Source of the DNA: Pseudomonas fluorescens NCIMB 11764
GTDB taxonomy: Bacteria > Pseudomonadota > Gammaproteobacteria > Pseudomonadales > Pseudomonadaceae
Length of the DNA stretch: 64,000 nt
Reading direction: 5' to 3'
NCBI RefSeq assembly: GCF_000293885.2
Contig: NZ_CP010945.1
Coordinates: 3,802,001-3,866,000, forward strand
In this document: piece by piece, positions 1 through 64,000 of the stretch
Position numbering within the stretch: position 1 is the first letter of the stretch
Layout of the letters: every line of letters begins with the position of its first letter
Translations under genes and position numbers: made by a program
The notes under the pieces: generated by a model
The model's input: only the letters and a program-made list of their open reading frames with translations
Told to the model about the DNA's origin: nothing
The model's database searches: none

Positions 1-351
1 CCGGATACACGCCTTGCCAAGCTCCCCGGCGCACCGACAGTCGAATTCATGCTCGACACGTCCACCGCTGTCCTCGACCGTCCTTACACCGTGCGCTTCC
101 GCATCGTTCAAGGCCAGCAGAAGGCACAGCGCAGTGGCCTGAAGGATGTTCAGGTGCGCTACTTCCGCGCCCCGACTTCGCGCGCCCGGGCAGTCGCCGC
201 CCTTGAGATCGGCAACGGGGTCTATGAAGCGCCAGTGAACCTCGACCAGCAGGGCGCCTGGTACCTGCATGTGCGCGCCGCATCCCTGGGCGCGAGTTTC
301 GACAACAAGACTTTTGCCAGCGTTCGGGTCCTGCCCGGCGATGCCCACTGA
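1..351 (+). CDS. C-terminal part of a periplasmic protein with a FixH/YtkA-like beta domain (5' end outside window)
   Basis: The reading frame is open from the first base, so this is the last 116 residues of a longer protein. The visible part alternates short beta strands (VRFRIV, VQVRYF, GVYEAPVNL, GAWYLHVRAASLG), a pattern typical of FixH/YtkA-like immunoglobulin folds found on periplasmic copper or cytochrome-associated proteins. It lies 13 bp before two SCO genes in the same direction, which suggests an electron-transfer or copper-handling operon. The upstream domains cannot be seen; an N-terminal beta-propeller of the cytochrome D1 type would be a reasonable guess but is not shown here. 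Confidence 0.55.
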   Translation, partial: PDTRLAKLPGAPTVEFMLDTSTAVLDRPYTVRFRIVQGQQKAQRSGLKDVQVRYFRAPTSRARAVAALEIGNGVYEAPVNLDQQGAWYLHVRAASLGASFDNKTFASVRVLPGDAH

Positions 352-364
352 AGAGGAAATCGAC

Positions 365-1021
365 ATGAACCGATTCGCACACCGTGGACTGCTGACGTTC
401 TGCCTGTTGGCCGCCGGTATCGGGCAAGCCCTGGCACACTCGGCGGATGAACACGCCGGTCACGACATGCCGGCCAAAGACGCCAGCTCGGAAAGTGCCC
501 AGGTCAAATTCGCCGACGTGGCGCTGGTGGACCAGAACGGTCAGCCGGTGCGTCTGGAAAAAGACCTGGTGGACAACAAAATCGTGGTCATGAGTTTCAT
601 CTACACCAGCTGCACCACGGTGTGCCCGGTGGTGTCGTCGATCATGGGCAAAGTGCAGAAACAGCTGGGTGCGCGGGTGGGCGCCGAGGTGCAACTGGTG
701 TCGATCAGCATCGACCCGCAGCGCGATGACGCCAAGCGTCTGAACGACTACGCCCGCGCCTTCCAGAACGGTCCGGGCTGGAGCTGGCTGACCGGCAGTT
801 CGCAATCGATCAACGCCACCCTCAAGGGCCTCGGCAACTTCAGCGGTGACTTCAAAAACCATCAACCGCTGATCCTCGTCGGCGACGGCAATAGCCGCCA
901 CTGGACGCGCTATTACGGCTTCACCGACCCGGTCGTGCTGACCCGTGAAGTGGAAAAACTCAGCGGCCAGCGCAACGCGCACGCCAAGCACACCGCCATC
1001 GCCATGGAGCATCAGCCATGA
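365..1021 (+). CDS. SCO1/SenC/PrrC family protein (copper/thiol-redox chaperone)
   Basis: Protein of 218 residues. The chosen ATG follows GAGGAAAT with good spacing and gives an N-terminal signal peptide ending near ALAHSADEHAGH, a His-rich stretch that could hold metal. The thioredoxin-like fold carries the SCO CxxxC motif (CTTVC) after FIYTS, and a downstream NHQPLILVGD segment supplies the probable third copper ligand His. SCO proteins deliver copper to, or reduce thiols of, cuproenzymes such as Cu(A) oxidases in the periplasm. The stop overlaps the next SCO gene by ATGA, so the two are translationally coupled. The partner could be the multicopper oxidase 21 kb downstream rather than a terminal oxidase; that is inference. 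Confidence 0.88.
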   Translation: MNRFAHRGLLTFCLLAAGIGQALAHSADEHAGHDMPAKDASSESAQVKFADVALVDQNGQPVRLEKDLVDNKIVVMSFIYTSCTTVCPVVSSIMGKVQKQLGARVGAEVQLVSISIDPQRDDAKRLNDYARAFQNGPGWSWLTGSSQSINATLKGLGNFSGDFKNHQPLILVGDGNSRHWTRYYGFTDPVVLTREVEKLSGQRNAHAKHTAIAMEHQP

Positions 1022-1638
1022 GAACCCTCGACTGGGTCACCCTGATGGTGTGCTTCTGGATTTTCAGCGCGATGGCGTTCGCTCACGAAGGCCACGAAGA
1101 ACCTGCGCCTGCGGTGGCTGCCGTACAACCTGCAAGCGGTACGCGGGATGCGAAAACCTGGTTCACCGACACACCGTTGCAGGACCAGAACGGCGAAACC
1201 CTGCGTTTCTACAGCGATGCCTTGCAAAACCGCGTCGTGCTGCTGAACGTGATTTTCACCCGTTGCGATGATGCCTGCCCGCTGATCACCCGCAAGCTCA
1301 AGGAAGTGCGTGAGTTGCTGGGCGACAAGGCGGACGGCATCACCTTTATCTCCCTTACCAGTGATCCGCTGCGGGACACCCCGGCGGTACTCAAGGCTTA
1401 CACCTTGAAACAGGGCGTCGATGGGCCCCACTGGCTTTTTCTCACCGGTGACAAGGCGCAAATGGACCTGGTGCTCGGACGCATCGGTCAGATCGTGCCG
1501 ACCCCCGAGCAACATTCCACCCAACTGATCGTGGGTGACGTGGCCAACAAGCGCTGGAGCAAAATTCGTCCCGATGCCCCGGCCGCCGCCATTGCCCAGC
1601 GCTTGCAGTTGCTGACAATGCCTGTGGCCGGCCGCTGA
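1018..1638 (+). CDS. SCO1/SenC/PrrC family protein, second copy
   Basis: Protein of 206 residues starting at the ATG of an ATGA overlap with the first SCO gene. An N-terminal membrane/signal segment ends near FAHEGHEE. The SCO signature is CDDAC (CxxxC) after VIFTR, and the ligand His lies in EQHSTQLIVGD. The sequence is clearly related to, but well diverged from, the preceding SCO protein, so this is a functional pair rather than a recent duplication. The role is copper insertion or thiol reduction in the periplasm. The cytochrome c fusion gene follows after 9 bp. Two SCO genes in tandem plus a third fused to cytochrome c at 25 kb suggest a copper enzyme as the client. Confidence 0.88.
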   Translation: MRTLDWVTLMVCFWIFSAMAFAHEGHEEPAPAVAAVQPASGTRDAKTWFTDTPLQDQNGETLRFYSDALQNRVVLLNVIFTRCDDACPLITRKLKEVRELLGDKADGITFISLTSDPLRDTPAVLKAYTLKQGVDGPHWLFLTGDKAQMDLVLGRIGQIVPTPEQHSTQLIVGDVANKRWSKIRPDAPAAAIAQRLQLLTMPVAGR

Positions 1639-1647
1639 GCCTGCGCC

Positions 1648-3198
1648 ATGAAAACAGCCCTTATCCTTGGCTTGCTGCTGATCGGTGGCGTGCATTTCGC
1701 TGCCGGCGCGTTGCCCTTGAACCCCAACGAAAGTGCCGGGAAGCGGCTGTATCGCGAGGGCGTGTCCAACAGCGGTGAGCCGATCATGGCGCGGGTCGGG
1801 GCGGCGGGCATGATGCTGCCGGCCACCAGCCTGCCGTGCGCCAATTGTCACGGCACCGATGGCCTGGGCCGTCCCGAAGGCGGGGTGCGACCGCCTGACC
1901 TGAGCTGGTCGCGGCTGACCAGCACCTACGGCCAGCAGCAGATCAATGGGCGCAATTATCCGGCGTACACCGAAGGCACGTTGGCGCGGGCGATCCAGGA
2001 AGGGCGCGATCCCGGCAACAATCGTCTCGACCCGGCGATGCCACGGTTCGTGCTGTCGATGAATGATCAGCGCAACCTTACGGCCTACCTCAAACGCCTG
2101 GCCGATGAGCGCGATCCTGGCCTGACGCCGGACAGCCTGCATCTGGGCACGCTGTTGCCCAGCCAGGGAGCGTTGGCCGAGGAGGGTGCGACGGTGGCGG
2201 CGGTGCTCAACGGCAGCGTGGCGCGAATCAACCAGGCCGGCGGGATTCATGGCCGGCAGTTGCGCCTGACCATCCTCGATCCGGGCCCGGACCGTGCCAG
2301 TGCCGAGCAGGCGCTGGACCGGCTGATCGAGCAGGAACAAGTGTTCGCCCTGATCGCGCCACTGGTGCCGGCACTCGACACGCAATTGGTCACACGCCTG
2401 GAACGGGCCGGCATTCCGCTGATCGGCCCGCTTTCCCTGCAAGGCACGGCCCAGAGCAGTCGGCAAATTTTCGAACCACTGCCGGGCTTGCGTGAACAAC
2501 TGATCGCCCTGGCCGATTACGCCACCGGCAGCTTGCGTGTGCTTCAGGGACCGACGCTCATCACCTATCCGGATGAGCCCGGCCAGCGACTGGCGGCGCA
2601 GAACCTCAGCCGGTATCTGCAAGATCGCGCCTGGCAAAACGTCAGTCTGCAAGCCTACGAGCCGATGCAGGACGAACTGCCGCTGGGCTCGCGCTCGGTG
2701 TTTTACCTGGGCAGCGGCGGTGGTTTCAGCCGCCTTGCCGAACGCTTGCAGACAGCAGGGCAGGTGCCTTACCTGTTTGCCACGTCGAATCAGGTGGCCG
2801 GCGACCTGTTGCAGGTGCCCAGCGGTTTTTCCCGCCGGGTGTTCCTGTCCTATCCGTTCGTGCCCAGTGACTGGACGCTGGCCGGGCGCCTGGCCCTGAC
2901 CCAGGTGCGTGAGCAGCAGGGGCTCGGCGGCCAGCATGCGGTGCTGCAAGTCGGCGCGTTCAGCTCGATGCTGTTGCTCAGCGAAGGCATGAAACAGGCC
3001 GGGCGTGACGCCAGCCGCGAAAAGCTGATCAATGCGCTGGAAGGCCTGCATGACTTCGATACCGGGCTGACCCCGCTGATCAGCTTCGGCCCGGGCCGAC
3101 GCCTGGGGTTGAGCGGCGCGCATATCGTCACCGTGGACCTGCCCGACCAGCGCTTCTACCTGGTTGCCCCTTACAAACCGATTGCCGCGACACCCTGA
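1648..3198 (+). CDS. Secreted cytochrome c fused to a periplasmic ligand-binding (type 1 solute-binding) domain
   Basis: Protein of 516 residues with a signal peptide (cleavage near HFAAGALP). The first 150 residues form a class I cytochrome c domain with one haem site CANCH, followed by PRF as the likely Met/His ligand area. From about residue 165 (LHLGTLLPSQGALAEEGATV) to the end it resembles Leu/Ile/Val-type periplasmic binding proteins (NQAGGIHGRQLRLTILD, FALIAPLVPALDTQLV). The fusion suggests a haem protein whose redox function is coupled to ligand sensing. It sits between SCO genes and ppiC in one run of genes with short gaps. No transporter partners are adjacent. The ligand is unknown. 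Confidence 0.8.
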   Translation: MKTALILGLLLIGGVHFAAGALPLNPNESAGKRLYREGVSNSGEPIMARVGAAGMMLPATSLPCANCHGTDGLGRPEGGVRPPDLSWSRLTSTYGQQQINGRNYPAYTEGTLARAIQEGRDPGNNRLDPAMPRFVLSMNDQRNLTAYLKRLADERDPGLTPDSLHLGTLLPSQGALAEEGATVAAVLNGSVARINQAGGIHGRQLRLTILDPGPDRASAEQALDRLIEQEQVFALIAPLVPALDTQLVTRLERAGIPLIGPLSLQGTAQSSRQIFEPLPGLREQLIALADYATGSLRVLQGPTLITYPDEPGQRLAAQNLSRYLQDRAWQNVSLQAYEPMQDELPLGSRSVFYLGSGGGFSRLAERLQTAGQVPYLFATSNQVAGDLLQVPSGFSRRVFLSYPFVPSDWTLAGRLALTQVREQQGLGGQHAVLQVGAFSSMLLLSEGMKQAGRDASREKLINALEGLHDFDTGLTPLISFGPGRRLGLSGAHIVTVDLPDQRFYLVAPYKPIAATP

Positions 3199-3213
3199 CC
3201 GGAGGCCTCGATC

Positions 3214-4167
3214 ATGAAGCTCAAGACTCTGCTGATCCTGATATCGATGTGGGTGCCCGTGGCATTCGCCAGCAATGGCCCGGCTGCCGCGCGGGTCAAT
3301 GGCGAGGAAATTTCCGAGTTCCGCCTCGAGCGTTATTTCGCCGAGTATCTGGAGGATCAGGGCCGGGCGCTGGGCAGCATTCGCAATCCCAAGGCTTACA
3401 AGCAATTGCGCCAGAAGGCGCTGGACGCGTTGATCGACCGTGAGGTGCTATGGCAGGAAGCGCTCAAGCGCGGGGTGGTGATCAGCGACGCTACGGTGCA
3501 ACGCCAGGTTGAACAGACCCGGCAAGCCATCGGCGGTGCCGAAAAATTTGCTCGTCGCCTGGAAGACGCCGGTTTCGACGAAGCCGGTTTTACCGAATAC
3601 ACCCGCCGTGAGCTCGCGGCGCAGCAGGTGTTTGCCGAGCTGACCCAAGTGAGCGGGCCGGACGAAAAGCAGGTCCGCGCGTTTTACGAAGAACACCGTG
3701 CCGAAATGACTCGGCCCGAAGAAGTGCAGGCGCGGCACATCCTGATCAAAGTCCCTCAGGGCGCCGATACCACCACAGTCGAAGCGGCGCGGCTACGCTT
3801 AGTGGAGATGCAAGTGAAAATCAGCCAGGGCGCCGACTTTGCCGACGTGGCACGGACCGGGTCCGAGGATGCTTCCGCAAGCCAAGGCGGAAACCTGGGC
3901 TATTTTCCTCGTGGGCGTATGCTGCCTGAGTTCGAAGCGGCAGCTTTTACCCTGGCGCCCGGCGGGGTCAGCGAGCCTGTTCGCACACCGCTGGGCTGGC
4001 ACTTGATTAGTGTGCAGAACCACTTGGAGGCGGCCGATGTCTCAGAGCAACAGGGACTTGACTGGGTTCGGGCCTACCTTGTCCGGCAGCAACAGGTCCG
4101 TGTTCGTCTTGAGGTTCTGGCACAGCTTAGATCGCGCCATCGAATCGAACGGATTGACGATGATTGA
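3214..4167 (+). CDS. Periplasmic PpiC-type peptidyl-prolyl cis-trans isomerase (SurA/PrsA-like)
   Basis: Protein of 317 residues beginning with a signal peptide (MKLKTLLILISMWVPVAFAS). Residues of about 25-150 form the helical SurA-like N-domain (VNGEEISEFRLERYF, DALIDREVLWQEALKRG). A parvulin domain follows at about 170-265, with QARHILIKV, DFADVARTGSEDASASQGGNLGYF and PVRTPLGWHLISV. It would assist folding of exported or outer-membrane proteins. It is the last gene of the first operon, 15 bp after the cytochrome fusion and ahead of the regulatory region of the pseudopilus/curli operon, so a role in folding the exported components is plausible. Confidence 0.87.
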   Translation: MKLKTLLILISMWVPVAFASNGPAAARVNGEEISEFRLERYFAEYLEDQGRALGSIRNPKAYKQLRQKALDALIDREVLWQEALKRGVVISDATVQRQVEQTRQAIGGAEKFARRLEDAGFDEAGFTEYTRRELAAQQVFAELTQVSGPDEKQVRAFYEEHRAEMTRPEEVQARHILIKVPQGADTTTVEAARLRLVEMQVKISQGADFADVARTGSEDASASQGGNLGYFPRGRMLPEFEAAAFTLAPGGVSEPVRTPLGWHLISVQNHLEAADVSEQQGLDWVRAYLVRQQQVRVRLEVLAQLRSRHRIERIDDD

Positions 4168-4175
4168 AGGTTCCC

Positions 4176-4231
4176 CCCCAATAATGGGGAAAAGCTTCAA
4201 CGCACATTCGTACGCTTCCCCGCCTTTGGGG
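4176..4231 (+). promoter_or_regulatory. Tandem CCCC-N6-GGGG sites, candidate enhancer for a sigma54 activator
   Basis: Two inverted repeats of identical architecture, CCCC-AATAAT-GGGG (4176-4189) and CCCC-GCCTTT-GGGG (4218-4231), have centres exactly 42 bp apart, close to four helical turns. Measured from the -24 GG at 4308 the centres lie 125.5 and 83.5 bp upstream. The MCO promoter has related sites at almost the same distances. Binding by the NtrC-type regulator at 27.6 kb is inferred. Confidence 0.5.
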
Positions 4232-4306
4232 GACGCGGTGTCTGAGCGAAAAGGCTTTTCCATGGAAATCAACTACATGCAGCGGTAATACAACCGCCAC
4301 TCAGCC

Positions 4307-4322
4307 TGGCATGAAGTGTGCG
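4307..4322 (+). promoter_or_regulatory. Sigma54-type promoter for the receiver/pseudopilus/curli operon
   Basis: TGGCATG-AAGT-GTGCG has the obligatory GG (4308-4309) and GC (4320-4321) separated by ten bases and matches TGGCACG-N4-TTGCA at most positions. It lies about 68 bp before the receiver-protein start, in a 220-bp gap after ppiC. There is no strong competing sigma70 box. Confidence 0.6.
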
Positions 4323-4388
4323 TTAGCCTCAGTAAGGCGCGCACTCTGCCAGGTTCGGAAATCGGACCTGCGGTTCAAGGAGTCCACC

Positions 4389-4922
4389 TTGTTGAACAAA
4401 GTACTGGTTGTCGAAGACGAACAGCTGCTTGCACAAAACCTCAAGGATTACCTTCAGGCGCAAGCGCTGGACGTCCGGATTGCACATGACGGTGCGACGG
4501 GAATCGGCGAAGCCGAACAGTTTGCACCCGATGTGATGGTGTTCGATTACCGCTTGCCCGATATGGAAGGCTTTGAGGTGCTCGATGCCGTCCGCCAGAA
4601 CAGGAACTGTCATTTTGTGCTGATTACCGGGCACCCAACCGCTGAAGTCTGTGAGCGGGCCCGGCAACTGGGAGTCAGCCATATCCTGTTCAAACCGTTT
4701 CCATTGGCGGAACTGGCCCGTGCAGTCTGTGACCTTCTGGGAATGGAGCGCGAACCCAAAGCCGGCGTGAGCACATGCGAAGGTTTTGTCGAACGACGCC
4801 AGAGCAGGACCGAGAGTTTCCCGCTGCAGTTGTACGACGGCAGTTGGGTGCTGGCGGATCGTCGACGAAGTTCATCGACCTCCATGGCACCGGACGACGA
4901 ACAATTGCTCACCGGGGAGTAG
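4389..4922 (+). CDS. Single-domain response regulator (CheY-like receiver with short tail)
   Basis: Protein of 177 residues. A TTG start is chosen because AAGGAG lies six bases upstream and the receiver fold begins at once (NKVLVVEDEQLL); an ATG at 4311 would add an unlikely leader. The receiver domain (about residues 1-120) has the acidic pair ED, the phospho-acceptor Asp in VMVFDYRLPDMEG, the Thr in LITGH and Lys in FKPF. The last 50 residues are low in structure and contain no DNA-binding domain. It is the first gene behind the sigma54 promoter, ahead of the GspE-like ATPase, so it probably modulates assembly or acts in a phosphorelay with one of the kinases. Confidence 0.78.
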   Translation: MLNKVLVVEDEQLLAQNLKDYLQAQALDVRIAHDGATGIGEAEQFAPDVMVFDYRLPDMEGFEVLDAVRQNRNCHFVLITGHPTAEVCERARQLGVSHILFKPFPLAELARAVCDLLGMEREPKAGVSTCEGFVERRQSRTESFPLQLYDGSWVLADRRRSSSTSMAPDDEQLLTGE

Positions 4923-5006
4923 TGGCGCGACTAGCCGTTCCGGTAACCGCCGTAATTGCTCGCCGCGTCGACAGGGCTCAAAGCCCCCGGCGTTGGAGAG
5001 CAAGTC

Positions 5007-6713
5007 ATGGACCGTCTATCCCTTGCCGTCGAACCGGCGCAGTTGGAATGTGTACCGTCTCGCTTTTCCAGTGAGCAACTCTCCCAGGCACGATCACTGG
5101 CCGCCAGTTCCGGCGAGCGGATGCTCGAAGCCCTCGGGACGCTGTGCGAACTGGCTCCCATGCCCTTCATCCAGTGTCTCGGCGCAACCTTGCATTACCC
5201 GGTGCTCGACACCGACAGCCTGTTCAAGGCCACCCCGGTGTTCGACCGGGTCACCCTGGCCCAATGCCTCAAGCGCGAATTCATCCTGCTGCGTCACGAC
5301 GAGGCGGTCATTGGCGTGTTTGCCGACCCTTTCGATACTTCGCGCCTGGCCTGGATCGATGACTGCCTGCACGGCGCGCCGCTGTACCTGGTGCATGCCG
5401 ACGACCTGAAGGCCTATCTGGCGCGCCACGAAGAAAGCTTCCATGCGGTGGAGTCGCTCAACGCTCAGGCTGAAGCCAACATCGAAATCGATACCCTGCA
5501 AAGCCTGTCCCTGACCAGCATCAGCGAAGACGCCAGCGTCGTCGTCAAACTGGTCAACTCGACCCTGTACGACGCGCTGAAAATGCATGCCAGCGACATT
5601 CATCTGGGCACCACCGGCAGCGGTCTGGTGATCAAGTACCGCATCGACGGCGTGCTCAACAACATCAGCAAGATCCAGGGCAGCGAGTTTGCCGAACAAG
5701 TGATTTCCCGGGTCAAGGTCATGGCCGAACTGGACATCGGCGAGAAACGCGTGCCCCAGGACGGTCGCTTCAAGATCGGCATCAGTGGTCGGCAGATCGA
5801 CTTCCGGGTGTCGATCATGCCGAGCATCTTCGGTGAAGACGCGGTGCTGCGGGTGCTCGACAAACAAGACCTGGCGGACAAGGTCTGCGGCGTGCAGTTG
5901 CAAGCGCTGGGCTTTGAAGACGAGACCCTGCGCCAACTGCGCCGGCTGGCCGCCGAACCCTACGGCATGGTGCTGGTGACCGGTCCCACCGGCAGCGGCA
6001 AAACCACCACGCTCTACGCGATGATCACCGAGATCAACCACGGCGTGGACAAGATCATCACCATTGAAGACCCGGTGGAATATCAATTGCCGGGCGTGTT
6101 GCAAATTCCGGTCAACGAGAAGAAAGGCCTGACCTTCGCCCGGGGGCTGCGCTCGATCCTGCGCCACGATCCGGACAAGATCATGGTCGGTGAAATCCGC
6201 GACCCCGACACCGCCCAGATCGCCGTGCAATCGGCGCTCACCGGGCACCTGGTGTTCACCACCATCCACGCCAACAACGTGTTCGACGTGATCGGCCGGT
6301 TCACCCAGATGGAAATCGACCCTTACAGCCTCGTCTCCGCGCTCAATGCCGTGCTGGCCCAGCGTTTGATCCGCCTGGTCTGCACCACGTGCAGCGCGCC
6401 GAGTCACCCGACCGACGACGAACTGCGCGCCTCGGGGCTCGATCCGCATAACGTCGATCAGTACCGCTTCGTTCTCGGCAAGGGTTGCGGCCATTGCCGG
6501 GGCACCGGCTACCGCGGGCGCACGGCGATTGCCGAGCTGCTGCACCTGGACGACGAGCTACGGCAGATGATCGTCGAGCGCCAACCGATTTCGAAAATCA
6601 AGGCCCATGCGTGCAAACGTGGCTTGCGCCTGCTGCGCGAGTCGGCGCTGGAACTGGTTGCAGATGGGCGGACCACGCTCGAGGAGATCAATCGTGTCAC
6701 TTTTGTCTCGTGA
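5007..6713 (+). CDS. GspE/PilB-type secretion or pilus-extension ATPase
   Basis: Protein of 568 residues; the ATG at 5007 is preceded by GGAGAG. The N-terminal third is a GspE N1/N2-like domain. The ATPase core has Walker A GPTGSGKTT near residue 326, the Asp box TIEDPVEYQLPG, Walker B-like IMVGEIRDPDTAQIA near residue 392 and the His box TIHANN. Two CxxC pairs (CTTC and CGHC) form the zinc-binding tetrad typical of GspE/PilB/MshE. It powers assembly of the pseudopilus from the cytoplasmic face. It overlaps the PilM-like gene by 20 bp. No GspF/PilC membrane platform gene is present in the window, although this ATPase family normally works with one. Confidence 0.93.
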   Translation: MDRLSLAVEPAQLECVPSRFSSEQLSQARSLAASSGERMLEALGTLCELAPMPFIQCLGATLHYPVLDTDSLFKATPVFDRVTLAQCLKREFILLRHDEAVIGVFADPFDTSRLAWIDDCLHGAPLYLVHADDLKAYLARHEESFHAVESLNAQAEANIEIDTLQSLSLTSISEDASVVVKLVNSTLYDALKMHASDIHLGTTGSGLVIKYRIDGVLNNISKIQGSEFAEQVISRVKVMAELDIGEKRVPQDGRFKIGISGRQIDFRVSIMPSIFGEDAVLRVLDKQDLADKVCGVQLQALGFEDETLRQLRRLAAEPYGMVLVTGPTGSGKTTTLYAMITEINHGVDKIITIEDPVEYQLPGVLQIPVNEKKGLTFARGLRSILRHDPDKIMVGEIRDPDTAQIAVQSALTGHLVFTTIHANNVFDVIGRFTQMEIDPYSLVSALNAVLAQRLIRLVCTTCSAPSHPTDDELRASGLDPHNVDQYRFVLGKGCGHCRGTGYRGRTAIAELLHLDDELRQMIVERQPISKIKAHACKRGLRLLRESALELVADGRTTLEEINRVTFVS

Positions 6714-7497
6714 TCGTTTTGTCGCCGTACTCGGCGCCAGTGGTGTCGGCCTCGGCCAGCGCCGTGGCAGCGAAACCCTGTGGCTGGGCAGCGTCGGTTT
6801 TATCGACGAAGGCTTCCATGCCTGGGCCGTGGCGCTGGATACCCTTGACCACTTGCTGGCCGACCACACCCGTTCCGGTGCCGAGTTGAGCGTGGTGATT
6901 TCCGGGCACTTCAGCCGCTTCTGCCTGGTGCCCTGGAGCGAACAGATCAGCAGCCCCGACGAATTACGCGGCTTTGCCCAGCTGTGCCTTGAAGACCTTT
7001 ACGGTGCACCGGCTCAGCCCTGGAGCCTGGTGCTTTCGGCAGAACCGGCGGGGTATGACCGGATCGCCAGCGCGCTGCCGCAAGACTTGCTCACGCGCCT
7101 GCGCACACTGGTCAGCGCCCGTGGCCTGCGCTTGCGTTCGGTGCAGCCGTACCTGATGGCGGCGTTCAATCACTTCGATAGAAGCTTCGATGCCGGCGAC
7201 TTCCTGTTCGTGGTCGCCGAACCGGTGCGCAGCGTGTTGCTGCTGGCCCGGGAAGGCCGCTGGGCCTCGGTGCGTTCTTTGGGCAGCAGCGACAGCGACG
7301 CCGCACTGACCGCGCTGATCGGCCGCGAAAGCCAGTTGCAGGCTTCCACCAGCGAGCGGCCGCTGAACGTCTACCTGCATGCCCCTGCGCGCATCGACGT
7401 GCAGCCCGATGTACCCGAGGTACATTTGCGTACCCTTGAAGAAGGCCGGACACCCGTACGCGATTGCCTGTACGTCATGTCCCGGGCGGTGGCCTGA
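6694..7497 (+). CDS. PilM/MshI/GspL-like cytoplasmic assembly protein (divergent)
   Basis: Protein of 267 residues starting at GTG with GAGGAG upstream, overlapping the end of the ATPase gene by 20 bp. Homology is weak by eye, but position (between the ATPase and the PilN-like gene), size and an ASKHA-like layout fit MshI/PilM (a beta-strand with FVAVLGASGVGL at the N-terminus, FLFVVAEPVRSVLLLAREGRW in the middle). PilM-type proteins link the ATPase to PilN and PilO at the inner membrane. No membrane segment is seen, as expected for PilM and unlike GspL. Identification rests mostly on context. Confidence 0.6.
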   Translation: MSLLSRDRFVAVLGASGVGLGQRRGSETLWLGSVGFIDEGFHAWAVALDTLDHLLADHTRSGAELSVVISGHFSRFCLVPWSEQISSPDELRGFAQLCLEDLYGAPAQPWSLVLSAEPAGYDRIASALPQDLLTRLRTLVSARGLRLRSVQPYLMAAFNHFDRSFDAGDFLFVVAEPVRSVLLLAREGRWASVRSLGSSDSDAALTALIGRESQLQASTSERPLNVYLHAPARIDVQPDVPEVHLRTLEEGRTPVRDCLYVMSRAVA

Positions 7498-7498
7498 G

Positions 7499-8044
7499 AT
7501 GCGCGCCCTGAACCTCGACTTTCAGCCGCGCCGCCGCTCGGGCCCCCTGGGCTGGAGCCTGTTGGCCGTGGGCATAGTGCTGGTGCTGGGTTGCATCCTC
7601 GTTCAGCAGCACCTCAGTGACGAAACCGCGCAACAACAGGGCCATCTGCAAACCGCCCAGCGCGTCCTCACCGGCGACAACGGCACCAAGGTCAGCCTGA
7701 CGCCGGCAGAAACCCGCGAGCAGGCGCAAAACCTCGCCGAGATGCGCAAGGTCTCGCAGCAACTGCGTCGGCCTTGGGAGAGTCTGTTTGCCCTGCTCGA
7801 AGCCATGCCTCGCGACAACATCGCCTTGCTGACCCTGACACCCGATGCCCGCAAGGGTCAGCTCAGGATCAGCGCCGAGGCGAAAGACCTCGACGCCATG
7901 CTCGACTTCCACCGCAACCTCGAAGCCAGCGACGAGCTGTCCGATGTGTCGCTGCTCAGCCACGAAATCGTGGCCAACGTGCCGGAGCACCCGGTGCAAT
8001 TCAACTTGTCGGCTACCTGGGAGATTGGCGATGCGAATCCCTAG
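7499..8044 (+). CDS. PilN/GspL-C-like inner-membrane assembly protein
   Basis: Protein of 181 residues. The N-terminus starts with the PilN-like cytoplasmic peptide MRALNLDF, which in PilN inserts into PilM, followed by one membrane segment (about residues 17-37, SLLAVGIVLVLGCILVQ), a coiled-coil-prone stretch, and a small ferredoxin-like domain (IALLTLTPDARKGQLRISAEA). The start codon overlaps the upstream stop region by one base and the gene overlaps the PilO-like gene by 14 bp. It belongs to the PilMNO-type platform of the apparatus. Confidence 0.72.
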   Translation: MRALNLDFQPRRRSGPLGWSLLAVGIVLVLGCILVQQHLSDETAQQQGHLQTAQRVLTGDNGTKVSLTPAETREQAQNLAEMRKVSQQLRRPWESLFALLEAMPRDNIALLTLTPDARKGQLRISAEAKDLDAMLDFHRNLEASDELSDVSLLSHEIVANVPEHPVQFNLSATWEIGDANP

Positions 8045-8579
8045 ATTGATCGTCCACGAATACCTGCAAGGCCTGGGCATTCCCGGTCTGGCGGGGCTGG
8101 CAATGCTGGCGCTGGCGTTGGTCTATGGTCTGGCGGGCCTGGTGCCGGACTGGCAGTCGCTGCAACAGCTCAGCCAGCAGACCCGCGACGCCGGCGAGTA
8201 CCTGGCCAGGGTGGAAGACGGTAGTGTCGCCGCCCCGGTGGTGCCGCAACGTCAGCTCGACGACTTCCGCAGCAAGCTGCCTTCGCAACCTCAGGCTACC
8301 GTCGCCATCGACAAGATCTACGCGCTGGCGGCCCAGGAACACATCACCCTGGCGCGCGGTGAATATGCCTTGGGCATCGACCCTAAAACCCATCTGGCCC
8401 GCTATCAGATTCTGCTGCCGGTGCGCGGCAGCTACCCGCAACTGCGGCGCTTCCTGCATGCCTTGCTCGGCCAGTTGCCGGCGGTGGTGGTGGAGGACGT
8501 GGAGTTCCAGCGCAAGAAAATCGCCGACACCGACCTGACCGGGCGGATCCGCATGACCCTTTACCTGTCGAGGTCATGA
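8031..8579 (+). CDS. PilO/GspM-like inner-membrane assembly protein
   Basis: Protein of 182 residues: a short cytoplasmic N-terminus, one membrane segment (about 17-40, GIPGLAGLAMLALALVYGLAGLV), a helical linker, then a periplasmic alpha/beta domain (ATVAIDKIYALAAQEHITL, RYQILLPVRGSYPQLRRFLHALL) characteristic of PilO. It overlaps both neighbours by a few bases. In type IV pilus and MSHA systems PilO dimerises with PilN and contacts PilP. Confidence 0.75.
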   Translation: MRIPRLIVHEYLQGLGIPGLAGLAMLALALVYGLAGLVPDWQSLQQLSQQTRDAGEYLARVEDGSVAAPVVPQRQLDDFRSKLPSQPQATVAIDKIYALAAQEHITLARGEYALGIDPKTHLARYQILLPVRGSYPQLRRFLHALLGQLPAVVVEDVEFQRKKIADTDLTGRIRMTLYLSRS

Positions 8580-9097
8580 TGAATATCAAGCGCGTAGTGG
8601 GCTGGATGGGGTTCTTCGGTGTTGCGGCGGCGCTGGCCTGGTTGCCGGATTACTTGATGCCGGTCGACGAGGGCGATGCGGCCGTTGCCACCTTGCCGAC
8701 CGCGAGCAAAAACAAAACCCGGGGTGCGCTGCCTGCCGCGCCGGCCACTGCCAAGCCGGCAGTGGTGAAGGACTTGAGCCCGGCCGGCGACTTGTTCGCC
8801 GCCCGCAGCTGGAAGGCGGCGCCGACCCTCGCCAGCGTCATCGAACAACCCATCAACGTGACCCCGGTGGTGCAGGTCCCCAGCGTACCGCCGATGCCTT
8901 TCCAGTTTGTCGGGAGGCTGGATGACCGTTCTGACCTGCAAGTGTTTTTGCAGAACGGCGAAAAAATATACGTCGTGCGCAAAGGGGATGTAATCGACGA
9001 AACCTGGCGGATCGAGGGCATTTCCGATGTGGAACTGAGCTTCATCTACCTGCCTTTGCATGTGTCCCAGACCTTGTCTGTGGGGAGCGCGCCATGA
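8576..9097 (+). CDS. PilP/GspC-like periplasmic connector
   Basis: Protein of 173 residues with an N-terminal membrane anchor (VVGWMGFFGVAAALAWL), a Pro/Ala-rich linker and a C-terminal HR-like beta domain (PPMPFQFVGRLDDRSDLQVFLQNGEKIYVVRKGD...). This layout is that of GspC and PilP, which connect the inner-membrane complex to the secretin. It overlaps the secretin gene by ATGA. It has no lipobox, so it is anchored by its membrane helix, closer to GspC than to classical PilP. Confidence 0.72.
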   Translation: MMNIKRVVGWMGFFGVAAALAWLPDYLMPVDEGDAAVATLPTASKNKTRGALPAAPATAKPAVVKDLSPAGDLFAARSWKAAPTLASVIEQPINVTPVVQVPSVPPMPFQFVGRLDDRSDLQVFLQNGEKIYVVRKGDVIDETWRIEGISDVELSFIYLPLHVSQTLSVGSAP

Positions 9098-10932
9098 ACA
9101 GATGCCGTTTGCTGATGAGCCTTGCCTGCCTCTGCGCAGGGCTGGCCGCGTGCAGTTCCGCGCGGATCGCCAACAAGGAAGCGTCCGAGCTGATCGAGCA
9201 AGGACAATACGAAGCCGGCCTGGCGCGTATCGAAGAAGGGCTGCGGGAAAATCCTCGTGATACTGAACTGCATCTGGCCCTGAATACCGCCCACGCCAAG
9301 GCAATTACCGCGCTGTTGACCGAGGCCGATACGGATCGTGCGCATCGGGACTTTTCCGCCGCACGCGTCAACTACAGCCGGGTGTTGACCATCGAGCCGA
9401 ACAACCGTCGTGCCCAGGACGCCATGCGCCAACTCGATTACATGCGCAGCCTGGATGAAAAACTCGAGCTGGCCCGTGGCGACCTGCGTCGCGGCGACAT
9501 CTACGGGGCCGACCGCCAGGTCAAACAGATTCTCGAACTGGACCCTAAAAACGACGGCGCACTTGAACTGCAAAGCAACATTCGCCTGGTCCAGAGCCGC
9601 AACGTGATTCCGTATCCACAGCTGCGCACACGCCTGGAACGGCCCGTGACCCTGGAGTTTCGCGACGCCAACCTGAAGACCATTTTCGAAGTGCTGTCCC
9701 AGGTCGCCGGCCTGAATTTCATCTTCGACAAAGACCTGCGCCCGGACATGAAAGCCACGATCTTCGTGCGTGATGTGCGCATCGAAGACGCCGTGGAACT
9801 GCTGCTGCAACAGAACCAGCTGCACCAGAAAGTGGTGAACGAAAACACCTTGCTGATCTACCCGGACTCGCCGCAAAAGCTCAAGGATTACCAGGAGCTG
9901 GTGATGCGCACGTTCTACCTGACCAGCATCGATGCCAACACCGCACTGAACATGATCAAGACCATGCTCAAGACCCGCGATGTGTTTGTCGACGAGCGCC
10001 TCAACACCCTGACCATGCGCGACACCGAAGACGCCATCCGCATGGCGGAAAAGCTCCTGCAATCGCAAGACCAGTCCAACCCTGAGGTGGTGCTGGAAGT
10101 GGAGGTGATGGAAGTTGCCACCCAGCGGATTCTCGACCTCGGCCTGCAATGGCCGAACACCTTTGGCGTGGTCAACAGCGACGGTTCGCCGGTGTCGCTG
10201 CTCAACCAATTGAAAGGTATCGACTCGAGCCGGATCACCATCAATCCATCGCCCCAGCTCAAGATCAACGCCCAGGACAACGACATCAACACCCTGGCCA
10301 GCCCGGTGATTCGTGTCAGTAACCGCGAGCAGGCGCGTATCCACATCGGTCAGCGTGTGCCGATCATCAGTGCCACGTCGGTGCCGTCGACCCAAGGCCC
10401 GGTGATCACCGAAAGCGTCACTTACCTGGACGTCGGTCTGAAGCTGGAAGTGCAACCGACCGTGCACCTGAACAACGAAGTGGCGATCAAGATCGCCCTG
10501 GAAGTCAGTAACGCAACGCCGCTGGAACCGACCCGGCAGGGCACGATCCCGGTTCAGGTCGATACCCGCAACGCCCAGACCACCCTGCGTCTGCATGACG
10601 GCGAAACCCAGATCCTCGCCGGCCTGATGCGCAATGACCATGGCGCCACTGGCAACAAGATTCCGGGTCTTGGCGACATCCCGGGCCTGGGCCGGTTGTT
10701 CGGCAGTAACAAGGACAACGTCAGCAAGTCGGAACTGGTGTTGTCGATCACGCCTCGCATCGTGCGCAACCTGCCGTACCAGAGCCCGTCGGACATGGAG
10801 TTCCCGACCGGCACCGAAACCAGCATGCACATTCAGGCACCGGATCGCCGGATGGAATCATCGAACCAGCCGGAGTCCATCGATCGGCCGGTGGCTGCCA
10901 CCAATGTGCAAGTCAGCGTCGGGAAGCCTTGA
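9094..10932 (+). CDS. Outer-membrane secretin, GspD/PilQ/MshL type, lipoprotein with TPR-like N-terminus
   Basis: Protein of 612 residues. A lipobox (LAAC, Cys near residue 21) marks it as a lipoprotein, so it may not need a separate pilotin. Residues of about 25-175 are TPR-like helices (EASELIEQGQYEAGLARIEEGL, RRGDIYGADRQVKQILELDPKN). STN/N-domains follow (LEFRDANLKTIFEVLSQVAGLNFIFDKDLRP), then the conserved secretin C-domain with VPIISATSV, SVTYLDVGLKLEVQPTVH and GLGDIPGLGRLFGSNKDNVSKSE (reported here in pieces). It would form the outer-membrane channel of the pseudopilus. It lies one frame before three pseudopilin genes and then the curli exporter genes. Confidence 0.92.
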   Translation: MNRCRLLMSLACLCAGLAACSSARIANKEASELIEQGQYEAGLARIEEGLRENPRDTELHLALNTAHAKAITALLTEADTDRAHRDFSAARVNYSRVLTIEPNNRRAQDAMRQLDYMRSLDEKLELARGDLRRGDIYGADRQVKQILELDPKNDGALELQSNIRLVQSRNVIPYPQLRTRLERPVTLEFRDANLKTIFEVLSQVAGLNFIFDKDLRPDMKATIFVRDVRIEDAVELLLQQNQLHQKVVNENTLLIYPDSPQKLKDYQELVMRTFYLTSIDANTALNMIKTMLKTRDVFVDERLNTLTMRDTEDAIRMAEKLLQSQDQSNPEVVLEVEVMEVATQRILDLGLQWPNTFGVVNSDGSPVSLLNQLKGIDSSRITINPSPQLKINAQDNDINTLASPVIRVSNREQARIHIGQRVPIISATSVPSTQGPVITESVTYLDVGLKLEVQPTVHLNNEVAIKIALEVSNATPLEPTRQGTIPVQVDTRNAQTTLRLHDGETQILAGLMRNDHGATGNKIPGLGDIPGLGRLFGSNKDNVSKSELVLSITPRIVRNLPYQSPSDMEFPTGTETSMHIQAPDRRMESSNQPESIDRPVAATNVQVSVGKP

Positions 10933-10934
10933 TC

Positions 10935-11408
10935 ATGAGCGCCTCGCAACGTGGTTTTACCTTGATCGAAGTCGTGGTGACGCTGGCCCTGATCGGCTTG
11001 CTGGCCGGTATGGCCGCACCGCTGACCGAGACCGTGGTGCGCCGGGGCAAAGAGCAGGAATTGCGCACGGCGCTGTACCAGATCCGCGATGCCATCGACG
11101 CCTACAAGCGTGCATTCGATGCCGGTTACATCGAGAAGTCGCTGAACAGCAGCGGCTATCCGCCGAACCTCAAAGTGCTGGTAGACGGCGTGCGCGACGT
11201 GCGCAGCGCCAAGGGAGCCAAGTTCTATTTCTTGCGCCGCGTACCCCATGACCCGCTGGCCCCGGTCAAGCGCGACGACGAAGGCGGCTGGGGCCTGCGC
11301 GCCTACGACAGCACGGCTCAAAACCCGCGAGAAGGCGAAGACGTCTTCGACATTTATTCGAAAGCGCGCGGCAAGGGTCTCAACGGCATCGCGTACCGGG
11401 AGTGGTGA
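10935..11408 (+). CDS. Type II pseudopilin, GspG-like (first)
   Basis: Protein of 157 residues with a class III prepilin leader: MSASQRG then FTLIEVVVTLALIGLLAG. Cleavage by a prepilin peptidase after Gly7 exposes Phe1, with Glu5 in place. The C-terminal half is GspG-like (YKRAFDAGYIEKSLNSSGYPPNLKVLVDGV, YFLRRVPHDPLAP, WGLRAYDS). The gene begins two bases after the secretin stop. The prepilin peptidase is not encoded in the window and must come from elsewhere (PilD). Confidence 0.88.
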   Translation: MSASQRGFTLIEVVVTLALIGLLAGMAAPLTETVVRRGKEQELRTALYQIRDAIDAYKRAFDAGYIEKSLNSSGYPPNLKVLVDGVRDVRSAKGAKFYFLRRVPHDPLAPVKRDDEGGWGLRAYDSTAQNPREGEDVFDIYSKARGKGLNGIAYREW

Positions 11409-11412
11409 GCAT

Positions 11413-11787
11413 ATGCGTCGGGAAAAGGGTTTTACCCTGCTGGAACTGATGGTGGTCATGGCAATCATCGCGACCTTGATGACCATCGCCATGCCACGCT
11501 ATTTCAACAGCCTCGAAGCCTCGAAAGAGACCACGCTGCGCCAGAGCCTGTCGGCGATGCGTGAAGCGCTGGATCACTACTACGGCGACACCGGGCGTTA
11601 TCCCGACTCTATCGAACAACTGGTGGAACAACGTTACCTGCGCAACCCGCCGATGGACCCGATAGCCGAGCGCAAGGACCTCTGGGTCATGGTCGCGCCG
11701 CCGGAAGGCGTTCCGGGCGGGGTCGCCGATATCAAAAGCGGTGCCACAGGGAGGGCGCGTGATGGCAGCCTTTTTTCCGAGTGGTAA
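11413..11787 (+). CDS. Type II pseudopilin, GspG-like (second)
   Basis: Protein of 124 residues with leader MRREKG followed by FTLLELMVVMAIIATLMT, giving Glu5 after cleavage. The rest follows the GspG plan (YYGDTGRYPDSIEQLVEQRYLRNPPMDP, VPGGVADIKSGATG, DGSLFSEW at the end). Four bases separate it from the first pseudopilin gene, and its 3' end overlaps the likely start of the third by 26 bp. It is probably the major pseudopilin because it is the shortest and most canonical. Confidence 0.88.
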   Translation: MRREKGFTLLELMVVMAIIATLMTIAMPRYFNSLEASKETTLRQSLSAMREALDHYYGDTGRYPDSIEQLVEQRYLRNPPMDPIAERKDLWVMVAPPEGVPGGVADIKSGATGRARDGSLFSEW

Positions 11788-12427
11788 AAATCTGTGGCGA
11801 GGGAGCTTGCTCCCGCCGGGCTGTGCAGCAGCCCCACTTTTAGGGCCGCTGCGCAGCCCGGCGGGAGCAAGCTCCCTCGCCACAAATCCGCTGTCACGCT
11901 TAAGTGAGAAGCGGCGGACCAGCGAGGGCGGCTTCACCTACCTGGGCGTGCTGTTCCTGATCATGCTGATGGGTATGGGCCTGGCCAGTGCCGGTGAGTT
12001 GTGGTCGACCGCTTCGCGCCGTGATCGTGAGCGCCAGTTGCTCTGGGTCGGTACGCAATACGCCCAGGCATTGCGCAGCTACTACCGCAGTTCTCCAGGC
12101 CTGGCCCAATACCCCAAAGCGCTGGAAGACCTGTTGCAGGACGAGCGTTTTCCCAGCCCCAAACACCATCTCCGGCAGCTGTATCCGGACCCGATTGGCG
12201 GTGGCGAATGGGTCCTGATGCGCGGTTTCGACGGGCGCATCACCGGCCTCAACAGCGCCTCCACGGACAAGCCGCTGAAGCAGGCGGATTTTCCCACGCA
12301 GTGGTCGGACTTCACCGGCATGGCCAGTTACAAGGATTGGCAGTTCGTGGCCGAGAAGGCCTTCCTCGATGGCACATCGGGACCTGCCAAGGGCCAGTCG
12401 AAATTGCCTCAGGCGCTGCAGCCATGA
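11762..12427 (+). CDS. Third pseudopilin with an unusual 57-residue leader containing a REPIN
   Basis: Protein of 221 residues if started at the ATG at 11762, which has GGGAGG seven bases upstream. The prepilin cleavage site is EGG/FTYLGVLFLIMLMGMGL with Phe at residue 58; Glu5 is absent (Leu or Gly lies there), which is typical of minor pseudopilins such as GspK. Residues 11-41 are encoded by a REPIN palindrome that keeps the frame open. No ATG, GTG or TTG lies in frame between the REPIN and the cleavage site, so either the long leader is used or a rare start is. The body (YAQALRSYYRSSPGLAQYPKALEDLL) is pseudopilin-like. It overlaps csgE by ATGA. Confidence 0.75.
   Translation: MAAFFPSGKNLWRGSLLPPGCAAAPLLGPLRSPAGASSLATNPLSRLSEKRRTSEGGFTYLGVLFLIMLMGMGLASAGELWSTASRRDRERQLLWVGTQYAQALRSYYRSSPGLAQYPKALEDLLQDERFPSPKHHLRQLYPDPIGGGEWVLMRGFDGRITGLNSASTDKPLKQADFPTQWSDFTGMASYKDWQFVAEKAFLDGTSGPAKGQSKLPQALQP
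11793..11884. repeat. REPIN (two inverted REP units) inside the pseudopilin leader
   Basis: Arms of 37 bp (11793-11829 and 11848-11884) are inverted copies with a single mismatch around an 18-bp spacer. Each begins TGTGGCGAGGGAGCTTGCTC, a REP core familiar from P. fluorescens genomes. REPINs are normally extragenic; here the element falls inside an open reading frame. Confidence 0.92.
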
Positions 12428-12813
12428 ACAGATTCTGCGTGGCCATGATCCTGATGCTGACGTCCGCTGCCGCCCCGGCCGGCGAGGAGGACGAAATGAT
12501 GGGGTTCATCGTCGATGACACGATCTCGCACATCGGCCACGACTTCTACTACTCATTCAGTGAACGCCTGCGCGCCACCAGCCCGATGGATTTCAACCTG
12601 GTGGTGCGCGAACGACCTTCGGCGCGCTGGGGCGCCCTGGTCACCGTGGAGTATCAGCAGCGTTTGGTTTATCGGCGTTTTCTGCCGCCCAATACCGTGG
12701 AACTCAAGGACGAGGCCTATGCCGCCGCCGACTGGGTTCGCGGGCAGATCGTCCAGCGCAAGCTGGAAGCCATGTTGCAGGACACAACGGACCTTGAGAG
12801 GGACGAATTATGA
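12424..12813 (+). CDS. csgE: Curli export specificity factor CsgE
   Basis: Protein of 129 residues with a signal peptide (cleavage near AAAPAGEE). It shows the CsgE pattern GFIVDDTISHIGHDFYYSFS, followed by NLVVRERPSARWG, VEYQQRLVYRRFLPP and ADWVRGQIVQRKLEAML. CsgE is periplasmic, caps the CsgG pore and directs curlin subunits to it. The start overlaps the third pseudopilin gene by ATGA and the stop overlaps csgF by ATGA, so curli export and the pseudopilus are translationally linked, which is unusual. Confidence 0.93.
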   Translation: MNRFCVAMILMLTSAAAPAGEEDEMMGFIVDDTISHIGHDFYYSFSERLRATSPMDFNLVVRERPSARWGALVTVEYQQRLVYRRFLPPNTVELKDEAYAAADWVRGQIVQRKLEAMLQDTTDLERDEL

Positions 12814-13244
12814 AAACAACAATCTTCTCGCAGCGCCCCCTGTTTTCAAGGGCAGGTATCTGGTTGATCGGGCTCGGCAGTTGCGGCCTGGTCCAGGCCA
12901 CCGAGCTGGTCTACACGCCCATCAATCCATCGTTTGGCGGCAACCCGTTGAACGGGACCTGGCTACTCAACAACGCCCAGGCCCAGAACGATTACGACGA
13001 TCCTGATTTGAAAAAACGCACCGCTGCGGCCGGGACGTCGGCGCTGGAGCGGTTCACCAGTCAGTTGCAATCACGGCTGCTCGGTCAGTTGCTGGACAAC
13101 ATCTCCGCGGGCAACACCGGGAGCCTGACCACCGACGCTTTTATCGTCAACGTGGTCGACGACTCCGGACAATTGACCATCGTCGTGACCGACCGAGCGA
13201 CCGGTGAAGTCTCCGAAATTCAGGTAAGCGGCCTGGCCCCTTGA
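12810..13244 (+). CDS. csgF: Curli nucleation/anchoring factor CsgF
   Basis: Protein of 144 residues with a signal peptide ending near LVQATE. The mature N-terminus begins LVYTPINPSFGGNPLNGTWLL, the CsgF signature that inserts into the CsgG barrel, with the NAQAQN segment following. The C-terminal part (TDAFIVNVVDDSGQLTIVVTDRATGEVSEIQV) is the small beta domain. CsgF is surface-exposed and couples CsgB nucleation to the exporter. It lies between csgE (ATGA overlap) and csgG (30-bp gap). Confidence 0.95.
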   Translation: MKTTIFSQRPLFSRAGIWLIGLGSCGLVQATELVYTPINPSFGGNPLNGTWLLNNAQAQNDYDDPDLKKRTAAAGTSALERFTSQLQSRLLGQLLDNISAGNTGSLTTDAFIVNVVDDSGQLTIVVTDRATGEVSEIQVSGLAP

Positions 13245-13274
13245 CGGGATTCGGGTTGATGGGGAGTGAAGGAC

Positions 13275-14129
13275 ATGAAAAAAATAATGGTGCTAGGGCT
13301 GATGTTGGCGGCGTTACAAGGGTGCAGTCTGCGCGACCCCGTCGGGGCGGAGCAGGACACCGAAACCCCGACGCTGACCCCGAGGGCTTCGACCTATTAC
13401 GACTTGATCAACATGCCGCGACCCAAGGGCCGGTTGATGGCGGTGGTGTACGGTTTTCGCGACCAGACCGGTCAGTACAAACCGACGCCGGCCAGTTCGT
13501 TTTCCACCAGCGTCACCCAGGGCGCGGCAAGCATGCTGATGGATGCGTTGCAGGCCAGCGGCTGGTTTGTGGTGCTGGAGCGTGAGGGGCTGCAGAACCT
13601 GCTGACCGAGCGCAAGATCATCCGCGCCTCGCAGAAAAAACCGAACACACCGGTGAATATCCAGGGTGAACTGCCGCCGCTGCAAGCGGCGAACATGATG
13701 CTCGAGGGCGGGATCATTGCCTACGACACCAACGTGAAAAGCGGCGGGGAAGGGGCGCGTTACCTGGGGATCGATATTTCCCGGGAGTATCGGGTGGATC
13801 AGGTCACGGTGAATCTGCGGGCGGTGGATGTGCGCAGCGGGCAGGTGTTGGCCAATGTGATGACCAGCAAGACCATCTACTCCGTGGGCCGTAGTGCCGG
13901 GGTGTTCAAATTTATCGAGTTCAAGAAGTTGCTCGAAGCTGAGGTCGGGTACACCACCAACGAACCGGCGCAGTTGTGTGTGTTGTCGGCGATCGAGGCG
14001 GCGGTGGGGCATCTGTTGGCTCAGGGGATCGAGCGGCATTTGTGGCAGGTGGCGGGGGATAATTCGCCGCAGAGTAGTGAGACGCTTGATCGATACCTGA
14101 CCCAGAACAAGCTGCCTGAAGAAGAGTGA
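13275..14129 (+). CDS. csgG: Curli secretion pore lipoprotein CsgG
   Basis: Protein of 284 residues. ATG 13275 is preferred to GTG 13266 because a GGGGAG ribosome site lies nine bases upstream and the signal peptide begins directly (MKKIMVLGLMLAALQGC). The lipobox LQGC is followed by the CsgG domain: MAVVYGFRDQTGQYKP, SMLMDALQASGWFVVLEREGLQNLLTER (given in part), LEGGIIAYDTNV, YRVDQVTVNLRAVDVRSGQVL, TSKTIYS and a long C-terminal helix region. It forms the nonameric outer-membrane pore for CsgA and CsgB. It is the last gene of the pseudopilus operon and is followed by a hairpin. Confidence 0.95.
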   Translation: MKKIMVLGLMLAALQGCSLRDPVGAEQDTETPTLTPRASTYYDLINMPRPKGRLMAVVYGFRDQTGQYKPTPASSFSTSVTQGAASMLMDALQASGWFVVLEREGLQNLLTERKIIRASQKKPNTPVNIQGELPPLQAANMMLEGGIIAYDTNVKSGGEGARYLGIDISREYRVDQVTVNLRAVDVRSGQVLANVMTSKTIYSVGRSAGVFKFIEFKKLLEAEVGYTTNEPAQLCVLSAIEAAVGHLLAQGIERHLWQVAGDNSPQSSETLDRYLTQNKLPEEE

Positions 14130-14134
14130 ACCGA

Positions 14135-14150
14135 GGCGGCCTTCGGGCCG
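14135..14150 (+). terminator. GC hairpin after csgG
   Basis: The sequence CGGCC-TTCG-GGCCG directly after the csgG stop forms a stable UUCG-capped stem. No long T-run follows immediately, so it may act as a weak terminator or mRNA stabiliser. Confidence 0.5.
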
Positions 14151-14204
14151 ACCAGGCTCTTTCAGGTGTACCCGTTCGACTGATTTCACAGATCCACCAC
14201 AATC

Positions 14205-14280
14205 CCTGCTAGCGATGGACGCCCGGACATCGCGTTCATTCAGACAGCACGCGTTATCGTTGACGTCCATCGCTAGCAGG
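14205..14280. repeat. Long inverted repeat in the csgG-csgA intergenic region
   Basis: Perfect 17-bp arms, CCTGCTAGCGATGGACG (14205-14221) and its complement (14264-14280), enclose 42 bp that hold a smaller inner repeat (atcgcgtt / aacgcg-like). It looks like a REPIN-type palindrome and could also end transcription between the convergent csgG and csgA operons. Confidence 0.75.
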
Positions 14281-14606
14281 CTAGCTTCCACAGGGAAATG
14301 CGTACTATCAAAGAGCAAGGCCTGCCGGTAGGCCGCCTTGCGTTGCTGTGGCGGTAGCCGCCCCCGGCCATGGATGGGCGATGGCGGCGGGCCCACGGAG
14401 CAGGACCGGAAGGAGGGCATGCCGAGGTTCTCGCCGGGCTGACCATCTCATTAGGGGCAAAAGCTCTTGGTTACTTGGCGCTTTTCCAAGTGACTCGCCG
14501 AAAGGGCGAAACCAATAGCCGCCGTTACCGCAAAAACGGATATGTACACCTGAAAAAAATGGTCGGCTGTCAGGCCGCTTTCGCTGGCAAGCCAAGCTCC
14601 TACAGG
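14281..14606. repeat. Non-coding stretch with probable dispersed Pseudomonas repeat and a REP unit
   Basis: No convincing gene is seen here. The segment around 14340-14550 (Pro/Ala-coding nonsense in all frames, with gcaaaagctcttggttactt and ccgaaagggcgaaaccaa) resembles a long intergenic repeat I have seen in P. fluorescens genomes, but this cannot be confirmed without a search. At 14570-14606 there is a single REP-like unit containing GCTGGCAAGCCAAGCTCC. Confidence 0.4.
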
Positions 14607-14633
14607 GACCGTTCAACCTTGCAAACCCCAGAC

Positions 14634-14671
14634 AAAAAAACCGCGACCCTCACCCAGGGCCGCGGTTTTTT
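14634..14671 (-). terminator. Bidirectional rho-independent terminator after csgA
   Basis: The arms AAAAAACCGCG (14635-14645) and CGCGGTTTTTT (14661-14671) pair around an inner CCCT/AGGG stem. On the minus strand the stem is followed by a run of T, 13 bp past the csgA stop; it would work in both directions. Confidence 0.88.
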
Positions 14672-14683
14672 ATACCTCCACAA

Positions 14684-16129
14684 TTACTGCTGCAACACCG
14701 TCGCCCGGTTATCCGTCCCCAACTGCTGAACAGTCGCCATCTGCGCCACACCGCTCTGATCAACATTGGCAATGTTCCCGGTGCCGCCCTGGGTCACATA
14801 CGCCACGTTCATCGTGTCAGCCTGTTTCAGCGTGATCTGGTTATCGCTGCCCCACTGGGTGGTGTAGGCCTGGTTGCCGGTGCCGGACTGGTCGAATTCG
14901 GTGCGGTTGGCCGTGCCGGTGCTGGTGCCCGAGGCGAGGTTGGTGGTGCCGCGTTGATCGGCGATGAGGATGTTGTCGCTGCCGTTCTGGTCGAAGTACA
15001 GCTCGTTGTAACTGTCGGCCTGGCTGACCGTGGTTTTGTTCCCGGTGCCGGTCTGGTTGGTGGTCATGATGTGGCCGACGCCGTCCTGGGTGAAGTTGGC
15101 GATGTTGGCGTTGCCGGTCTGGTTGATGGTTGCGCGCTGATTGCTGCCGAACTGGCCACCTTTTTGCGGGCCTTTCCAGTTGCTGGCGTAGACCTTGTTG
15201 TCGTTGCCTACCGAGGTGGCGGTGAGTGAATGACCTTCGCCGGTCTGGTAGGTGAAGTGCGTGTTGCCCGTGCCTGTCTGGTACAGCGCGATGGTCGAGC
15301 CGGTGGATTCGAACTGATCGGCATAGATCGCGTTGAGGTCGCCGACCTGAAAGACCCGGGCGGTGTTGTTTTCGCCGAAGCTCTGGTCGACCACGGTTTC
15401 GTTGGTCAGGCCGATCTGGTCGACGGTGGTTTCGCTGCCGACTTGTCCGTCTTGCCAGACTTCAGCGCCGTTGCCTTCGCCGAGCTGGTTGATGGTCAGG
15501 TTGCCGCCGTCGCCGTTGCGCTGGTCGCCGTAGGCGTAGTTGCTGGTGCCGGTCTGGTTGAGGTTGATCTGACCGCCCATGTGGTTGATCTGTTCGGCGG
15601 TGGCGTAGTTGGTGGTGCCGTACTGCATGATCACCGCAGTGTTGGCGATGCCGAGCTGGATCTGTTCGATGTTGGCTTCGTTGCTGTCACCGAACTGGAA
15701 GGTTTGACCTGTCGTACCTTCCTGGCTGTCCTGATAGACGAACGAGAAGTTGCCGGTGCCTTGCTGTTGCTGCAGCACTTCACCGCCACCCACACCAATC
15801 GACTGGCTGGCATGGCTGGTGTTGAAGCTGCCGGTCTGTTGCTGGTTGATGGTGCTGTTGTTTTCGAACAACTGCTCGGCGTAACCGGCGTTGTACTCAC
15901 CGACCTGGTTCTGGTCGATGGTACTGGTGGCCGAGTCCTGCACGGCGGCCGCGTCGTTACCCTGTCCGAGTTGCTGCTGGGTGGCGGTGCTGAAGGGGGC
16001 CAGGGTCTGTTTCACATCGGCGACGTTGGCGGTGCCGACCTGGTCCTGGGTGGAAACACTGTCGTCGGCCATCGCCTGGGCACTGACAATGACCAGGATG
16101 GCGGCGGTGAGGGGCGTCAGTTTGAACAT
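14684..16129 (-). CDS. csgA: Major curlin CsgA, very long form with about 20 curlin repeats
   Basis: Protein of 481 residues, about three times the size of E. coli CsgA. A signal peptide (MFKLTPLTAAILVIVSAQAMA) is followed by about 20 imperfect repeats of 22-23 residues with the curlin signature N-x5-Q-x-G-x2-N-x-A-x3-Q (NQTGTSNYAYGDQ, NQTGNANIANFTQ, DQSGTGNQAYTTQ). Such repeats stack as beta-strand-loop-strand units in the amyloid. TGGAGG lies upstream of the ATG. It follows csgB after a 27-bp gap and is the last gene of its operon. Export would need CsgG/E/F encoded convergently. csgC and csgD are not in the window. Confidence 0.92.
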   Translation of the reverse strand: MFKLTPLTAAILVIVSAQAMADDSVSTQDQVGTANVADVKQTLAPFSTATQQQLGQGNDAAAVQDSATSTIDQNQVGEYNAGYAEQLFENNSTINQQQTGSFNTSHASQSIGVGGGEVLQQQQGTGNFSFVYQDSQEGTTGQTFQFGDSNEANIEQIQLGIANTAVIMQYGTTNYATAEQINHMGGQINLNQTGTSNYAYGDQRNGDGGNLTINQLGEGNGAEVWQDGQVGSETTVDQIGLTNETVVDQSFGENNTARVFQVGDLNAIYADQFESTGSTIALYQTGTGNTHFTYQTGEGHSLTATSVGNDNKVYASNWKGPQKGGQFGSNQRATINQTGNANIANFTQDGVGHIMTTNQTGTGNKTTVSQADSYNELYFDQNGSDNILIADQRGTTNLASGTSTGTANRTEFDQSGTGNQAYTTQWGSDNQITLKQADTMNVAYVTQGGTGNIANVDQSGVAQMATVQQLGTDNRATVLQQ

Positions 16130-16156
16130 GATGAAACCTCCAGGTGGTGCAGTGCT

Positions 16157-16618
16157 TTAGCGGTATTGTTTGACCGAAACGCTCATGCCGTTTCCGGACT
16201 GGCTCACGGCGCTGGAAAGCCCCGTGCCGGCCTGGTCGATGCTGGCGTCGTTGTTGTTGCCGTTCTGGGAAATCTGCGCGCGGTTCTGGCTGCCGGCCTG
16301 GGTGATCGAGGCGGAGTTGCCGGAGCCTTGCTGGGTGATCATCGCCATCAGGTCGCTGCCTTGTTGCAGGATGTACGCTTCCTGATTGCTCCCCGACTGG
16401 ACGATGGTGCCGAGCAACGACTGGCCGTTCTGTTGCAGCAACGCCACGTTGGCCTGGCCGGTCTGGTCGATCAGCGCGTGCTGGCCAATCGGCGGTGGCA
16501 ACTCGCCGAGGTCGGTGCCGGGGCCCAGGTCGTCGTTCTCCATCAGATCGTCGGCGCGCACGCTCGCGCTGCTGCAGAGCAGAAGCAGGCAGAGCAGGGC
16601 GGCGGTCGACGTTTTCAT
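16157..16618 (-). CDS. csgB: Minor curlin/nucleator CsgB
   Basis: Protein of 153 residues. The ATG at 16618 follows AAGGA and gives the signal peptide MKTSTAALLCLLLLCSSASVRA. An acidic linker is followed by five curlin repeats (IDQTGQANVALLQQNG, ITQQGSGNSASITQAG, ISQNGNNNDASIDQAG). The last repeat ends with a basic tail, VKQYR, comparable to the Arg-containing end of E. coli CsgB used for nucleation. It is located directly before csgA, in the order B then A as in the E. coli csgBAC operon. Confidence 0.88.
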   Translation of the reverse strand: MKTSTAALLCLLLLCSSASVRADDLMENDDLGPGTDLGELPPPIGQHALIDQTGQANVALLQQNGQSLLGTIVQSGSNQEAYILQQGSDLMAMITQQGSGNSASITQAGSQNRAQISQNGNNNDASIDQAGTGLSSAVSQSGNGMSVSVKQYR

Positions 16619-16643
16619 GAGGCTGTCCTTCAGCAAGAGGCCT

Positions 16644-16671
16644 GCCCCATCGGCCACATGACCGATGGGGC
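16644..16671 (-). terminator. Perfect 10-bp hairpin between the Ig-repeat gene and csgB
   Basis: GCCCCATCGG (16644-16653) pairs with CCGATGGGGC (16662-16671) around an 8-nt loop. It has no T-run. Inside an operon it may act as partial terminator or as an RNase stop that raises csgBA mRNA relative to the genes upstream. Confidence 0.65.
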
Positions 16672-16677
16672 GAGGAC

Positions 16678-18927
16678 TCAGTTCGAGATCACCGACACCG
16701 AACGCACGGTGCCTTGGGACGAGGTGATGGTGGCAGTCGGGTTCGCCGACGGGATCACCGTGGTGGTGTTGTTCACCGTCAACCGCCAGCGACCGGTCAC
16801 CGGCACCGTGGTGGTGCCCAGGGTTTGCAGCCCGGTTGGGGTGCTGACCCGGACGGTGATGGTGTTGCCGGTGATCACCGACGAGGTGCCCGCAAAGTCC
16901 CAGGTGAAGCGGTTGTTGGAGCGTGCCGACACCGTTGCCGTGGTCACCGTGAAGGCTTCTGCCGGTGGCCGTGGCGAGACTTGCACCGTGACTGTGGCCG
17001 GTGTCACCGACAGGGCGCCGAAGTTGTCCCGGGCGATGTAGGTGAAGGTGGTGGTGAACGCCGTGGTCACGGTGGCCGGTGGTGTGTAGGTGATCACCGT
17101 GCCGTTGCTGCTGACGGTGCCGCGACCGGCCGCTGGTTGCGTGAAGCTGGCTATCGCGAGCGGCACGTTGCCTTCCGGGTCGGTGTCGTTGAGCAACACG
17201 TTGATCGGCACCGCCACTCCCAGGGTTGCGATGCTGTCGGCGACGGCCACCGGAGGCTGGTTAGGCGCCACGGTGATGGTCACGGTTGCCGGGGCGGTCG
17301 AGGCCAGGCCTTTGATGTCTTGCGCCTTGTAGGTGAAGGTCGTGGTCAACGGTGCATTGACCACCGCTGGTGGCGTGTAGACCACGGCGGTCGTGCCGCT
17401 CAATGCCACGGTGCCCTGGCCGGCGGCGGGTTGGGTCAGCGCGGTGATGCTCAACGGTGTATTGCCGTCCGGATCACTGTCGTTGGCCAGCAGGTTGAGG
17501 GTGATCGGCACACCGAAACTGGTGCTGCCGGTGTCGGCGACGGCCAGCGGCGACTGGTTTTCACCGCTGTTCGGTGCCGTCCCTACCACCACAACCGGCT
17601 CGGTGTCACTGCCGCCGGCGGCGGACTTGATGGTGACACTGGCCGGAGGCTGCGTCAGATCGGCAACGGTCAGCCGTTGCAGGATGCCGGTCTTGCTTAG
17701 ACGTCCGTAACCCTGGGCGACCATGTCCGGCACCAGCACTTCGTCAGACGAGGTGGCCTCGATGAGCAGGCTGTGGTTGCTCCAGTTGTAGCGAGCGGTC
17801 TGGATTTTCACCACATCGGTGACTTTGCTCGACACTGCGGTTGGTCGGCTGGTGCCACTCGGGTCGGTAGCGGTGACCACCACCACCGAAGGAACGGTGG
17901 TCCCCGTCAGGCGATGAGCGAAGAACTCACCGGTGTTGTCGCCGAGCATGTTGACCAGGCATGGCGTCTGCGGTGGTCCTGGAACCAGGGCCACGGTTTC
18001 GCGGAAGCACAGGCTCGAACTGTTGGAAGATTTGCCGAAGACTTCCACCCGGGTACTGCTCGTTCCCGGACCTGTAGACATGCGGCGGTAAGTGGCGCGG
18101 CCGATTTCCACAGGGGTTTGCGCGCGGCTGTCGAGGACTTTGCCGGACACGGTGAAGAGGTTGGTCTGGATGGTACCGGCCGGCCCCTGGACACGCAGGA
18201 AGTTGTTGTTGAACGGACTGCCGGTGACCGCTTCGGTGAGGTTCGGATCGCCAACATAAGTTTCGACGGACCCGGTGTCCGGATTCACTTCGGTATACGG
18301 ACCGTTGACGCTGCGCAGGAAAGGTCCGACCTCCCCGTTGAGCGCACCCGAGAAGTTGCCCGGTGCGCCGATGCCGATGTCGCGGGTGATGTTGATCGCC
18401 CGACGGCCCGGGGTGGTGACGTTGACCGTTTCCACTCCGTACGGGTGGGTGATGGTGTAAGTCCCCGCGACAGGTATGTTCACCCGCAGACGAATCCGCG
18501 CGAAGCTGGCCTGATCGCCATCGACCGGGTTTTCCGCAGCGAATGCCGCTTCGATCCCGGCCACGTAGGCATCCACGCCATAACCTCCGACATCGTTGAT
18601 GCTGGTCTCGGCGAGGAACCAGAACGCTTCCGGTGGCCAGTTATCCGGAAACACCATGGGCTGGGTGTCGTCGAAGATCCCAGGTTCCGGGTTCAGGATG
18701 CACATGTAGGCGGGCGCGCCAGGAGCGCCGGGTGACCGCGAGCTGGTCGCCCGTGACTGGCACAGTTCCAGCGACAGCAAATTGCTGTCCTGATACCACA
18801 TGGGGAATTTCCCCGTGGCAAAGGTGTAGGGGCCGGTATCGACGGCATTGAGTTGCGCGAACGCACTGCCGGACAGCGAGAGCGTCAGCCCGAGCGCGTT
18901 GAGCGCGAAGCGTGGCCACTTGTTCAT
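16678..18927 (-). CDS. Secreted two-part protein: conserved N-domain plus cadherin/Ig-like repeats
   Basis: Protein of 749 residues. The start at 18927 is preferred over 18966 because AGGAGG precedes it and a signal peptide follows (MNKWPRFALNALGLTLSLSGSAFAQ). Residues up to about 430 share an N-domain with the next gene product (WYQDS, YMCILNPEPGIFDDTQPMVF, RDIGIGAPGNFSGAL, GPFLRSVNGPYTEVNP). Two tandem cadherin-like/Ig repeats then follow (NQSPLAVADTGS...LNLLANDSDPDGN and NQPPVAVADS...VLLNDTDPEGN), whose DxDPDGN-type loops usually bind calcium, and a short C-terminal beta domain. It is probably a surface or matrix protein co-produced with curlins. The function of the N-domain is unknown to me. 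Confidence 0.7.
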   Translation of the reverse strand: MNKWPRFALNALGLTLSLSGSAFAQLNAVDTGPYTFATGKFPMWYQDSNLLSLELCQSRATSSRSPGAPGAPAYMCILNPEPGIFDDTQPMVFPDNWPPEAFWFLAETSINDVGGYGVDAYVAGIEAAFAAENPVDGDQASFARIRLRVNIPVAGTYTITHPYGVETVNVTTPGRRAINITRDIGIGAPGNFSGALNGEVGPFLRSVNGPYTEVNPDTGSVETYVGDPNLTEAVTGSPFNNNFLRVQGPAGTIQTNLFTVSGKVLDSRAQTPVEIGRATYRRMSTGPGTSSTRVEVFGKSSNSSSLCFRETVALVPGPPQTPCLVNMLGDNTGEFFAHRLTGTTVPSVVVVTATDPSGTSRPTAVSSKVTDVVKIQTARYNWSNHSLLIEATSSDEVLVPDMVAQGYGRLSKTGILQRLTVADLTQPPASVTIKSAAGGSDTEPVVVVGTAPNSGENQSPLAVADTGSTSFGVPITLNLLANDSDPDGNTPLSITALTQPAAGQGTVALSGTTAVVYTPPAVVNAPLTTTFTYKAQDIKGLASTAPATVTITVAPNQPPVAVADSIATLGVAVPINVLLNDTDPEGNVPLAIASFTQPAAGRGTVSSNGTVITYTPPATVTTAFTTTFTYIARDNFGALSVTPATVTVQVSPRPPAEAFTVTTATVSARSNNRFTWDFAGTSSVITGNTITVRVSTPTGLQTLGTTTVPVTGRWRLTVNNTTTVIPSANPTATITSSQGTVRSVSVISN

Positions 18928-18962
18928 GATGCCTCCTGATGCGGATCTGGGCATGAGAGCGT

Positions 18963-20309
18963 TCATTGCACGATGACCACTTCTTCGGTATCGCTGCCGC
19001 CATTGGATGACGTCACCCGAACCTTGGCCGGTGGAATCGGCGAGATGCCGGTCGACAGGGTTTTTTCTGCGCCATTGCCACTGAGGGCACCAATGGCGAC
19101 ACCCGTGCCGGAGGTGACGGTGAGTACCGGCGGCGACGTTTCATCGCTGGTCGAAGCCACTACCGTGATTTGCCCGTTGCTCAGGCTGTACTCGGCCCGT
19201 GAAATCACGACCAGGTCGGTCAGCGGCATGGTCAAGGACGTCGGCGTGCTGGTGGGAATGGCCAGGTGGTTGTCGGCCGTCACCAGCAAATTGCTCGGTA
19301 ATGTCGGGTTGGTGGCTGACTGGGCATACCAGTGGCCGGTGGTGTTGGCTTCGGTCAGGTTCAGCACCGGGCTGTTGCTGTCCAGGGTCACGGTGGCCGG
19401 TGGTGGCGGGGCCAGGACGAAGACATCCTGTTGGGCCTCCGGGGCGCTGCTGCCGGCCTTGCGTGAGTAGGTGCTGCGCTCGGCTATGATCGGGGTGGGC
19501 CGAACCACCGTCGAAAGCTTGCCGGAGATAGCCATGACCGTTGTGCGCAAGTCCAGGCCGTTAGGTCCTTCAATGCGGATGTAGTTGGTGTTGAAAGGGC
19601 TGCCGGTAAACGCTTCCTCCAGGTTTGGATCACCGACGAATTGGTCGGCGGAACCAGTGACCGGGTTGGTCTCGGTGTAGGGGCCGTTGACGCTACGCAG
19701 GAAAGGGCCGATGTCACTTTTGAGCGCGCCGTCGTAGGTTTTCGGCGAGCCGATACCGATGTCCCGGGTCATGTTGATCGCGCGACGTCCGGGGGTATCG
19801 ACATTGAAGACATCGACGCCGTAGGGGTGGGTGATCACATAGGTGCCAGCGGTGGGCACGTCCACCCGAATACGGATACGGCCAAAACTGACCTGGTCGC
19901 CTTCAACCGGATCTCCAGCGGCGAAGGCCGCTTCGACGGCGCTGACGTAGGTCAGGTCAATGCCCCGTGCCGCGTCGACAATGGATCCGTCACCGGTGAA
20001 CCAGAACGCTTCATCGGGAAAGTTGGTCGGGAAAACGATCGGCTGAGTGTCGTCGAAAATACCGGGATTCGGATTCAAGAGGCACATGTAGGACGGCGCA
20101 CCGGGCGCGCTTGGAACCCTGGAGCTGACAGCCTTGGACAGGCATAAGTCAAAGGTTCGACCGTGGGAGTCCTGATACCAGGAAGCGAAATTGCCGTTGG
20201 CGGGAACGTAGGGGCCCGGATCGACAGCAAACAGCGCTGCCTGGGCCACGCCTTGGGCCAGAGCGGACACAACCAGGGCGATCGCGGTTTTGGACAGTAA
20301 AGGGTGCAT
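18963..20309 (-). CDS. Secreted protein of unknown function, paralogue of the Ig-repeat protein's N-domain
   Basis: Protein of 448 residues with a signal peptide (MHPLLSKTAIALVVSALAQGVAQA). Motifs shared with the neighbour are AVDPGPYVPANGNFASWYQDS, SYMCLLNPNPGIFDDTQPIVF, RDIGIGSPKTYDGAL and GPFLRSVNGPYTETNP; both have conserved Cys residues before PGAP and in YMC. It lacks the calcium-type repeats. Its C-terminus (SNGGSDTEEVVIVQ) matches the segment before the repeats in the neighbour (SAAGGSDTEPVVVVG), so the two share a full-length module. First gene of the curlin operon, with a sigma54 promoter upstream. No known family recognised. Confidence 0.65.
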   Translation of the reverse strand: MHPLLSKTAIALVVSALAQGVAQAALFAVDPGPYVPANGNFASWYQDSHGRTFDLCLSKAVSSRVPSAPGAPSYMCLLNPNPGIFDDTQPIVFPTNFPDEAFWFTGDGSIVDAARGIDLTYVSAVEAAFAAGDPVEGDQVSFGRIRIRVDVPTAGTYVITHPYGVDVFNVDTPGRRAINMTRDIGIGSPKTYDGALKSDIGPFLRSVNGPYTETNPVTGSADQFVGDPNLEEAFTGSPFNTNYIRIEGPNGLDLRTTVMAISGKLSTVVRPTPIIAERSTYSRKAGSSAPEAQQDVFVLAPPPPATVTLDSNSPVLNLTEANTTGHWYAQSATNPTLPSNLLVTADNHLAIPTSTPTSLTMPLTDLVVISRAEYSLSNGQITVVASTSDETSPPVLTVTSGTGVAIGALSGNGAEKTLSTGISPIPPAKVRVTSSNGGSDTEEVVIVQ

Positions 20310-20366
20310 GAGTATTCCCTCTATCAGAGACCTGCCCGTGGGGATGGGTCAGTTGAGGGTGCTTCG

Positions 20367-20381
20367 GCAACTTCCATACCA
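20367..20381 (-). promoter_or_regulatory. Sigma54-type promoter for the secreted protein/csgBA operon
   Basis: Read on the minus strand the sequence is TGGTATG-GAAG-TTGC, with GG (20380-20379) and GC (20368-20367) ten bases apart. The transcript would begin about 45 bp before the ATG at 20309. The match to TGGCACG-N4-TTGCA is strong. Confidence 0.65.
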
Positions 20382-20470
20382 ATCGCGGGAAACCGCCGCC
20401 AGAGGCCCGGAATCAGGGCTTTTCAGGCATAGGCAGCGGCGGCTTGCCATCCGGTCATACGGGCCACTGT

Positions 20471-20484
20471 CCCCAGCATTGGGG
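20471..20484 (-). promoter_or_regulatory. CCCC-N6-GGGG inverted repeat upstream of the curlin-operon promoter
   Basis: CCCCA-GCAT-TGGGG is a palindrome of the same form as the site at 4176. Its centre is about 97 bp upstream of the -24 GG. A half-site (GGGG at 20509-20512) lies about 126 bp upstream. The region between 20310 and 20589 contains no gene. Confidence 0.45.
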
Positions 20485-20589
20485 GTAGATGGGGAGAGCG
20501 GGCAGGTTGGGGGCGGCGGGGACCCAAGGTCGGGCAAACAGCCATGAGTGGGCTATAACCAATGGGGGGAATCGCCAGGAAGTACGCCC

Positions 20590-22035
20590 ATGAACATGCC
20601 GACGCAAATGCTCCAGTCCGAGGAGGGCAGTCGCCTGAGCTCGCGCAAGCAGCCGTTCAATCTGCTGCGCTGGTTTTCACTGATCAGCATGGGGGTGATC
20701 GGCACGGTGGCGGTGTCGCTGGGCGTGGTGTCCACGCGGTTCGTGATTACCGAGAGTGTGCAGCGTGATGCGCTGCTGACATCGCAGTTCATTCAGGCGA
20801 TTGCCTCGGCCGAGGTGCGCCACGTCTCGATTCCCAATGTGCGAACCATGGGCGAGCTGCTGGACCCCCGCCAGGACCGCAACTTTCCCGACGTCGACCC
20901 GCTGGCCCGCGCCAATGCCCGGGGCGAATTTCTCGACCATATCGAGCATCTGCCAGACGTGATTCTGGCCAACGTCTATGCGCCTGACCGTATGGTGATC
21001 TGGTCGACAAACCCGGCCTTGATGGGCACGACCATCCATGCCGACGAGGACCTGGACAAGGCCTTCGAGTTCAGGAGGCCGGTGTCGGCCAGTTATCACG
21101 AAGTGGACAAGGCGCGCATGGAGCAGAAGTTCGTCAAGCAACCGGAATACATCTTTATCGAAAACTACATCCCGCTGTTCGATGCCGATGGAACAAATGT
21201 CACCGCGATGGTGGAGATCTACAAGGAGCCGAACGATTTGATCGACCGCATGGAGCGCGGCCTGGTGCTGATCTGGCTGGCCACTGCGCTGGGCGGCGGG
21301 CTGATTTATCTGGGGCTGTACTGGATCGTGCGGCGGGCGGCAATTCTGCTGGAGGTGCAGCAAAAACAATTGATCACCAACGAAACCTTCGTCGCACTGG
21401 GCGAGATGTCGTCGGCGGTGGCCCACAGCTTGCGCAACCCGTTGGCGACCATTCGCTCCAGTGCCGAACTGGCGCTGGAGTTCGACAGCGGCCCGGCACA
21501 CAAAAACATCACCGACATCATTGGCCAGGTGGATCGCATGTCGAAATGGGTCAGGGAGCTGCTGCAATCCCTGCGTCCACTGCATGACGAGCCCGAACCG
21601 GTGAATCTGGTGGCGGCGTTGCAGGACAGCCTCATGGCTTTCGAACAGCAGATTGCCAAGGCCGGGGTCCACGTGGTGTTCGAGCCGAAGGAAACGCCCA
21701 TGGTCCTGAGCCAGCAGGTGCAGTTGTCGCAGATCCTCAACAGTTTGCTGGCCAATGCGCTGGAAGCCATGGACAAGGGAGGCACGCTGACCATCGCCCT
21801 TGAGTCGACTGATTTCCGAGGCGTCAGCGTAGTGGTGAGCGACACCGGCAAGGGCATGAATGAGGAACAACGCAGCATGGCCTTCCGGCCGTTTTTCACC
21901 ACCAAGCAAGGCGGGCTCGGTGTCGGGCTGGTCCTGGTCAAGCGCATCATGGAGCGTTGCGGTGGTGCCGTGAGCCTGGACAGTCGTGAGGGCGAGGGGA
22001 CGAGGGTGCGTCTGTCATTCAAGCGGGTTCCCTGA
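20590..22035 (+). CDS. Membrane sensor histidine kinase, MnxS-like (first paralogue)
   Basis: Protein of 481 residues; the ATG at 20590 follows AGGAAG. Membrane helices at about residues 27-47 and 225-247 enclose a 175-residue periplasmic sensor region. The HisKA box is GEMSSAVAHSLRNPLATIRSS with His279. The ATPase domain has the N-box LNSLLANALEAM, G1 DTGKGM, F-box FRPFFTTKQGG and G2 GLGVGL. The E/S-x-x-x-AHSLRNPLA form is typical of NtrB-like kinases that feed sigma54 activators. It is clearly paralogous to the kinase at 26.2 kb. In Mn(II)-oxidising P. putida two kinases, MnxS1 and MnxS2, act on MnxR; the resemblance is inferred from architecture and context. Confidence 0.85.
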   Translation: MNMPTQMLQSEEGSRLSSRKQPFNLLRWFSLISMGVIGTVAVSLGVVSTRFVITESVQRDALLTSQFIQAIASAEVRHVSIPNVRTMGELLDPRQDRNFPDVDPLARANARGEFLDHIEHLPDVILANVYAPDRMVIWSTNPALMGTTIHADEDLDKAFEFRRPVSASYHEVDKARMEQKFVKQPEYIFIENYIPLFDADGTNVTAMVEIYKEPNDLIDRMERGLVLIWLATALGGGLIYLGLYWIVRRAAILLEVQQKQLITNETFVALGEMSSAVAHSLRNPLATIRSSAELALEFDSGPAHKNITDIIGQVDRMSKWVRELLQSLRPLHDEPEPVNLVAALQDSLMAFEQQIAKAGVHVVFEPKETPMVLSQQVQLSQILNSLLANALEAMDKGGTLTIALESTDFRGVSVVVSDTGKGMNEEQRSMAFRPFFTTKQGGLGVGLVLVKRIMERCGGAVSLDSREGEGTRVRLSFKRVP

Positions 22036-22085
22036 AACGGGGATGAGCTTTCCCCGTTAGCGGGTGTCAATCCCCAGCCCGTTTT
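22029..22085 (+). promoter_or_regulatory. CCCC-N6-GGGG-like sites upstream of the oxidase promoter; hairpin after the kinase
   Basis: Site 1, TCCC-TGAAAC-GGGG (22029-22042), and half-site CCCC-AGCCCG (22072-22081) have centres about 126.5 and 83.5 bp upstream of the -24 GG at 22162. The spacing repeats that seen before the receiver operon (125.5 and 83.5). Overlapping it, AACGGGGA/TCCCCGTT (22036-22058) can fold as a hairpin after the kinase stop. Confidence 0.42.
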
Positions 22086-22160
22086 CGGTCGTGGCACATT
22101 GATGTTGATAAGTCGTTGTTTTATCGGGATTATATTTTTCGTATAAAACTGTTACAAATT

Positions 22161-22176
22161 TGGCGAGCTCCTTGCA
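22161..22176 (+). promoter_or_regulatory. Sigma54-type promoter for the multicopper oxidase
   Basis: TGGCGAG-CTCC-TTGCA matches the consensus TGGCACG-N4-TTGCA in nearly all positions, with GG (22162-22163) and GC (22174-22175) ten bases apart. Start of transcription would be near 22187, about 30 bp before the ATG at 22218. Confidence 0.72.
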
Positions 22177-22217
22177 AAACCCTCATCACCCCCTTCACGA
22201 CTTCGAGGCGGCTGGTG

Positions 22218-25025
22218 ATGGACAGTAAAGCGCGGCACCCTTTCAAGTGGTTCGGCCTCCTGACGCCCCTGAGCGTCCTGCTGACAATGACGCTGGGCAC
22301 AGCGACGCTGCGTGCCAGTCCGATCGATGACGAGCGACAGCCTGAGCCGTCCGACCCTTCGGCTTACTACGACGAACCGGCAGACAAACCAGCCGCCCTG
22401 AACGCCATCCTGACCATGCCCGAGGCTAACGAAGACTCCTTCGATTTGCCTGATGGCGTCAAAGGCAGCCGCGACACCCCGCGCACGGAAAACATCCTGC
22501 CGCCGGCGGTGCAGACCAGTTTCAATTACCCCACCAATGGCAAACCCAGCCCGCTGTTCGGCGCCCAGCCGTTCACCCAGCAACTGTTGCTGTTCGAAGA
22601 GTTCGGCCCGGAAAAACTCGACCCCACGACGCCGGCGGCGCTGCTGCCATTTCCACCGGCAGCCATTGGTCCGGCGCCTCAGCAAGACCCCAACAATGCA
22701 GCCCGCAGCGCACCACAGAGCGCGGCCCTTGACGCGTTTTTGCGTCAACCGGGGCTGACGCCGTTCCCGAGCCAGTTTTCCAACGTGGTCGACCGCAACC
22801 CGTGGCAGGCGCAGATCGAGTACTTCCTCAACCGCCACATCGGCTCTTCGGCGGAAGGTCGTCCACCAGGAAAGGGCTGGTCGCATCAGCGCTGGAACGA
22901 GTTCTACCCGCAACTGGCCTACAAGACCGTGCAGACCGGCGCACGAGCCAATGGCGGCTTGCGTGACGCCCGTCAGATGCACGGCTATGCCCTGGGCGAG
23001 TTCGGCCCCGGTGGTCTCTATCACAACGTCGCCGGAGTGCCGGCAACCGATGGCACCGCCAAGGGGGTGGATACGCGTTTCCACCCGAACATGCCGGTGC
23101 AAAACCACAACTCGGTGTGGACCTTCGACGGCACCTTGCCGCCCAAATTGCTGATGGTGCGTTACGGTCAACCGGTGCTGATGCGTCACTACAACGGTTT
23201 GCCGATCGACCCGTCGGCCAACATGGGGTTTGGTCTGCATACCATCAGCACCCACGAACACAATGGTCACGCGCCGGCGGAAAGCGACGGCTATGCCAAC
23301 GCATTTTTCTTTCCGGGGCAGTATTACGATTATCGCTGGCCGATCCAGCTGGCCGGTTACGACAGCATCAACACGGACGCGCACGATCCGCGCGCGGCGT
23401 TCCCGTGCGCGCCGGGCGAAACCCTGTGGACCAACGACCTCAGCCCCAGCCGCAAGACCTGCGATCACGGCACGATCAAGATCCGCGGCGACTGGCGTGA
23501 AACCATGAGCACCCACTGGTTTCACGACCACATGCTCGATTTCACCGCGCAGAATGTCTACAAGGGCAACGCGGCGATGATGAACTACTACAGCGCCCTG
23601 GACCGCGGCAACGAATCGGTGAACGACGGCGTCAACCTGCGCTTCCCCAGCGGCAGCTCCTTGCCGTGGGGCAACCGCGACTACGACGTCAATCTGGTGG
23701 TGGCCGACAAAGCCTGGGATCCAGCCGGTCAGCTGTGGTTCAACCCGTTCAACACCGACGGTTTCCTCGGTGACCAGGTGCTGGTCAACTGGCAATGGAA
23801 ACCCACCCTGGATGTGCGTGCCCGCAGCTATCGGTTCCGCATCCTCAATGGCTCGGTGTCGCGGTATTTCAAACTGGCGCTGGTGCGCGAGATCAAGGGC
23901 AGCAGCGGCGAATTCCAGGGCCCCAAAGGTTCCGGGGTGTCGTATGCCCGCGTGCCGTTCCACATGATTGCCAACGACGGCAACATCATGGAACACAGCG
24001 TGCCGTTCGATGGGAGCATGGACCTCGATGCCGACGGCGATAAACAGAATCACAATGCGATCCTGCCGACCCAAGGCATCGCCGAGCGCTTCGACATCAT
24101 CGTCAACTTCGCGAAAAACGGCATCAAGCCCGGAGACAAGTTGTTCTTCGTCAACCTGCTGGTGCATGACGATGGCAAAGGCCCGAAAGAACCGGTGTCG
24201 CTGTCCGATGTGCTGTCGGAGAAATACCTGGCCGTGATCAAGCAAAGCAGCAAGGGGCCGCAGTGGGACAAAGGTGACCCGGCGGTGGGCAAACTGTTGC
24301 AACTCAACGTCAAGGCCTACACCGGTCAGGACCTGGCCATGGACCCGGCAGCGTACGAGCCGGCCAAACCCGGCAAGGCCGAAGGGCTGGTGATGATCCC
24401 GTTGAAGATTCATCGCGATAACGCTGCCGACAAGCAGCTGCTGGCCAACGCCCGTCACCGCACCTTCACCTTCGGCCGTTCCGACGGCACGGATGAAGCA
24501 CCGTGGACCGTCAAGACGGATGGCGGCTTCGGTTTCCACATGGATCCGCGCCGATTGAACGCCTCGACCAAACTGGCCAGCGGCCCGACCGATGCCGGCA
24601 TCACCGCCTTCGGTACGCTCGAAGTGTGGAACATCAAGGCCGGCGGCAAGGGCTGGAGCCACCCGGTGCACGTGCACTTCGAGGAGGGGATCATCCTCAG
24701 CCGCGGCGGCAAGGCGCCACCGGAATGGGAAAAGTGGGCGCGCAAGGATGTTTACCGCATCGGCTCGGAAAACGATGGCCTGGACAGCGTCGAGATGGCG
24801 ATCAACTTCCGCGAATTTGCCGGGACCTACATGGAGCACTGTCACAACACGCAGCATGAGGACAACTCCATGCTGTTGCGCTGGGACATCGAGAAACCCG
24901 GGCAATTCCAGTTGATGCCGACCCCGTTGCCCAGCTGGGATGGTGTGCGCTATGTGAACTCGGCCGCGCTGCCAACCTTCCGCAATGGCGATGGCTTCGG
25001 CCCGCAAGTGACGGTGAAAAAATGA
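22218..25025 (+). CDS. Large secreted multicopper oxidase (possible Mn(II) oxidase)
   Basis: Protein of 935 residues. The ATG at 22218 is preferred over 22116 because the earlier one lies before the sigma54 promoter; a signal peptide follows (WFGLLTPLSVLLTMTLGTATLRAS). The four copper motifs are in order: THEHNGH, HWFHDHMLD, HPVHVHFEEG (HPxHxH), and HCHNTQHEDNSM (HCHx3Hx4M, with the T1 Cys, two His and axial Met). All copper ligands appear intact. The size exceeds the 450-600 residues of CueO/CotA laccases and is in the range of some bacterial Mn oxidases. It overlaps the SCO-cytochrome c gene by ATGA and is flanked by two MnxS-like kinases. Phenolic or metal substrate cannot be decided from sequence. 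Confidence 0.88.
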   Translation: MDSKARHPFKWFGLLTPLSVLLTMTLGTATLRASPIDDERQPEPSDPSAYYDEPADKPAALNAILTMPEANEDSFDLPDGVKGSRDTPRTENILPPAVQTSFNYPTNGKPSPLFGAQPFTQQLLLFEEFGPEKLDPTTPAALLPFPPAAIGPAPQQDPNNAARSAPQSAALDAFLRQPGLTPFPSQFSNVVDRNPWQAQIEYFLNRHIGSSAEGRPPGKGWSHQRWNEFYPQLAYKTVQTGARANGGLRDARQMHGYALGEFGPGGLYHNVAGVPATDGTAKGVDTRFHPNMPVQNHNSVWTFDGTLPPKLLMVRYGQPVLMRHYNGLPIDPSANMGFGLHTISTHEHNGHAPAESDGYANAFFFPGQYYDYRWPIQLAGYDSINTDAHDPRAAFPCAPGETLWTNDLSPSRKTCDHGTIKIRGDWRETMSTHWFHDHMLDFTAQNVYKGNAAMMNYYSALDRGNESVNDGVNLRFPSGSSLPWGNRDYDVNLVVADKAWDPAGQLWFNPFNTDGFLGDQVLVNWQWKPTLDVRARSYRFRILNGSVSRYFKLALVREIKGSSGEFQGPKGSGVSYARVPFHMIANDGNIMEHSVPFDGSMDLDADGDKQNHNAILPTQGIAERFDIIVNFAKNGIKPGDKLFFVNLLVHDDGKGPKEPVSLSDVLSEKYLAVIKQSSKGPQWDKGDPAVGKLLQLNVKAYTGQDLAMDPAAYEPAKPGKAEGLVMIPLKIHRDNAADKQLLANARHRTFTFGRSDGTDEAPWTVKTDGGFGFHMDPRRLNASTKLASGPTDAGITAFGTLEVWNIKAGGKGWSHPVHVHFEEGIILSRGGKAPPEWEKWARKDVYRIGSENDGLDSVEMAINFREFAGTYMEHCHNTQHEDNSMLLRWDIEKPGQFQLMPTPLPSWDGVRYVNSAALPTFRNGDGFGPQVTVKK

Positions 25026-26053
25026 ACCGGGCAGGCGCCGACAGACCACTGCCGACGCCGCGCTCCCGCGCTTTGGGCATGCACCTGATTTTGATGCTGG
25101 TGACCTGTCTGCTGGCGACTCGGGTGCTGGTCGCCCATGAAGGTGCTCTGGCGCCGCAGGAGTCGGCAACCCCCTGGGGCGGCGACTATTTCCCCAACAC
25201 CCTGCTGACCGACCAGGACGGTCGGCAGGTGCATTTTTTCGATGACCTGATCAAGGGCAAAGTCGTAGTGATCAACTTCATCTTCACCTCGTGCAGCGAC
25301 TCCTGTCCGCTGGAAACCGCGCGCCTGCGTCAGGTGCAAAAGTTGCTGGGGGACCGGGTCGGTCAGGACATCTTTTTCTACTCGATCAGCATCGATCCGT
25401 TGAGCGATACCCCCGAAGTGCTCAAGGCCTACTCGCAACGCTTCAAGGTCGGGCCGGGCTGGCAGTTTCTCACCGGGGAATTCGACGCCGTCACCGACTT
25501 GCGCAAGAAACTCGGGCTGTTCATTGAAGGCGTCGACAACGGCCGCAACAAGGACCACAACCTGAGTCTGATGGTCGGCAACCAGGGCACGGGCCGCTGG
25601 ATGAAAGCCTCTCCCTTCGAGAACCCATGGATCCTCGCCGATCAATTGGCCAACACCTTGCAGAACTGGAAGCAGGCCAGCGCTGAAGAGAGCTATGCCA
25701 ACGCACCCGAGATCCGTGCGCCGAGCAACGGCGAAGAGTTGTTTCGCACCCGTTGTGCGTCGTGCCACAGCCTCGGGCCGCAAGACGGGCAAGGCATCGG
25801 TATGCGCAGCATCGGCCCGGACCTGATCGGCGTGACCCGTCTGCGCGATCCGGCGTGGCTCAGTCGCTGGATCCGCGAACCGGACCGCATGCTCGCCGAG
25901 CAGGACCCGATCGCGACGAAACTGTTTGAACGTTTTGACCGGATCCCGATGCCGAACCTGCGCCTGGATGAGAACGCGGCGCAGTCCATCATGGGTTTTT
26001 TGCAGGAAGAAACCGATCGTCAACAACCGTTGCAGGCAGCGCAGGTGCAATAG
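25022..26053 (+). CDS. SCO-family copper chaperone fused to a C-terminal cytochrome c
   Basis: Protein of 343 residues. After an N-terminal membrane segment (MHLILMLVTCLLATRVLVAHEG) comes the SCO/thioredoxin-like domain with CSDSC (CxxxC) following FIFTS and the ligand His in KDHNLSLMVG. From about residue 240 there is a class I cytochrome c domain with CASCH and a Met ligand probably in RIPMPNLRL. Fusion of a copper chaperone with haem suggests reduction of copper or thiols on delivery. The start overlaps the oxidase stop by four bases, pointing to the oxidase as its client. Confidence 0.88.
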   Translation: MNRAGADRPLPTPRSRALGMHLILMLVTCLLATRVLVAHEGALAPQESATPWGGDYFPNTLLTDQDGRQVHFFDDLIKGKVVVINFIFTSCSDSCPLETARLRQVQKLLGDRVGQDIFFYSISIDPLSDTPEVLKAYSQRFKVGPGWQFLTGEFDAVTDLRKKLGLFIEGVDNGRNKDHNLSLMVGNQGTGRWMKASPFENPWILADQLANTLQNWKQASAEESYANAPEIRAPSNGEELFRTRCASCHSLGPQDGQGIGMRSIGPDLIGVTRLRDPAWLSRWIREPDRMLAEQDPIATKLFERFDRIPMPNLRLDENAAQSIMGFLQEETDRQQPLQAAQVQ

Positions 26054-26149
26054 CGGCTACTTACTATCATTCGGGCGCCGGTCTCGATCATTGCCACCTA
26101 CACTGATTCGAAACGTCACTGAAAAGGCTTCAGCATCAAGGATCCAGCC

Positions 26150-27646
26150 ATGCAGATACTGGAAGAGCAAAAAGTACCTGCGCCGTCGAGTACGCCGGCG
26201 GCACAAGGCATGGGCTGGCGCGGCCAGTTCAACCTGCTGCGCTGGTTTTCCCTGGGCAGTTTTTTCATCATCGCCGCCGTGGCGCTGGGCTTGGGCTACA
26301 TTTCCACGCGTTTTGTGGTCGAGGAGAGCATCGAGCGTGACTCGATGCTGACCGCGCAATTCATTCAGGCGATCGGCGATGCTGAAATTCGTCACGCGGG
26401 CATCACCCTGACAAGAACCATGGGTGAAATGCTTGATCCTCGCCAGGACAATAACTATCCCGACGTCGATCCTGGATCCCGTGCAGCGGCCCGCATCGAG
26501 TTTCTCGATCATGTCGAACATCTGCCGGATTCCCTGTTGGCGGTGGTGTACGCCCTGGATCGCACCGTGGTCTGGTCGACCAACCCGCAAATGATCGGCA
26601 TGCGTGTCGAAGGTGACGAGGAACTGGACGAGTCCTTCGAAATGAAGGAGCCGGTATCCACCAGTTATCACCAGATCGACGACGAGCGACCCGAGCAGAT
26701 GCTGCTGCGCGAGCCCAAGTATCTGTTCATCGAGAACTACATCCCGATGTTCAACGCCGACAAGAGCAAAGTGATTGCGATGGTCGAGATCTACAAGGAG
26801 CCGGCGGACCTGGTGGACCGTATCCAGCGTGGCTTCAAGGCCATCTGGCTGGCGACCGGGCTCGGCGGCGCGGCCATCTTCCTCGGGCTGTTCTGGATCG
26901 TGCGGCGCGCGGCCACGCTGCTGGAAAGCCAGCAGAAACAACTGGTCGCCAACGAAACGTTTGTGGCCCTGGGGGAAATGTCTTCGGCCGTGGCCCACAG
27001 CTTGCGCAATCCGCTGGCGAACATCCGCTCCAGTGCCGAACTGGCGCAGGAAATCGCCAGCCAGAGCGCGCAGAAAAATATCGGCGACATCATCAATCAG
27101 GTCGATCGCATGTCGCGCTGGGTTCGCGAGCTGCTGGTGTCGTTGCGACCGATGAATGACGAGTACGAAAGGGTGGACCTGATGCTGGCCATCGACGACA
27201 CCCTGAGTGCCTTTGAAGCGCTGATCAACCGCTCTCATGTCGAAGTTCGTTTCACTCCCAATGCCTGCCCGCCGGTCGTCAGCCAACAAGTGCTGTTGAC
27301 GCAAATTCTCAACAGCTTGTTCGCCAACGCGCTGGAAGCCATGCCTAAGGGCGGACTGCTGGGCATCGAGATTGAATCGACGTCGCCCGGTCACGTGCGC
27401 ATGACCCTGAGCGATACCGGCAAGGGCATGACCAAACAGCAGCAGCAAATGGTCTTCAAGCCGTTTTTCACCACAAAGCAAGGCGGGTTGGGCGTCGGCC
27501 TGGCGTTGGTGAAACGAATAATGGAACGCTACGAGGGCTCGGTCGAACTGACCAGTCAGGAGCAGGAAGGAACCCGCGTCAGTCTCAACTTTAAAGTGGC
27601 AACGGGAGGGGAATATGGAGCACAGCATTCTGCTGGTCGAGGATGA
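26150..27646 (+). CDS. Membrane sensor histidine kinase, MnxS-like (second paralogue)
   Basis: Protein of 498 residues with AAGGAT before the ATG. Layout is identical to the kinase at 20.6 kb: helices at about 33-53 and 231-251, a periplasmic sensor region with conserved blocks (TMGEMLDPRQDNNYPDVDP, DHVEHLPDS, IENYIPMFNADKSKVIAMVEIYKEP, given in part), HisKA box GEMSSAVAHSLRNPLANIRSS with His283, and N, G1, F and G2 boxes. The two kinases differ most in the distal sensor parts, so they may sense related but different signals. Its 3' end overlaps the response-regulator gene by 32 bp, so the pair is co-translated. Confidence 0.86.
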   Translation: MQILEEQKVPAPSSTPAAQGMGWRGQFNLLRWFSLGSFFIIAAVALGLGYISTRFVVEESIERDSMLTAQFIQAIGDAEIRHAGITLTRTMGEMLDPRQDNNYPDVDPGSRAAARIEFLDHVEHLPDSLLAVVYALDRTVVWSTNPQMIGMRVEGDEELDESFEMKEPVSTSYHQIDDERPEQMLLREPKYLFIENYIPMFNADKSKVIAMVEIYKEPADLVDRIQRGFKAIWLATGLGGAAIFLGLFWIVRRAATLLESQQKQLVANETFVALGEMSSAVAHSLRNPLANIRSSAELAQEIASQSAQKNIGDIINQVDRMSRWVRELLVSLRPMNDEYERVDLMLAIDDTLSAFEALINRSHVEVRFTPNACPPVVSQQVLLTQILNSLFANALEAMPKGGLLGIEIESTSPGHVRMTLSDTGKGMTKQQQQMVFKPFFTTKQGGLGVGLALVKRIMERYEGSVELTSQEQEGTRVSLNFKVATGGEYGAQHSAGRG

Positions 27647-29045
27647 CGAACTCCTCGCCGAGAACATCCAGACCTACCTGGAGCGCAAGGACTTCGAGGT
27701 GACGGTCTGCCACTCGGCTGAAGCGGCGCTGGAACAACTGCGCACGGTCGCCCCGGACGTGGTACTGACCGACAACTCGCTGCCGGGCATGAGCGGTCAC
27801 GAGCTGATCCAGAAGCTGCGCATCAGCGCGCCGGACCTGAAAGTGATCATGATGACCGGCTACGGCAATGTCGAAGACGCCGTGGTGGCGATGAAAGAGG
27901 GCGCGTTCCATTACGTCACCAAACCGGTGGCGCTGCCGGAGCTCAGACTGTTGCTGGACAAGGCCCTGGCCACCGACCGGATGGAACGCACGCTGTCGTT
28001 CTATCAGGAACGTGAAGCGCAGAAGTCGGGGGTGCAGGCCTTGATCGGCGAATCGGCTCCCATGCTCTATCTCAAAGGCACCATTGCGCAGCTGCTCGAC
28101 GCCGAGCGCCGGATGGCCAACACCGATCTGCCGCCCGTGCTGGTAGAAGGCGAGACCGGCACCGGCAAGGAACTGGTGGCCCGCGCGCTGCATTTTGACG
28201 GTCCGCGTGCCAAGGGGCCGTTCATTGAATTCAACTGCGCATCGATTCCTTCCAACCTGGTGGAGTCGGAATTGTTCGGCCACGAAAAGGGCGCGTTCAC
28301 CGATGCCAAGGACCGTCGCGTCGGCCTGGTGGAAGCGGCCGATGGCGGCACGCTGTTTCTTGATGAAGTGGGTGAAATGGACCTGCTGCTGCAAGCCAAA
28401 TTGCTGAAGCTTCTGGAGGACCGGACCATTCGCCGGGTCGGTTCGGTGAAGGAGCGCAAGGTCGATTTGCGGGTGATCAGCGCCACCAACTGCAACCTTG
28501 AGCAAATGGTCCAGCAGGGCAAGTTCCGCCGTGACCTGTTCTTCCGCCTGCGCATCATCTCGATCAAGGTGCCGCGCCTGTTCGCCCGTGGCGAAGACAT
28601 CCTGCTGCTGGCCCGGCACTTCCTGGGGATCCACGGCAAGCGCTATGGCAAACCGAACCTGCATTTCAGCGATCAGGCCGAAGAGTTGCTGCTCGGCTAC
28701 ACCTGGCCGGGCAACGTGCGCGAGTTGCGCAACATGCTCGAACAAACCGTGCTGCTGGCCCAGACCGACACCATCGCCCCTCACCAGTTGAATGTCTGCC
28801 TGAGCCTGATGGACGAACCGCTGGCGATGCCGGAGGCACCACACCACAGCGAGCCACGACCGGCCTACAACGGCAACGAATCGATGAACCTGCCGGAAGT
28901 GGAACGCGACATGGTGCGCAAGATGCTCGACAAGACCGACTGGAACGTCACCAAGTCCGCTCGGCTGCTGGGCCTGAGCCGCGACATGCTGCGCTACCGG
29001 ATCGAAAAACTCGGCCTCGCGCGCCCGGACAAGCGTCAGTGGTAA
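27615..29045 (+). CDS. NtrC-family sigma54-dependent response regulator, MnxR-like, with GAFTDA loop
   Basis: Protein of 476 residues with GGGAGGGG before the ATG. Receiver domain: acidic residues 9-11, phospho-acceptor Asp53 (VLTDNSLPG), Lys103. The AAA+ domain has Walker A GETGTGKE (179-186), the sigma54-contact loop GAFTDA (226-231; consensus GAFTGA) and Walker B GGTLFLDEV (Asp250-Glu251). A Fis-type helix-turn-helix ends the protein (WNVTKSARLLGLSRDMLRYRIEKLGL, quoted in part). It overlaps the preceding kinase gene. With three sigma54 promoters in the same locus, it is the obvious local activator. In P. putida GB-1, MnxR controls Mn(II) oxidation. Confidence 0.9.
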   Translation: MEHSILLVEDDELLAENIQTYLERKDFEVTVCHSAEAALEQLRTVAPDVVLTDNSLPGMSGHELIQKLRISAPDLKVIMMTGYGNVEDAVVAMKEGAFHYVTKPVALPELRLLLDKALATDRMERTLSFYQEREAQKSGVQALIGESAPMLYLKGTIAQLLDAERRMANTDLPPVLVEGETGTGKELVARALHFDGPRAKGPFIEFNCASIPSNLVESELFGHEKGAFTDAKDRRVGLVEAADGGTLFLDEVGEMDLLLQAKLLKLLEDRTIRRVGSVKERKVDLRVISATNCNLEQMVQQGKFRRDLFFRLRIISIKVPRLFARGEDILLLARHFLGIHGKRYGKPNLHFSDQAEELLLGYTWPGNVRELRNMLEQTVLLAQTDTIAPHQLNVCLSLMDEPLAMPEAPHHSEPRPAYNGNESMNLPEVERDMVRKMLDKTDWNVTKSARLLGLSRDMLRYRIEKLGLARPDKRQW

Positions 29046-29431
29046 ACGGGCGTCGCCTGGCCCTGGCGGCTGAGACAGGCCAGCAGGCAGGTGGGATCGA
29101 TGACTTCTTCGTTCACGTAGACGCCGCGTTCGGCGTCGTAGGAGCGGATGAACACCCGTACGGTGGCGTCCGCGACCGTCGGCAACCGTGAGTCGGAGAA
29201 CTCATGCTGGCTGGCGATCGGGATGAAATCCGGAGGGGGTGTCGGGATGTACGAGCGCGGTGGCACGGTGCTCAGGGTCGGCGGAACGGGGTGGGCGAAC
29301 GGCTGGTTTTCCCCGTAATAGTTGAACTCGCTGCTGTACGCGGACGTGGGTGTCAGGCTGTCTTGCGCGTGAGCACCGGTGGCGGCAGTCAGGCAGAGGG
29401 CGAATATCAGCGGCAGATCGGTGTGTTTCAT
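29036..29431 (-). CDS. Small secreted Pro-rich protein of unknown function
   Basis: Protein of 131 residues with a signal peptide (MKHTDLPLIFALCLTAATGAHA). The middle is rich in Pro/Ser/Tyr (HPVPPTLSTVPPRSYIPTPPPDFIP), followed by a short beta-like region (TVRVFIRSYDAERGVYVNEEV) and a CLLAC pair near the end. It is convergent with, and overlaps by ten bases, the regulator gene. I do not recognise a family. Exported like the other products of the locus, it may belong to it. Confidence 0.5.
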   Translation of the reverse strand: MKHTDLPLIFALCLTAATGAHAQDSLTPTSAYSSEFNYYGENQPFAHPVPPTLSTVPPRSYIPTPPPDFIPIASQHEFSDSRLPTVADATVRVFIRSYDAERGVYVNEEVIDPTCLLACLSRQGQATPVYH

Positions 29432-29603
29432 GGCTGCACCTGCGAAATCGGTTTTCCCGCAATTTCCCCAAGGTCATTAACTATAGCTGCCAGACGTGGG
29501 CGATGCCTGGCTTACAACATTCCAACAAACGCCACATGGGTTTTTCAAAAACACTGATCTAGACTCGGGTCGGTCTGATAACCCCCGAGTTCTGGAGTGT
29601 GCA

Positions 29604-30410
29604 ATGGAAATGCCGACAAAAGAAAACGCCATCGCCAGCAACCGCGATGCCTGGAATGACTCCGCCCGACACCACAAAAACGCTCCTGAATGGCAGTCCC
29701 TATTGAAGGCCGTCACTCAACGGGATTTTTCCTGCATCGACGACACCTTGCGCGGTGTGCTGGAACAGGTCGGCGTCGACGGCAAGGATGTGGTGCAACT
29801 GGGCTGCAACAACGGCCGCGAAAGTCTTTCCCTGTTTGCGTTGGGTGCCCGCAGTGTCGTGGGTGTTGACCAGTCCGAGGCCTTTCTCGATCAGGCGCGG
29901 GAGCTGGCGTCCCGCTCGCCGCACGCACCTGAATTCATCGAGGCTGACATCCATCATCTGCCGAGTGAACTGCATGACCGGTTCGATGTGGCGCTGATTA
30001 CCATCGGCGTCTTGAACTGGATGCCGGACATCGGCAAATTCTTCCGCCACGTCGCCCGCACCCTCAAGCCCGGTGGCGCGCTGGTGATCTACGAAACCCA
30101 TCCGTTCCTGGAGATGTTCGACCCTGAAGCCGCCGACCCGTATGGCTTGGCCAGTTCATACTTTCGCAGCGAGCCGTTTGTGCAAGACCAGCCGATCGTC
30201 TACGAAGGCAAGGTCGAGCAGCAGGCGGCGACGTCCTACTGGTTCGTCCACACGCTGGGCGCGATCTTCACCGGCGCTATCGAGGCGGGGTTGCAGATGA
30301 GCCATTTCAAGGAATATCCGCATTCCAATCGTGAGGAGCTTTATGACCGCTATCAGAAGCGCACGGCGCAATTGCCGTTGTGTTTTTCGTGGGTGGGGGT
30401 GAAGTACTGA
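29604..30410 (+). CDS. Class I SAM-dependent methyltransferase
   Basis: Protein of 268 residues; the ATG at 29604 is chosen because the sequence before it has no protein-like character. Motif I is VVQLGCNNGRESLSLFALGA, motif II VVGVDQSEAFLDQA and motif III-like FDVALITIGVLNWMPDIGKFF (quoted in part), then LKPGGALVIYETHPFLEMF. This resembles the Ubi/Coq-type methyltransferase family; the substrate is unknown. Transcribed alone. Confidence 0.82.
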   Translation: MEMPTKENAIASNRDAWNDSARHHKNAPEWQSLLKAVTQRDFSCIDDTLRGVLEQVGVDGKDVVQLGCNNGRESLSLFALGARSVVGVDQSEAFLDQARELASRSPHAPEFIEADIHHLPSELHDRFDVALITIGVLNWMPDIGKFFRHVARTLKPGGALVIYETHPFLEMFDPEAADPYGLASSYFRSEPFVQDQPIVYEGKVEQQAATSYWFVHTLGAIFTGAIEAGLQMSHFKEYPHSNREELYDRYQKRTAQLPLCFSWVGVKY

Positions 30411-30434
30411 GGTCAAATCAAAAACACCGCAGTA

Positions 30435-30465
30435 CCTGTGGGAGCGTGGCTTGCCCGCGAATAGG
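30435..30465. repeat. REP-like palindromic unit
   Basis: The 31-bp stretch CCTGTGGGAGCGTGGCTTGC followed by CCGCGAATAGG is a single REP-like unit of the type common between Pseudomonas genes. The remaining intergenic sequence to 30630 shows nothing further. Confidence 0.6.
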
Positions 30466-30630
30466 CCGGCCCGTTCACTGCAGCTGTAAAGGTCTCCTCC
30501 ACCGCGCTCAATCCAACCTGATCGCGCTCCCTAGAGCGTGTCGTTGGCGGAAAAGGACCGAAAACCGCAACGGACAAAACCCGCCCCGGCCCGCTATCCT
30601 TTGCCCCACGCTCCTCAATCAGGTTCAACC

Positions 30631-31299
30631 ATGCTTCAGGTCCAAGGCGTCTTCAAAAGCTACGCCACTCCGCAAGGTCCGCTGCCGGTGTTGCAAGGTG
30701 TCGACCTGACGCTCAAAGCCGGCAGCAGCCTGGCGTTGATGGGCGAGTCGGGCAGCGGCAAGAGCACCTTGCTGCACCTGATCGCCGGGCTGGACAAGGT
30801 CGATCGCGGCAGCATCCGCAGTGGCGTGCATCAGCTGGATCAGATGAACGAAGGGCAGCTGGCGAACTGGCGGCGGACTGAAATCGGTCTGGTGTTCCAG
30901 CAGTTCAACCTGATCGGCAGTTTGCGCGTGGAGGACAATCTGGCGTTTCAGGCGCGGCTGGCCGGGCGGCACGACCCGCGTTGGCAGGCGCATCTGGTGC
31001 AGCGTCTGGGGTTGGGGGATTTGCTGCGGCGTTATCCGGAGCAGTTGTCCGGCGGTCAACAGCAGCGGGTCGCACTGGGGCGGGCGCTGGCCTCGCAACC
31101 CAAACTGCTGCTGGCCGACGAGCCCACCGGCAGCCTCGATGAAGCCACCAGCGATGAAGTGTTGAAGTTGTTGCTGGAGCTGCTCGACGACAGCCCCACG
31201 ACGTTGTTGATGGTCACTCACAGCCCGAGAGTGGCGGCGCGACTGGCGCAGAAAGTGGTGTTGCACCGTGGTCGCCTGGCTGGCGCGGACGAGCGCTGA
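30631..31299 (+). CDS. ABC transporter ATP-binding protein, LolD/MacB-type
   Basis: Protein of 222 residues starting at ATG 30631 (MLQVQGVFKSY). Walker A GESGSGKST, Q-loop FQQFNLIGSLRVEDN, signature LSGGQQQRVALGRAL, Walker B LLLADEPTGSLDEAT and H-loop VTHSPRVAARL are all present. The family works with FtsX-type permeases in lipoprotein or peptide transport across the inner membrane (mechanotransmission type). The permease gene overlaps or follows immediately. Confidence 0.92.
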   Translation: MLQVQGVFKSYATPQGPLPVLQGVDLTLKAGSSLALMGESGSGKSTLLHLIAGLDKVDRGSIRSGVHQLDQMNEGQLANWRRTEIGLVFQQFNLIGSLRVEDNLAFQARLAGRHDPRWQAHLVQRLGLGDLLRRYPEQLSGGQQQRVALGRALASQPKLLLADEPTGSLDEATSDEVLKLLLELLDDSPTTLLMVTHSPRVAARLAQKVVLHRGRLAGADER

Positions 31300-33772
31300 A
31301 GTGCGGGTTTTTCGCGAAACGATGCGCGCGCTGCTCAGCCATTGGCGGCAGCACCCGGTGCAGTTTTTCAGTGTGCTGACCGGGCTTTGGCTGGCCACTA
31401 GCCTGTTGACCGGCGTGCAGGCGCTGAACAGTCAGGCGCGGGAAAGTTATGCGCGGGCCAGTCAATTGATCGGCGGCGAACCCCAGGCCAGTCTCAGTGC
31501 CCCGAGTGGTGGGACGTTTCCACAGGCATTGTTTGTCGAGCTGCGCCGTGCGGGCTGGCCGGTGTCGCCGGTGTTGCAAGGACGAGTCACGCTCAAGGGC
31601 CATGAAGATCAACGCTTGCAGTTGATGGGCATCGAGCCGGTGTCGTTGCCGGCCGGTTCGGCGGTGGCCGGGCGGGCGATGGAGATTGAACAAATTGTCA
31701 GGTTCTTCAGCCCGCCGGGCAGTACCTGGATATCGCCGCAGACGTTGCAGGCGTTGGGGCTGCGCGAAGGAGAGCGTCCTTCCAGTTTGAACGGTGTGGC
31801 GTTGCCGCCACTGCAAATGCAAGCCGACATGGCCCCCGGTCTGTTGCTGGTGGACATTGGTTTCGCCCAGCAGATTCTGGGGCTGCCGGATCAACTGTCG
31901 CGGCTGCTCTTGCCCAAGGATTTCACCGCGACTTCGCCTGATCAATTCAAAGGCCAGCTCCAACTAAAAACCAGCGGCGAAGAGAACAACCTCTCGCGCC
32001 TGACCGAAAGCTTTCACCTGAACCTCGATGCCTTGGGTTTTCTCTCCTTTGTCGTTGGCCTGTTCATCGTGCACGCCGCGATCGGACTGGCACTGGAGCA
32101 ACGTCGGGGCCTGCTGCGAACCCTGCGCGCCTGTGGGGTCAGTGCTCGAATGCTGATCGTTTGCCTTGCTGTTGAGCTGGGTGGACTGGCGCTGGTCGGC
32201 GGCATCGCAGGCGTCGCCAGCGGCTACCTGCTGGCCAGTGTGTTGCTGCCAGACGTCGCCGCCAGTCTGCGCGGGTTGTACGGCGCTGAAGTGGCGGGGC
32301 AGTTGAGCCTCAGCCCTGGGTGGTGGCTCAGCGGGGTTGGCCTGAGCCTGCTGGGTGCGATGCTGGCCGGTGCCAACAGCCTGTTGCGGGCGGCACGTTT
32401 GCCGTTGCTGGCCCTGGCCGATCCGCAGGCCTGGCATCAGGCCCATGCGCGCTGGTTGCGGCGTCAGGGCTGGGTGGCAGCGATTGCGGGCGTGATCGCA
32501 CTGCTGGCGTTGATCGTTGGCGACAGCCTGGCCAGTGGATTCCTGCTGATGGCCGCGCTGCTGATCGGCGCGGCGCTGGCGCTGCCGGTGGTGCTCGATA
32601 CGGTGCTGAACCTGGTGCTGCAGCGCAGCCGCTCGGTGCTCGGTCAATGGTTTCTCGCCGATTGCCGTCAGCAATTGCCGGCCCTGAGCCTGGCGTTGAT
32701 GGCGCTGTTGTTGGCGCTGGCGGCGAACATCGGCGCCGGCAGCATGACCGCCGGTTTTCGCCAGACCTTCAGCGACTGGCTCGAACAACGGCTGACCGCC
32801 GAGCTGTACGTGAACCCGCAAAATCCGGCCCAGGCCAGAGAATTGCAGAGCTGGCTCAAACAGCAACCCTCACTCAGCGCGGTGCTGCCCAACTGGCAGG
32901 TGTCGATCCAGTTGCAGGGCTGGCCGGCGGACGTTTTTGGCGTGATCGACCACCCGACGTATCGCCAGCACTGGCCGTTGCTGGAAGCCTTGGGCGACAA
33001 TCCATGGGACCGATTGGCCAAGGACGACGCGTTGATGCTCAGCGAGCAACTGGCCCGGCGCCTGAAGGTGCATCTCGGCGACCACCTCACGCTGCCCACG
33101 CCGAACGGCCCGTGGTCGCCGCGAATCGTCGGGATCTACGCCGACTACGGCAATCCCAAGGGCCACCTTCTGGTCAACGTCGACCACCTGCTGCGCGGCT
33201 GGCCGCAACTGACGCCGAACCGCTTCAACCTGCGCATCGAGCCGCCGCTGATCCCGGCCTTTCTGAAGACATTGCAAACACGTTTCGCCCTGGACGACAG
33301 CCGCATCGTCGATCAGGCCCGGCTCAAAGGCTGGTCCACCCAAGTGTTCGAGCGCACCTTCGCCGCTACCGCCGCGCTGAACAGCCTGACCCTTGGTGTC
33401 GCGGGCGTGGCGCTGTTCATCAGCCTGTTGACCCAGAGCCAGAGCCGACTCGGGCAACTTGCGCCACTGTGGGCGTTGGGCGTTACCCGCCGACAGTTGA
33501 TGCTGCTCAACCTCGGACAAACCTGGTTGCTGGCGGTGCTGACGCTGGTGCTGGCGTTGCCGCTGGGCATCGCGCTGGCGTGGTGCCTGGACACGGTGAT
33601 CAACGTTCAGGCGTTCGGCTGGCGCCTGCCGTTGCGGGTGTTTCCGCTGCAACTGGCGCAGTTGATGGGGTTGGCGGTGCTGGCGACCTTGCTGGCGTCG
33701 GCGTGGCCGCTGTACTCGCTGTATCGCTCGCAACCGGCGGACCTGCTGAGGACGTTTGCTCATGAGGATTAA
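31268..33772 (+). CDS. FtsX-like ABC transporter permease (two FtsX domains)
   Basis: Protein of up to 834 residues. The GTG at 31268 overlaps the ATPase gene; a GTG at 31301, just after its stop, gives an almost equally good start (11 residues shorter). An N-terminal helix (FFSVLTGLWLATSLLTGV), a large periplasmic region, then helices in two groups (LGFLSFVVGLFIVHAAIGLAL... and TLGVAGVALFISLLTQ...VFPLQLAQLMGLAVLATLL, quoted in part) fit the 8-10-helix FtsX/YbbP-like permeases. With the ATPase and the AttH-like lipoprotein it forms a conserved three-gene unit. Confidence 0.88.
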   Translation: MVAWLARTSAEVRVFRETMRALLSHWRQHPVQFFSVLTGLWLATSLLTGVQALNSQARESYARASQLIGGEPQASLSAPSGGTFPQALFVELRRAGWPVSPVLQGRVTLKGHEDQRLQLMGIEPVSLPAGSAVAGRAMEIEQIVRFFSPPGSTWISPQTLQALGLREGERPSSLNGVALPPLQMQADMAPGLLLVDIGFAQQILGLPDQLSRLLLPKDFTATSPDQFKGQLQLKTSGEENNLSRLTESFHLNLDALGFLSFVVGLFIVHAAIGLALEQRRGLLRTLRACGVSARMLIVCLAVELGGLALVGGIAGVASGYLLASVLLPDVAASLRGLYGAEVAGQLSLSPGWWLSGVGLSLLGAMLAGANSLLRAARLPLLALADPQAWHQAHARWLRRQGWVAAIAGVIALLALIVGDSLASGFLLMAALLIGAALALPVVLDTVLNLVLQRSRSVLGQWFLADCRQQLPALSLALMALLLALAANIGAGSMTAGFRQTFSDWLEQRLTAELYVNPQNPAQARELQSWLKQQPSLSAVLPNWQVSIQLQGWPADVFGVIDHPTYRQHWPLLEALGDNPWDRLAKDDALMLSEQLARRLKVHLGDHLTLPTPNGPWSPRIVGIYADYGNPKGHLLVNVDHLLRGWPQLTPNRFNLRIEPPLIPAFLKTLQTRFALDDSRIVDQARLKGWSTQVFERTFAATAALNSLTLGVAGVALFISLLTQSQSRLGQLAPLWALGVTRRQLMLLNLGQTWLLAVLTLVLALPLGIALAWCLDTVINVQAFGWRLPLRVFPLQLAQLMGLAVLATLLASAWPLYSLYRSQPADLLRTFAHED

Positions 33773-34829
33773 GCTCGGCTTGCTGTTGCTGGCACTTTTT
33801 TTGAGTGGTTGCGATGACTCGACGCCGGTCGAAAAAGGCTTCGCTGGCCTCGGTGGTGAAGCGGCCGCGTTTACCCCGGTCGTGCCTGGTCGGGTGTTCA
33901 GCTTTCCGGCGGATCACGGACCTCACGATGGTTTTCGCATCGAGTGGTGGTACATCACCGCCAATCTCAAGGACGATCAAGGTCACGAGTTCGGTGTGCA
34001 ATGGACGCTGTTTCGCAGTGCCTTGAAAGCCACACCCGAAGTGGCAGGTTGGGCTAACCAGACGATCTGGCTGGGCCATGCGGCCGTGACCTCGGCGACG
34101 GTGCATCATGCGGCTGAACGCTATGCCCGTGGCGGCGTCGGCCAGGCCGGGGTGAGCGTGCAGCCGTTCAATGCGTGGATCGACGATTGGCGTTTCAGCA
34201 GTCAGGGCGCCGATACGCTGGTGGATCTTCAACTCAGCGCCCGTGACAAGCTTTTCAGCTACCAACTGCGGCTCACGTCCACGCGTCCGCCGGTGCTGCA
34301 AGGGGACAAGGGCTTCAGCCAGAAGTCCGAACAGGGCCAGGCGTCTTACTATTACAGTCAGCCTTTTTTTCAGGCCAGCGGTACGCTGGAGATCGACGGC
34401 AAGACCTATCAGGTCAGCGGCCCGGCGTGGCTTGATCGCGAGTGGAGCAGCCAGCCGCTGACCGCGAACCAGAGCGGTTGGGACTGGTTCTCCCTGCATT
34501 TGGACAGCGGCGAACAAGTCATGCTGTACCGCATGCGGCAGAAGAACGGCGAGCCATATCTCACCGGCACCTGGATCGACGCCCAGGGCCAGACTCAGTT
34601 GCTGCACGCCACCGACATCCGCCTGATTCCACAAGACACCGCCACCGTCGCCGGGCGCTCAATGCCCGTGCGCTGGTCGATCACCATCCCCGCCAGACAC
34701 CTCGACATCACCATTGACGCGCTCAACCCCAATGCCTGGATGGATTTGCGCATTCCGTACTGGGAAGGCCCTGTGCGTCTGAGCGGCAGTCACGGAGGGC
34801 AGGGCTATCTGGAAATGACCGGCTATTAA
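33762..34829 (+). CDS. AttH/CrtC-like lipocalin-type lipoprotein
   Basis: Protein of 355 residues beginning MRIKLGLLLLALFLSGC, a lipoprotein signal. The body has the hallmark FRIEWWYITANLKDD and AAERYARGG, and SGPAWLDREWSSQPL of the AttH/carotenoid 1,2-hydratase-like family (two lipocalin-like barrels). It overlaps the permease gene by 11 bp. The trio ATPase-permease-AttH is recurrent in proteobacteria; the cargo is unknown. The start at 33762 has the lipobox directly behind it. Confidence 0.87.
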   Translation: MRIKLGLLLLALFLSGCDDSTPVEKGFAGLGGEAAAFTPVVPGRVFSFPADHGPHDGFRIEWWYITANLKDDQGHEFGVQWTLFRSALKATPEVAGWANQTIWLGHAAVTSATVHHAAERYARGGVGQAGVSVQPFNAWIDDWRFSSQGADTLVDLQLSARDKLFSYQLRLTSTRPPVLQGDKGFSQKSEQGQASYYYSQPFFQASGTLEIDGKTYQVSGPAWLDREWSSQPLTANQSGWDWFSLHLDSGEQVMLYRMRQKNGEPYLTGTWIDAQGQTQLLHATDIRLIPQDTATVAGRSMPVRWSITIPARHLDITIDALNPNAWMDLRIPYWEGPVRLSGSHGGQGYLEMTGY

Positions 34830-34894
34830 GTCGGAACTCTCAGCAGCGCGTCGGCCTCCTAATTCAAGAATGCCCGCGTTCCCAGGAGCCCGCC

Positions 34895-35137
34895 ATGAGC
34901 GACGACCTCAAACCACCCGACCTTGCAGCATGGCAGCGCCTGTTTGAAGACAAGGCCTACTGGCAGCAATCCCCCGACGCCCATTACGCCGAGCTGCTGC
35001 GTGTGGCCGACGATTTGCTGGGGCAGGGCGCCATCGACCTCGACCAGTGGCAAGCCCTGAAGGCCAAGGCCGATCAATCCCACAAAGACTCGCCTGCCGT
35101 GAACGTCGCCCACGAGGTCGACGACCCCGACGCCTGA
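34895..35137 (+). CDS. Small acidic hypothetical protein
   Basis: Protein of 80 residues starting at an ATG preceded by CAGGAG. It is predicted mostly helical (AWQRLFEDKAYWQQSPDAHYAELLRVADDLL, in part) with an acidic tail. No signal peptide. I do not recognise its function; its size and conserved start suggest a real small gene. Confidence 0.6.
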   Translation: MSDDLKPPDLAAWQRLFEDKAYWQQSPDAHYAELLRVADDLLGQGAIDLDQWQALKAKADQSHKDSPAVNVAHEVDDPDA

Positions 35138-35148
35138 GGAGAACCAAC

Positions 35149-35322
35149 GTGAACCGCCAATCGCCTGACACCTCGGAACACCCCGACGAACCGCGTCCAC
35201 CCGGAGAAGTCGAGCGCGACAACGACGCCCTGCGACCCACCGATCCCACTCGCCGCAAGGACAGCGGCAAAGGCACCGAAAGCGGGGAATCCACCGCGCA
35301 AGAAACGGCGGACAATCGCTGA
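35149..35322 (+). CDS. Very small, highly charged hypothetical protein
   Basis: Protein of 57 residues from a GTG start with GAGGAGAA upstream, 11 bp after the previous gene. Composition is dominated by Asp, Glu, Pro, Arg, Ser and Thr and is probably disordered. Similar short disordered proteins are common in Pseudomonas. The gene is supported only by the good ribosome site and operon spacing. Confidence 0.45.
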   Translation: MNRQSPDTSEHPDEPRPPGEVERDNDALRPTDPTRRKDSGKGTESGESTAQETADNR

Positions 35323-35338
35323 ACAGCGTCTATGCTCA

Positions 35339-35773
35339 GTGGCACGGACGGCGCTGAGCTTTGGTTCAGAGTCGTCCGCTGCCATTCATTACAGGGAACG
35401 TAAGAATCTGGGCAACCTGAAGGTCGGGGATCAGGTCAAGATCGAAGTCACCCGCTCGGTGGCGGCCTACCTCGATACCGATGTCGACAAAGGGCTGCCT
35501 GGCTCCATCGAGCACACCGGCGAAATCCGCGCGACAAAAGACAATCCCAACCCGGGCGGTGAAGCGTTCCGTCAGGTCCAGGTGCAGCTGAAAATCACTG
35601 GCATCGACCTGAAGAAAAACCAGGTGACTTTCGAAAACCCGGCGGGCCAGTCGAAAACCGTCAACGTCGAGAATCCTGAAGTGCAGAAAAAACTGAAGGA
35701 CTTGAAAGTAGGGCAAAGCGTTGTCGTGACTTACACCGATGTATTGAAAGTGACCACCCAACACGAAAGTTGA
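35339..35773 (+). pseudogene. Probable 5'-truncated gene for a periplasmic beta-rich protein
   Basis: From about residue 24 (LGNLKVGDQVKIEVTRSVAAYL) to the end the 144-residue frame reads like repeated beta modules (VTFENPAGQSKTVNVENPEVQKKLKDLKVGQSVVVTYTDVL, in part) found in a family of secreted Pseudomonas proteins. The expected signal peptide and first module are missing, and the only start (GTG) lies in sequence unlike a leader. I infer loss of the 5' part. If translated from the GTG it would be cytoplasmic. Confidence 0.5.
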
Positions 35774-36275
35774 GTATTGACTCTATAGTATCGATTGTTC
35801 CTGTATAACTTTTTTGTACAAGAATATTCGGTTTTATGGCCTAACCAGTGAGTTTTGTGGGTGTATGTAAGTCATATTTGGAATGACATTTAATCGTTGT
35901 TCGATAAATTTCATGTTATATGCGCGGACATATTCAAAGAGTTCTACTAAAATACTTTCCGTTCGCCCAGTGGCAGGGCTCTTTACCGGTGCATGGATTG
36001 CCAAGGCCATTACACTGGGCGAACACCTTCTTCGGGTGTGCTGATCCGTTGGCAGAGAAGACTGTTCCGTCAACTGGCCTGGCGCTTCTCCCGCAAGCAC
36101 TGCGCCGGCCCGAAAGACTCGTTTGAGCGTTTGCCGTTCCGCTACCTCAAACACACCTCCAAGCTGATCCGCAAACTTGGTAACTCCGACCTTGCGCCGC
36201 GTCGTCATTGGTTGTTGGAGGCGAGGGTATAAAAAACGCACGATCAATGAGATCGTCCGATTTTTTTTTGGGGTT
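35774..36275 (+). pseudogene. AT-rich gap with a fragment resembling the N-terminus of a VanW-like protein
   Basis: The first 150 bp are AT-rich without genes. At about 36041-36232 the plus strand encodes RWQRRLFRQLAWRFSRKHCA and then RYLKHTSKLIRKLGNSD, similar to my memory of VanW-family N-termini (basic region then LLRRKLGDSD). The frame then ends without the VanW domain, so this is a fragment at the left border of the effector island. Identification is tentative. Confidence 0.35.
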
Positions 36276-37379
36276 TTATTCGGGGTTTATCCTGGTTTCG
36301 AAATACGCACTAAAGCCCTTACCTTGGGTGAAGGCTTGTTCAATCCTGGCGCTTTGTATATTCAACTCAGCACTTGGCTTCACCCATTGCTCGGGTGGCA
36401 AGGGCCTGGACCAGTCTGAAACCGAGTCAGGCAGGCTTTTCATGCTGAAGCCATGATCCCACTCGGCAACCCAGTACGGGAATCGCCACCAAGTGATTGC
36501 ATGCGAAAAATACCACCAGCCAACACCTGGCACCGAGCGCTCGTTGTGCCGGTACTCCTCGTGCATATCGGCCCGTTCTTGATCGAAAGTATGGCGACCC
36601 TCGTAAGGCGCCTTGCCGGGGCAGTATTGCGGCCCCTTTTCCATATAGATGCGGATCGCTTCCCACGTACCCAACCCATGGATAGGTGTCGCCACACCTC
36701 GATTCACAAAGTGGACTTTATCGGCCTTAGGGTCGTCGAAGGCCATGCCGAAGGTGTAAGTGCTCATCGTGCCTACGCCGGTTGAGCCCGTGCTGACGGA
36801 GAGCCAGGAGACCAGTTCTTCCCATGGCTGGATGACGGGTTCGTCGGAGTTGTGGGGGAAGAAACAGACTTCGCGGCGTTGGCGGTTGAAGCGGATGGGG
36901 CGGGTGCGGGATTTGGTGAGTGTGGAGCTGATCACAACATACAGTCCTAAAACTGCTGCTCCTGCTGCTCCCCAAGCACCGATGACAACGCCAGTGGAAA
37001 AAAACTCTATGAAAATGTAGATAAATGTTCGGCCGTAGGGATCTCCAATACTCATCAAACCGGCGATGGAAGGTCCTACTATCAAACTAACAATCAGCAA
37101 GAGCATTCCACTCGCGATCATAACCCTGGCTTGAAAAGCCTTATTGAAGTTGCTACTACCCACATCGAGATAAGTATCGTTGACCTCAAGAAAGCTTCCA
37201 TCCAAGTCCATTGGCGTCTGCCCGGTAGGAATGGGTAAGGGTGAAAAGAACACTGCCTCGCCAGTGGCAAACCGTCGGGACTCACCAGCGACAGGACGCT
37301 GATTGTTCTGGTCCCGCCAATCACCGGGCTGTTGATCTCTGCGCTCATAATGCCGAACTACCTGCGGACTCTTTTGCAT
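36276..37379 (-). CDS. DUF6708 membrane protein, probable T6SS effector immunity (copy 1)
   Basis: Protein of 367 residues. It has the core conserved in all copies: RPVAGESRRFATGEAVFFSPLP, PMDLDGSFLEVNDTYLDVGSSN (in part), two membrane segments (about 88-113 and 125-153), then RPIRFNRQRREVCFF, PWEELVSWLSVSTG, GWWYFSHAITWWRFPYWVAEWDH (in part). The first 25 residues differ from the other copies. It overlaps the next copy by 35 bp. The copies sit beside a VasX-type pore-forming effector, for which membrane immunity proteins are expected. Confidence 0.75.
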   Translation of the reverse strand: MQKSPQVVRHYERRDQQPGDWRDQNNQRPVAGESRRFATGEAVFFSPLPIPTGQTPMDLDGSFLEVNDTYLDVGSSNFNKAFQARVMIASGMLLLIVSLIVGPSIAGLMSIGDPYGRTFIYIFIEFFSTGVVIGAWGAAGAAVLGLYVVISSTLTKSRTRPIRFNRQRREVCFFPHNSDEPVIQPWEELVSWLSVSTGSTGVGTMSTYTFGMAFDDPKADKVHFVNRGVATPIHGLGTWEAIRIYMEKGPQYCPGKAPYEGRHTFDQERADMHEEYRHNERSVPGVGWWYFSHAITWWRFPYWVAEWDHGFSMKSLPDSVSDWSRPLPPEQWVKPSAELNIQSARIEQAFTQGKGFSAYFETRINPE

Positions 37380-38448
37380 CGGTTTTACTTAAGTTTGCGT
37401 TGAAGTACGTCATGAAATCCTGTCCTTGAGCAAAGGCTTTTTCGATCTTCGCGCTTTGTTCTTTCAAAGCTTGGCTTGGCTTCGCCCACTGCTCAGGCGG
37501 AAGAGGTTTAGACCAGTCTGCAATGGATTCAGGTAGAGATTTCATGCTGAAACGATGGTCCCATTCCGCAACCCAGTACGGAAAACGCCACCAGGTGATC
37601 AGGTGCGTCAGGTACCACCAACCAACTCCTAAAGCGGAGCGTTCGTTGTGCTGGTATTCCTCGTGCATGTCTTGTCGTTCTTTATCGAAGGTGTCGCGAC
37701 TCTCGTAGGGTGCTTTGCCAGGGCAGAACCCTGGACCTTTTTCCATATAGACCCGTATGGCTTCCCACTTACCCAAGCCATGAGCAGGAGTCATTACTCC
37801 TTGTCTAACAAAGTGCACTACGTCCGTTTTGGAGTCGTCGAACGCCATACCAAAGGTATAGGCGCTTGTCACTCCCACTCCAGTAACTCCTGTACTGATT
37901 GAGAGCCAAGATACTGTCTCTTCCCATGGTTGAATGACGGGGACGTCGGAACCTTCGGGGAAGAAACAGATTTCACGCCGTTGGCGGTTGAATCGAATAG
38001 GGCGGGTGCGGGACTTCGCTCTGGTAGTGCTCAAGATAACGTAAGTACCCAGGAGCGCCGCTATTCCTCCCCCCCAAATACTAAAGGTCACACCGAAATG
38101 GAACATGCCTGCCGTTCTGTCCCAAAAGGACTCGGAAAATGGATTTCCCCAAGTAGTAGATCCTGCAAGCAAAGGCAGAACAATCAGGCATGAGAAAATG
38201 AACATCATACCGAGCCCAATCATTGCCCTAGCTTGGAAAGCCTTGCCGAAATTACTACTGCCTACGTCAAGGAATGTGTCATTCACCTCAACAAAGCTTC
38301 CGCCAAAATCCATGGGGATTTGCCCGGTGGGCACAGGCAGTGGCGACAAAAATAGAGCCTCTCCAGTGGCAAAATGACGGGTTTCACCAGCGACAGGGCG
38401 CTGCTGTCGAATATCGAACTCGTCGTACTGCGGAGAGGTAGGTGTCAT
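37345..38448 (-). CDS. DUF6708 membrane protein, probable T6SS effector immunity (copy 2)
   Basis: Protein of 367 residues beginning MTPTSPQYDEFDIRQQRPVA. The core motifs and two membrane segments (around residues 75-96 and 117-145) match copy 1, and its N-terminus is almost identical to copy 3 at 46.6-47.7 kb. Tandem duplicates with sequence drift concentrated in the membrane segments suggest adaptation to different cognate effectors. Confidence 0.75.
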   Translation of the reverse strand: MTPTSPQYDEFDIRQQRPVAGETRHFATGEALFLSPLPVPTGQIPMDFGGSFVEVNDTFLDVGSSNFGKAFQARAMIGLGMMFIFSCLIVLPLLAGSTTWGNPFSESFWDRTAGMFHFGVTFSIWGGGIAALLGTYVILSTTRAKSRTRPIRFNRQRREICFFPEGSDVPVIQPWEETVSWLSISTGVTGVGVTSAYTFGMAFDDSKTDVVHFVRQGVMTPAHGLGKWEAIRVYMEKGPGFCPGKAPYESRDTFDKERQDMHEEYQHNERSALGVGWWYLTHLITWWRFPYWVAEWDHRFSMKSLPESIADWSKPLPPEQWAKPSQALKEQSAKIEKAFAQGQDFMTYFNANLSKTDAKESAGSSAL

Positions 38449-38454
38449 TCAGGA

Positions 38455-38670
38455 TTACCATAAGGTGGGTTTGGACTGGGGCACGCCCACGGCAGCCTCT
38501 TTATCCGTTTCGGCAAATTTTACCTTGAAGTAATCCAACAGGTTCTGCCCTTTGGAGAAGGCCTTCCGGATTTCAGCGCTCTCCTTGAGCAACGCTTCGC
38601 TCGGCTTAGCGTGTTGCTCGGCGGGGATAGGTTTTGACCATTCCAGGACTTCCTTAGGGAAGGCGGCTTT
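38455..38670 (-). pseudogene. DUF6708 C-terminal fragment
   Basis: The minus strand reads KAAFPKEVLEWSKPIPAEQH then AKPSEALLKESAEIRKAFSK and GQNLLDYFKVKFAE, matching the end of the intact copies (SITEWSKSIPTEQWAKPSHA...). Only the last 70 residues remain; the 5' side is replaced by an IS end at 38671. Confidence 0.8.
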
Positions 38671-38700
38671 TGTAGTGGTCTAATGAAACCGGACACCCAT
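38671..38700. mobile_element. Relic of an insertion-sequence end
   Basis: TGTAGTGGTCTAATGAAACC followed by GGACACCCAT resembles the terminal inverted repeats of some IS3-family elements. It stands exactly at the break between the immunity fragment and the effector remnant, so it marks the deletion junction. No transposase remains. Confidence 0.5.
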
Positions 38701-38702
38701 TT

Positions 38703-39162
38703 AAGCGAGATGCTTCGAAACTGATAGGAAAAATGACATTGTAGAACTCGATCATAGAGGTTTTGTAGTTGTTGGACCAATTAGCAGGAGCGACCCCAAA
38801 TTTTGTACCTTTCACCCATTTTTCCAATGGGGTGTCCTGAGTGTAGAGTCGTGCAAATACCCCCCAACTATCAAAATGGTCACTCCCAACGCCTTAAAGG
38901 CTAGATGGGGGGCTTGCCTGACTCCTCGGCCAATCGCTGCAGCGTCACCAAGAATGACCGCAGCTCGTGCTACCCGAACAGCTCTGAATGTCTGAACATA
39001 AATGGCCAGATTCGCCCCCCATGCTGCGCTCAAACCTGCGTTGATTCCATGCCAAAACCCGATTGGCCAGACCGCGCCTGCAAGCCACGCTTGACGCATC
39101 TGCGTTGCGTCACCCAAGCGCAGCCAAAATTCTCGCCAGCCTGGCAAATACCGAGATATTGA
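38703..39162 (-). pseudogene. Remnant of a VasX-type T6SS effector C-terminus, frameshifted
   Basis: Read leftward from 39162: SISRYLPGWREFWLRLGD, AWLAGAVWPIGFWHGINAGL and a membrane segment ending ALGVTILIVGG. After a run of six G the frame shifts by one and continues VFARLYTQDTPLEKWVKGTK then FGVAPANWSNNYKTSMIEFY. The last part corresponds in position to TALDTWLQKGPWGKQSANRS of the intact effector at 48.9-52.2 kb. The N-terminal 850 or so residues are gone. It preceded an immunity gene whose tail survives at 38455-38670. Confidence 0.65.
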
Positions 39163-39243
39163 AAGGGCTTTGTGCGGGACTTTGTTGTGCGGGCAGGGGA
39201 TGTTAATGTTCGGCATTTGTCGCATTTTATAAGGATATTTCCA

Positions 39244-40239
39244 GTGCTACGTCAGCTCGTACTTGCCCTGCCAGCCATGATGTTTTTAGTCGGTTGCGAG
39301 GCGGAGTCCGGCCCTTTGCCTACCAGCAAGAGTCTTGCACCAGAGAAAGTTTCCACCATCGCGGCCACCATTGCGAAGAAGTACCCTGATCTTTCCAGCG
39401 AACTGCGCGGCAAGGTGCTCAACACCGTCGTGCAGTCCATCGACAATATGGTCTTTGTCGAGGGTGGACAGTTTGATATGGGGGACTTTGGCTGGATTTG
39501 TGAGTACGACGAAAAGGATGTGTGTACCTGGCCTTGTGGGCAAGATCCTGAGCAGATGTGTAACATTAGTCCTGATGGTGATGATGATTTCGTACACCCG
39601 GTAAAGCTGAGTGGTTACTACTTATCGAAACTTCAGACTACGCTTGAGCAGTTTGATCTGTTTTTTGTCGCGAACGGAAAGCCTTTGTTTGACACTAAAT
39701 ATCGAAATAGAGAAGATCTAAAAGACACACTTTATAATCCAACGCTACCTGCTCCCACTCAAAGCTGGCAGGAGGCCAAAGATTACTGCCAGTGGATTGG
39801 AAAACTAAGTGGTTACCCCGTGGAACTTCCCACTGAGGCCCAGTGGGAGTATGCAGCCCGCAGTCGAGGCGATCATGTGCTGTTTCCGACCGATACTGGG
39901 AGTCTAAGTTATGGGAAAAATTTTCCAATGGTGTCTGAAACAGCCACTTTTTCTGTAAAACGTTTCACACCCAACCCTTTGGGCCTCTACGATATGTCAG
40001 GCAATGCTACTGATTGGGTCAACGATTGGTATGGCAAAGATTATTATCAGCACTCTCCATTAGAAAACCCAAAAGGACCAGACACCGGTACTAAAAGAAT
40101 AAAAAGGGGATCAAATTATTCTGAGGCGCCTTTGTTTGCCGCCCCTATAGTCCGCCGTTGGGCTGAAGAACCAATTCAAGATGGTCACTATCAAGGTAAC
40201 AGTTTTCGATGCGCCATTCAGTCGGATCAGCCGCTTTAG
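39244..40239 (+). CDS. Lipoprotein with formylglycine-generating-enzyme (SUMF1)-like domain, probable T6SS-associated
   Basis: Protein of 331 residues from a GTG at 39244 with AAGGAT upstream; this gives a lipoprotein leader (LRQLVLALPAMMFLVGC). The SUMF1 fold is recognisable by MVFVEGGQFDMGDFG, HPVKLSGYYLSKLQTT, WQEAKDYCQWIGKLSGYPVELPTEAQWEYAAR (in part), NPLGLYDMSGNATDWVNDWY and KRIKRGSNY. Such domains without sulfatase partners are common beside VgrG/effector genes, where some are thought to act as periplasmic immunity or accessory proteins. It is on the opposite strand to the array and its 5' region lies over the effector remnant. Enzymatic activity is doubtful. Confidence 0.75.
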   Translation: MLRQLVLALPAMMFLVGCEAESGPLPTSKSLAPEKVSTIAATIAKKYPDLSSELRGKVLNTVVQSIDNMVFVEGGQFDMGDFGWICEYDEKDVCTWPCGQDPEQMCNISPDGDDDFVHPVKLSGYYLSKLQTTLEQFDLFFVANGKPLFDTKYRNREDLKDTLYNPTLPAPTQSWQEAKDYCQWIGKLSGYPVELPTEAQWEYAARSRGDHVLFPTDTGSLSYGKNFPMVSETATFSVKRFTPNPLGLYDMSGNATDWVNDWYGKDYYQHSPLENPKGPDTGTKRIKRGSNYSEAPLFAAPIVRRWAEEPIQDGHYQGNSFRCAIQSDQPL

Positions 40240-40254
40240 AGCAACGAAACCATG

Positions 40255-40274
40255 GGGGCGCCTATTGGCGCCCC
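40255..40274. terminator. Hairpin between convergent genes
   Basis: GGGGCGCC (40255-40262) pairs with GGCGCCCC (40267-40274) around TATT. It lies 16 bp after the SUMF1-like stop and just before the stop of the convergent gene, a suitable bidirectional terminator. Confidence 0.7.
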
Positions 40275-40277
40275 TCA

Positions 40278-40760
40278 TTAAGCTAAACCGTCAAATAAAC
40301 TGCTCCGTTTTGCTGCAATTAAGACATTTTCTTTACGCCATGGAAGGCCCGGAGTCCACGCAAGCATCCCTTCCGACCGCATAGAAGAATCACTATTGAT
40401 TGCCAACGAACCGATAAACCGGTTGAACTCACGTTGTTCACCACCATCGAGCAGAGCATTGATACGATTCAAACTATCCATTGCCTTAGTTTTGCTGCCG
40501 CTTTTCGAACAGTGTTCCAGTACCTCAATGAAATGCCTCCAACTGCGTAAATGGGATAGCAATAGAACAACAGCTTTTTCCTGATCTTCAGCCCAGCTTT
40601 CTACGAAGCTTTCCGTTAACAGGTACAGCATTGGCCCAATGGTTTCTGGCGGCAGCATATTTAACGGGATTTTTTTGCCCTTCAAATCTATCGAATGGTT
40701 ACTGAGCAAGTAGGTCGCTAGGTTTTTAGCTTCTAGAAGGGTTGCTTTGTCGACCGCCAA
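40278..40760 (-). CDS. Hypothetical helical protein, possibly 5'-truncated
   Basis: Frame of 160 residues starting at TTG 40760 (AVDKATLLEAKNLATYLLSN). There is no ATG near the start, an in-frame TAA lies 12 bp upstream and an IS66 end sits about 37 bp upstream, so the true 5' end may have been lost. The product is soluble and mainly helical (GPMLYLLTESFVESWAEDQEKAVVLLLSHL, in part). I do not recognise it. Position in the array hints at an immunity or orphan protein. Confidence 0.45.
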   Translation of the reverse strand: MAVDKATLLEAKNLATYLLSNHSIDLKGKKIPLNMLPPETIGPMLYLLTESFVESWAEDQEKAVVLLLSHLRSWRHFIEVLEHCSKSGSKTKAMDSLNRINALLDGGEQREFNRFIGSLAINSDSSMRSEGMLAWTPGLPWRKENVLIAAKRSSLFDGLA

Positions 40761-40796
40761 CCGTGAGCGTTAGTGCTATGCGTAGAGTAGTTCTCT

Positions 40797-40910
40797 GTAA
40801 GCGTCCGGCCAGCACACCTTGCGTTAAACCGACGCCCATCGATGCGGAAGCAGCTCGGCAATTTCACTCATCCGCTGCGTCGGCAGACGTGTGAGAGCAT
40901 CCTTCAGATA
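40797..40910 (-). mobile_element. IS66-family right end with transposase C-terminal remnant
   Basis: GTAAGCGTCC at 40797 matches the IS66 terminal repeat (GTAAGCG...). Next to it the minus strand reads LKDALTRLPTQRMSEIAELL then PHRWASV and TAA (40824-40826), the end of an IS66 TnpC transposase. The rest is missing. The sequence from 40910 to 41040 holds no gene that I can see. Confidence 0.75.
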
Positions 40911-41040
40911 AAAACCATTCCAATACATACGGCCGTTTGCGTTGCAGCTACATGCCCGATCAGCCTAACGTACTCTCAAGCAGCGCAGTCAGCGCATGAT
41001 TCCATTTCTATTTAGCTTGGCTCTATCTGTGAAAACTCAA

Positions 41041-41937
41041 TCAATCCCAGGTAGCTTGGAAGTCGAACGCTTGCAGGTATGTTTGAAGGTCAAAGATCAG
41101 CTTGCTTTGATTTGCCTTGAGGCAAGCAACACACGTTACGGCATGCTGAGGGACATCCGCTAGTGGAAGAAAACTCAGCCCACTCGCACGCGAGCGTTTC
41201 AAGGAGGCAGGAACGATAGCGCCGCCCAGCCCCATCTCAACGTAGGATAGGATCGTCGGGATGATACTGCGATGGCCATACCGTGGTACCAGTCGATGGT
41301 CGATGAAAATCTTTGAAAGAAGCCCATTAAAGTACGGCGAGATACGACTGTCGTACTCAATCAAAGGAGCCGCCGCCACGTTGCTCAGCCGGATCTTAAT
41401 CTGGCCTGTACCAGCTTGGTCAGCACGAATGCAGTAAACGAGCGGTTCCTTGTAGAGCGTCATCATGTGTATGTCTGGGTGAGTGTTCACTGGGCGCATG
41501 AACGCGATGTCCAACTTGCGCTGTCGAAGGCCAGCCACCATGTCTACGGAATTGAGCTCGTGAAGCTCCAGCTCGACATTCGGATGCGAGATGCTGAAAC
41601 GGTAGATAGCCTCCGCCAATGATGAACAGGCAGCGGTAGGGGTTAAGCCTATTTTTAATAATCCCGCCTCTCCTTGAGCTACCTGGCGAACCTGACGAAG
41701 CATGTCATCCGTCTCAGCTTGCAGCAGTCGCGTTCTACGCAGCAGCGTTTCGCCGGCAGGCGTGAGGAATACCGCCCGCGTACTTCGCTCAAACAGCATC
41801 GCGTCAAGCTTTGATTCTAGGCGCTTAATCTGCTGAGTCAGCGCCGGCTGACTGATGAAAAGCCTTTGCGCGGCCTTCCCAAAATGCAACGTTTCTGCGA
41901 CCGCAACGAAACACTCAAGCAATCGCGCATCGATCAT
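41041..41937 (-). CDS. LysR-family transcriptional regulator
   Basis: Protein of 298 residues. The N-terminal winged HTH is canonical (MIDARLLECFVAVAETLHFG, AAQRLFISQPALTQQIKRLE, TPAGETLLRRTRLL), followed by the periplasmic-binding-like effector domain (LLKIGLTPTAACSSLAEAIYRF, in part). It is divergent from the asparaginase gene, with 139 bp between them, the usual arrangement for a LysR regulator and its target. The inducer may be an amino acid, which is inference only. Confidence 0.9.
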   Translation of the reverse strand: MIDARLLECFVAVAETLHFGKAAQRLFISQPALTQQIKRLESKLDAMLFERSTRAVFLTPAGETLLRRTRLLQAETDDMLRQVRQVAQGEAGLLKIGLTPTAACSSLAEAIYRFSISHPNVELELHELNSVDMVAGLRQRKLDIAFMRPVNTHPDIHMMTLYKEPLVYCIRADQAGTGQIKIRLSNVAAAPLIEYDSRISPYFNGLLSKIFIDHRLVPRYGHRSIIPTILSYVEMGLGGAIVPASLKRSRASGLSFLPLADVPQHAVTCVACLKANQSKLIFDLQTYLQAFDFQATWD

Positions 41938-41994
41938 GATTGATAACCTAGGAAAAATAATCTGATTGTAAACGACGAATAGACGTTATCAATC
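41938..41994. promoter_or_regulatory. Inverted repeat in the lysR-asparaginase intergenic region
   Basis: GATTGATAAC (41938-41947) and GTTATCAATC (41985-41994) are perfect 10-bp complements separated by 37 bp, directly before the lysR start. Suitable as an operator or looped site for the LysR regulator. Confidence 0.45.
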
Positions 41995-42076
41995 CCTCTT
42001 TGTAGCATCGTCCTGCCTGCCATAACATTAACAATACGGCTAATCCCGCTAGGTCTAAGCCACAGAGAGATACACC

Positions 42077-43207
42077 ATGCCCCACTTTCCTGCGACATCC
42101 CGCATATACTTATCGCAACGTTCTTTCAGCTCGCTGGCAAAAGGGGTTTTCCTGGGGGTCGTGCTGTCATCCGTACCCCTTTACGCGCTCGCCGACTCAC
42201 CCAACCTGCAGGGTGCTGAGAAACCCCACATCGTTGTCGTAGGAACAGGTGGAACCATCGCTGGGGCGGGGAAACTGGCCACAGATACCTCTACCTACAA
42301 AACTGCGTCAGTGGGGGTGGACAAGATACTAGAGCAAGTGCCCGACGCGGCGAGATTCGCTAACGTTACCTCTGAGCAGTTGTTCCAGGTGGGCAGCAAG
42401 AGCATGACTGAGGAGTACATGATCAAGCTTGCCAAGCGTGTCGAGAAGCTACTTGAAGATCCGTCCGTCGATGGAGTCGTGGTAACCCACGGCACCGACA
42501 CGTTGGAAGAAACCGCGTACTTCCTTAACCTGACCGTGCACAGCAGCAAGCCAATAGTCTTCGCTGCGTCAATGCGTCCCTCGACGGCAATCAGCGCAGA
42601 TGGGCCTCTTAACTTGCTCGATGCGGTGGTCATCGCCGCCTCACCTCAATCCCAGAACAAAGGCGTCCTCGTTTCGTTGAACGACGAGATCCACAGTGCC
42701 AGGGACGTGAGTAAAACCAGCTCTTTCAAGACCGATACATTCAAGTCGCCCTACGGCCCGCTCGGCTATGTCGTCGAGGGGAGACCATTTTTCTATCGGG
42801 ATGTGATTCGCGCCAACACTGTTAAATCGCAGTTTGATATCCGCAAGATCGAAAAACTGCCGCGAGTCGATATCACCTACCAGTACACCAACAGTGACAT
42901 GACTGCGTTCAATGCGTTTGTGAAAGCGGGAGCGCGGGGAATCGTGATTGCTGGTACAGGGAACGGCAACGTTTCAGATCAACTGTTGCCAGAACTTGCC
43001 AACTTAGGCGACAAAACGTTGCTTGTACGAAGCTCACGCACTGGCAGTGGCTCGCTGTACCGTGGCGCTTCGTATGATGCCGATAAGCGTTACGGATTTG
43101 TGGCTGTTGACGACCAGACGCCCGTAAAAGCCCGCCTGCTGACAGCGTTGGCGCTGACTCAGACGAGCGATCCAGTAGAAGTACGTGAAATAATGTACAA
43201 ATACTGA
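42077..43207 (+). CDS. ansB: Periplasmic type II L-asparaginase/glutaminase-asparaginase
   Basis: Protein of 376 residues with a signal peptide ending near LYALADSP. Active-site segment 1 VGTGGTIAGAG (nucleophile Thr60) and segment 2 VVTHGTDTLEETAYF (Thr140-Asp141, with the catalytic Lys later in AASMRPSTAISADGP region of the family) are intact. It converts asparagine and probably glutamine to the acid plus ammonia in the periplasm. The pair lysR-ansB is bounded by IS66 relics on both sides, so it probably arrived as cargo. Confidence 0.92.
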   Translation: MPHFPATSRIYLSQRSFSSLAKGVFLGVVLSSVPLYALADSPNLQGAEKPHIVVVGTGGTIAGAGKLATDTSTYKTASVGVDKILEQVPDAARFANVTSEQLFQVGSKSMTEEYMIKLAKRVEKLLEDPSVDGVVVTHGTDTLEETAYFLNLTVHSSKPIVFAASMRPSTAISADGPLNLLDAVVIAASPQSQNKGVLVSLNDEIHSARDVSKTSSFKTDTFKSPYGPLGYVVEGRPFFYRDVIRANTVKSQFDIRKIEKLPRVDITYQYTNSDMTAFNAFVKAGARGIVIAGTGNGNVSDQLLPELANLGDKTLLVRSSRTGSGSLYRGASYDADKRYGFVAVDDQTPVKARLLTALALTQTSDPVEVREIMYKY

Positions 43208-43385
43208 CCTGATCTGCCACCCAGACGCTGATCAAGATCACTTACAAAGCCACTTCGCCGAGCTCCAGTTCAGGGGGATCACTCCCTCAAGGAGCTCACT
43301 CCCAAGCAACTCGTGATCAACGGATACGATCTCAGGCCCATCGGGCGCTACAAGTTAAGTGTCCACCAAAGTCACCCCGCATGAC

Positions 43386-43803
43386 TCAGGCCGATACCCA
43401 CTGATGCGGTAACAGCTGGTCAATCTTACTCGCCTGCTGCATTGGCAGGCGAGTAAGAACGTACGCATACGGATCATGCCCACTCATGCGTGCAGACTGG
43501 ATCAAACTCATGATTGCTGCCGCCCGTTTGCCGCTGCGTAGCGATCCGGCGAACAACCAGTTGGAGCGCCCAAGTGCCCACGGCCTGATCTGGTTTTCGA
43601 CTTGGTTGTTGTCAATGGGCACAGCCCCGTCGTCCAGGTAGCGCGTCAGCGCTACCCAGCGTTTAAGGCTGTAATCCAGGGCTTTGGCTGTTGCCGATCC
43701 GTTGGGCACCAGATCACGCTGGGCCAACATCCAGTCATGCAGCGTTTTGATGATCGGGGCTGCTTTTTCCTGGCGTATTCGCCAACGATCCTCATCGCTC
43801 GAG
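43386..43803 (-). mobile_element. IS66-family transposase (TnpC) C-terminal fragment
   Basis: The minus strand reads SSDEDRWRIRQEKAAPIIKT, then LHDWMLAQRDLVPNGSATAK, YLDDGAVPIDNNQVENQIRP and WALGRSNWLFAGSLRSGKRA, the characteristic end of IS66 TnpC with the last catalytic Glu in NNQVENQIRP. It stops at the junction near 43803. The fragment is related to, but different from, the one at 40.8 kb. The 180 bp between ansB and this fragment carry no gene. Confidence 0.85.
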
Positions 43804-44513
43804 GCACCGGAACGGTTGGCTACAACCTACAAACAGCTGTCGACGACAAACACCATCTGATCGTTGCCCATGAGGTGACCAACGTTGGTAATGATCGTGG
43901 GCAACTGAGCAATATGGCGAACCAAGCGCGTGAAGAAATCGAGGCTGAATTGCTAACGGTGGTGGCCGACCGAGGCTATTACAAAGGTCTGGAAATCCTT
44001 GCTTGCGAGCAAGCCGGCATCACTACCTTCGTACCGAAACCCCTCACATCTGGCAGCAAAGCCGAAGGCCGATTCGGCAAACAGGATTTCATCTATCTTA
44101 TTGCGTCGGACGAGTATCGATGCCCTGCGGGGCAGCTACTGACCAGGCGGCATTCGTCGATGGAAGACGGCATGTTATTGCATTGTTACTACTTCTCGGG
44201 CTGCCAGTCCTGCTCAATGCAAAAGCAATGTACGACGGGTAAGGAACGTCGTGTGACGCGCTGGGAACATGAGGCGGTAATCGACGCGATGCAGGTTCGG
44301 CTGGAACATGACCCGGGGAAGATGAAGGTTCGCCGCCAGACTGTTGAGCATCCTTTTGGAACGCTCAAATATTGGATGGGAGCCACCCACTTCCTGACCA
44401 AAACACTTCCGCGGGTAAGTACCGAAATGAGTCTTCATGTACTCGCCTACAACCTCAAACGAATGATGAGCATCTTCGGCACAGTAGGACTGCTTGAGGC
44501 GATCAGGACGTAA
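43804..44513 (+). mobile_element. IS1182-family transposase C-terminal fragment
   Basis: The plus frame from about 43804 reads GTGTVGYNLQTAVDDKHHLI, VADRGYYKGLEILACEQAGI, YRCPAGQLLTRRHSS, CSMQKQCTTGKERRVTRWEH and ends HVLAYNLKRMMSIFGTVGLL, typical of the catalytic and C-terminal region of IS1182 transposases. The N-terminal half is replaced by the IS66 piece, so two elements have fused by deletion. Confidence 0.85.
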
Positions 44514-44543
44514 ATCCAGCCACTTGCTCGCCCGTTAGTAGCC

Positions 44544-44569
44544 GTTTGGGCCGCTGACGCGGCCCAAAC
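44544..44569. terminator. Perfect 11-bp hairpin in a gene-free stretch
   Basis: GTTTGGGCCGC-TGAC-GCGGCCCAAAC forms a perfect stem. It follows the transposase fragment by 30 bp. The remainder up to 44825 holds no gene that I can support. Confidence 0.6.
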
Positions 44570-44825
44570 AGCATTACGAACGTCTATGTAGCTGACTAAG
44601 GCAATTCGCGCTTCCGTCTGCTGGTTGTCGCAGACAACGCCCGTAGTTCTAAACTTTCGACGTATTCAGTGCTTTTTCACACAGCCTGGGTAGGTAGCGG
44701 ACGTCTATTCGCGAGTGGAGAATGAGAGAAATGGCGTCTGCTGCGTCTCCTCGTTGAGCCTGGCTAGGTAGCAACCAGAAAAAGTCAGCACCGAGGACCA
44801 GCATGAGTGCTAGCGTGTAAGCCGC

Positions 44826-45047
44826 TTACCCGTACATGTATAAAAGGTCGTCGATCAGTTCAAGTTCCTCTTGCGTGAATTGCACATTATTGAACCGTCG
44901 GATGTCTTCGAGCACCCCTCTGATCGGTACTTGCCTTGAAGTATCCTGAACGATTTCGATCAGACGATCGTAATCGGGATCTCTTCCCTTCAGGTATTTT
45001 TCGATCAGCTCTTTAAGGGATACGCGGGCCTGCAGGTCAGTTAGCAC
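44826..45047 (-). CDS. Small immunity-like protein behind a toxin tip
   Basis: Protein of 73 residues from a GTG start, five bases after the stop of the toxin fragment. Acidic and helical (SLKELIEKYLKGRDPDYDRL, EELELIDDLLYMYG). Size, charge and position next to a polymorphic-toxin C-terminus indicate a cytoplasmic immunity protein. It remains intact although the toxin frame is interrupted. Confidence 0.6.
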   Translation of the reverse strand: MLTDLQARVSLKELIEKYLKGRDPDYDRLIEIVQDTSRQVPIRGVLEDIRRFNNVQFTQEELELIDDLLYMYG

Positions 45048-45052
45048 GTTTA

Positions 45053-45576
45053 CTACTCCGGCAAAATAGTGACTTCATCCACTTTAATGACAGTGGGATT
45101 TCCCGGTTTTGGGATGAGTTGTTGCGAGCCGCCCGTTCCGTACTCAGGGTAGGCTTTGGTGAACGGTTCCAGATTCGGACCTTTGCCACCAAATTCGTAC
45201 GGCACTGTAACGTTTGGTGCTCCGTCCTTGTAGAGCTGTAGCGTGTCAAATTTCAAGCGCAGACGGCCGTCATTCCATGCCGGCGATGGATCTGCCGCAG
45301 TGACGTGTTTGGGCGCGCGAACCTAGAAAGCTTCCGTCGCAGCGTCTCCAGTCTCAAATTTTTCAAAACCAAAATACGAAAGCCTGGCTTCCTGAGTGTC
45401 GATCGTATTCTGCGCGTGACCGTTGACGCTTCCGTCAGCATTTTTGTAGCCCATATACCGGTAGCCGGTAGATGGCAATGTTGAGTCCGGCCCGGATGGT
45501 CCGACGTAGACGTCAGGCTTTGATTCGGTGACCACCGGTGGGGTGACGTCTCCGCTCTTGACGCTAGTGTCCGCTT
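45053..45576 (-). pseudogene. Polymorphic toxin C-terminal domain interrupted by an in-frame amber codon
   Basis: One minus-strand frame runs from about 45576 (GDVTPPVVTESKPDVYVGPS) through STGYRYMGYKNADGS, ARLSYFGFEKFETGDAATEA to an amber stop at 45323-45325, then continues in the same frame with RAPKHVTAADPSPAWNDGRL, FDTLQLYKDGAPNVTVPYEF, EPFTKAYPEYGTGG and KVDEVTILPE. The pattern SYxGFxKF...WxDxRxRxxFDTLQ...EPFxxxYPEYGxGG...ILPE is a tip domain I recognise from RHS and adhesin-type toxins. Without readthrough only a truncated domain is made. Confidence 0.62.
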
Positions 45577-45689
45577 AGGGTTATTGCCTGGAAGATGATT
45601 CGCCGGGGCTGGGTCAGTGCGAGGATGGCTTCAGCGGAGCCTTCTTGGGGAGACTGGAGCAGCTTTCGTAATTGCTCTGAACATCAACC

Positions 45690-45822
45690 CCAAGTAGGCC
45701 AGCCAGTAGGGTTAGATGCGTACTGGTAGTTGTTCAAGCCGCCCGCAAGCTTCATGGGACCCAGTGTCTGAAATCGCCCTGCAATTGGACTGTAAGAGCT
45801 AATGACGATTGTAATGGAGACC
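45690..45822 (-). pseudogene. Degenerate RHS-core remnant
   Basis: The minus strand contains GLHYNRH (45822-45802) and, after a frameshift, SPIAGRFQTLGPMKLAGGLN then NYQYASNPTGW, the conserved end of the RHS-associated core (normally ETGLHYNRHRYY...GRFxxxDPxxLAGGLNxYQYxPNPxxWxDPLGL). The closing WVDPLGL is itself damaged. The toxin tip at 45.05-45.58 kb lies downstream in the same direction, so both are probably parts of one dead RHS effector. The sequence between 45830 and 45969 shows nothing else. Confidence 0.75.
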
Positions 45823-45969
45823 TGTCTCTGCCTCGAGTCAGGTAAAACTCGATTACCGTGCGCAGTCTAGGCGATCCTGACTGTTAGGGTGTTTTGCTGA
45901 CGTCGTCAGCAAAACACCCCCTTTTCATCGAAGGCAGGTCAAGCATTTAAGTATGAGAAATGGGTTCTG

Positions 45970-46320
45970 CTACTCGTAAAGTCCTTTAGATGAGTCCAGC
46001 GCGTTTAGCAGTTCCTCTTCAGAAATCGAATACTGACTAAGGTGGTTTGTATCTAAATCACCCCATTCCTGCTCATCTTCGATTTCCAGGAGCAGTAGTG
46101 GAAGTTTCTTTTGACTGAAGAAACTAATTATGTCGCGAATATCCTTGTCGCGCTCAACATGGTCATTTTGATAGAGGTCACACGTGTAAAAAAAGCCTTT
46201 ATCGCCCATGGCGAGCTTTTTTTGTGAGCCAATCAGCGACATTTTAAATCGTTGGTGCAGGAATTTGGCCACTTCAAGGTCGCTGGTGGGGGCTGCAGAA
46301 GCAATACTTATCTTAGTCAT
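45970..46320 (-). CDS. Hypothetical protein, probable immunity to an Hcp-fused toxin
   Basis: Protein of 116 residues starting MTKISIASAAPTSDLEVAKF, three bases after the stop of the Hcp-toxin remnant. Soluble, acidic, alpha/beta (GDKGFFYTCDLYQNDHVERD, KKLPLLLLEIEDEQEW). No family recognised. Adjacency to a toxin tail with near-coupled start supports an immunity role. Confidence 0.55.
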   Translation of the reverse strand: MTKISIASAAPTSDLEVAKFLHQRFKMSLIGSQKKLAMGDKGFFYTCDLYQNDHVERDKDIRDIISFFSQKKLPLLLLEIEDEQEWGDLDTNHLSQYSISEEELLNALDSSKGLYE

Positions 46321-46323
46321 GGC

Positions 46324-46536
46324 TCAAAAATCCTCGGGTACCAATGGGTTAAGTGGTCTTCCTTTGGTCTCGTTTTGGAAACTACCACCGTGCCATCTAT
46401 ATAGATGCTCATCTCTTGTTGCTGGATAGATGTTAAAAGCTTTTTCCAAGTGGGTGAAGTGCGAGTTCGACGTATCCTGGCAGTTGTGCATTTTGTTGTT
46501 GATGGCGACGATGATGGCGTCTTCCAGTTTTGTAAA
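46324..46536 (-). pseudogene. Remnant of an Hcp with a C-terminal toxin extension
   Basis: A continuous minus-strand frame reads TKLEDAIIVAINNKMHNCQD, SNSHFTHLE, then KAFNIYPATRDEHLYRWHGG and SFQNETKGRPLNPLVPEDF before TGA at 46324-46326. The first 30 residues equal Hcp residues from TTKLEDAIIV to HFTHLE of the intact hcp at 55.3-55.8 kb (differing only around CQD), with strong DNA identity. The rest is unrelated to Hcp. The frame has a stop upstream, so the Hcp N-terminus is missing. Confidence 0.72.
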
Positions 46537-46592
46537 AGCTCAGACTTGATCTAACGGTTATCGGGCCACCTGATTTTTGGCAATCATATAGC

Positions 46593-47687
46593 TCAGCTAT
46601 TTGATGATTCTTCTGCCTTGCTTTCGTTTAGGTTTGCCTTGAAGTACGTCATAAAATCCTGCCCTTGAGCAAAGGCTTTTTCGATTTTCGAGCTTTGCTC
46701 TTTAAGCGCTGGGCTTGGCTTGGCCCATTGTTCAGACGGAAGAGGTTTGGACCACTCAGCAATGGAATCAGGTAGAGACTTCATACTGAAACGATGGTCC
46801 CACTCCGCCACCCAGTATGGAAAGCGCCACCAAGTGATCATGTGTGTCAGGTACCACCAACCAACTCCTAATGCGGAACGTTCGTTGTGCTGGTATTCCT
46901 CGTGCATGTCTTGTCGTTCTTTATCGAAGGTGTGGCGACCCTCGTAGGGTGCTTTACCAGGGCAGAACTCCGGTCCTTTTTCCATGTAGGTACGTATGGC
47001 TTCCCATTTGCCTAGTCCATGAACAGGAGTCATGACCTCCTGTGTGAGAAAGTGCACCGTATCGGCCTTGGGATTATCTAGGGCCATGCCAAAGGTGTAG
47101 CTACTGATTACGCCTACTCCAGTGAATCCGGTGCTGACTGAGATCCACGCAACCGTGTCTTCCCAAGGCTGGATCACGGCTTCGTCGGAGCCATTCGGGA
47201 AGAAACAGACCTCTCGGCGTTGACGGTTAAATCGGATGGGTCTGGCGCGGGCTTTGTTCCTTGTGGTGCTGATAATCGCGTACAGGCCAATCAGCGCTGC
47301 TCCCCCTCCACACCAGAGCGCTAGTGATATTCCGAATTCAAAAAAATCGTTGAAGTAAAACCAGAAGCTTCTGCCGAATGGGTTTATGAATGCTGCGAAG
47401 CCCATCAATGTTGGGAGAACAAATAGACAAACGATAACTACGACTGTTGGGAGTGACACAGCTAATCGTGCTTGGAAAGACTTGGTGAGATTGCTGCTAC
47501 CCAAGTCCAGATAGGTGTCGTTGACTTCAACAAAACTTCCGCCGAGATCCATTGGGATTTGCCCGGTCGGAACGGGTAGTGGCGAGAAAAACACCGCATC
47601 GCCAGTAGTAAAGCGTCGAGATTCACCAGCGATGGGGCGCTGTTGTCGAATATCGAACTTGTCGTACTGTGGAGAAGTAGGTGTCAT
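46593..47687 (-). CDS. DUF6708 membrane protein, probable T6SS effector immunity (copy 3)
   Basis: Protein of 364 residues beginning MTPTSPQYDKFDIRQQRPIA, closest in its N-terminus to copy 2. Core motifs SRRFTTGDAVFFSPLP, VNDTYLDLGSSN, RPIRFNRQRREVCFF, GWWYLTHMITWWRFPYWVAE are present, with two membrane segments (about 75-97 and 115-143). The last 35 residues are charged. It follows copy 4 by 81 bp and precedes the Hcp-toxin remnant. Confidence 0.77.
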   Translation of the reverse strand: MTPTSPQYDKFDIRQQRPIAGESRRFTTGDAVFFSPLPVPTGQIPMDLGGSFVEVNDTYLDLGSSNLTKSFQARLAVSLPTVVVIVCLFVLPTLMGFAAFINPFGRSFWFYFNDFFEFGISLALWCGGGAALIGLYAIISTTRNKARARPIRFNRQRREVCFFPNGSDEAVIQPWEDTVAWISVSTGFTGVGVISSYTFGMALDNPKADTVHFLTQEVMTPVHGLGKWEAIRTYMEKGPEFCPGKAPYEGRHTFDKERQDMHEEYQHNERSALGVGWWYLTHMITWWRFPYWVAEWDHRFSMKSLPDSIAEWSKPLPSEQWAKPSPALKEQSSKIEKAFAQGQDFMTYFKANLNESKAEESSNS

Positions 47688-47768
47688 GCCGGATAACCAT
47701 AAAATGCATGTCCGGCATGAGGTAGTCGATTATATTTAAGCATTAAGGACGCGACTCATCGATACCAT

Positions 47769-48863
47769 TCAATTATTTATCGATTCTTCTGTCTTGATTT
47801 CATTTAGGTTCGCTTTGAAGTACGTCATGAAATCTTGTCCCTGAGCAAAAGCCTTTTCGATCATGGCACTTTGCTCTTTCAATGCATGGCTCGGCTTGGC
47901 CCATTGCTCAGTCGGTATAGACTTTGACCACTCAGTAATGGAGTCCGGCAGAGATTTCATACTGAAACGATGATCCCATTCAGCAACCCAATACGGAAAG
48001 CGCCATAAGGTGATTACATGAGTGAAATACCACCAGCCAACACCTAACGCGGAGCGCTCGTTATGTTGGTACTCCTCAATCATATCTCCGCGCTCTTTAT
48101 CAAACGTATGCCGGCCTTCGTACGGTGCTTTACCGGGACAGTGTTGTGGCCCTCTTTCCATGTAAACACGTATCGCCTCCCATTTACCCAAGCCATGAAC
48201 TGGAGTCATTACTCCCTGGTTCACAAAATGGACGGTATCTGTTTTAGGGTCGTCAAATGCCATGCCAAAAGTATAAGTACTCATGACGCCGACCCCAGTC
48301 ACACCAGTACTGACAGAAAGCCAGGACACCATTTCTTCCCAAGGTTGGATGACCGGCTCGTCAGAACCATTAGTAAAAAAACAGACTTCGCGGCGCTGTC
48401 TATTAAAGCGTATCGGACGGGTATGGACTTTGGCTAGGGTAGTGCTGATGACAACGTAGAGCCCCAGAACTGTGGCTCCTGCTGCTCCCCAAGCGCCGAT
48501 TGCAGCGCCGGTAGGGAAAAACTCTATGAAAATATGTGTAAATGATCTGCCATAGGGATCACCGAAACTCATTAGCCCGGCGATGAAGGGGCCGATTATT
48601 AAACCCACAATCAGTATGAGCATGCTGCTTGCGATCATAACCCTGGTTTGGAATGCCTTATTGACGTTACTGCTACCTACGTCCAGGTAAGTGTCGTTGA
48701 CATCAAGAAAGCTTCCCCCCAAATCCATTGGGATTTGGCCGGTAGGGACGGGGAGTGGCGAGAAAAACACTGCTTCGCCAGTAATAAAACGTCGAGATTC
48801 ACCAGCGACGGGGCGCTGGTGCTTGAGATTAAATTCATCGTTATTCATTGATTTGGATGGCAT
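47769..48863 (-). CDS. DUF6708 membrane protein, probable cognate immunity of the adjacent effector (copy 4)
   Basis: Protein of about 364 residues if started at ATG 48863 (MPSKSMNNDEF); the frame is open to 48926 but the extra residues overlap the effector gene. Start choice is uncertain because no clear ribosome site is seen. The conserved motifs are those of the family, and its membrane segments (VMIASSMLILIVGLIIGPFIAGLM region) are almost the same as in copy 1 at 36-37 kb. It lies directly behind the effector gene, the normal place for cognate immunity. Confidence 0.77.
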   Translation of the reverse strand: MPSKSMNNDEFNLKHQRPVAGESRRFITGEAVFFSPLPVPTGQIPMDLGGSFLDVNDTYLDVGSSNVNKAFQTRVMIASSMLILIVGLIIGPFIAGLMSFGDPYGRSFTHIFIEFFPTGAAIGAWGAAGATVLGLYVVISTTLAKVHTRPIRFNRQRREVCFFTNGSDEPVIQPWEEMVSWLSVSTGVTGVGVMSTYTFGMAFDDPKTDTVHFVNQGVMTPVHGLGKWEAIRVYMERGPQHCPGKAPYEGRHTFDKERGDMIEEYQHNERSALGVGWWYFTHVITLWRFPYWVAEWDHRFSMKSLPDSITEWSKSIPTEQWAKPSHALKEQSAMIEKAFAQGQDFMTYFKANLNEIKTEESINN

Positions 48864-48895
48864 GTTATTCAACCGGAAAGTGGTGAGTCGGGCAG

Positions 48896-51800
48896 CTACA
48901 GGAAGTCGCTGTTGACCAATAGCCATGGGGCATCGGTTGTGCGCGACTTTAAAACAGAGACAGCCGAAAATAGTTTGCCATTTTGCGCGTTCAACGTCGT
49001 AGTTTCGAAGCGTTTCTCTCGGAAGGATTTATCGCCAGCAAGGGGGTGATAGCGTAGGGCGATAGCCAAACCATGTTGGGCATTGGCTTCGTGTTGGAAA
49101 ATGTCCATGCCTAATCTAAGCGGTTCATCCGGAGCACTGAGCAAGTTGAATTGATAAAGCAGCGGCTCGCTCCATGCCTCCCAATCATTACGTTGGTGGT
49201 TTGTCAGCCAGTAAGCGCTCACGCCAAACTCTACATCATTTAGTTCACGAGCCGTAATTCCCGGTATGCGCAGTACCGCCATAGGCTTATTGTTTATCGT
49301 CTGCAACGCTACCTGCGGTGCTGCCGTTATGTCGGCAAGCAGTAGGCGCTCCTCAATCAGACTGCGGTTGGCGCTCTGCTTACCCCAAGGGCCTTTTTGC
49401 AACCAAGTATCCAAAGCTGTTTTGTTGTTTCGGTTGTACAGCCACTCTCCGCCCAACTGCAGACCAGTAAGCACCAGGCCAATCAAGTTGGCTTTGGCAG
49501 CAATGCTCAACAGTTGACCACCCGCTTTGACCCAAACCAGCGCACGTGCTTGATTTACAGTGGTAAACGCCTCATAAATTGATTGGCCACTCCTGGCGAA
49601 GGCCCAACCATTGAGCGCAAGTTGTCCAGAGTCACCAGCTAATGTCATGCTGGCGCCTGTCAACTTGGCACCATTCCCTGAACGTAACGCCTCTGTCCAT
49701 TTGGCAGCCGATCCTTTTTCACCATACATACCTGTTCCTGCGGCAACTGCGCTGAATATGTAGGCAAATGGGCTCAATGCTCCGGTGATTTTCCCTAGTT
49801 TTGCGGCCAATTTGATTTTGCCGGCGGCGCTTGTGTAATTTTTGATAGCGACAGAAAGACTTGTAATGGCAATACCCTGTGCAGCAGCCAAACCGCCTCC
49901 TACCGTAGAAAATAGAGCGTTAAAGAAAGATAGAGTATCTGCGGTATCCCACACGGCTTTAGAACGTACTTCGATAAAAACTTGGTAGAAATTTATCGTT
50001 TGCATGACAAATGCAGCCGAAGCAAACACATCGCCACCCACTGATTTGAAAACTTCTCCAGTCAAACCTTTATACGGACGCTTGAGCCGATAGTCATCGG
50101 CCATCCGCTCAAACTCAAGCACCTGAGCATTGTTAAGCCCTTTAATCTTGAAGGCCGCCTTGCCCGGCCCGTCACCAACAGGACTCATGGCCTGAGCTAT
50201 CCGTCCTTCAAGGGGAGCGACAGTCTGTTGAATGGCTTTGCGGCGAGATACCAAGGTTTTGTAACCGCCTTTTGGTGACCTTCCTTTACGTTCATCAGCA
50301 AGGGTTTGCCGAATCTGATTTTTCAGCGAGGTCATTTGCTGGCGCAGATCTGTCAGTTTGGCTATATCAGCTTTGAACGTGGCAATTTGATTCGCAGAGG
50401 CAAACTCCAACGTAATACCTCCCTTACCGAAGGCTCGCAGAACATCTATCCAGGCCGAGCCAGGAATTCGGCGCAATACTTTTGCTGGATCTAGCGGCTG
50501 GCCACTGCGTAGCGCTTGCATTGCCTCATCCAGCGCTCCTGCCAGGCGCAATTGCTTTGCCGGCTCATACGCCGTGTCGCGCAACTGACCGAGCACAATG
50601 CCGTTTTCACTCAATTGCATTGCTGCTGCGAGATTCTGCGTGAGCAATTTGCCAAATTTTCCGCTGAGTGCCTGCGCACCCTGATAGTCGTCCTTGGCCA
50701 TATAGGTATCGCGCAGGGACTTGATGAACGATGTGACCTTTGCGTGCATGTCCTTCTGATCAGTCAAGCTCAATGTGAAGAAGGTTGGTACGGTAAAACC
50801 CGGCTGTTTCTCGATCAGATCGGCAAGCTTTTCAGTCGCTTTGTCTGTCCGGCAAATGTCTCTCATACAGGCATATTCAGTAGCGAGAGTTGTGTCGAGT
50901 TGATCGCCAAATTTGGGATCGAAATACCAGGCTGAGCGTTGGAAGCGTTCTTCACTGATCAGATTTGCGCGATCGTCACTGATCAGGTCCAGCCGTTTGT
51001 TCCAACGACTGAGTTGGGCGCGTTGCTGTTTCAGAAAGGCTTCCATAGCGGGCCGATCAATCAGATCGTTGATGCCCTGTTGTCCCATTTTCGCGCCCTC
51101 GAGCGCGTCACCCGCATTTTCTTCGATAGTCTCGATCAGGTCTTCGTACTTGGAATGCAAAGGTCCAAGACTCGTACGCATCCGCGACTTTGAAGCTGCA
51201 ATAGCCCCACGATGCGTACCAGCGCCTGAATACTGGGTTTGATTTTTAACGTTGACATAGTCGACGATGGATTGCCGTTGCTCTTCGCTTGTTTCGTCCT
51301 TGAGTTTGGCAAAACGTGGGTCGCCTTGGGCGGCATTCAGAATGGTTTCGCCGGTTACGGTGTACAACGATTCGATATAACAGCCAAACACATACTTTTT
51401 TTGATTGGCTTCAGCGTCACTCCAGTCACTGATCCAGCCAGTGACCAAATCCTGATGCTCGGCAAGATCGCGCAGCACGCCCAAGTCATCCTGCACGACC
51501 AGGTACAGATGGTCATGCTCGTTTTCCGACTTAACTTGCTTTTTGAGCGCACCCAACTGGGTTTTCTTGAAGTGAGGTGTTTGTTCCCAGAGATAGTCTT
51601 TGCTTTCCTCAGGCTTGGCACCCGTAATCGCCGGCTCTTTACTCGGCTGCTCCGCAACCTCCGCAATCCACTTTTCCGCCTGACTCGGGGTCAGCAGATT
51701 AGCCGCGCCTTTCTCCGGATCGGCCCTGGTCAGGTCCACTGCCTGCATGAAGTATTCACGCTCGGACTTGTGCTTGATGACCTGCGCGCATTTGGCGGCG

Positions 51801-52216
51801 GTCCATTGCACTTCGGAGTAGTTGACGTAGAGCTTGCTCAAACGCGGGAAGACCAGCACGGCTTCGCCCACGTTGCTTTCGCGTTTGTTGGCGGTGATTT
51901 CGCCTTTTTCCCACAGCAGTTGGGTCACGATGCCGTTCTGGATTCGGTATTCGTGCATGACGGCTTGAGGTTTCTTGTCGACGATGACGTAGAGCCAGCC
52001 GTCGCGAATCAAGCGAATGCCCAGTGGGCGTGAAGCTGTTTTGTACGGCATCGCCAGTGCGCTGGATGGGTCGAGTCGTTCGACTAGACCGTAACGCAGA
52101 GGGATGAGCTGGATCTTGGCCTTCATCAGGGGGCAGCCGCCCATGGCGCACTTGCCGTCGTCCTTGCTTTTTGCAACGTTGTTCGGGCTTTTGCCGGCCG
52201 ATGTTGGCGTGGTCAT
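48896..52216 (-). CDS. T6SS effector of the VasX/BTH_I2691 type (pore-forming)
   Basis: Protein of 1106 residues. Residues of about 20-170 match the VasX N-terminal region (CPLMKAKIQLIPLRYGLVER, SRPLGIRLIRDGWLYVIVD). A long, mostly helical centre follows (EDLIETIEENAGDALEGAKM, LKNQIRQTLADERKGRSP). From about residue 740 there are at least four hydrophobic segments (VFASAAFVMQTINFYQVFI, STVGGGLAAAQGIAITSLSV, GALSPFAYIFSAVAAGTGMY, SIAAKANLIGLVLTGLQLGG) consistent with a colicin-like membrane-active domain. VasX depolarises target membranes. The start overlaps the DUF4123 adaptor gene by ATGA, and DUF6708 genes follow. Confidence 0.85.
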   Translation of the reverse strand: MTTPTSAGKSPNNVAKSKDDGKCAMGGCPLMKAKIQLIPLRYGLVERLDPSSALAMPYKTASRPLGIRLIRDGWLYVIVDKKPQAVMHEYRIQNGIVTQLLWEKGEITANKRESNVGEAVLVFPRLSKLYVNYSEVQWTAAKCAQVIKHKSEREYFMQAVDLTRADPEKGAANLLTPSQAEKWIAEVAEQPSKEPAITGAKPEESKDYLWEQTPHFKKTQLGALKKQVKSENEHDHLYLVVQDDLGVLRDLAEHQDLVTGWISDWSDAEANQKKYVFGCYIESLYTVTGETILNAAQGDPRFAKLKDETSEEQRQSIVDYVNVKNQTQYSGAGTHRGAIAASKSRMRTSLGPLHSKYEDLIETIEENAGDALEGAKMGQQGINDLIDRPAMEAFLKQQRAQLSRWNKRLDLISDDRANLISEERFQRSAWYFDPKFGDQLDTTLATEYACMRDICRTDKATEKLADLIEKQPGFTVPTFFTLSLTDQKDMHAKVTSFIKSLRDTYMAKDDYQGAQALSGKFGKLLTQNLAAAMQLSENGIVLGQLRDTAYEPAKQLRLAGALDEAMQALRSGQPLDPAKVLRRIPGSAWIDVLRAFGKGGITLEFASANQIATFKADIAKLTDLRQQMTSLKNQIRQTLADERKGRSPKGGYKTLVSRRKAIQQTVAPLEGRIAQAMSPVGDGPGKAAFKIKGLNNAQVLEFERMADDYRLKRPYKGLTGEVFKSVGGDVFASAAFVMQTINFYQVFIEVRSKAVWDTADTLSFFNALFSTVGGGLAAAQGIAITSLSVAIKNYTSAAGKIKLAAKLGKITGALSPFAYIFSAVAAGTGMYGEKGSAAKWTEALRSGNGAKLTGASMTLAGDSGQLALNGWAFARSGQSIYEAFTTVNQARALVWVKAGGQLLSIAAKANLIGLVLTGLQLGGEWLYNRNNKTALDTWLQKGPWGKQSANRSLIEERLLLADITAAPQVALQTINNKPMAVLRIPGITARELNDVEFGVSAYWLTNHQRNDWEAWSEPLLYQFNLLSAPDEPLRLGMDIFQHEANAQHGLAIALRYHPLAGDKSFREKRFETTTLNAQNGKLFSAVSVLKSRTTDAPWLLVNSDFL

Positions 52217-53112
52217 CCTTGGCTCCTGTGCAGGGTTTCAGCCCGTTCCTGGGCAATATCAGCGACCCGTTCGAGTCGCTGAGCGGACGTTTGTTCCGAC
52301 GGGGTCTTGAGTATTGCATCCAGGTCCGGATGCTCCTCCAGCGCTCGCTCGCCGAGGAACCCGTGAATGTTGGCGTAAAGAGTGATGTCGAGTTCGGTGT
52401 TGAAGCCGCGGTCGTACGAGGTCGATGCCAATGCGTGCAGGTGTTCCCAGCGCTGCAACGGCGTCAATTGTGCCTGATAGGACGGAAAGTATTCGTGCAT
52501 GTGTTGGTCGAGGCGCACGACGATGCTGCGGAAATTCACTTCGTCCAGTTGGCTGAGTTGCTCGTCGCTCAAGCGGTAGCGTTTGCTGTAGTTGGCTTCG
52601 GAGGCTTTGCCCGGTCGCTGGTTGATGTGCCAGCAGCCCAGCGCCGCGTCGGCGGTGACGATCTGTGAGCACGGGCCGAACAGGGTAGAGTCCTTGATGC
52701 TCTCGGCGTGGCTGAGCAACGCGTGGGCTACGGCAGGGTCGGCGACGCGCAGTAGGACCTCTTCACCCTGAGGGTGCATGACGCTGGTCAGCCAGCGGAA
52801 ATGCTCGACCATTTGCGCCCAGGGTTGATCGCTGAACACCAGGTAGCCCCACTCTTGGCGGGGTTCAGCCAGAAACTTCGCGAGGATGGGATTGTTCTGG
52901 GTGTTTATCCGGACAAGGCACGGTGAGAGATCGCCCAACTCGGCCCACTGAGTGCCGAGGTAGAGTGGCTCGAACACCGGATCGTCCGACCATTGATAAA
53001 GGTGCTGGGGCAGTTTTTCGACGCTGACGCCATCCAGCAGCAAACCGACGGTGCCATTCCACGGCAGGCCTTGAGGTAATCCGATCTCCAGCGGCCAGTC
53101 GGACTTAAGCAT
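52213..53112 (-). CDS. DUF4123 T6SS effector adaptor/chaperone (Tap/TEC)
   Basis: Protein of 299 residues. Features of the family are an N-terminal LLLDGVSVEKLPQHLYQW, PCLVRI, WGYLVFSDQPWAQMVEHFRW, LLRVADPAVAHALLSHA, and a C-terminal helical part (LSQLDEVNFRSIVVRLDQHM). DUF4123 proteins load a specific effector onto VgrG and are encoded between the two, exactly as here. Overlaps both neighbours by four to eight bases. Confidence 0.92.
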   Translation of the reverse strand: MLKSDWPLEIGLPQGLPWNGTVGLLLDGVSVEKLPQHLYQWSDDPVFEPLYLGTQWAELGDLSPCLVRINTQNNPILAKFLAEPRQEWGYLVFSDQPWAQMVEHFRWLTSVMHPQGEEVLLRVADPAVAHALLSHAESIKDSTLFGPCSQIVTADAALGCWHINQRPGKASEANYSKRYRLSDEQLSQLDEVNFRSIVVRLDQHMHEYFPSYQAQLTPLQRWEHLHALASTSYDRGFNTELDITLYANIHGFLGERALEEHPDLDAILKTPSEQTSAQRLERVADIAQERAETLHRSQG

Positions 53113-55147
53113 TTTGCGCCTCCAGTTTGGCCTTCTCGCAGATTGCGCAGATCGGCTTCTTCTGCATCAACGCTTGTCGCTGTGCCGGTACCAACAATTG
53201 CCCAGCCTTATCCGCATCCGCCTGCTTCAACACCCCCGGCAACAACGGCGCCGCTCCCGTTCCGCTGCCCGGCCCTCCACCGGAGTTCATGTTGATCACC
53301 GGCCCGCTCAGGGTCACGCCGCCCGCATCGATCTTGATGAAGCTGCCGCCACCAATGAGTGTCAATTCGCTCCCGGCCTCAAGCACCACTTTCATGCCGC
53401 TGCTCAGGTGGATTTCCTGGCCCGCATCGATGAATTGCCCGGTGCCGATCTTGATGTGCTGGTTCACGCCCACGGTCAGGTGGTCGTTGGCGCGGGCTTC
53501 GACTTTGCGGTCTTCATAAACGGTGTGGTGTTCTTCTGCCTTGAATTCGCTGTAGCTGTTTTTCTCGACGGTGTCGTGGCGTTCGTTGCCGACGCGGATT
53601 TTCTGGTCGTGTTCGACGTTTTCGTCCCAGTCGCGCTGGGCGTGGAGGAAGATCTGCTCCTGGCCTTTCTTGTCTTCGATGCGCAGTTCGTTGAAGCCTG
53701 CGCCGCCCGGTGAGCTGAGGGTTTTGAAGGTGGTGCGGGTCTTGTTCGCCGGCAGGGCGTACGGGACGACGTTTTCCTTGTGGTACAGGCAGCCGCTGAT
53801 CAGCGGCTGGTCGGGGTCGCCTTCAAGGAAAGTGACGAGCACTTCCATGCCGATCCGTGGGATGGCGATGCCACCGTAGTGTGCGCCGGCCCAGGCAGAG
53901 GAGACGCGCAGCCAGCAGCTGGTCTTGTCGTCGGCCTGACCTTCGCGGTCCCAGTGGAATTGCACTTTGACGCGGCCGTACTGGTCGCAGTGGATCTCTT
54001 CACCTTTGGGGCCGGTGACCACCGCACTCTGGCTGCCGAGGATGCGCGGTTTTTTCTGCGTCAGCGGTGGGCGATTCGGCACGTCCCACGGCGTGGCCTG
54101 GAAGCGGTTGCGATAACCCTGGTGGAAATCGTCTTTCAGGTTGGTGGTGCTGCTGGTGACCGACTCTTCCAGCACTTGCGGCTGTTTGCCTTCGTGCAGG
54201 ACTTCGGTCAGCAGCCACAGGTCGTTCCATTTGGCTTTCGGGTGTTGGGTCAGGGCCAGGAAGTGGCCGCTGACCAGCAACGGCTGATCGCTTTTGCCTT
54301 CGGCCAGCTGGAAGTCGCTGCGGTGGCGTTCGAGGGCGCGTTTGGCCAGGTGCTTGCCGCGTTCGCGGTCGATGAAACGACCGGGATAGTCGTAGTCTTC
54401 GAGATCGGGCAGGGCGTCGCCGCGGTTTTCACTTTCGAGGGTGATGCGCGGTTTTTCGAAGTCGTAGTCGCGGCGGGTGATGCGGCTGGTGCGGGTTTCC
54501 AGGCGCAGGTCGAAGCGTTTGATCACCGGGTCGTTGGCGACCATGCCGGAGTCTTGCTGATAGGCCACCGGCGCGAGTTTCGGGAACACCGTCTGGTCAT
54601 CGCCGAACACCAGTTTGTGGGCCGTGGCGCTGTGCTGGAAGTGGTAGTGGATACCTTCTTCCTCGCACAGGCGCTGGATGAACTGCAGGTCCGATTCATC
54701 GTACTGAACGCAGTAGATGCGTTCAGGATAAATCGCCCCGACCTTGAATGCGTAGGCATTGCTCTGGATGCCATGTTCTTCGAGGACCTGGCCGATGATT
54801 TTCGGCACCGTGAGGTTCTGGAAGATGCGCTGGTTGATGCGATGCGCCAGGTAGGACAGTTGCGGGCGCAGGGTCACCGCGTAGCGGGTCAGGCGCTTGC
54901 CGGAATCCCCCTGGGCGGCGCGATAGATCTGGCCATGAATGCCGCTGCCGTCGGGCGAGAGCTGCAAAAAGGCCGGTTTGTGCAGCAGGGTCTCGAGGTC
55001 CAGGGACGGCTTTTCGCTGACCAGTTCCACCTCAAACACAAACGGCTGGCTGATGGCTTCCCGACCTTGCAGGGACAGGACCTGGAAGTCGTTGGAAAGA
55101 CCTTCGATGGTCAGGGCAAAGTGAGTCTGATTGGCCGGCGCGAACAT
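53105..55147 (-). CDS. vgrG: T6SS spike protein VgrG (TssI)
   Basis: Protein of 680 residues. The ATG at 55147 is chosen because GAGGAACAAGGG precedes it and MFAPANQTHFALTIEGL is a standard VgrG start; the longer frame to 55261 encodes no leader. gp27-like head (QVLSLQGREAISQPFVFEVE), gp5 OB-fold (KVQFHWDREGQADDKTSCWL, SSAWAGAHYGGIAIPRIGME, EVLVTFLEGDPDQPLISGCL) and a beta-helix with DUF2345-like repeats. The C-terminus carries a linker and CAICEKA, a tail type that often binds DUF4123-loaded effectors. Stop overlaps the adaptor start. Confidence 0.95.
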   Translation of the reverse strand: MFAPANQTHFALTIEGLSNDFQVLSLQGREAISQPFVFEVELVSEKPSLDLETLLHKPAFLQLSPDGSGIHGQIYRAAQGDSGKRLTRYAVTLRPQLSYLAHRINQRIFQNLTVPKIIGQVLEEHGIQSNAYAFKVGAIYPERIYCVQYDESDLQFIQRLCEEEGIHYHFQHSATAHKLVFGDDQTVFPKLAPVAYQQDSGMVANDPVIKRFDLRLETRTSRITRRDYDFEKPRITLESENRGDALPDLEDYDYPGRFIDRERGKHLAKRALERHRSDFQLAEGKSDQPLLVSGHFLALTQHPKAKWNDLWLLTEVLHEGKQPQVLEESVTSSTTNLKDDFHQGYRNRFQATPWDVPNRPPLTQKKPRILGSQSAVVTGPKGEEIHCDQYGRVKVQFHWDREGQADDKTSCWLRVSSAWAGAHYGGIAIPRIGMEVLVTFLEGDPDQPLISGCLYHKENVVPYALPANKTRTTFKTLSSPGGAGFNELRIEDKKGQEQIFLHAQRDWDENVEHDQKIRVGNERHDTVEKNSYSEFKAEEHHTVYEDRKVEARANDHLTVGVNQHIKIGTGQFIDAGQEIHLSSGMKVVLEAGSELTLIGGGSFIKIDAGGVTLSGPVINMNSGGGPGSGTGAAPLLPGVLKQADADKAGQLLVPAQRQALMQKKPICAICEKAKLEAQNA

Positions 55148-55274
55148 CCCTTGTTCCTCGTGTGCACTGCGGCGTTCGTCGACCGCAAGGCGGATCAACG
55201 CACGCGAAATTCTGGAGGGGCGTAAACAACATCGACCAGCAGAGCTGGCCGATGTTTGCAACGATCAGCCGTAA

Positions 55275-55790
55275 TTAAACGACTGGAGCACGCCAGTCAT
55301 CGGAACCCGAAGTACCGGATACTTCGTGGGTCCAGGTGATTTTGCGATAGGTGAACTGCACTTCTTCCAGGTGGGTGAAGTGCGAGTTGCCTGGATCCTG
55401 GCAGTTGTGCATTTTGTTGTTGATGGCGACGATGATGGCGTCTTCCAGTTTGGTGGTGTAGTAGTGCTCTTGAGTACCTTGAGCCGAAGTACGGAACCAC
55501 TGGATAACGATTTCGCTCATGCGCTCGCCGGAGGTCAGAGCCGCCTGCAGCAGTGGCGAGGCCTTGTCGTAGACCTTGGTGATCACGACTGGCTTGTGTA
55601 CGCGCTGACCGGTCGGCTGGCCGGATTGCGGGTCACGCGGGATGATCACGTCGTGGCTGAAAGCCTGAACCATGACCTGGTCTTCGTGACCTTCCTGGTA
55701 GGTGTTGCCAACCGAGTCGGCGGTGAATGCGCCGGCAGTGATCAGGCCTTGTTTTTCGCCAGTGACGGACATGTACGCTGGTGTTGCCAT
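55275..55790 (-). CDS. hcp: T6SS tube protein Hcp (TssD)
   Basis: Protein of 171 residues. Sequence begins MATPAYMSVTGEKQGLITAG, with QVMVQAFSHDVIIPRDPQSG, RVHKPVVITKVYDKASPLLQ and the C-terminal EVQFTYRKITWTHEVSGTSG, standard for the Hcp1/EvpC family. It forms hexameric rings of the tube and also carries small effectors. It starts the effector operon; VgrG follows after about 125 bp. A sigma54-type promoter and palindromes lie upstream. Confidence 0.95.
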   Translation of the reverse strand: MATPAYMSVTGEKQGLITAGAFTADSVGNTYQEGHEDQVMVQAFSHDVIIPRDPQSGQPTGQRVHKPVVITKVYDKASPLLQAALTSGERMSEIVIQWFRTSAQGTQEHYYTTKLEDAIIVAINNKMHNCQDPGNSHFTHLEEVQFTYRKITWTHEVSGTSGSDDWRAPVV

Positions 55791-55858
55791 GGATGCTCTC
55801 CTTGCTGAATAAGTGAGGTGCCCGGGAGGCGATATCGCCCGGTGGGTGCATGACTGTT

Positions 55859-55874
55859 ATCAAGGTCCGTGCCA
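55859..55874 (-). promoter_or_regulatory. Sigma54-type promoter of hcp
   Basis: On the minus strand TGGCACG-GACC-TTGAT: the -24 element is a perfect match, and the -12 has TTGA in place of TTGC. Transcription would begin about 58 bp before the hcp ATG. hcp/vgrG genes are known sigma54 targets in several T6SS. A 12-bp palindrome GGCGATATCGCC (55828-55839) lies in the leader. Confidence 0.6.
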
Positions 55875-55960
55875 TAAACGACTAAAGTTATATAAATCAG
55901 TGTGTTATGTATGTTATTGGCCACTGAAAAAGCTTACCGGGCAACGTTCACCCCTGAATG

Positions 55961-56082
55961 TGCGCAAGAACTTGCGCAGCACTGCGCAACTTCTTGCGCA
56001 CTGGGCCGGAAGGCCTGAAAAGTCGGGCGCTCAGCCCTTAAGTAACGTGTCTCGCCGTATCGATTGCGCAACTTCTTGCGCA
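55961..56082. promoter_or_regulatory. Three 18-bp palindromes TGCGCAA-N4-TTGCGCA upstream of hcp
   Basis: Copies at 55961-55978 (spacer GAAC), 55983-56000 (CTTC) and 56065-56082 (CTTC). Centres lie about 95, 117 and 199 bp upstream of the hcp -24 element; the first two are 22 bp apart. Distances are those of enhancer-binding sites for a sigma54 activator. The same gap precedes the DJ-1 gene in the other direction, so dual control is possible. Confidence 0.65.
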
Positions 56083-56200
56083 TCAAGGCGGTTGGCCATC
56101 ACGCAGAGAGCCTCTGTGAAAAGTGCAACGAACGACGCAGTCTGATGGTCAAATCCAGCGCCGAGGTGACTGAACATTTTCCGAATTCAAGGAGCGCGAC

Positions 56201-56878
56201 ATGAAAATCCTGATGGTTCTGACATCCCACGATCAATTGGGTGACACGGGTAAGAAAACCGGCTTCTGGCTGGAGGAGTTCGCCGCACCGTATTTCGCTT
56301 TCAAGGATGCTGGCGCTCAGCTGACGCTGGTGTCGCCCAAGGGCGGGCAGCCCCCGTTGGACCCGAAGAGCGACGAGCCGGACGCGCAAACCGCGGCCAC
56401 CGATCGCTTCCGCAAAGACTCCGCGGCCCAGTCGGCATTGGCATCGACCGCGCTGCTGAGCAGTGTGAGGGCTGACGATTACGATGCGGTTTTCTATCCG
56501 GGCGGCCATGGCCCGTTGTGGGATCTGGCCGAAGACAATAACTCGATCGCGTTGATCGAGGCGCTGTACAAGGCAGGCAAACCGGTGGCGGCGGTCTGTC
56601 ACGCGCCGGGCGTGTTGCGTCACGTCAAGGGTGCGGATGGTCAGCCGCTGGTCAAGGGCAAGCGGGTGACGGGTTTCACCAACTCCGAGGAGGAGGCGGT
56701 GCAACTGACGAACGTTGTGCCGTTTCTGGTGGAGGACATGCTCAAGGAGAAGGGCGGGATTTATTCCAAGGGCGATGACTGGGCGAGTTATGTGGTGACC
56801 GATGGTCTGCTGCTGACCGGTCAGAATCCGGCTTCGTCCGAGGCCACGGCGGAAGCGTTGTTGGCGATGTTGAAATAG
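56201..56878 (+). CDS. DJ-1/PfpI family protein (HchA-like glyoxalase III/deglycase or protease)
   Basis: Protein of 225 residues with AAGGAG before the ATG. The nucleophile elbow is AAVCHAPGVLRHV with Cys133, the oxyanion and Glu environment in FYPGGHGPLWDL, and the GKRVTGFTNSEEEAVQL region of HchA-like members. Members detoxify methylglyoxal or repair glycated proteins. Transcribed away from the T6SS operon. Confidence 0.85.
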   Translation: MKILMVLTSHDQLGDTGKKTGFWLEEFAAPYFAFKDAGAQLTLVSPKGGQPPLDPKSDEPDAQTAATDRFRKDSAAQSALASTALLSSVRADDYDAVFYPGGHGPLWDLAEDNNSIALIEALYKAGKPVAAVCHAPGVLRHVKGADGQPLVKGKRVTGFTNSEEEAVQLTNVVPFLVEDMLKEKGGIYSKGDDWASYVVTDGLLLTGQNPASSEATAEALLAMLK

Positions 56879-56882
56879 GATC

Positions 56883-56959
56883 AAAAGATCGCAGCCTGCG
56901 GCAGCTCCTACAGGAATCCACATTCCCCTGTAGAAGCTGCCGCAGGCTGCGATCTTTTT
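56883..56959. repeat. REP-type palindrome acting as bidirectional terminator
   Basis: Near-perfect 32-bp arms (56883-56914, 56928-56959) contain AGATCGCAGCCTGCGGCAGC and end in T-runs in both directions. It lies between the convergent DJ-1 and hglS genes and would stop both transcripts. The core is a widespread Pseudomonas intergenic repeat. Confidence 0.85.
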
Positions 56960-56974
56960 TGCATTGTTAATGAC

Positions 56975-58354
56975 TCAATTGTTCAACGCTGCAAAACACG
57001 CTTCGATCGAACGCCGCTGCGTCTCGGCATACAACCCCAACTCGTCGATGGTCGATCGCCCAAGGGCCTTCTCGAACGCTTGCCGATTCGAATGCTCGCC
57101 ATAGTGGGTCTGCGCCGCATCCCCCAGGTTTGACTGAAAAATCCCCGCTGCGCTGACGGGCAGGAAATCTTCGTAAACCAGTGGTTCAACCCGCAAATAA
57201 CCGCCGCTGAGCAGATCTTCCAGCGACGAAGACTTAAGCGCTTCCGCCCCTTGGCCTTTTTCCGTAACGAAATAGCGAAAATACGCCAGTTCCTGCTGAC
57301 GCATTCCCTCAATGGTGTCAGGAAATTCGCTGAAGTGCTGCGTCATCAGCGCGTTGTAGCGTGCGGCGTTGGCTTCGTTGGGGAAGTCCTTGAGTTCGTC
57401 ACGGGCAGCGTTGAGCAAACGGTCATAAAGCGCCCGACCTTTGGGCGTGAGCGCGGCACCGCGCTGCTCGATCTCGCCGAACCGGGCACTGTGGCTGCCG
57501 TGACTTTCGGCTTGATCGGTGAAGGCAACGGGTTCGTCCAGCGCCTTGAAACTGGTCTGGCGCAGCAGGATCGGACACTGACGGCGGGGCGGGCCTTCGA
57601 TCACCGCTTTGGGGGTGATGCCGTGGGCGGGCATTTGCGCCTGCACAATGTCGATGTCCAGGGTGCGCGGCGTCAGGTGGTTGATATGCGGGCCCTTGAA
57701 TGCCACGACATCGGCGATCAGGCGATGCTGGGCGCTGAGTTTCCGGTATTGCTCGGCGGTGACCGTGGCGCTGTGGTGCCAACGGAAGGTTTCCAGCGCC
57801 TGCAGAACGAACTCCTGCGCCTCTTGTTCGGTGAGGCCTCCCTCGGACTCGGCGCGTTCGATGAGGGACAGCGCAGTGGGCGTGAAGATCGAGCGCTTAT
57901 CCAGCACCGATTGGGCAAAGGCACGCAGTTCCGGGTCTTCGATCAACTCCAGACGCAGCAGCGAGGTAAACACCCGAAACGGGCTGACCTGCAACGCGGC
58001 CTCATGCACCGCGCGGAACGCCGTGGAGTGCACCGGTACGCCGGCCGGGGTCAAGTCGTAGTAGCCAACGGGCTGCATGCCCATCACCGCGAACAGTCGG
58101 GCGAGAGTCGCCAGTTCAGCGGCCGTGCCGACGCGAATGGCGCCATGGCGCTCCAGGTCCAGACGCTGGATTTCGCCCGTGCTGTTCAACTGCCGGGCGA
58201 TCTGCGGTTCGCTGTCCAGCACATGGCGGTTGGTCTGTTCCACCAGTTCCATCAACGCGCCGTACAGCGGCACTTCTTCGCGGTACATGTCGGACATCGC
58301 TTTGGAGAAGCGTTGGCGGATCAGGTCAGGGCTGACAAAGCTTGGGTGGCTCAT
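56975..58354 (-). CDS. hglS: 2-oxoadipate dioxygenase/decarboxylase (hydroxyglutarate synthase)
   Basis: Protein of 459 residues of the DUF1338/VOC superfamily. Residues known to bind iron and substrate in P. putida HglS are found at identical numbers: His70 and Arg74 (ERHGAIRVG), His226 (GPHINHLTPR) and Glu294 (RFGEIEQRG). It converts 2-oxoadipate to D-2-hydroxyglutarate in D-lysine catabolism, cytoplasmic. Single gene, convergent with the DJ-1 gene. Confidence 0.92.
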   Translation of the reverse strand: MSHPSFVSPDLIRQRFSKAMSDMYREEVPLYGALMELVEQTNRHVLDSEPQIARQLNSTGEIQRLDLERHGAIRVGTAAELATLARLFAVMGMQPVGYYDLTPAGVPVHSTAFRAVHEAALQVSPFRVFTSLLRLELIEDPELRAFAQSVLDKRSIFTPTALSLIERAESEGGLTEQEAQEFVLQALETFRWHHSATVTAEQYRKLSAQHRLIADVVAFKGPHINHLTPRTLDIDIVQAQMPAHGITPKAVIEGPPRRQCPILLRQTSFKALDEPVAFTDQAESHGSHSARFGEIEQRGAALTPKGRALYDRLLNAARDELKDFPNEANAARYNALMTQHFSEFPDTIEGMRQQELAYFRYFVTEKGQGAEALKSSSLEDLLSGGYLRVEPLVYEDFLPVSAAGIFQSNLGDAAQTHYGEHSNRQAFEKALGRSTIDELGLYAETQRRSIEACFAALNN

Positions 58355-58480
58355 GAAAAAATTCCAGGCGCGGTGACGTGAAGGATGGGGGAAAAGATCG
58401 CAGCCTTCAGCGGCGCCGACAAACGAAGAATCTTACGGACTTCATTCTGCAAAGGACTGCTATAGCCAGCTTGGCAGGTG

Positions 58481-59422
58481 TTACACGTGGAGTTGAGTGC
58501 GCTGGGATGCCAAAAACTCACGATACAGCCGCGCCGTACCCGCCGGTGCCTCGACCATCGGCATATGGCCGACACCTTCCCAGATTTCCACCCGCAGGTC
58601 TTCGATGCCTTTGCTCCAGATCGCCACGCTGCTGACGTCGATCAAGCGGTCCTTGCGCCCCCACAGCAACAGCGCCGGGCATTTGATGTCGGGCAGCTTC
58701 GGCTCCATTGGCGGGCTGGCACGGAAGTCCCTGAAGATTTCTTCCAATTCATCCCGAGACTGTTCATAACGCTGGGCGATGGCGTCCAGCACCACGCCGG
58801 GCACCCATGGCGGCTCGGCCATGGTCATGGCGTAGAAGCGCCGGAATTCTTCCCGGGAGTTAATCAGGAACGGGTTGTGGCCCTTGGCCAGATGGCGTTC
58901 CAGGTCACTGATTTCGGGCGCGGTGACACCGGCCGGGTCGATCAGGGCAACCGAGGCGATGCGGTCCGGGTAAGTCGCCGCGAGCCACGCCGCCATGTAG
59001 CCGCCCATCGAGTTGCCGATCACATGCACCTTCTCGACGCCGCAGACATCAAGCAACTGGATCATCCGCTTTGCCTGCAAGGGAATGTCGTAACCACCGC
59101 CGGCCTTGAAGCCGGTTTCGCCATGCCCGGCGATGTCGGGGATGATGACCCGGTAAGTGCCGACGAAATGCCGGGCGAAGCGCAGCCAGATGTTCTTGTC
59201 AGCGCTGTAGCCGTGCAGCATCAGCACGCTGCTTGAGGCTTCGTACGGTCCGCCCTGCCAGGTCGAAACGGTCATTTCGGCAATCGGCACGACGATCTTG
59301 TGCAGCCGATACAGCCTGGCTTCGGCCGCCATGTTCAAGTCATAGAGCCAGTGACCGATGGCCGGGTAGCTCAACCAGCTCCAGGCCACGAAAACCGCGA
59401 TTGCGACAACCAACAAAAGCAT
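58481..59422 (-). CDS. Membrane-anchored alpha/beta hydrolase (lipase/esterase-like)
   Basis: Protein of 313 residues with an N-terminal membrane helix (MLLLVVAIAVFVAWSWL). Oxyanion region LMLHGYSADKNIW, nucleophile elbow GNSMGG (Ser138), acid in WGRKDRLIDVS and His in WEGVGHMPMVEAP complete the triad. Probably a carboxylesterase or lipase facing the periplasm. The flavin monooxygenase gene upstream on the same strand is only 22 bp away, so they may form an operon in which the esterase hydrolyses Baeyer-Villiger esters; this is inference. Confidence 0.85.
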   Translation of the reverse strand: MLLLVVAIAVFVAWSWLSYPAIGHWLYDLNMAAEARLYRLHKIVVPIAEMTVSTWQGGPYEASSSVLMLHGYSADKNIWLRFARHFVGTYRVIIPDIAGHGETGFKAGGGYDIPLQAKRMIQLLDVCGVEKVHVIGNSMGGYMAAWLAATYPDRIASVALIDPAGVTAPEISDLERHLAKGHNPFLINSREEFRRFYAMTMAEPPWVPGVVLDAIAQRYEQSRDELEEIFRDFRASPPMEPKLPDIKCPALLLWGRKDRLIDVSSVAIWSKGIEDLRVEIWEGVGHMPMVEAPAGTARLYREFLASQRTQLHV

Positions 59423-59444
59423 CAGGCGTCTCCCTTCTCTCTGA

Positions 59445-60899
59445 TCAGGACAAGATGTGATCGGCTGGTTTCAGCGTCCGGGTCATTCGGTGGTAGCTGA
59501 AACTGAACCCGGGAAACATGGCAATCACATGACCACTCTTGCTTTGATACCAACTGTGGCAGCCTCCGGACTTCCACACCGTGCGTTCCATTTCCCGGTG
59601 GATCATTTCAGTGTAGGTACGTTCTGCCTCGGGGCGAACTTCGATGCTGCGCAAACCCTGTTCTTTCAGCGTGCGAATGCAATCGAGAATGTAGTTCATC
59701 TGGGATTCGATGATGAAAAGCGCCGAAGTGTGGCCGATTCCGGTGTTGGGCCCGGTGACGATAAAGAGGTTGGGGAAGTCCGGCAGACTGGTACCGAGGT
59801 AGGCGCGAGGGTAGGTGGCCCAGAAATCCCTGAGTTGCTTGCCGTTTTTACCTGTTACCGGGTAGGAAATCACCCCGTCGGTGGCGTCGTAACCGGTGGA
59901 CCAGACAATCAGGTCCAGGTCGATGTGCTGCCCGTCCTGGGTAAAGATGCCGGTTTCGTCCATGGACGCGATGCCCTGTTCGCGGCTGTGCAACGTTACG
60001 TTGGACCGACCGAGTGCCGGGTACAAGGTGCTCGAAACAATGACGCGCTTGCAGCCGATGGTGTAGTCCGGTGTCAGTTTGCGTCTGAGTTCGGGGTCGG
60101 GGACCTGGCGTTTGATGAAGCGCAGGGTGTGTTGCTGGACCAGGCGGATCGCCGGTTTCGAGTATTTGAAGGCGATCACCCGGGTTTCGAATTGCCAATA
60201 AATCATCCAGCGCAGCACCTTGTAGGCCGGTTTGAGGCCGAGCAACCAGCGCTGGAAGGGGCCGAAGGCGCGATCGGCCCGTGGCAGCACCCAGTGCGGC
60301 GTGCGCTGGAACACATGCAAATGCTCGACGTCCGGGGCAATGGCCGGAATCACCTGCGCCGCGCTGGCGCCACTGCCTACGATGGCGACGCGTTTTTGCC
60401 GATAGTCGTAGGTGTGATCCCAGTTGTTCGTGTGAAAAGTCTTGCCTTGAAAGCGCTCCATGCCCTCGAAATGCGGAATGACCGGTTGACTCAGCGGCCC
60501 CGTGGCATTGATCAGGAACCGGGCGTAGAACGTGCCTTTGTTCGCGGTGTGCACCGCCCAGTGTCTGGCGTCGTCGTCCCATTCGATGCGTTCAACGTTG
60601 GCTTCCAGTTCCACACGGTCGCGCAGGCCGAATTCATCCACCACGTACTGCGTGTAGCGATGGAGTTCGGCCTGTTCAGCGAACATTTGGGTCCAGCGGT
60701 AAGGGGCGAAGGACAGCGAATAAAGCGGTGAGGGCACATCGACGGCCGCACCGGGGTAGGTATTCTGGCACCAGGTGCCGCCGAAAAAGTCCCGCCGCTC
60801 CAGCAGTCGAAAATCATCGATGCCGGCCTTGAGCAAATTGATCGCCGCACACTGTCCGCCAAATCCGCTGCCGATGATCAACACTTGAAAAGTTTGCAT
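59445..60899 (-). CDS. Flavin-containing monooxygenase, Baeyer-Villiger type
   Basis: Protein of 484 residues. FAD-binding LIIGSGFGGQCAAINLLKAG, followed by GGTWCQNTYPGAAVDVPSPL, the BVMO-like fingerprint FQGKTFHTNNWDHTYDYRQK, NADPH-binding VAIVGSGASAAQVIPAIAPD and the conserved WSTGYDATDG. It would oxidise ketones or heteroatoms using NADPH and O2. Followed by the alpha/beta hydrolase gene. The fingerprint carries F-x-G-x3-H-x3-W-D. Confidence 0.9.
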   Translation of the reverse strand: MQTFQVLIIGSGFGGQCAAINLLKAGIDDFRLLERRDFFGGTWCQNTYPGAAVDVPSPLYSLSFAPYRWTQMFAEQAELHRYTQYVVDEFGLRDRVELEANVERIEWDDDARHWAVHTANKGTFYARFLINATGPLSQPVIPHFEGMERFQGKTFHTNNWDHTYDYRQKRVAIVGSGASAAQVIPAIAPDVEHLHVFQRTPHWVLPRADRAFGPFQRWLLGLKPAYKVLRWMIYWQFETRVIAFKYSKPAIRLVQQHTLRFIKRQVPDPELRRKLTPDYTIGCKRVIVSSTLYPALGRSNVTLHSREQGIASMDETGIFTQDGQHIDLDLIVWSTGYDATDGVISYPVTGKNGKQLRDFWATYPRAYLGTSLPDFPNLFIVTGPNTGIGHTSALFIIESQMNYILDCIRTLKEQGLRSIEVRPEAERTYTEMIHREMERTVWKSGGCHSWYQSKSGHVIAMFPGFSFSYHRMTRTLKPADHILS

Positions 60900-61092
60900 G
60901 GGTCTCCTTTTTTATCGTTGTGTATTGAACCCTCTCTTCATGTATAGCCAAACATTCGACGCCTGCTTCACGGCAATACCGCGGTATTCAGACTGCCAGC
61001 CGGTGATGGCTATTTGACGTTGCCCTGTTAGACTTCCAGCACACCTGAAACCTCGGTGTCAGCAGGTTCCGTGCAGTGGCGCAGAGGCTCCA

Positions 61093-62166
61093 ATGGAAAA
61101 AACGGGCGGAAAAGGACTTTCACTAACCAAGAGGCTCTACGCAACGCGAACCCTGGGGCTCGCCGCGGGGCTGGTGTGTGTGGCCGCCGCGATGTACCCG
61201 CTCGACCCGGCGCCGTGGGTCTGGGCGCTGATGCTCTTCAACGGTGTTTTCTGGCCGCACGTGGCTTACCAATGGGCGCGTCGGGCAAAAGCTCCCTATC
61301 ACGCCGAACATCGTAATCTGCTGGTCGATGCCTTTCTGGGTGGCTTCTGGGTTGCCGCCATGCAATTCAATCCGCTGCCTAGCGCAACCACCATCGCCAT
61401 GATGGCGATGAACAACGTAGCCATCGGCGGCCCTCGCTTCCTGCTGGTGGGGGCCGTTGCGCAGGTGTTGGGGGGCGGTGTCGGATTTCTGGTGTTTGTG
61501 CCGGCCTTCGTGCCGCAAACCAGCCCGTTGCAGATGTATGCCTGCCTGCCGCTGTTGACCCTGTATCCGCTGGCGCTGGGTTGGATTTGCTTCCGACAGG
61601 CCACCACGCTGGGACGGCACAAGCGTGAATTACTGACCCTGAGCCGCACCGACAGCCTCACCGGCCTGCTCAATCACGGGGCCTGGAAAGATCAGCTGGA
61701 AATCGAATTCCAGCGCGGCAAACGCCAGCCGCAGGGCGGGGCGATTGCACTGATCGACATCGACCATTTCAAAACCATCAACGACACCTACGGCCATGTC
61801 GCCGGGGACATCGTGTTGCGTCAGCTGAGCAAGATGCTCAAACAGAATCTGCGGGCGGCCGATGTGGCGGGTCGCTACGGTGGCGACGAGTTCTGCGTCA
61901 TCCTCCCGGGCCTTGCGCTCGATCACGCCGCAGCCGCCATGGATGCGCTTCGTGATCGCTTCGCCACCCTCGGTTATGAACAGAACCCGGCGCTGAAAGT
62001 CAGCCTCAGCATTGGGCTCGCCGCCTTCAACCCGGCTCACAATGACGCGATGCTGTGGCTCAACGACGCTGACCAGGCGCTCTACGAAGCCAAGACCACC
62101 GGCCGTAATCGCGTGATCTGTTGCGGGGATGGCAAGCCGCGTCACGTACTGATCGACTCGATCTGA
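61093..62166 (+). CDS. Diguanylate cyclase with MASE2 membrane sensor
   Basis: Protein of 357 residues. Residues of about 15-165 are a MASE2 domain with several helices (TLGLAAGLVCVAAAMYPLDP, FNGVFWPHVAYQWARRAKAP, LGGGVGFLVFVPAFVP). The GGDEF domain has DSLTGLLNHGAW, IDIDHFKTINDTYGHVAGD, and the active motif GGDEF at 263-267; RAAD at 254-257 gives the inhibitory I-site. It should make c-di-GMP, which is relevant to curli and biofilm control, although not linked genetically. Confidence 0.92.
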   Translation: MEKTGGKGLSLTKRLYATRTLGLAAGLVCVAAAMYPLDPAPWVWALMLFNGVFWPHVAYQWARRAKAPYHAEHRNLLVDAFLGGFWVAAMQFNPLPSATTIAMMAMNNVAIGGPRFLLVGAVAQVLGGGVGFLVFVPAFVPQTSPLQMYACLPLLTLYPLALGWICFRQATTLGRHKRELLTLSRTDSLTGLLNHGAWKDQLEIEFQRGKRQPQGGAIALIDIDHFKTINDTYGHVAGDIVLRQLSKMLKQNLRAADVAGRYGGDEFCVILPGLALDHAAAAMDALRDRFATLGYEQNPALKVSLSIGLAAFNPAHNDAMLWLNDADQALYEAKTTGRNRVICCGDGKPRHVLIDSI

Positions 62167-62195
62167 ACGCTACACCGTGCACTTGTGGAATCTTT

Positions 62196-62514
62196 GGTGA
62201 ATCGGGATTGCCGACTCCGGCTCCGGTTATGAACCGGGCCTGACCCAGGTCCGCGACATCGCCATCGATGAACTGAAAGAACTCGGCGCCACCCATCGAG
62301 TTCGTGCCGAACACCCCCTCGACAAACGCAACCCCGTGATCGCGACGCTGAAGGGCACCGGCTAGGCGAGGCGTGGGTACGCCAGCGCTGGACGGGTTCG
62401 GGATTGTGGGCGGCAATATTCATACGCCGGAGGAATACGCGGAGGTTGAGAGCGCGGCGCCGCGGATTTATCTGTTATCGCGGATGATATGGAGTTGGCC
62501 AAGAAACAAGTCGT
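62196..62514 (+). pseudogene. Remnant of an M20-family glutamate carboxypeptidase
   Basis: Two plus-strand pieces survive: IADSGSGYEPGLTQVRDIAI followed by DELKELGATHRVRAEHPLDK and VIATLKGTG, from the N-terminus; and, after a large deletion, PALDGFGIVGGNIHTPEEYA then EVESAAPRIYLLSRMIW from the C-terminus. The metal-binding core is gone. Family assignment is from memory of CPG2-type sequences. Confidence 0.7.
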
Positions 62515-62566
62515 CAATGCTGACGCCATCGCCGGCGGGCGTTGGCGTCAGAACAGATGCACGCTT

Positions 62567-63436
62567 TTACTCTTTAACGCTCATGAACTCTTCCGCCCAA
62601 CGAATGTATTCCTCAGGCTGCGTGTAGGTATGCGTCAGTTCCGTCGCGCTCAGATCCGACGCCTGGGTGAAGATCTGCCGCTGCTCGCGCAGGCTGTCGT
62701 AGGTCGCCTTGATCGCCGCGAAGTACGCGCCATGCCCGTCGATGGTGACGCGCACGCCCAGTTCGGCCAGGCGATTGTCGTCGCGCAGCAGCGGGTTGCC
62801 GTAGGTGACCAGCATCAGCGGCACGCTCAGGTGTTCGGCAATCTGTTCGAGGTGATCGAAGTCACGCACGCCCACCATGCAAATCCCGTCCGCACCGGCT
62901 TTCTGGTACTGCTGGGTGCGGCTGATGACTTCCTGCACCGGCAGAATCCCGGCATTGGTGCGAGCCACGATTGCCATTTCCGTATCAACCCGTGCTTCCA
63001 GCGCGGCGCGGATCTTGCCGACACCTTCAGCGACGCCGATCAGGTCGGTGGACTTGCGGCCGAATTGCGCGGGCAACAGCGTGTCTTCGATGGTCAGGGC
63101 CGCCACGCCGGCGCGTTCGAGCTCGACAATGGTGCGCATGACGTTCAATGCATTGCCGTAGCCGTGATCGGCGTCGGCGATGACCGGCAATTGGGCAACG
63201 CGACCGATACGGGTGGCTTGCTCGGCGAACTCGCTGAGCGTGATCAGGGCGAAATCGGGGGCGCCCAGTACCTGCAGCGAGGCAACCGAACCACCCAGAA
63301 TTCCCACTTCAAAACCCAGGTCCGCCGCGATGCGTGCCGACATCGGGTCGAAGACCGATGCCGTGTGATAGCACTTGTTGGACGCGAACAGTTCACGGAA
63401 GTTACGGCGCAAATCCTGATGGGAAAGCCTGGACAT
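62567..63436 (-). CDS. Oxaloacetate decarboxylase (isocitrate lyase/PEP mutase superfamily)
   Basis: Protein of 289 residues starting [20 protein letters not shown]. Conserved blocks: [71 protein letters not shown] and AIVARTNAG. The usual superfamily Cys loop is replaced by the LLPAQFG segment of the P. aeruginosa PA4872-like decarboxylases, which convert oxaloacetate to pyruvate and CO2. A monocistronic gene. Confidence 0.9.
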
Positions 63437-63590
63437 ATGAGTTCCACCAATACAAAGGAATGGAAAGGCTTGAACAAGAGTGTCAACGCCGAAGATACAA
63501 AAGGCTATCACGCAACAGGGGTGAGAATGATGACGAATTTGCAGGGTGGCCCTGATCGGGCCCCATCCTGCTGGGCGGGAGGCCGTCTTT

Positions 63591-64000
63591 TCAGGCAGCC
63601 ACAGCCTGTTGTTGTTGATTGAGCAGTAGCACTGCGCGTACGGAGTTGCCGGGTTGCAATTGCAGGCGTTTGGCGGTGAGTCGGTCGACAATCAGGCTGT
63701 TGCCCACCCGTCGGGCCGGGGCGGCGGTGATGCGGCAGTTTTCCAGTCGGCGGTTGTGGATCAGCCAGACCGGAGCCTGTTCGTCCGGGGTGCCGATGGC
63801 CAGCACCAGCGCCTGGCTGTCGCGCACGGTACGGATTTTCGACAGCGGTGCCTCGATGACCGGGCCGGCGTCGAAGATGTCGATATAGCCTTTGTGGGTG
63901 AAACCTTCGGCCGTGAGGATTTTCATCGCCGGCTCGGTGTTGGGGTGGGCCTTGCCGATCACGGCCTGGGCCTGCTCGGTGAGCAGGCAGGTGTACAGCG
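63591..64000 (-). CDS. astA: Arginine N-succinyltransferase, C-terminal part (5' end outside window)
   Basis: The frame is open to the window edge. It reads [60 protein letters not shown] and ends [18 protein letters not shown], the end of AstA/AruF. It succinylates arginine (or ornithine) at the start of the AST pathway. Pseudomonas has two paralogous subunits (aruF, aruG); which one this is cannot be told from the part visible. Confidence 0.85.

Follow-up and report, generated by a model that had tools for sequence, protein, structure and literature searches.

Regulators of the NtrC family (NtrC, AtoC, ZraR and NtrX) combine a receiver domain, an AAA+ domain and a Fis-type helix-turn-helix (HTH), and their inverted-repeat sites lie upstream of -24/-12 promoters. 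In Pseudomonas putida GB-1, the family member MnxR and the sensor kinases MnxS1 and MnxS2 are required for Mn oxidation, and the promoters PmnxG and PmcoA are Mn-induced and carry predicted sigma54 and IHF sites, according to the available portions of the published accounts (PMC11409713, PMC11930936). The same portions give neither a DNA site for MnxR, nor curli or secretion targets, nor an internal promoter before mnxS2-mnxR. Reporter expression in GB-1 is bimodal, as described in a paper whose main text does not use the word 'feedback' (PMC11930936, as available). In strain MS-1, Mn oxidation as a whole is described as RpoN-dependent (PMC11409713, in part). Pseudomonas csg genes other than those of P. 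stutzeri are reported, in the portion of PMC3521004 at hand, to have no csgD nearby.

Gene content of the cluster

The window (the whole stretch of DNA analysed, 64,000 nucleotides) contains a Pseudomonas Mn(II)-oxidation cluster with the same gene set and predicted sigma54 dependence as the GB-1 system (PMC11409713, PMC11930936, each as available). The oxidase gene mnxG is located immediately outside the left edge of the window, its product scoring 3912.6 bits against the curated equivalog model NF041487, above the cutoff of 3100; mcoA, mnxS1, mnxS2 and mnxR lie within. The operon downstream of the promoter that we call P1 begins with a stand-alone receiver gene with a probable TTG start (4392..4922, plus strand; PF00072), for which orthologues were found and whose product consists of a receiver domain only. 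It continues with T2SS-like genes (T2SSE, PilN, T2SSM_b, secretin and pseudopilin), followed by csgE, csgF and csgG (4956..14129, plus strand). De Vrind et al. are said to have linked, in 2003, a Gsp-related pathway to secretion of the Mn-oxidizing factor in GB-1; that pathway, as its title describes it, ties a T2SS-like gene set to Mn oxidation, as the P1 operon does.

On the minus strand, the operon behind the promoter Psec (14684..20309; PF07012, PF17963; limits drawn from gene order) encodes two secreted proteins and then two curlin-repeat proteins, csgB- and csgA-like. Together, these operons hold a curli (type VIII secretion) set of CsgE, CsgF, CsgG and curlin-repeat subunits (PF10627, PF10614, PF03783, PF07012). 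The same components occur in two operons in the CsgD-controlled enteric system; in contrast to that system, the csg operons here have MnxR-type boxes and sigma54-type promoters and stand beside Mn oxidases. Four further features follow on the plus strand: an mnxS1-like sensor kinase gene (20590..22035; PF00512, PF02518), mcoA, encoding a multicopper oxidase, with a SCO1/SenC-cytochrome c gene (22218..26053; PF07731, PF02630), an mnxS2-like sensor kinase gene (26150..27646; found by domain search) and mnxR (27615..29045), whose product carries a receiver (PF00072), a sigma54-interaction AAA+ domain (PF00158) and a Fis-type HTH (PF02954). The two kinase genes are named by synteny, mnxS1 with the loci of PMC11409713, and the name mcoA rests on a Cu-oxidase_2 domain and on the gene order shown for MS-1 and DSV-1 in the available part of that paper.

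Boxes and sigma54-type promoters

Inverted-repeat boxes of the form CCCC(A/G)-N4-TGGGG, kept in many Pseudomonas species, stand upstream of sigma54-type promoters at four operons, namely mnxG, receiver/T2SS-like/csgEFG, secreted-protein/csgBA and, in imperfect form, mcoA. An earlier sequence-only reading had placed GG-N10-GC elements before the last three, and all three were found. P1 (TGGCATGAAGTGTGCG, 4307..4322, plus strand), which aligns across relatives, is preceded by two exact CCCC-N6-GGGG boxes, CCCCAATAATGGGG (4176..4189, plus strand) and CCCCGCCTTTGGGG (4218..4231, plus strand), at 125.5 and 83.5 bp, where distances run from the box centre to the first G of the -24 GG. Of 31 P1 sequences, 29 retain two exact boxes with a spacing of 40-45 bp.

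That reading had also proposed paired sites about 42 bp apart, at like distances, upstream of P1 and of the oxidase promoter. The distances at P1 stand, as does the far box of PmcoA (TCCCTGAAACGGGG, 22029..22042, plus strand; one mismatch) at 126.5 bp; the second PmcoA site, claimed at 83.5 bp, does not. We rejected it as a bare CCCC half-site (22072..22075, plus strand), the stretch 22072-22085 reading CCCCAGCCCGTTTT, with three mismatches to the box. The near box is instead CCCCGTTAGCGGGT (22052..22065, plus strand; one mismatch), 20 bp upstream of the site claimed earlier, 23 bp from the far box and 103.5 bp from the -24 GG; a CCC follows it in 53 of 55 PmcoA sequences. The spacing between boxes thus varies by promoter, from 40-45 bp at P1 to about 23 bp at PmcoA, and there is no single geometry. 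Among the 80 named loci, 54 have a complete mcoA start; a box with at most one mismatch is present in every one of these 54 relatives, and the promoter (TGGCGAGCTCCTTGCA, 22161..22176, plus strand; GG-N10-GC) scores 9-10 of 11 throughout.

At Psec (TGGTATGGAAGTTGCC, 20366..20381, minus strand; GG-N10-GC), the perfect CCCCA-N4-TGGGG palindrome described earlier is present as CCCCAATGCTGGGG (20471..20484, minus strand), 97.5 bp from the -24 GG; the same box also stands before the divergent mnxS1. The 69 named loci with a complete start of the first secreted-protein gene (sec1) keep it as an exact box in 67 cases and with one mismatch in two. The canonical GG-N10-GC is found in 51 of the 69, the -12 element being GT rather than GC in the other 18, and the distance from box to -24 GG is 96.5-98.5 bp in all 51 relatives with canonical -24/-12 elements.

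The -24/-12 elements of P1, PmnxG and PmcoA are conserved among relatives. At PmnxG, 23 of 26 sequences have a box with at most one mismatch and three have none at 60-130 bp; this set omits three loci whose match began after residue 25 (L164, L165 and L168) and two paralogues (L169 and L170). IHF-like sites, which were not taken as proof, exceed mononucleotide shuffles before P1, mcoA and mnxG, and show no enrichment over such shuffles before Psec.

Distribution of the boxes and their tie to mnxR

The number of boxes in the window is unexceptional. Three exact CCCC-N6-GGGG matches are present against 2.07 expected, so that the chance level of about four given previously was somewhat high, and 30 of 100 dinucleotide shuffles reach three; sigma54-like matches (53 found, 44.37 expected from shuffles) are likewise not clearly above chance. 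Because these counts are near shuffle level, the argument is built on where the boxes lie and how well they are kept, not on how many there are. The whole genome of 7.0 Mb has 32 exact boxes, four of which fall within 28.2 kb where 0.13 would be expected (Poisson probability about 1e-5, for a span picked after the sites were seen). The 28 others, two of which overlap, all lack a sigma54-like site at 50-150 bp downstream; for two of them such a site occurs closer, at 17 or 36 bp. A genome-wide search for box plus sigma54 composites, restricted to boxes with an intact left arm, gave 10 matches, five of which are this cluster. We rejected the other five as regulon members, since none has a full GGGG; four lie in the middle of a long open reading frame and one (L231) does not. 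Across 80 MnxR loci, 69 exact boxes lie in 30,750 promoter bases and 15 in the remaining 1,543,307, a 231-fold higher density. The sequence-only reading would have been contradicted by an equal density elsewhere or by a lack of conservation in orthologous loci; the data show neither. The arms stay fixed while the inner bases vary; N7 spacers are as frequent as N6 in promoters because runs of C lengthen the arm.

A blind two-box pattern was found in 129 of 132 genomes with mnxR and in 9 of 266 without it, counts that are not independent, the 398 genomes being related. The three exceptions with mnxR show a promoter deletion, two one-mismatch boxes and one exact box, respectively. In three of the nine genomes that have the pattern without mnxR (G090, G205 and G288), the two-box loci match none of 15 cluster proteins. 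The mean number of CCCCAN4TGGGG sites per genome is 5.6 with mnxR and 3.2 without, and a reversed control pattern showed, by inspection of the 398 genomes, no tie to mnxR presence. The P1 box pair also persists in six of 30 genomes, hand-picked for diversity from the 132, in which mnxR is 0.28-1.8 Mb distant.

MnxR as the probable ligand and the extent of the regulon

These observations, with a nearly invariant HTH core in MnxR, strongly support the proposal of the sequence-only reading that the NtrC-type regulator at 27.6 kb is the ligand of a sigma54 regulon; MnxR, which controls Mn(II) oxidation as an NtrC-type response regulator, very probably uses the boxes as its upstream activator sites. 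MnxR has the domain layout of the NtrC family and inverted-repeat boxes upstream of -24/-12 promoters, and we know of no NtrC-family site that CCCC(A/G)-N4-TGGGG matches. It scores below the curated cutoff of every NCBIfam model among the 25 listed of 115 matched. Its loop reads GAFTDA, not exact GAFTGA, in all 124 copies; this variant, present in Desulfovibrio activators, is listed among those expected to keep activity in the available part of PMC4641369, and MnxR may therefore still belong among the sigma54 activators.

The boxes might instead bind a different regulator that co-occurs with mnxR, with MnxR using other sites. The co-occurrence of regulators with boxes was assessed for part of these genomes' regulators, and the six genomes with a remote mnxR would fit such an arrangement. 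However, a sigma54 promoter depends on an enhancer-binding activator, and of the cluster proteins tested MnxR alone was found to be one; the P1 receiver lacks any further domain, box presence follows mnxR presence, and in GB-1 both oxidase promoters respond to Mn while MnxS/R are needed for the oxidation (PMC11409713, PMC11930936, as available). We regard a different regulator as quite improbable. A little less so, although still unlikely, is that MnxR binds the boxes and represses, or plays a dual role, at some promoters, for example Psec or that of the divergent mnxS1, the regulon then not being uniformly activated. Psec usually has one box, which lies in the gap between Psec and mnxS1, and it combines a lack of IHF-like enrichment with frequent non-canonical -12 elements; yet the constant distance of that box from the -24 GG in all canonical relatives is that of an upstream activator site. 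It is most improbable that the palindromes owe their conservation to some other role, as a terminator hairpin or in replication or DNA structure, or that they are GC-rich sequence that arose by chance. They are indeed GC-rich palindromes with a window count within the shuffle range, but their fixed arms and variable inner bases, defined promoter distance, promoter density and tie to mnxR, which the reversed control pattern does not share, argue against it.

With MnxR as the activator, Mn(II) would activate MnxS1 and MnxS2 in stationary phase, and these kinases would phosphorylate MnxR. Its dimers would bind the boxes about 60-150 bp upstream of the -24/-12 promoters, oligomerize and contact sigma54-RNA polymerase by DNA looping, with ATP-driven promoter opening at the mnxG, receiver/T2SS-like/csgEFG, secreted-protein/csgBA and mcoA-sco operons. 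We infer MnxR binding, looping, operon limits, autoregulation and curli co-expression. The regulon is wider than first described, in that it includes mnxG outside the window and probably mnxS2-mnxR. In a diverged clade, 11 of the 13 genomes have a box promoter ahead of mnxS2-mnxR, which suggests autoregulation, and a box plus sigma54 promoter follows mnxS1 in all 21 loci without detectable mcoA. Two arrangements make it probable that the Mnx system also activates its own regulator: in this cluster mnxS2-mnxR come after mcoA-sco, and in the other clade a separate box promoter stands before them.

If the boxes are indeed MnxR sites, the DNA target of MnxR is named, where the published accounts, in their available parts, rest on mutants and domain predictions; Mn oxidases, secretion machinery and curli amyloid would then belong to a single regulon. 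MnxR would also be a testable candidate regulator for Pseudomonas curli. More tentatively, and with a probability that we place slightly below even, curli amyloid may be part of one Mn(II)-triggered, self-amplifying program in which MnxR drives both oxidases, the secretion system, the large secreted proteins, curli, its own gene and mnxS2, cells switching bimodally to a mineral-bearing amyloid matrix. We consider this because csgG tracks mnxR, because box promoters stand before mnxS2-mnxR or after mnxS1, and because the GB-1 reporters are bimodal; such feedback would offer an explanation for bimodal Mn-oxidase expression. Locus-type csgG is present in 123 of the 132 genomes with mnxR and in none of the 266 without it, 10 of which carry a distant csgG type, about 50% identical.

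A Mn(II)-oxidation cluster and its promoters

The locus, covered by the window G000:C1:3802001-3866000 of a genome that its relatives place in Pseudomonas, is a Mn(II)-oxidation cluster. The Mn oxidase gene mnxG is found immediately to the left of the window (positions 12503-18319 of the adjoining stretch, L016; NF041487, 3912.6 bits against a cutoff of 3100), with genes for T2SS F and G proteins to its left on the opposite strand. Near the latter, a very glycine-rich predicted protein with a signal-like start (L016:9120-9695, minus strand) is possibly a secreted substrate. The left end of the window is the interior of the mnxG operon, where two SCO1/SenC proteins, a periplasmic-binding/cytochrome c protein and a SurA/PpiC-type protein make up the set known from strains GB-1, MS-1 and DSV-1 (PMC11409713). 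There follow a receiver operon (4392-14129; T2SS-type ATPase, PilN-like, GspM-like, secretin, pseudopilin, CsgE, CsgF and CsgG), a minus-strand secreted-protein operon (14684-20309) whose last two products are curlin-repeat proteins, and then mnxS1, mcoA, sco, mnxS2 and mnxR. MS-1 and DSV-1 also show the order mnxS1-mcoA-sco-mnxS2-mnxR (PMC11409713), and the names mnxS1, mnxS2, mnxR and mcoA are based on this shared order together with domains.

The sequence-only reading had placed GG-N10-GC elements before the receiver operon (promoter P1), the secreted-protein operon (Psec) and mcoA (PmcoA), and all three are present. The enhancer box considered here is CCCC-N6-GGGG, in its fuller form CCCC(A/G)-N4-TGGGG; exact boxes have no mismatch, and distances run from the box centre to the first G of the -24 GG. 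The two exact boxes proposed for P1 and the one for Psec were found. At PmcoA the first proposed box (22029-22042) is a near-match; the second (22072-22085) has three mismatches, and a better candidate occupies 22052-22065, 23 bp away from the first box. The spacing of P1 and PmcoA therefore differs, contrary to the matching geometry that had been claimed.

Rarity and conservation of the box

With 3 exact boxes against 2.07 expected from shuffles, the window is not unusually rich in them. The whole 7.0-Mb genome holds 32 exact boxes against 121 places matching the reversed control GGGG-N6-CCCC; the motif is thus rare in this genome, and the shuffle expectation lies far above the genome's own density. 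The 28.2-kb span reaching from mnxG to the secreted-protein operon, picked after seeing the sites, contains four exact boxes where 0.13 are expected. A genome-wide composite search (CCCC-N6-GGG, then TGGY-N8-TGC within 60-121 bases) gave 10 matches, five of them the two P1 boxes, Psec, PmnxG (the mnxG promoter) and PmcoA; none of the remaining five has a complete GGGG, four being situated inside long ORFs. None of the 28 exact boxes outside the cluster is followed, in either direction, by a sigma54-like site at 50-150 bp. One of them, CCCCAACTGTGGGG at 5470753-5470766 of the same contig (G000:C1, stretch L136), stands outside any long high-GC3 ORF, also with no sigma54-like site nearby; it may be a chance occurrence or a different kind of MnxR target.

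The 80 named MnxR loci, all labelled Pseudomonas, have 69 exact boxes within the 30,750 bases of their Psec and PmcoA regions, compared with 15 in the remaining 1,543,307 bases. An N7 spacer is as frequent as N6 in these promoters, because C runs lengthen the left arm. At Psec the box is exact in 67 of 69 relatives and has one mismatch in the other two; the -24/-12 element is canonical in 51, with the box 96.5-98.5 bp from the -24 GG, and the remaining 18 have other bases at the -12 GC or lack it. All 54 PmcoA sequences match sigma54 at 9-10 of 11 positions and have one or more one-mismatch boxes, at about 105 bp in most, often also at about 129 bp, and at about 83.5 and 63 bp in one clade. 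An exact box pair 40-45 bp apart precedes P1 in 29 of 31 sequences, the window counted, at 123.5-127.5 and 82.5-85.5 bp in 23, at 137.5-148.5 and 93.5-104.5 bp in five and at 114.5 and 73.5 bp in one; these joint displacements of the pair come near to one or two helical turns. PmnxG matches sigma54 at 10-11 of 11 positions in 26/26 sequences; at 60-130 bp, 14 of them have an exact box, nine a one-mismatch box and three neither. Second mnxG-like genes in G264 and G271 (loci L169 and L170; 70-71% identity over the N-terminal 400 residues) have their own sigma54-like element, and the one-mismatch box there is just some 49 bp from it.

Box positions 5 and 10 lie outside the selection criteria. Position 5 is A in 93% of P1 far boxes, 93% of Psec boxes and 71% of mnxG boxes, and G in 88% of P1 near boxes; position 10 is T in 100%, 93%, 79% and 100% of P1 far, Psec, mnxG and P1 near boxes, respectively, all these percentages being biased slightly upwards by choosing the A/T register in ambiguous C runs.

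MnxR and the putative feedback loop

Of 398 genomes in the genus, 132 encode MnxR (E <= 1e-150). A blind search for two exact boxes 5-35 bases apart, with no gene as guide, found the pattern in 129 genomes with mnxR and in 9 of the 266 without, a co-occurrence whose p values are not literal because the genomes are related. The three genomes with mnxR that do not show the pattern are G235 (two boxes, one mismatch in each), G060 (a single exact box) and G331, where P1 is deleted and a mnxG remnant with an exact box and sigma54 element precedes the receiver gene, both kinase genes and mnxR. In this shrunken cluster (L241) the receiver gene stands immediately 5' of the kinases and mnxR, which suggests that the stand-alone receiver is part of the signalling system. 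CCCCAN4TGGGG averages 5.6 copies per genome with mnxR and 3.2 without. Evidence less open to linkage comes from six of 30 genomes (G275, G266, G271, G217, G384 and G200), in which mnxR and P1 share a contig at a distance of 0.28-1.8 Mb and the exact box pair is kept.

Of 124 copies of MnxR, 113 share an identical helix-turn-helix core and 11 depart from it by one or two changes (some species counted twice). The window's MnxR (27615-29045) and all other copies (124/124) have GAFTDA in place of the GAFTGA usual in sigma54 activators, a variant also recorded for a Desulfovibrio activator (PMC4641369). In GB-1, Mn oxidation requires MnxS1/S2/R, and PmnxG and PmcoA, which have predicted IHF and sigma54 sites, are induced by Mn (PMC11409713, PMC11930936); in MS-1, Mn oxidation requires rpoN (PMC11409713). 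To judge from sequence comparison, the promoters very probably make up a genuine sigma54-type regulon that is conserved and has a defined enhancer box, and MnxR is the most likely reader of that box. The open-licence literature searched, in the parts available, gives no MnxR DNA site and does not count curli or secretion genes among the targets of MnxR, and earlier mention is possible in primary MnxR papers or supplements.

The window has mcoA, sco, mnxS2 and mnxR in succession on one strand, with about 97 bp between sco and mnxS2. Where mcoA was undetected between mnxS1 and mnxS2 (21 named loci), a box with at most one mismatch and the sigma54 element are kept in 21/21, six of these having mnxS2 start 301-442 bp past mnxS1. 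In a clade with MnxR at 78-81% identity to the window's, for which the stretches read revealed no mcoA, 11 of 13 genomes have a sigma54 element directly 5' of mnxS2-mnxR and a box at 82.5-84.5 bp from it; of the other two, one has a box but no element and one an element but no box. From these elements and the one-strand gene order we infer that the Mnx system may be positively autoregulated. PmnxG and PmcoA reporters are bimodal in P. putida GB-1, for which the authors favoured environmental cues; the word 'feedback' is absent from that paper's main text (PMC11930936).

Curli genes as candidate targets

For a specialist, the points most worth testing are this putative self-activation loop and the link to curli. 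A 2012 survey found Pseudomonas csg operons to lack a nearby csgD except in P. stutzeri and suspected other regulators (PMC3521004); MnxR is a candidate. Locus-type csgG is present in 123 of 132 genomes with mnxR, the csgG search giving no match in the other nine, against 0 of 266 without. A distant csgG (about 50% identity) occurs in 10 Pseudomonas genomes lacking mnxR, such as G020, G068 and G115, and G087 and G151 carry it as an additional copy.
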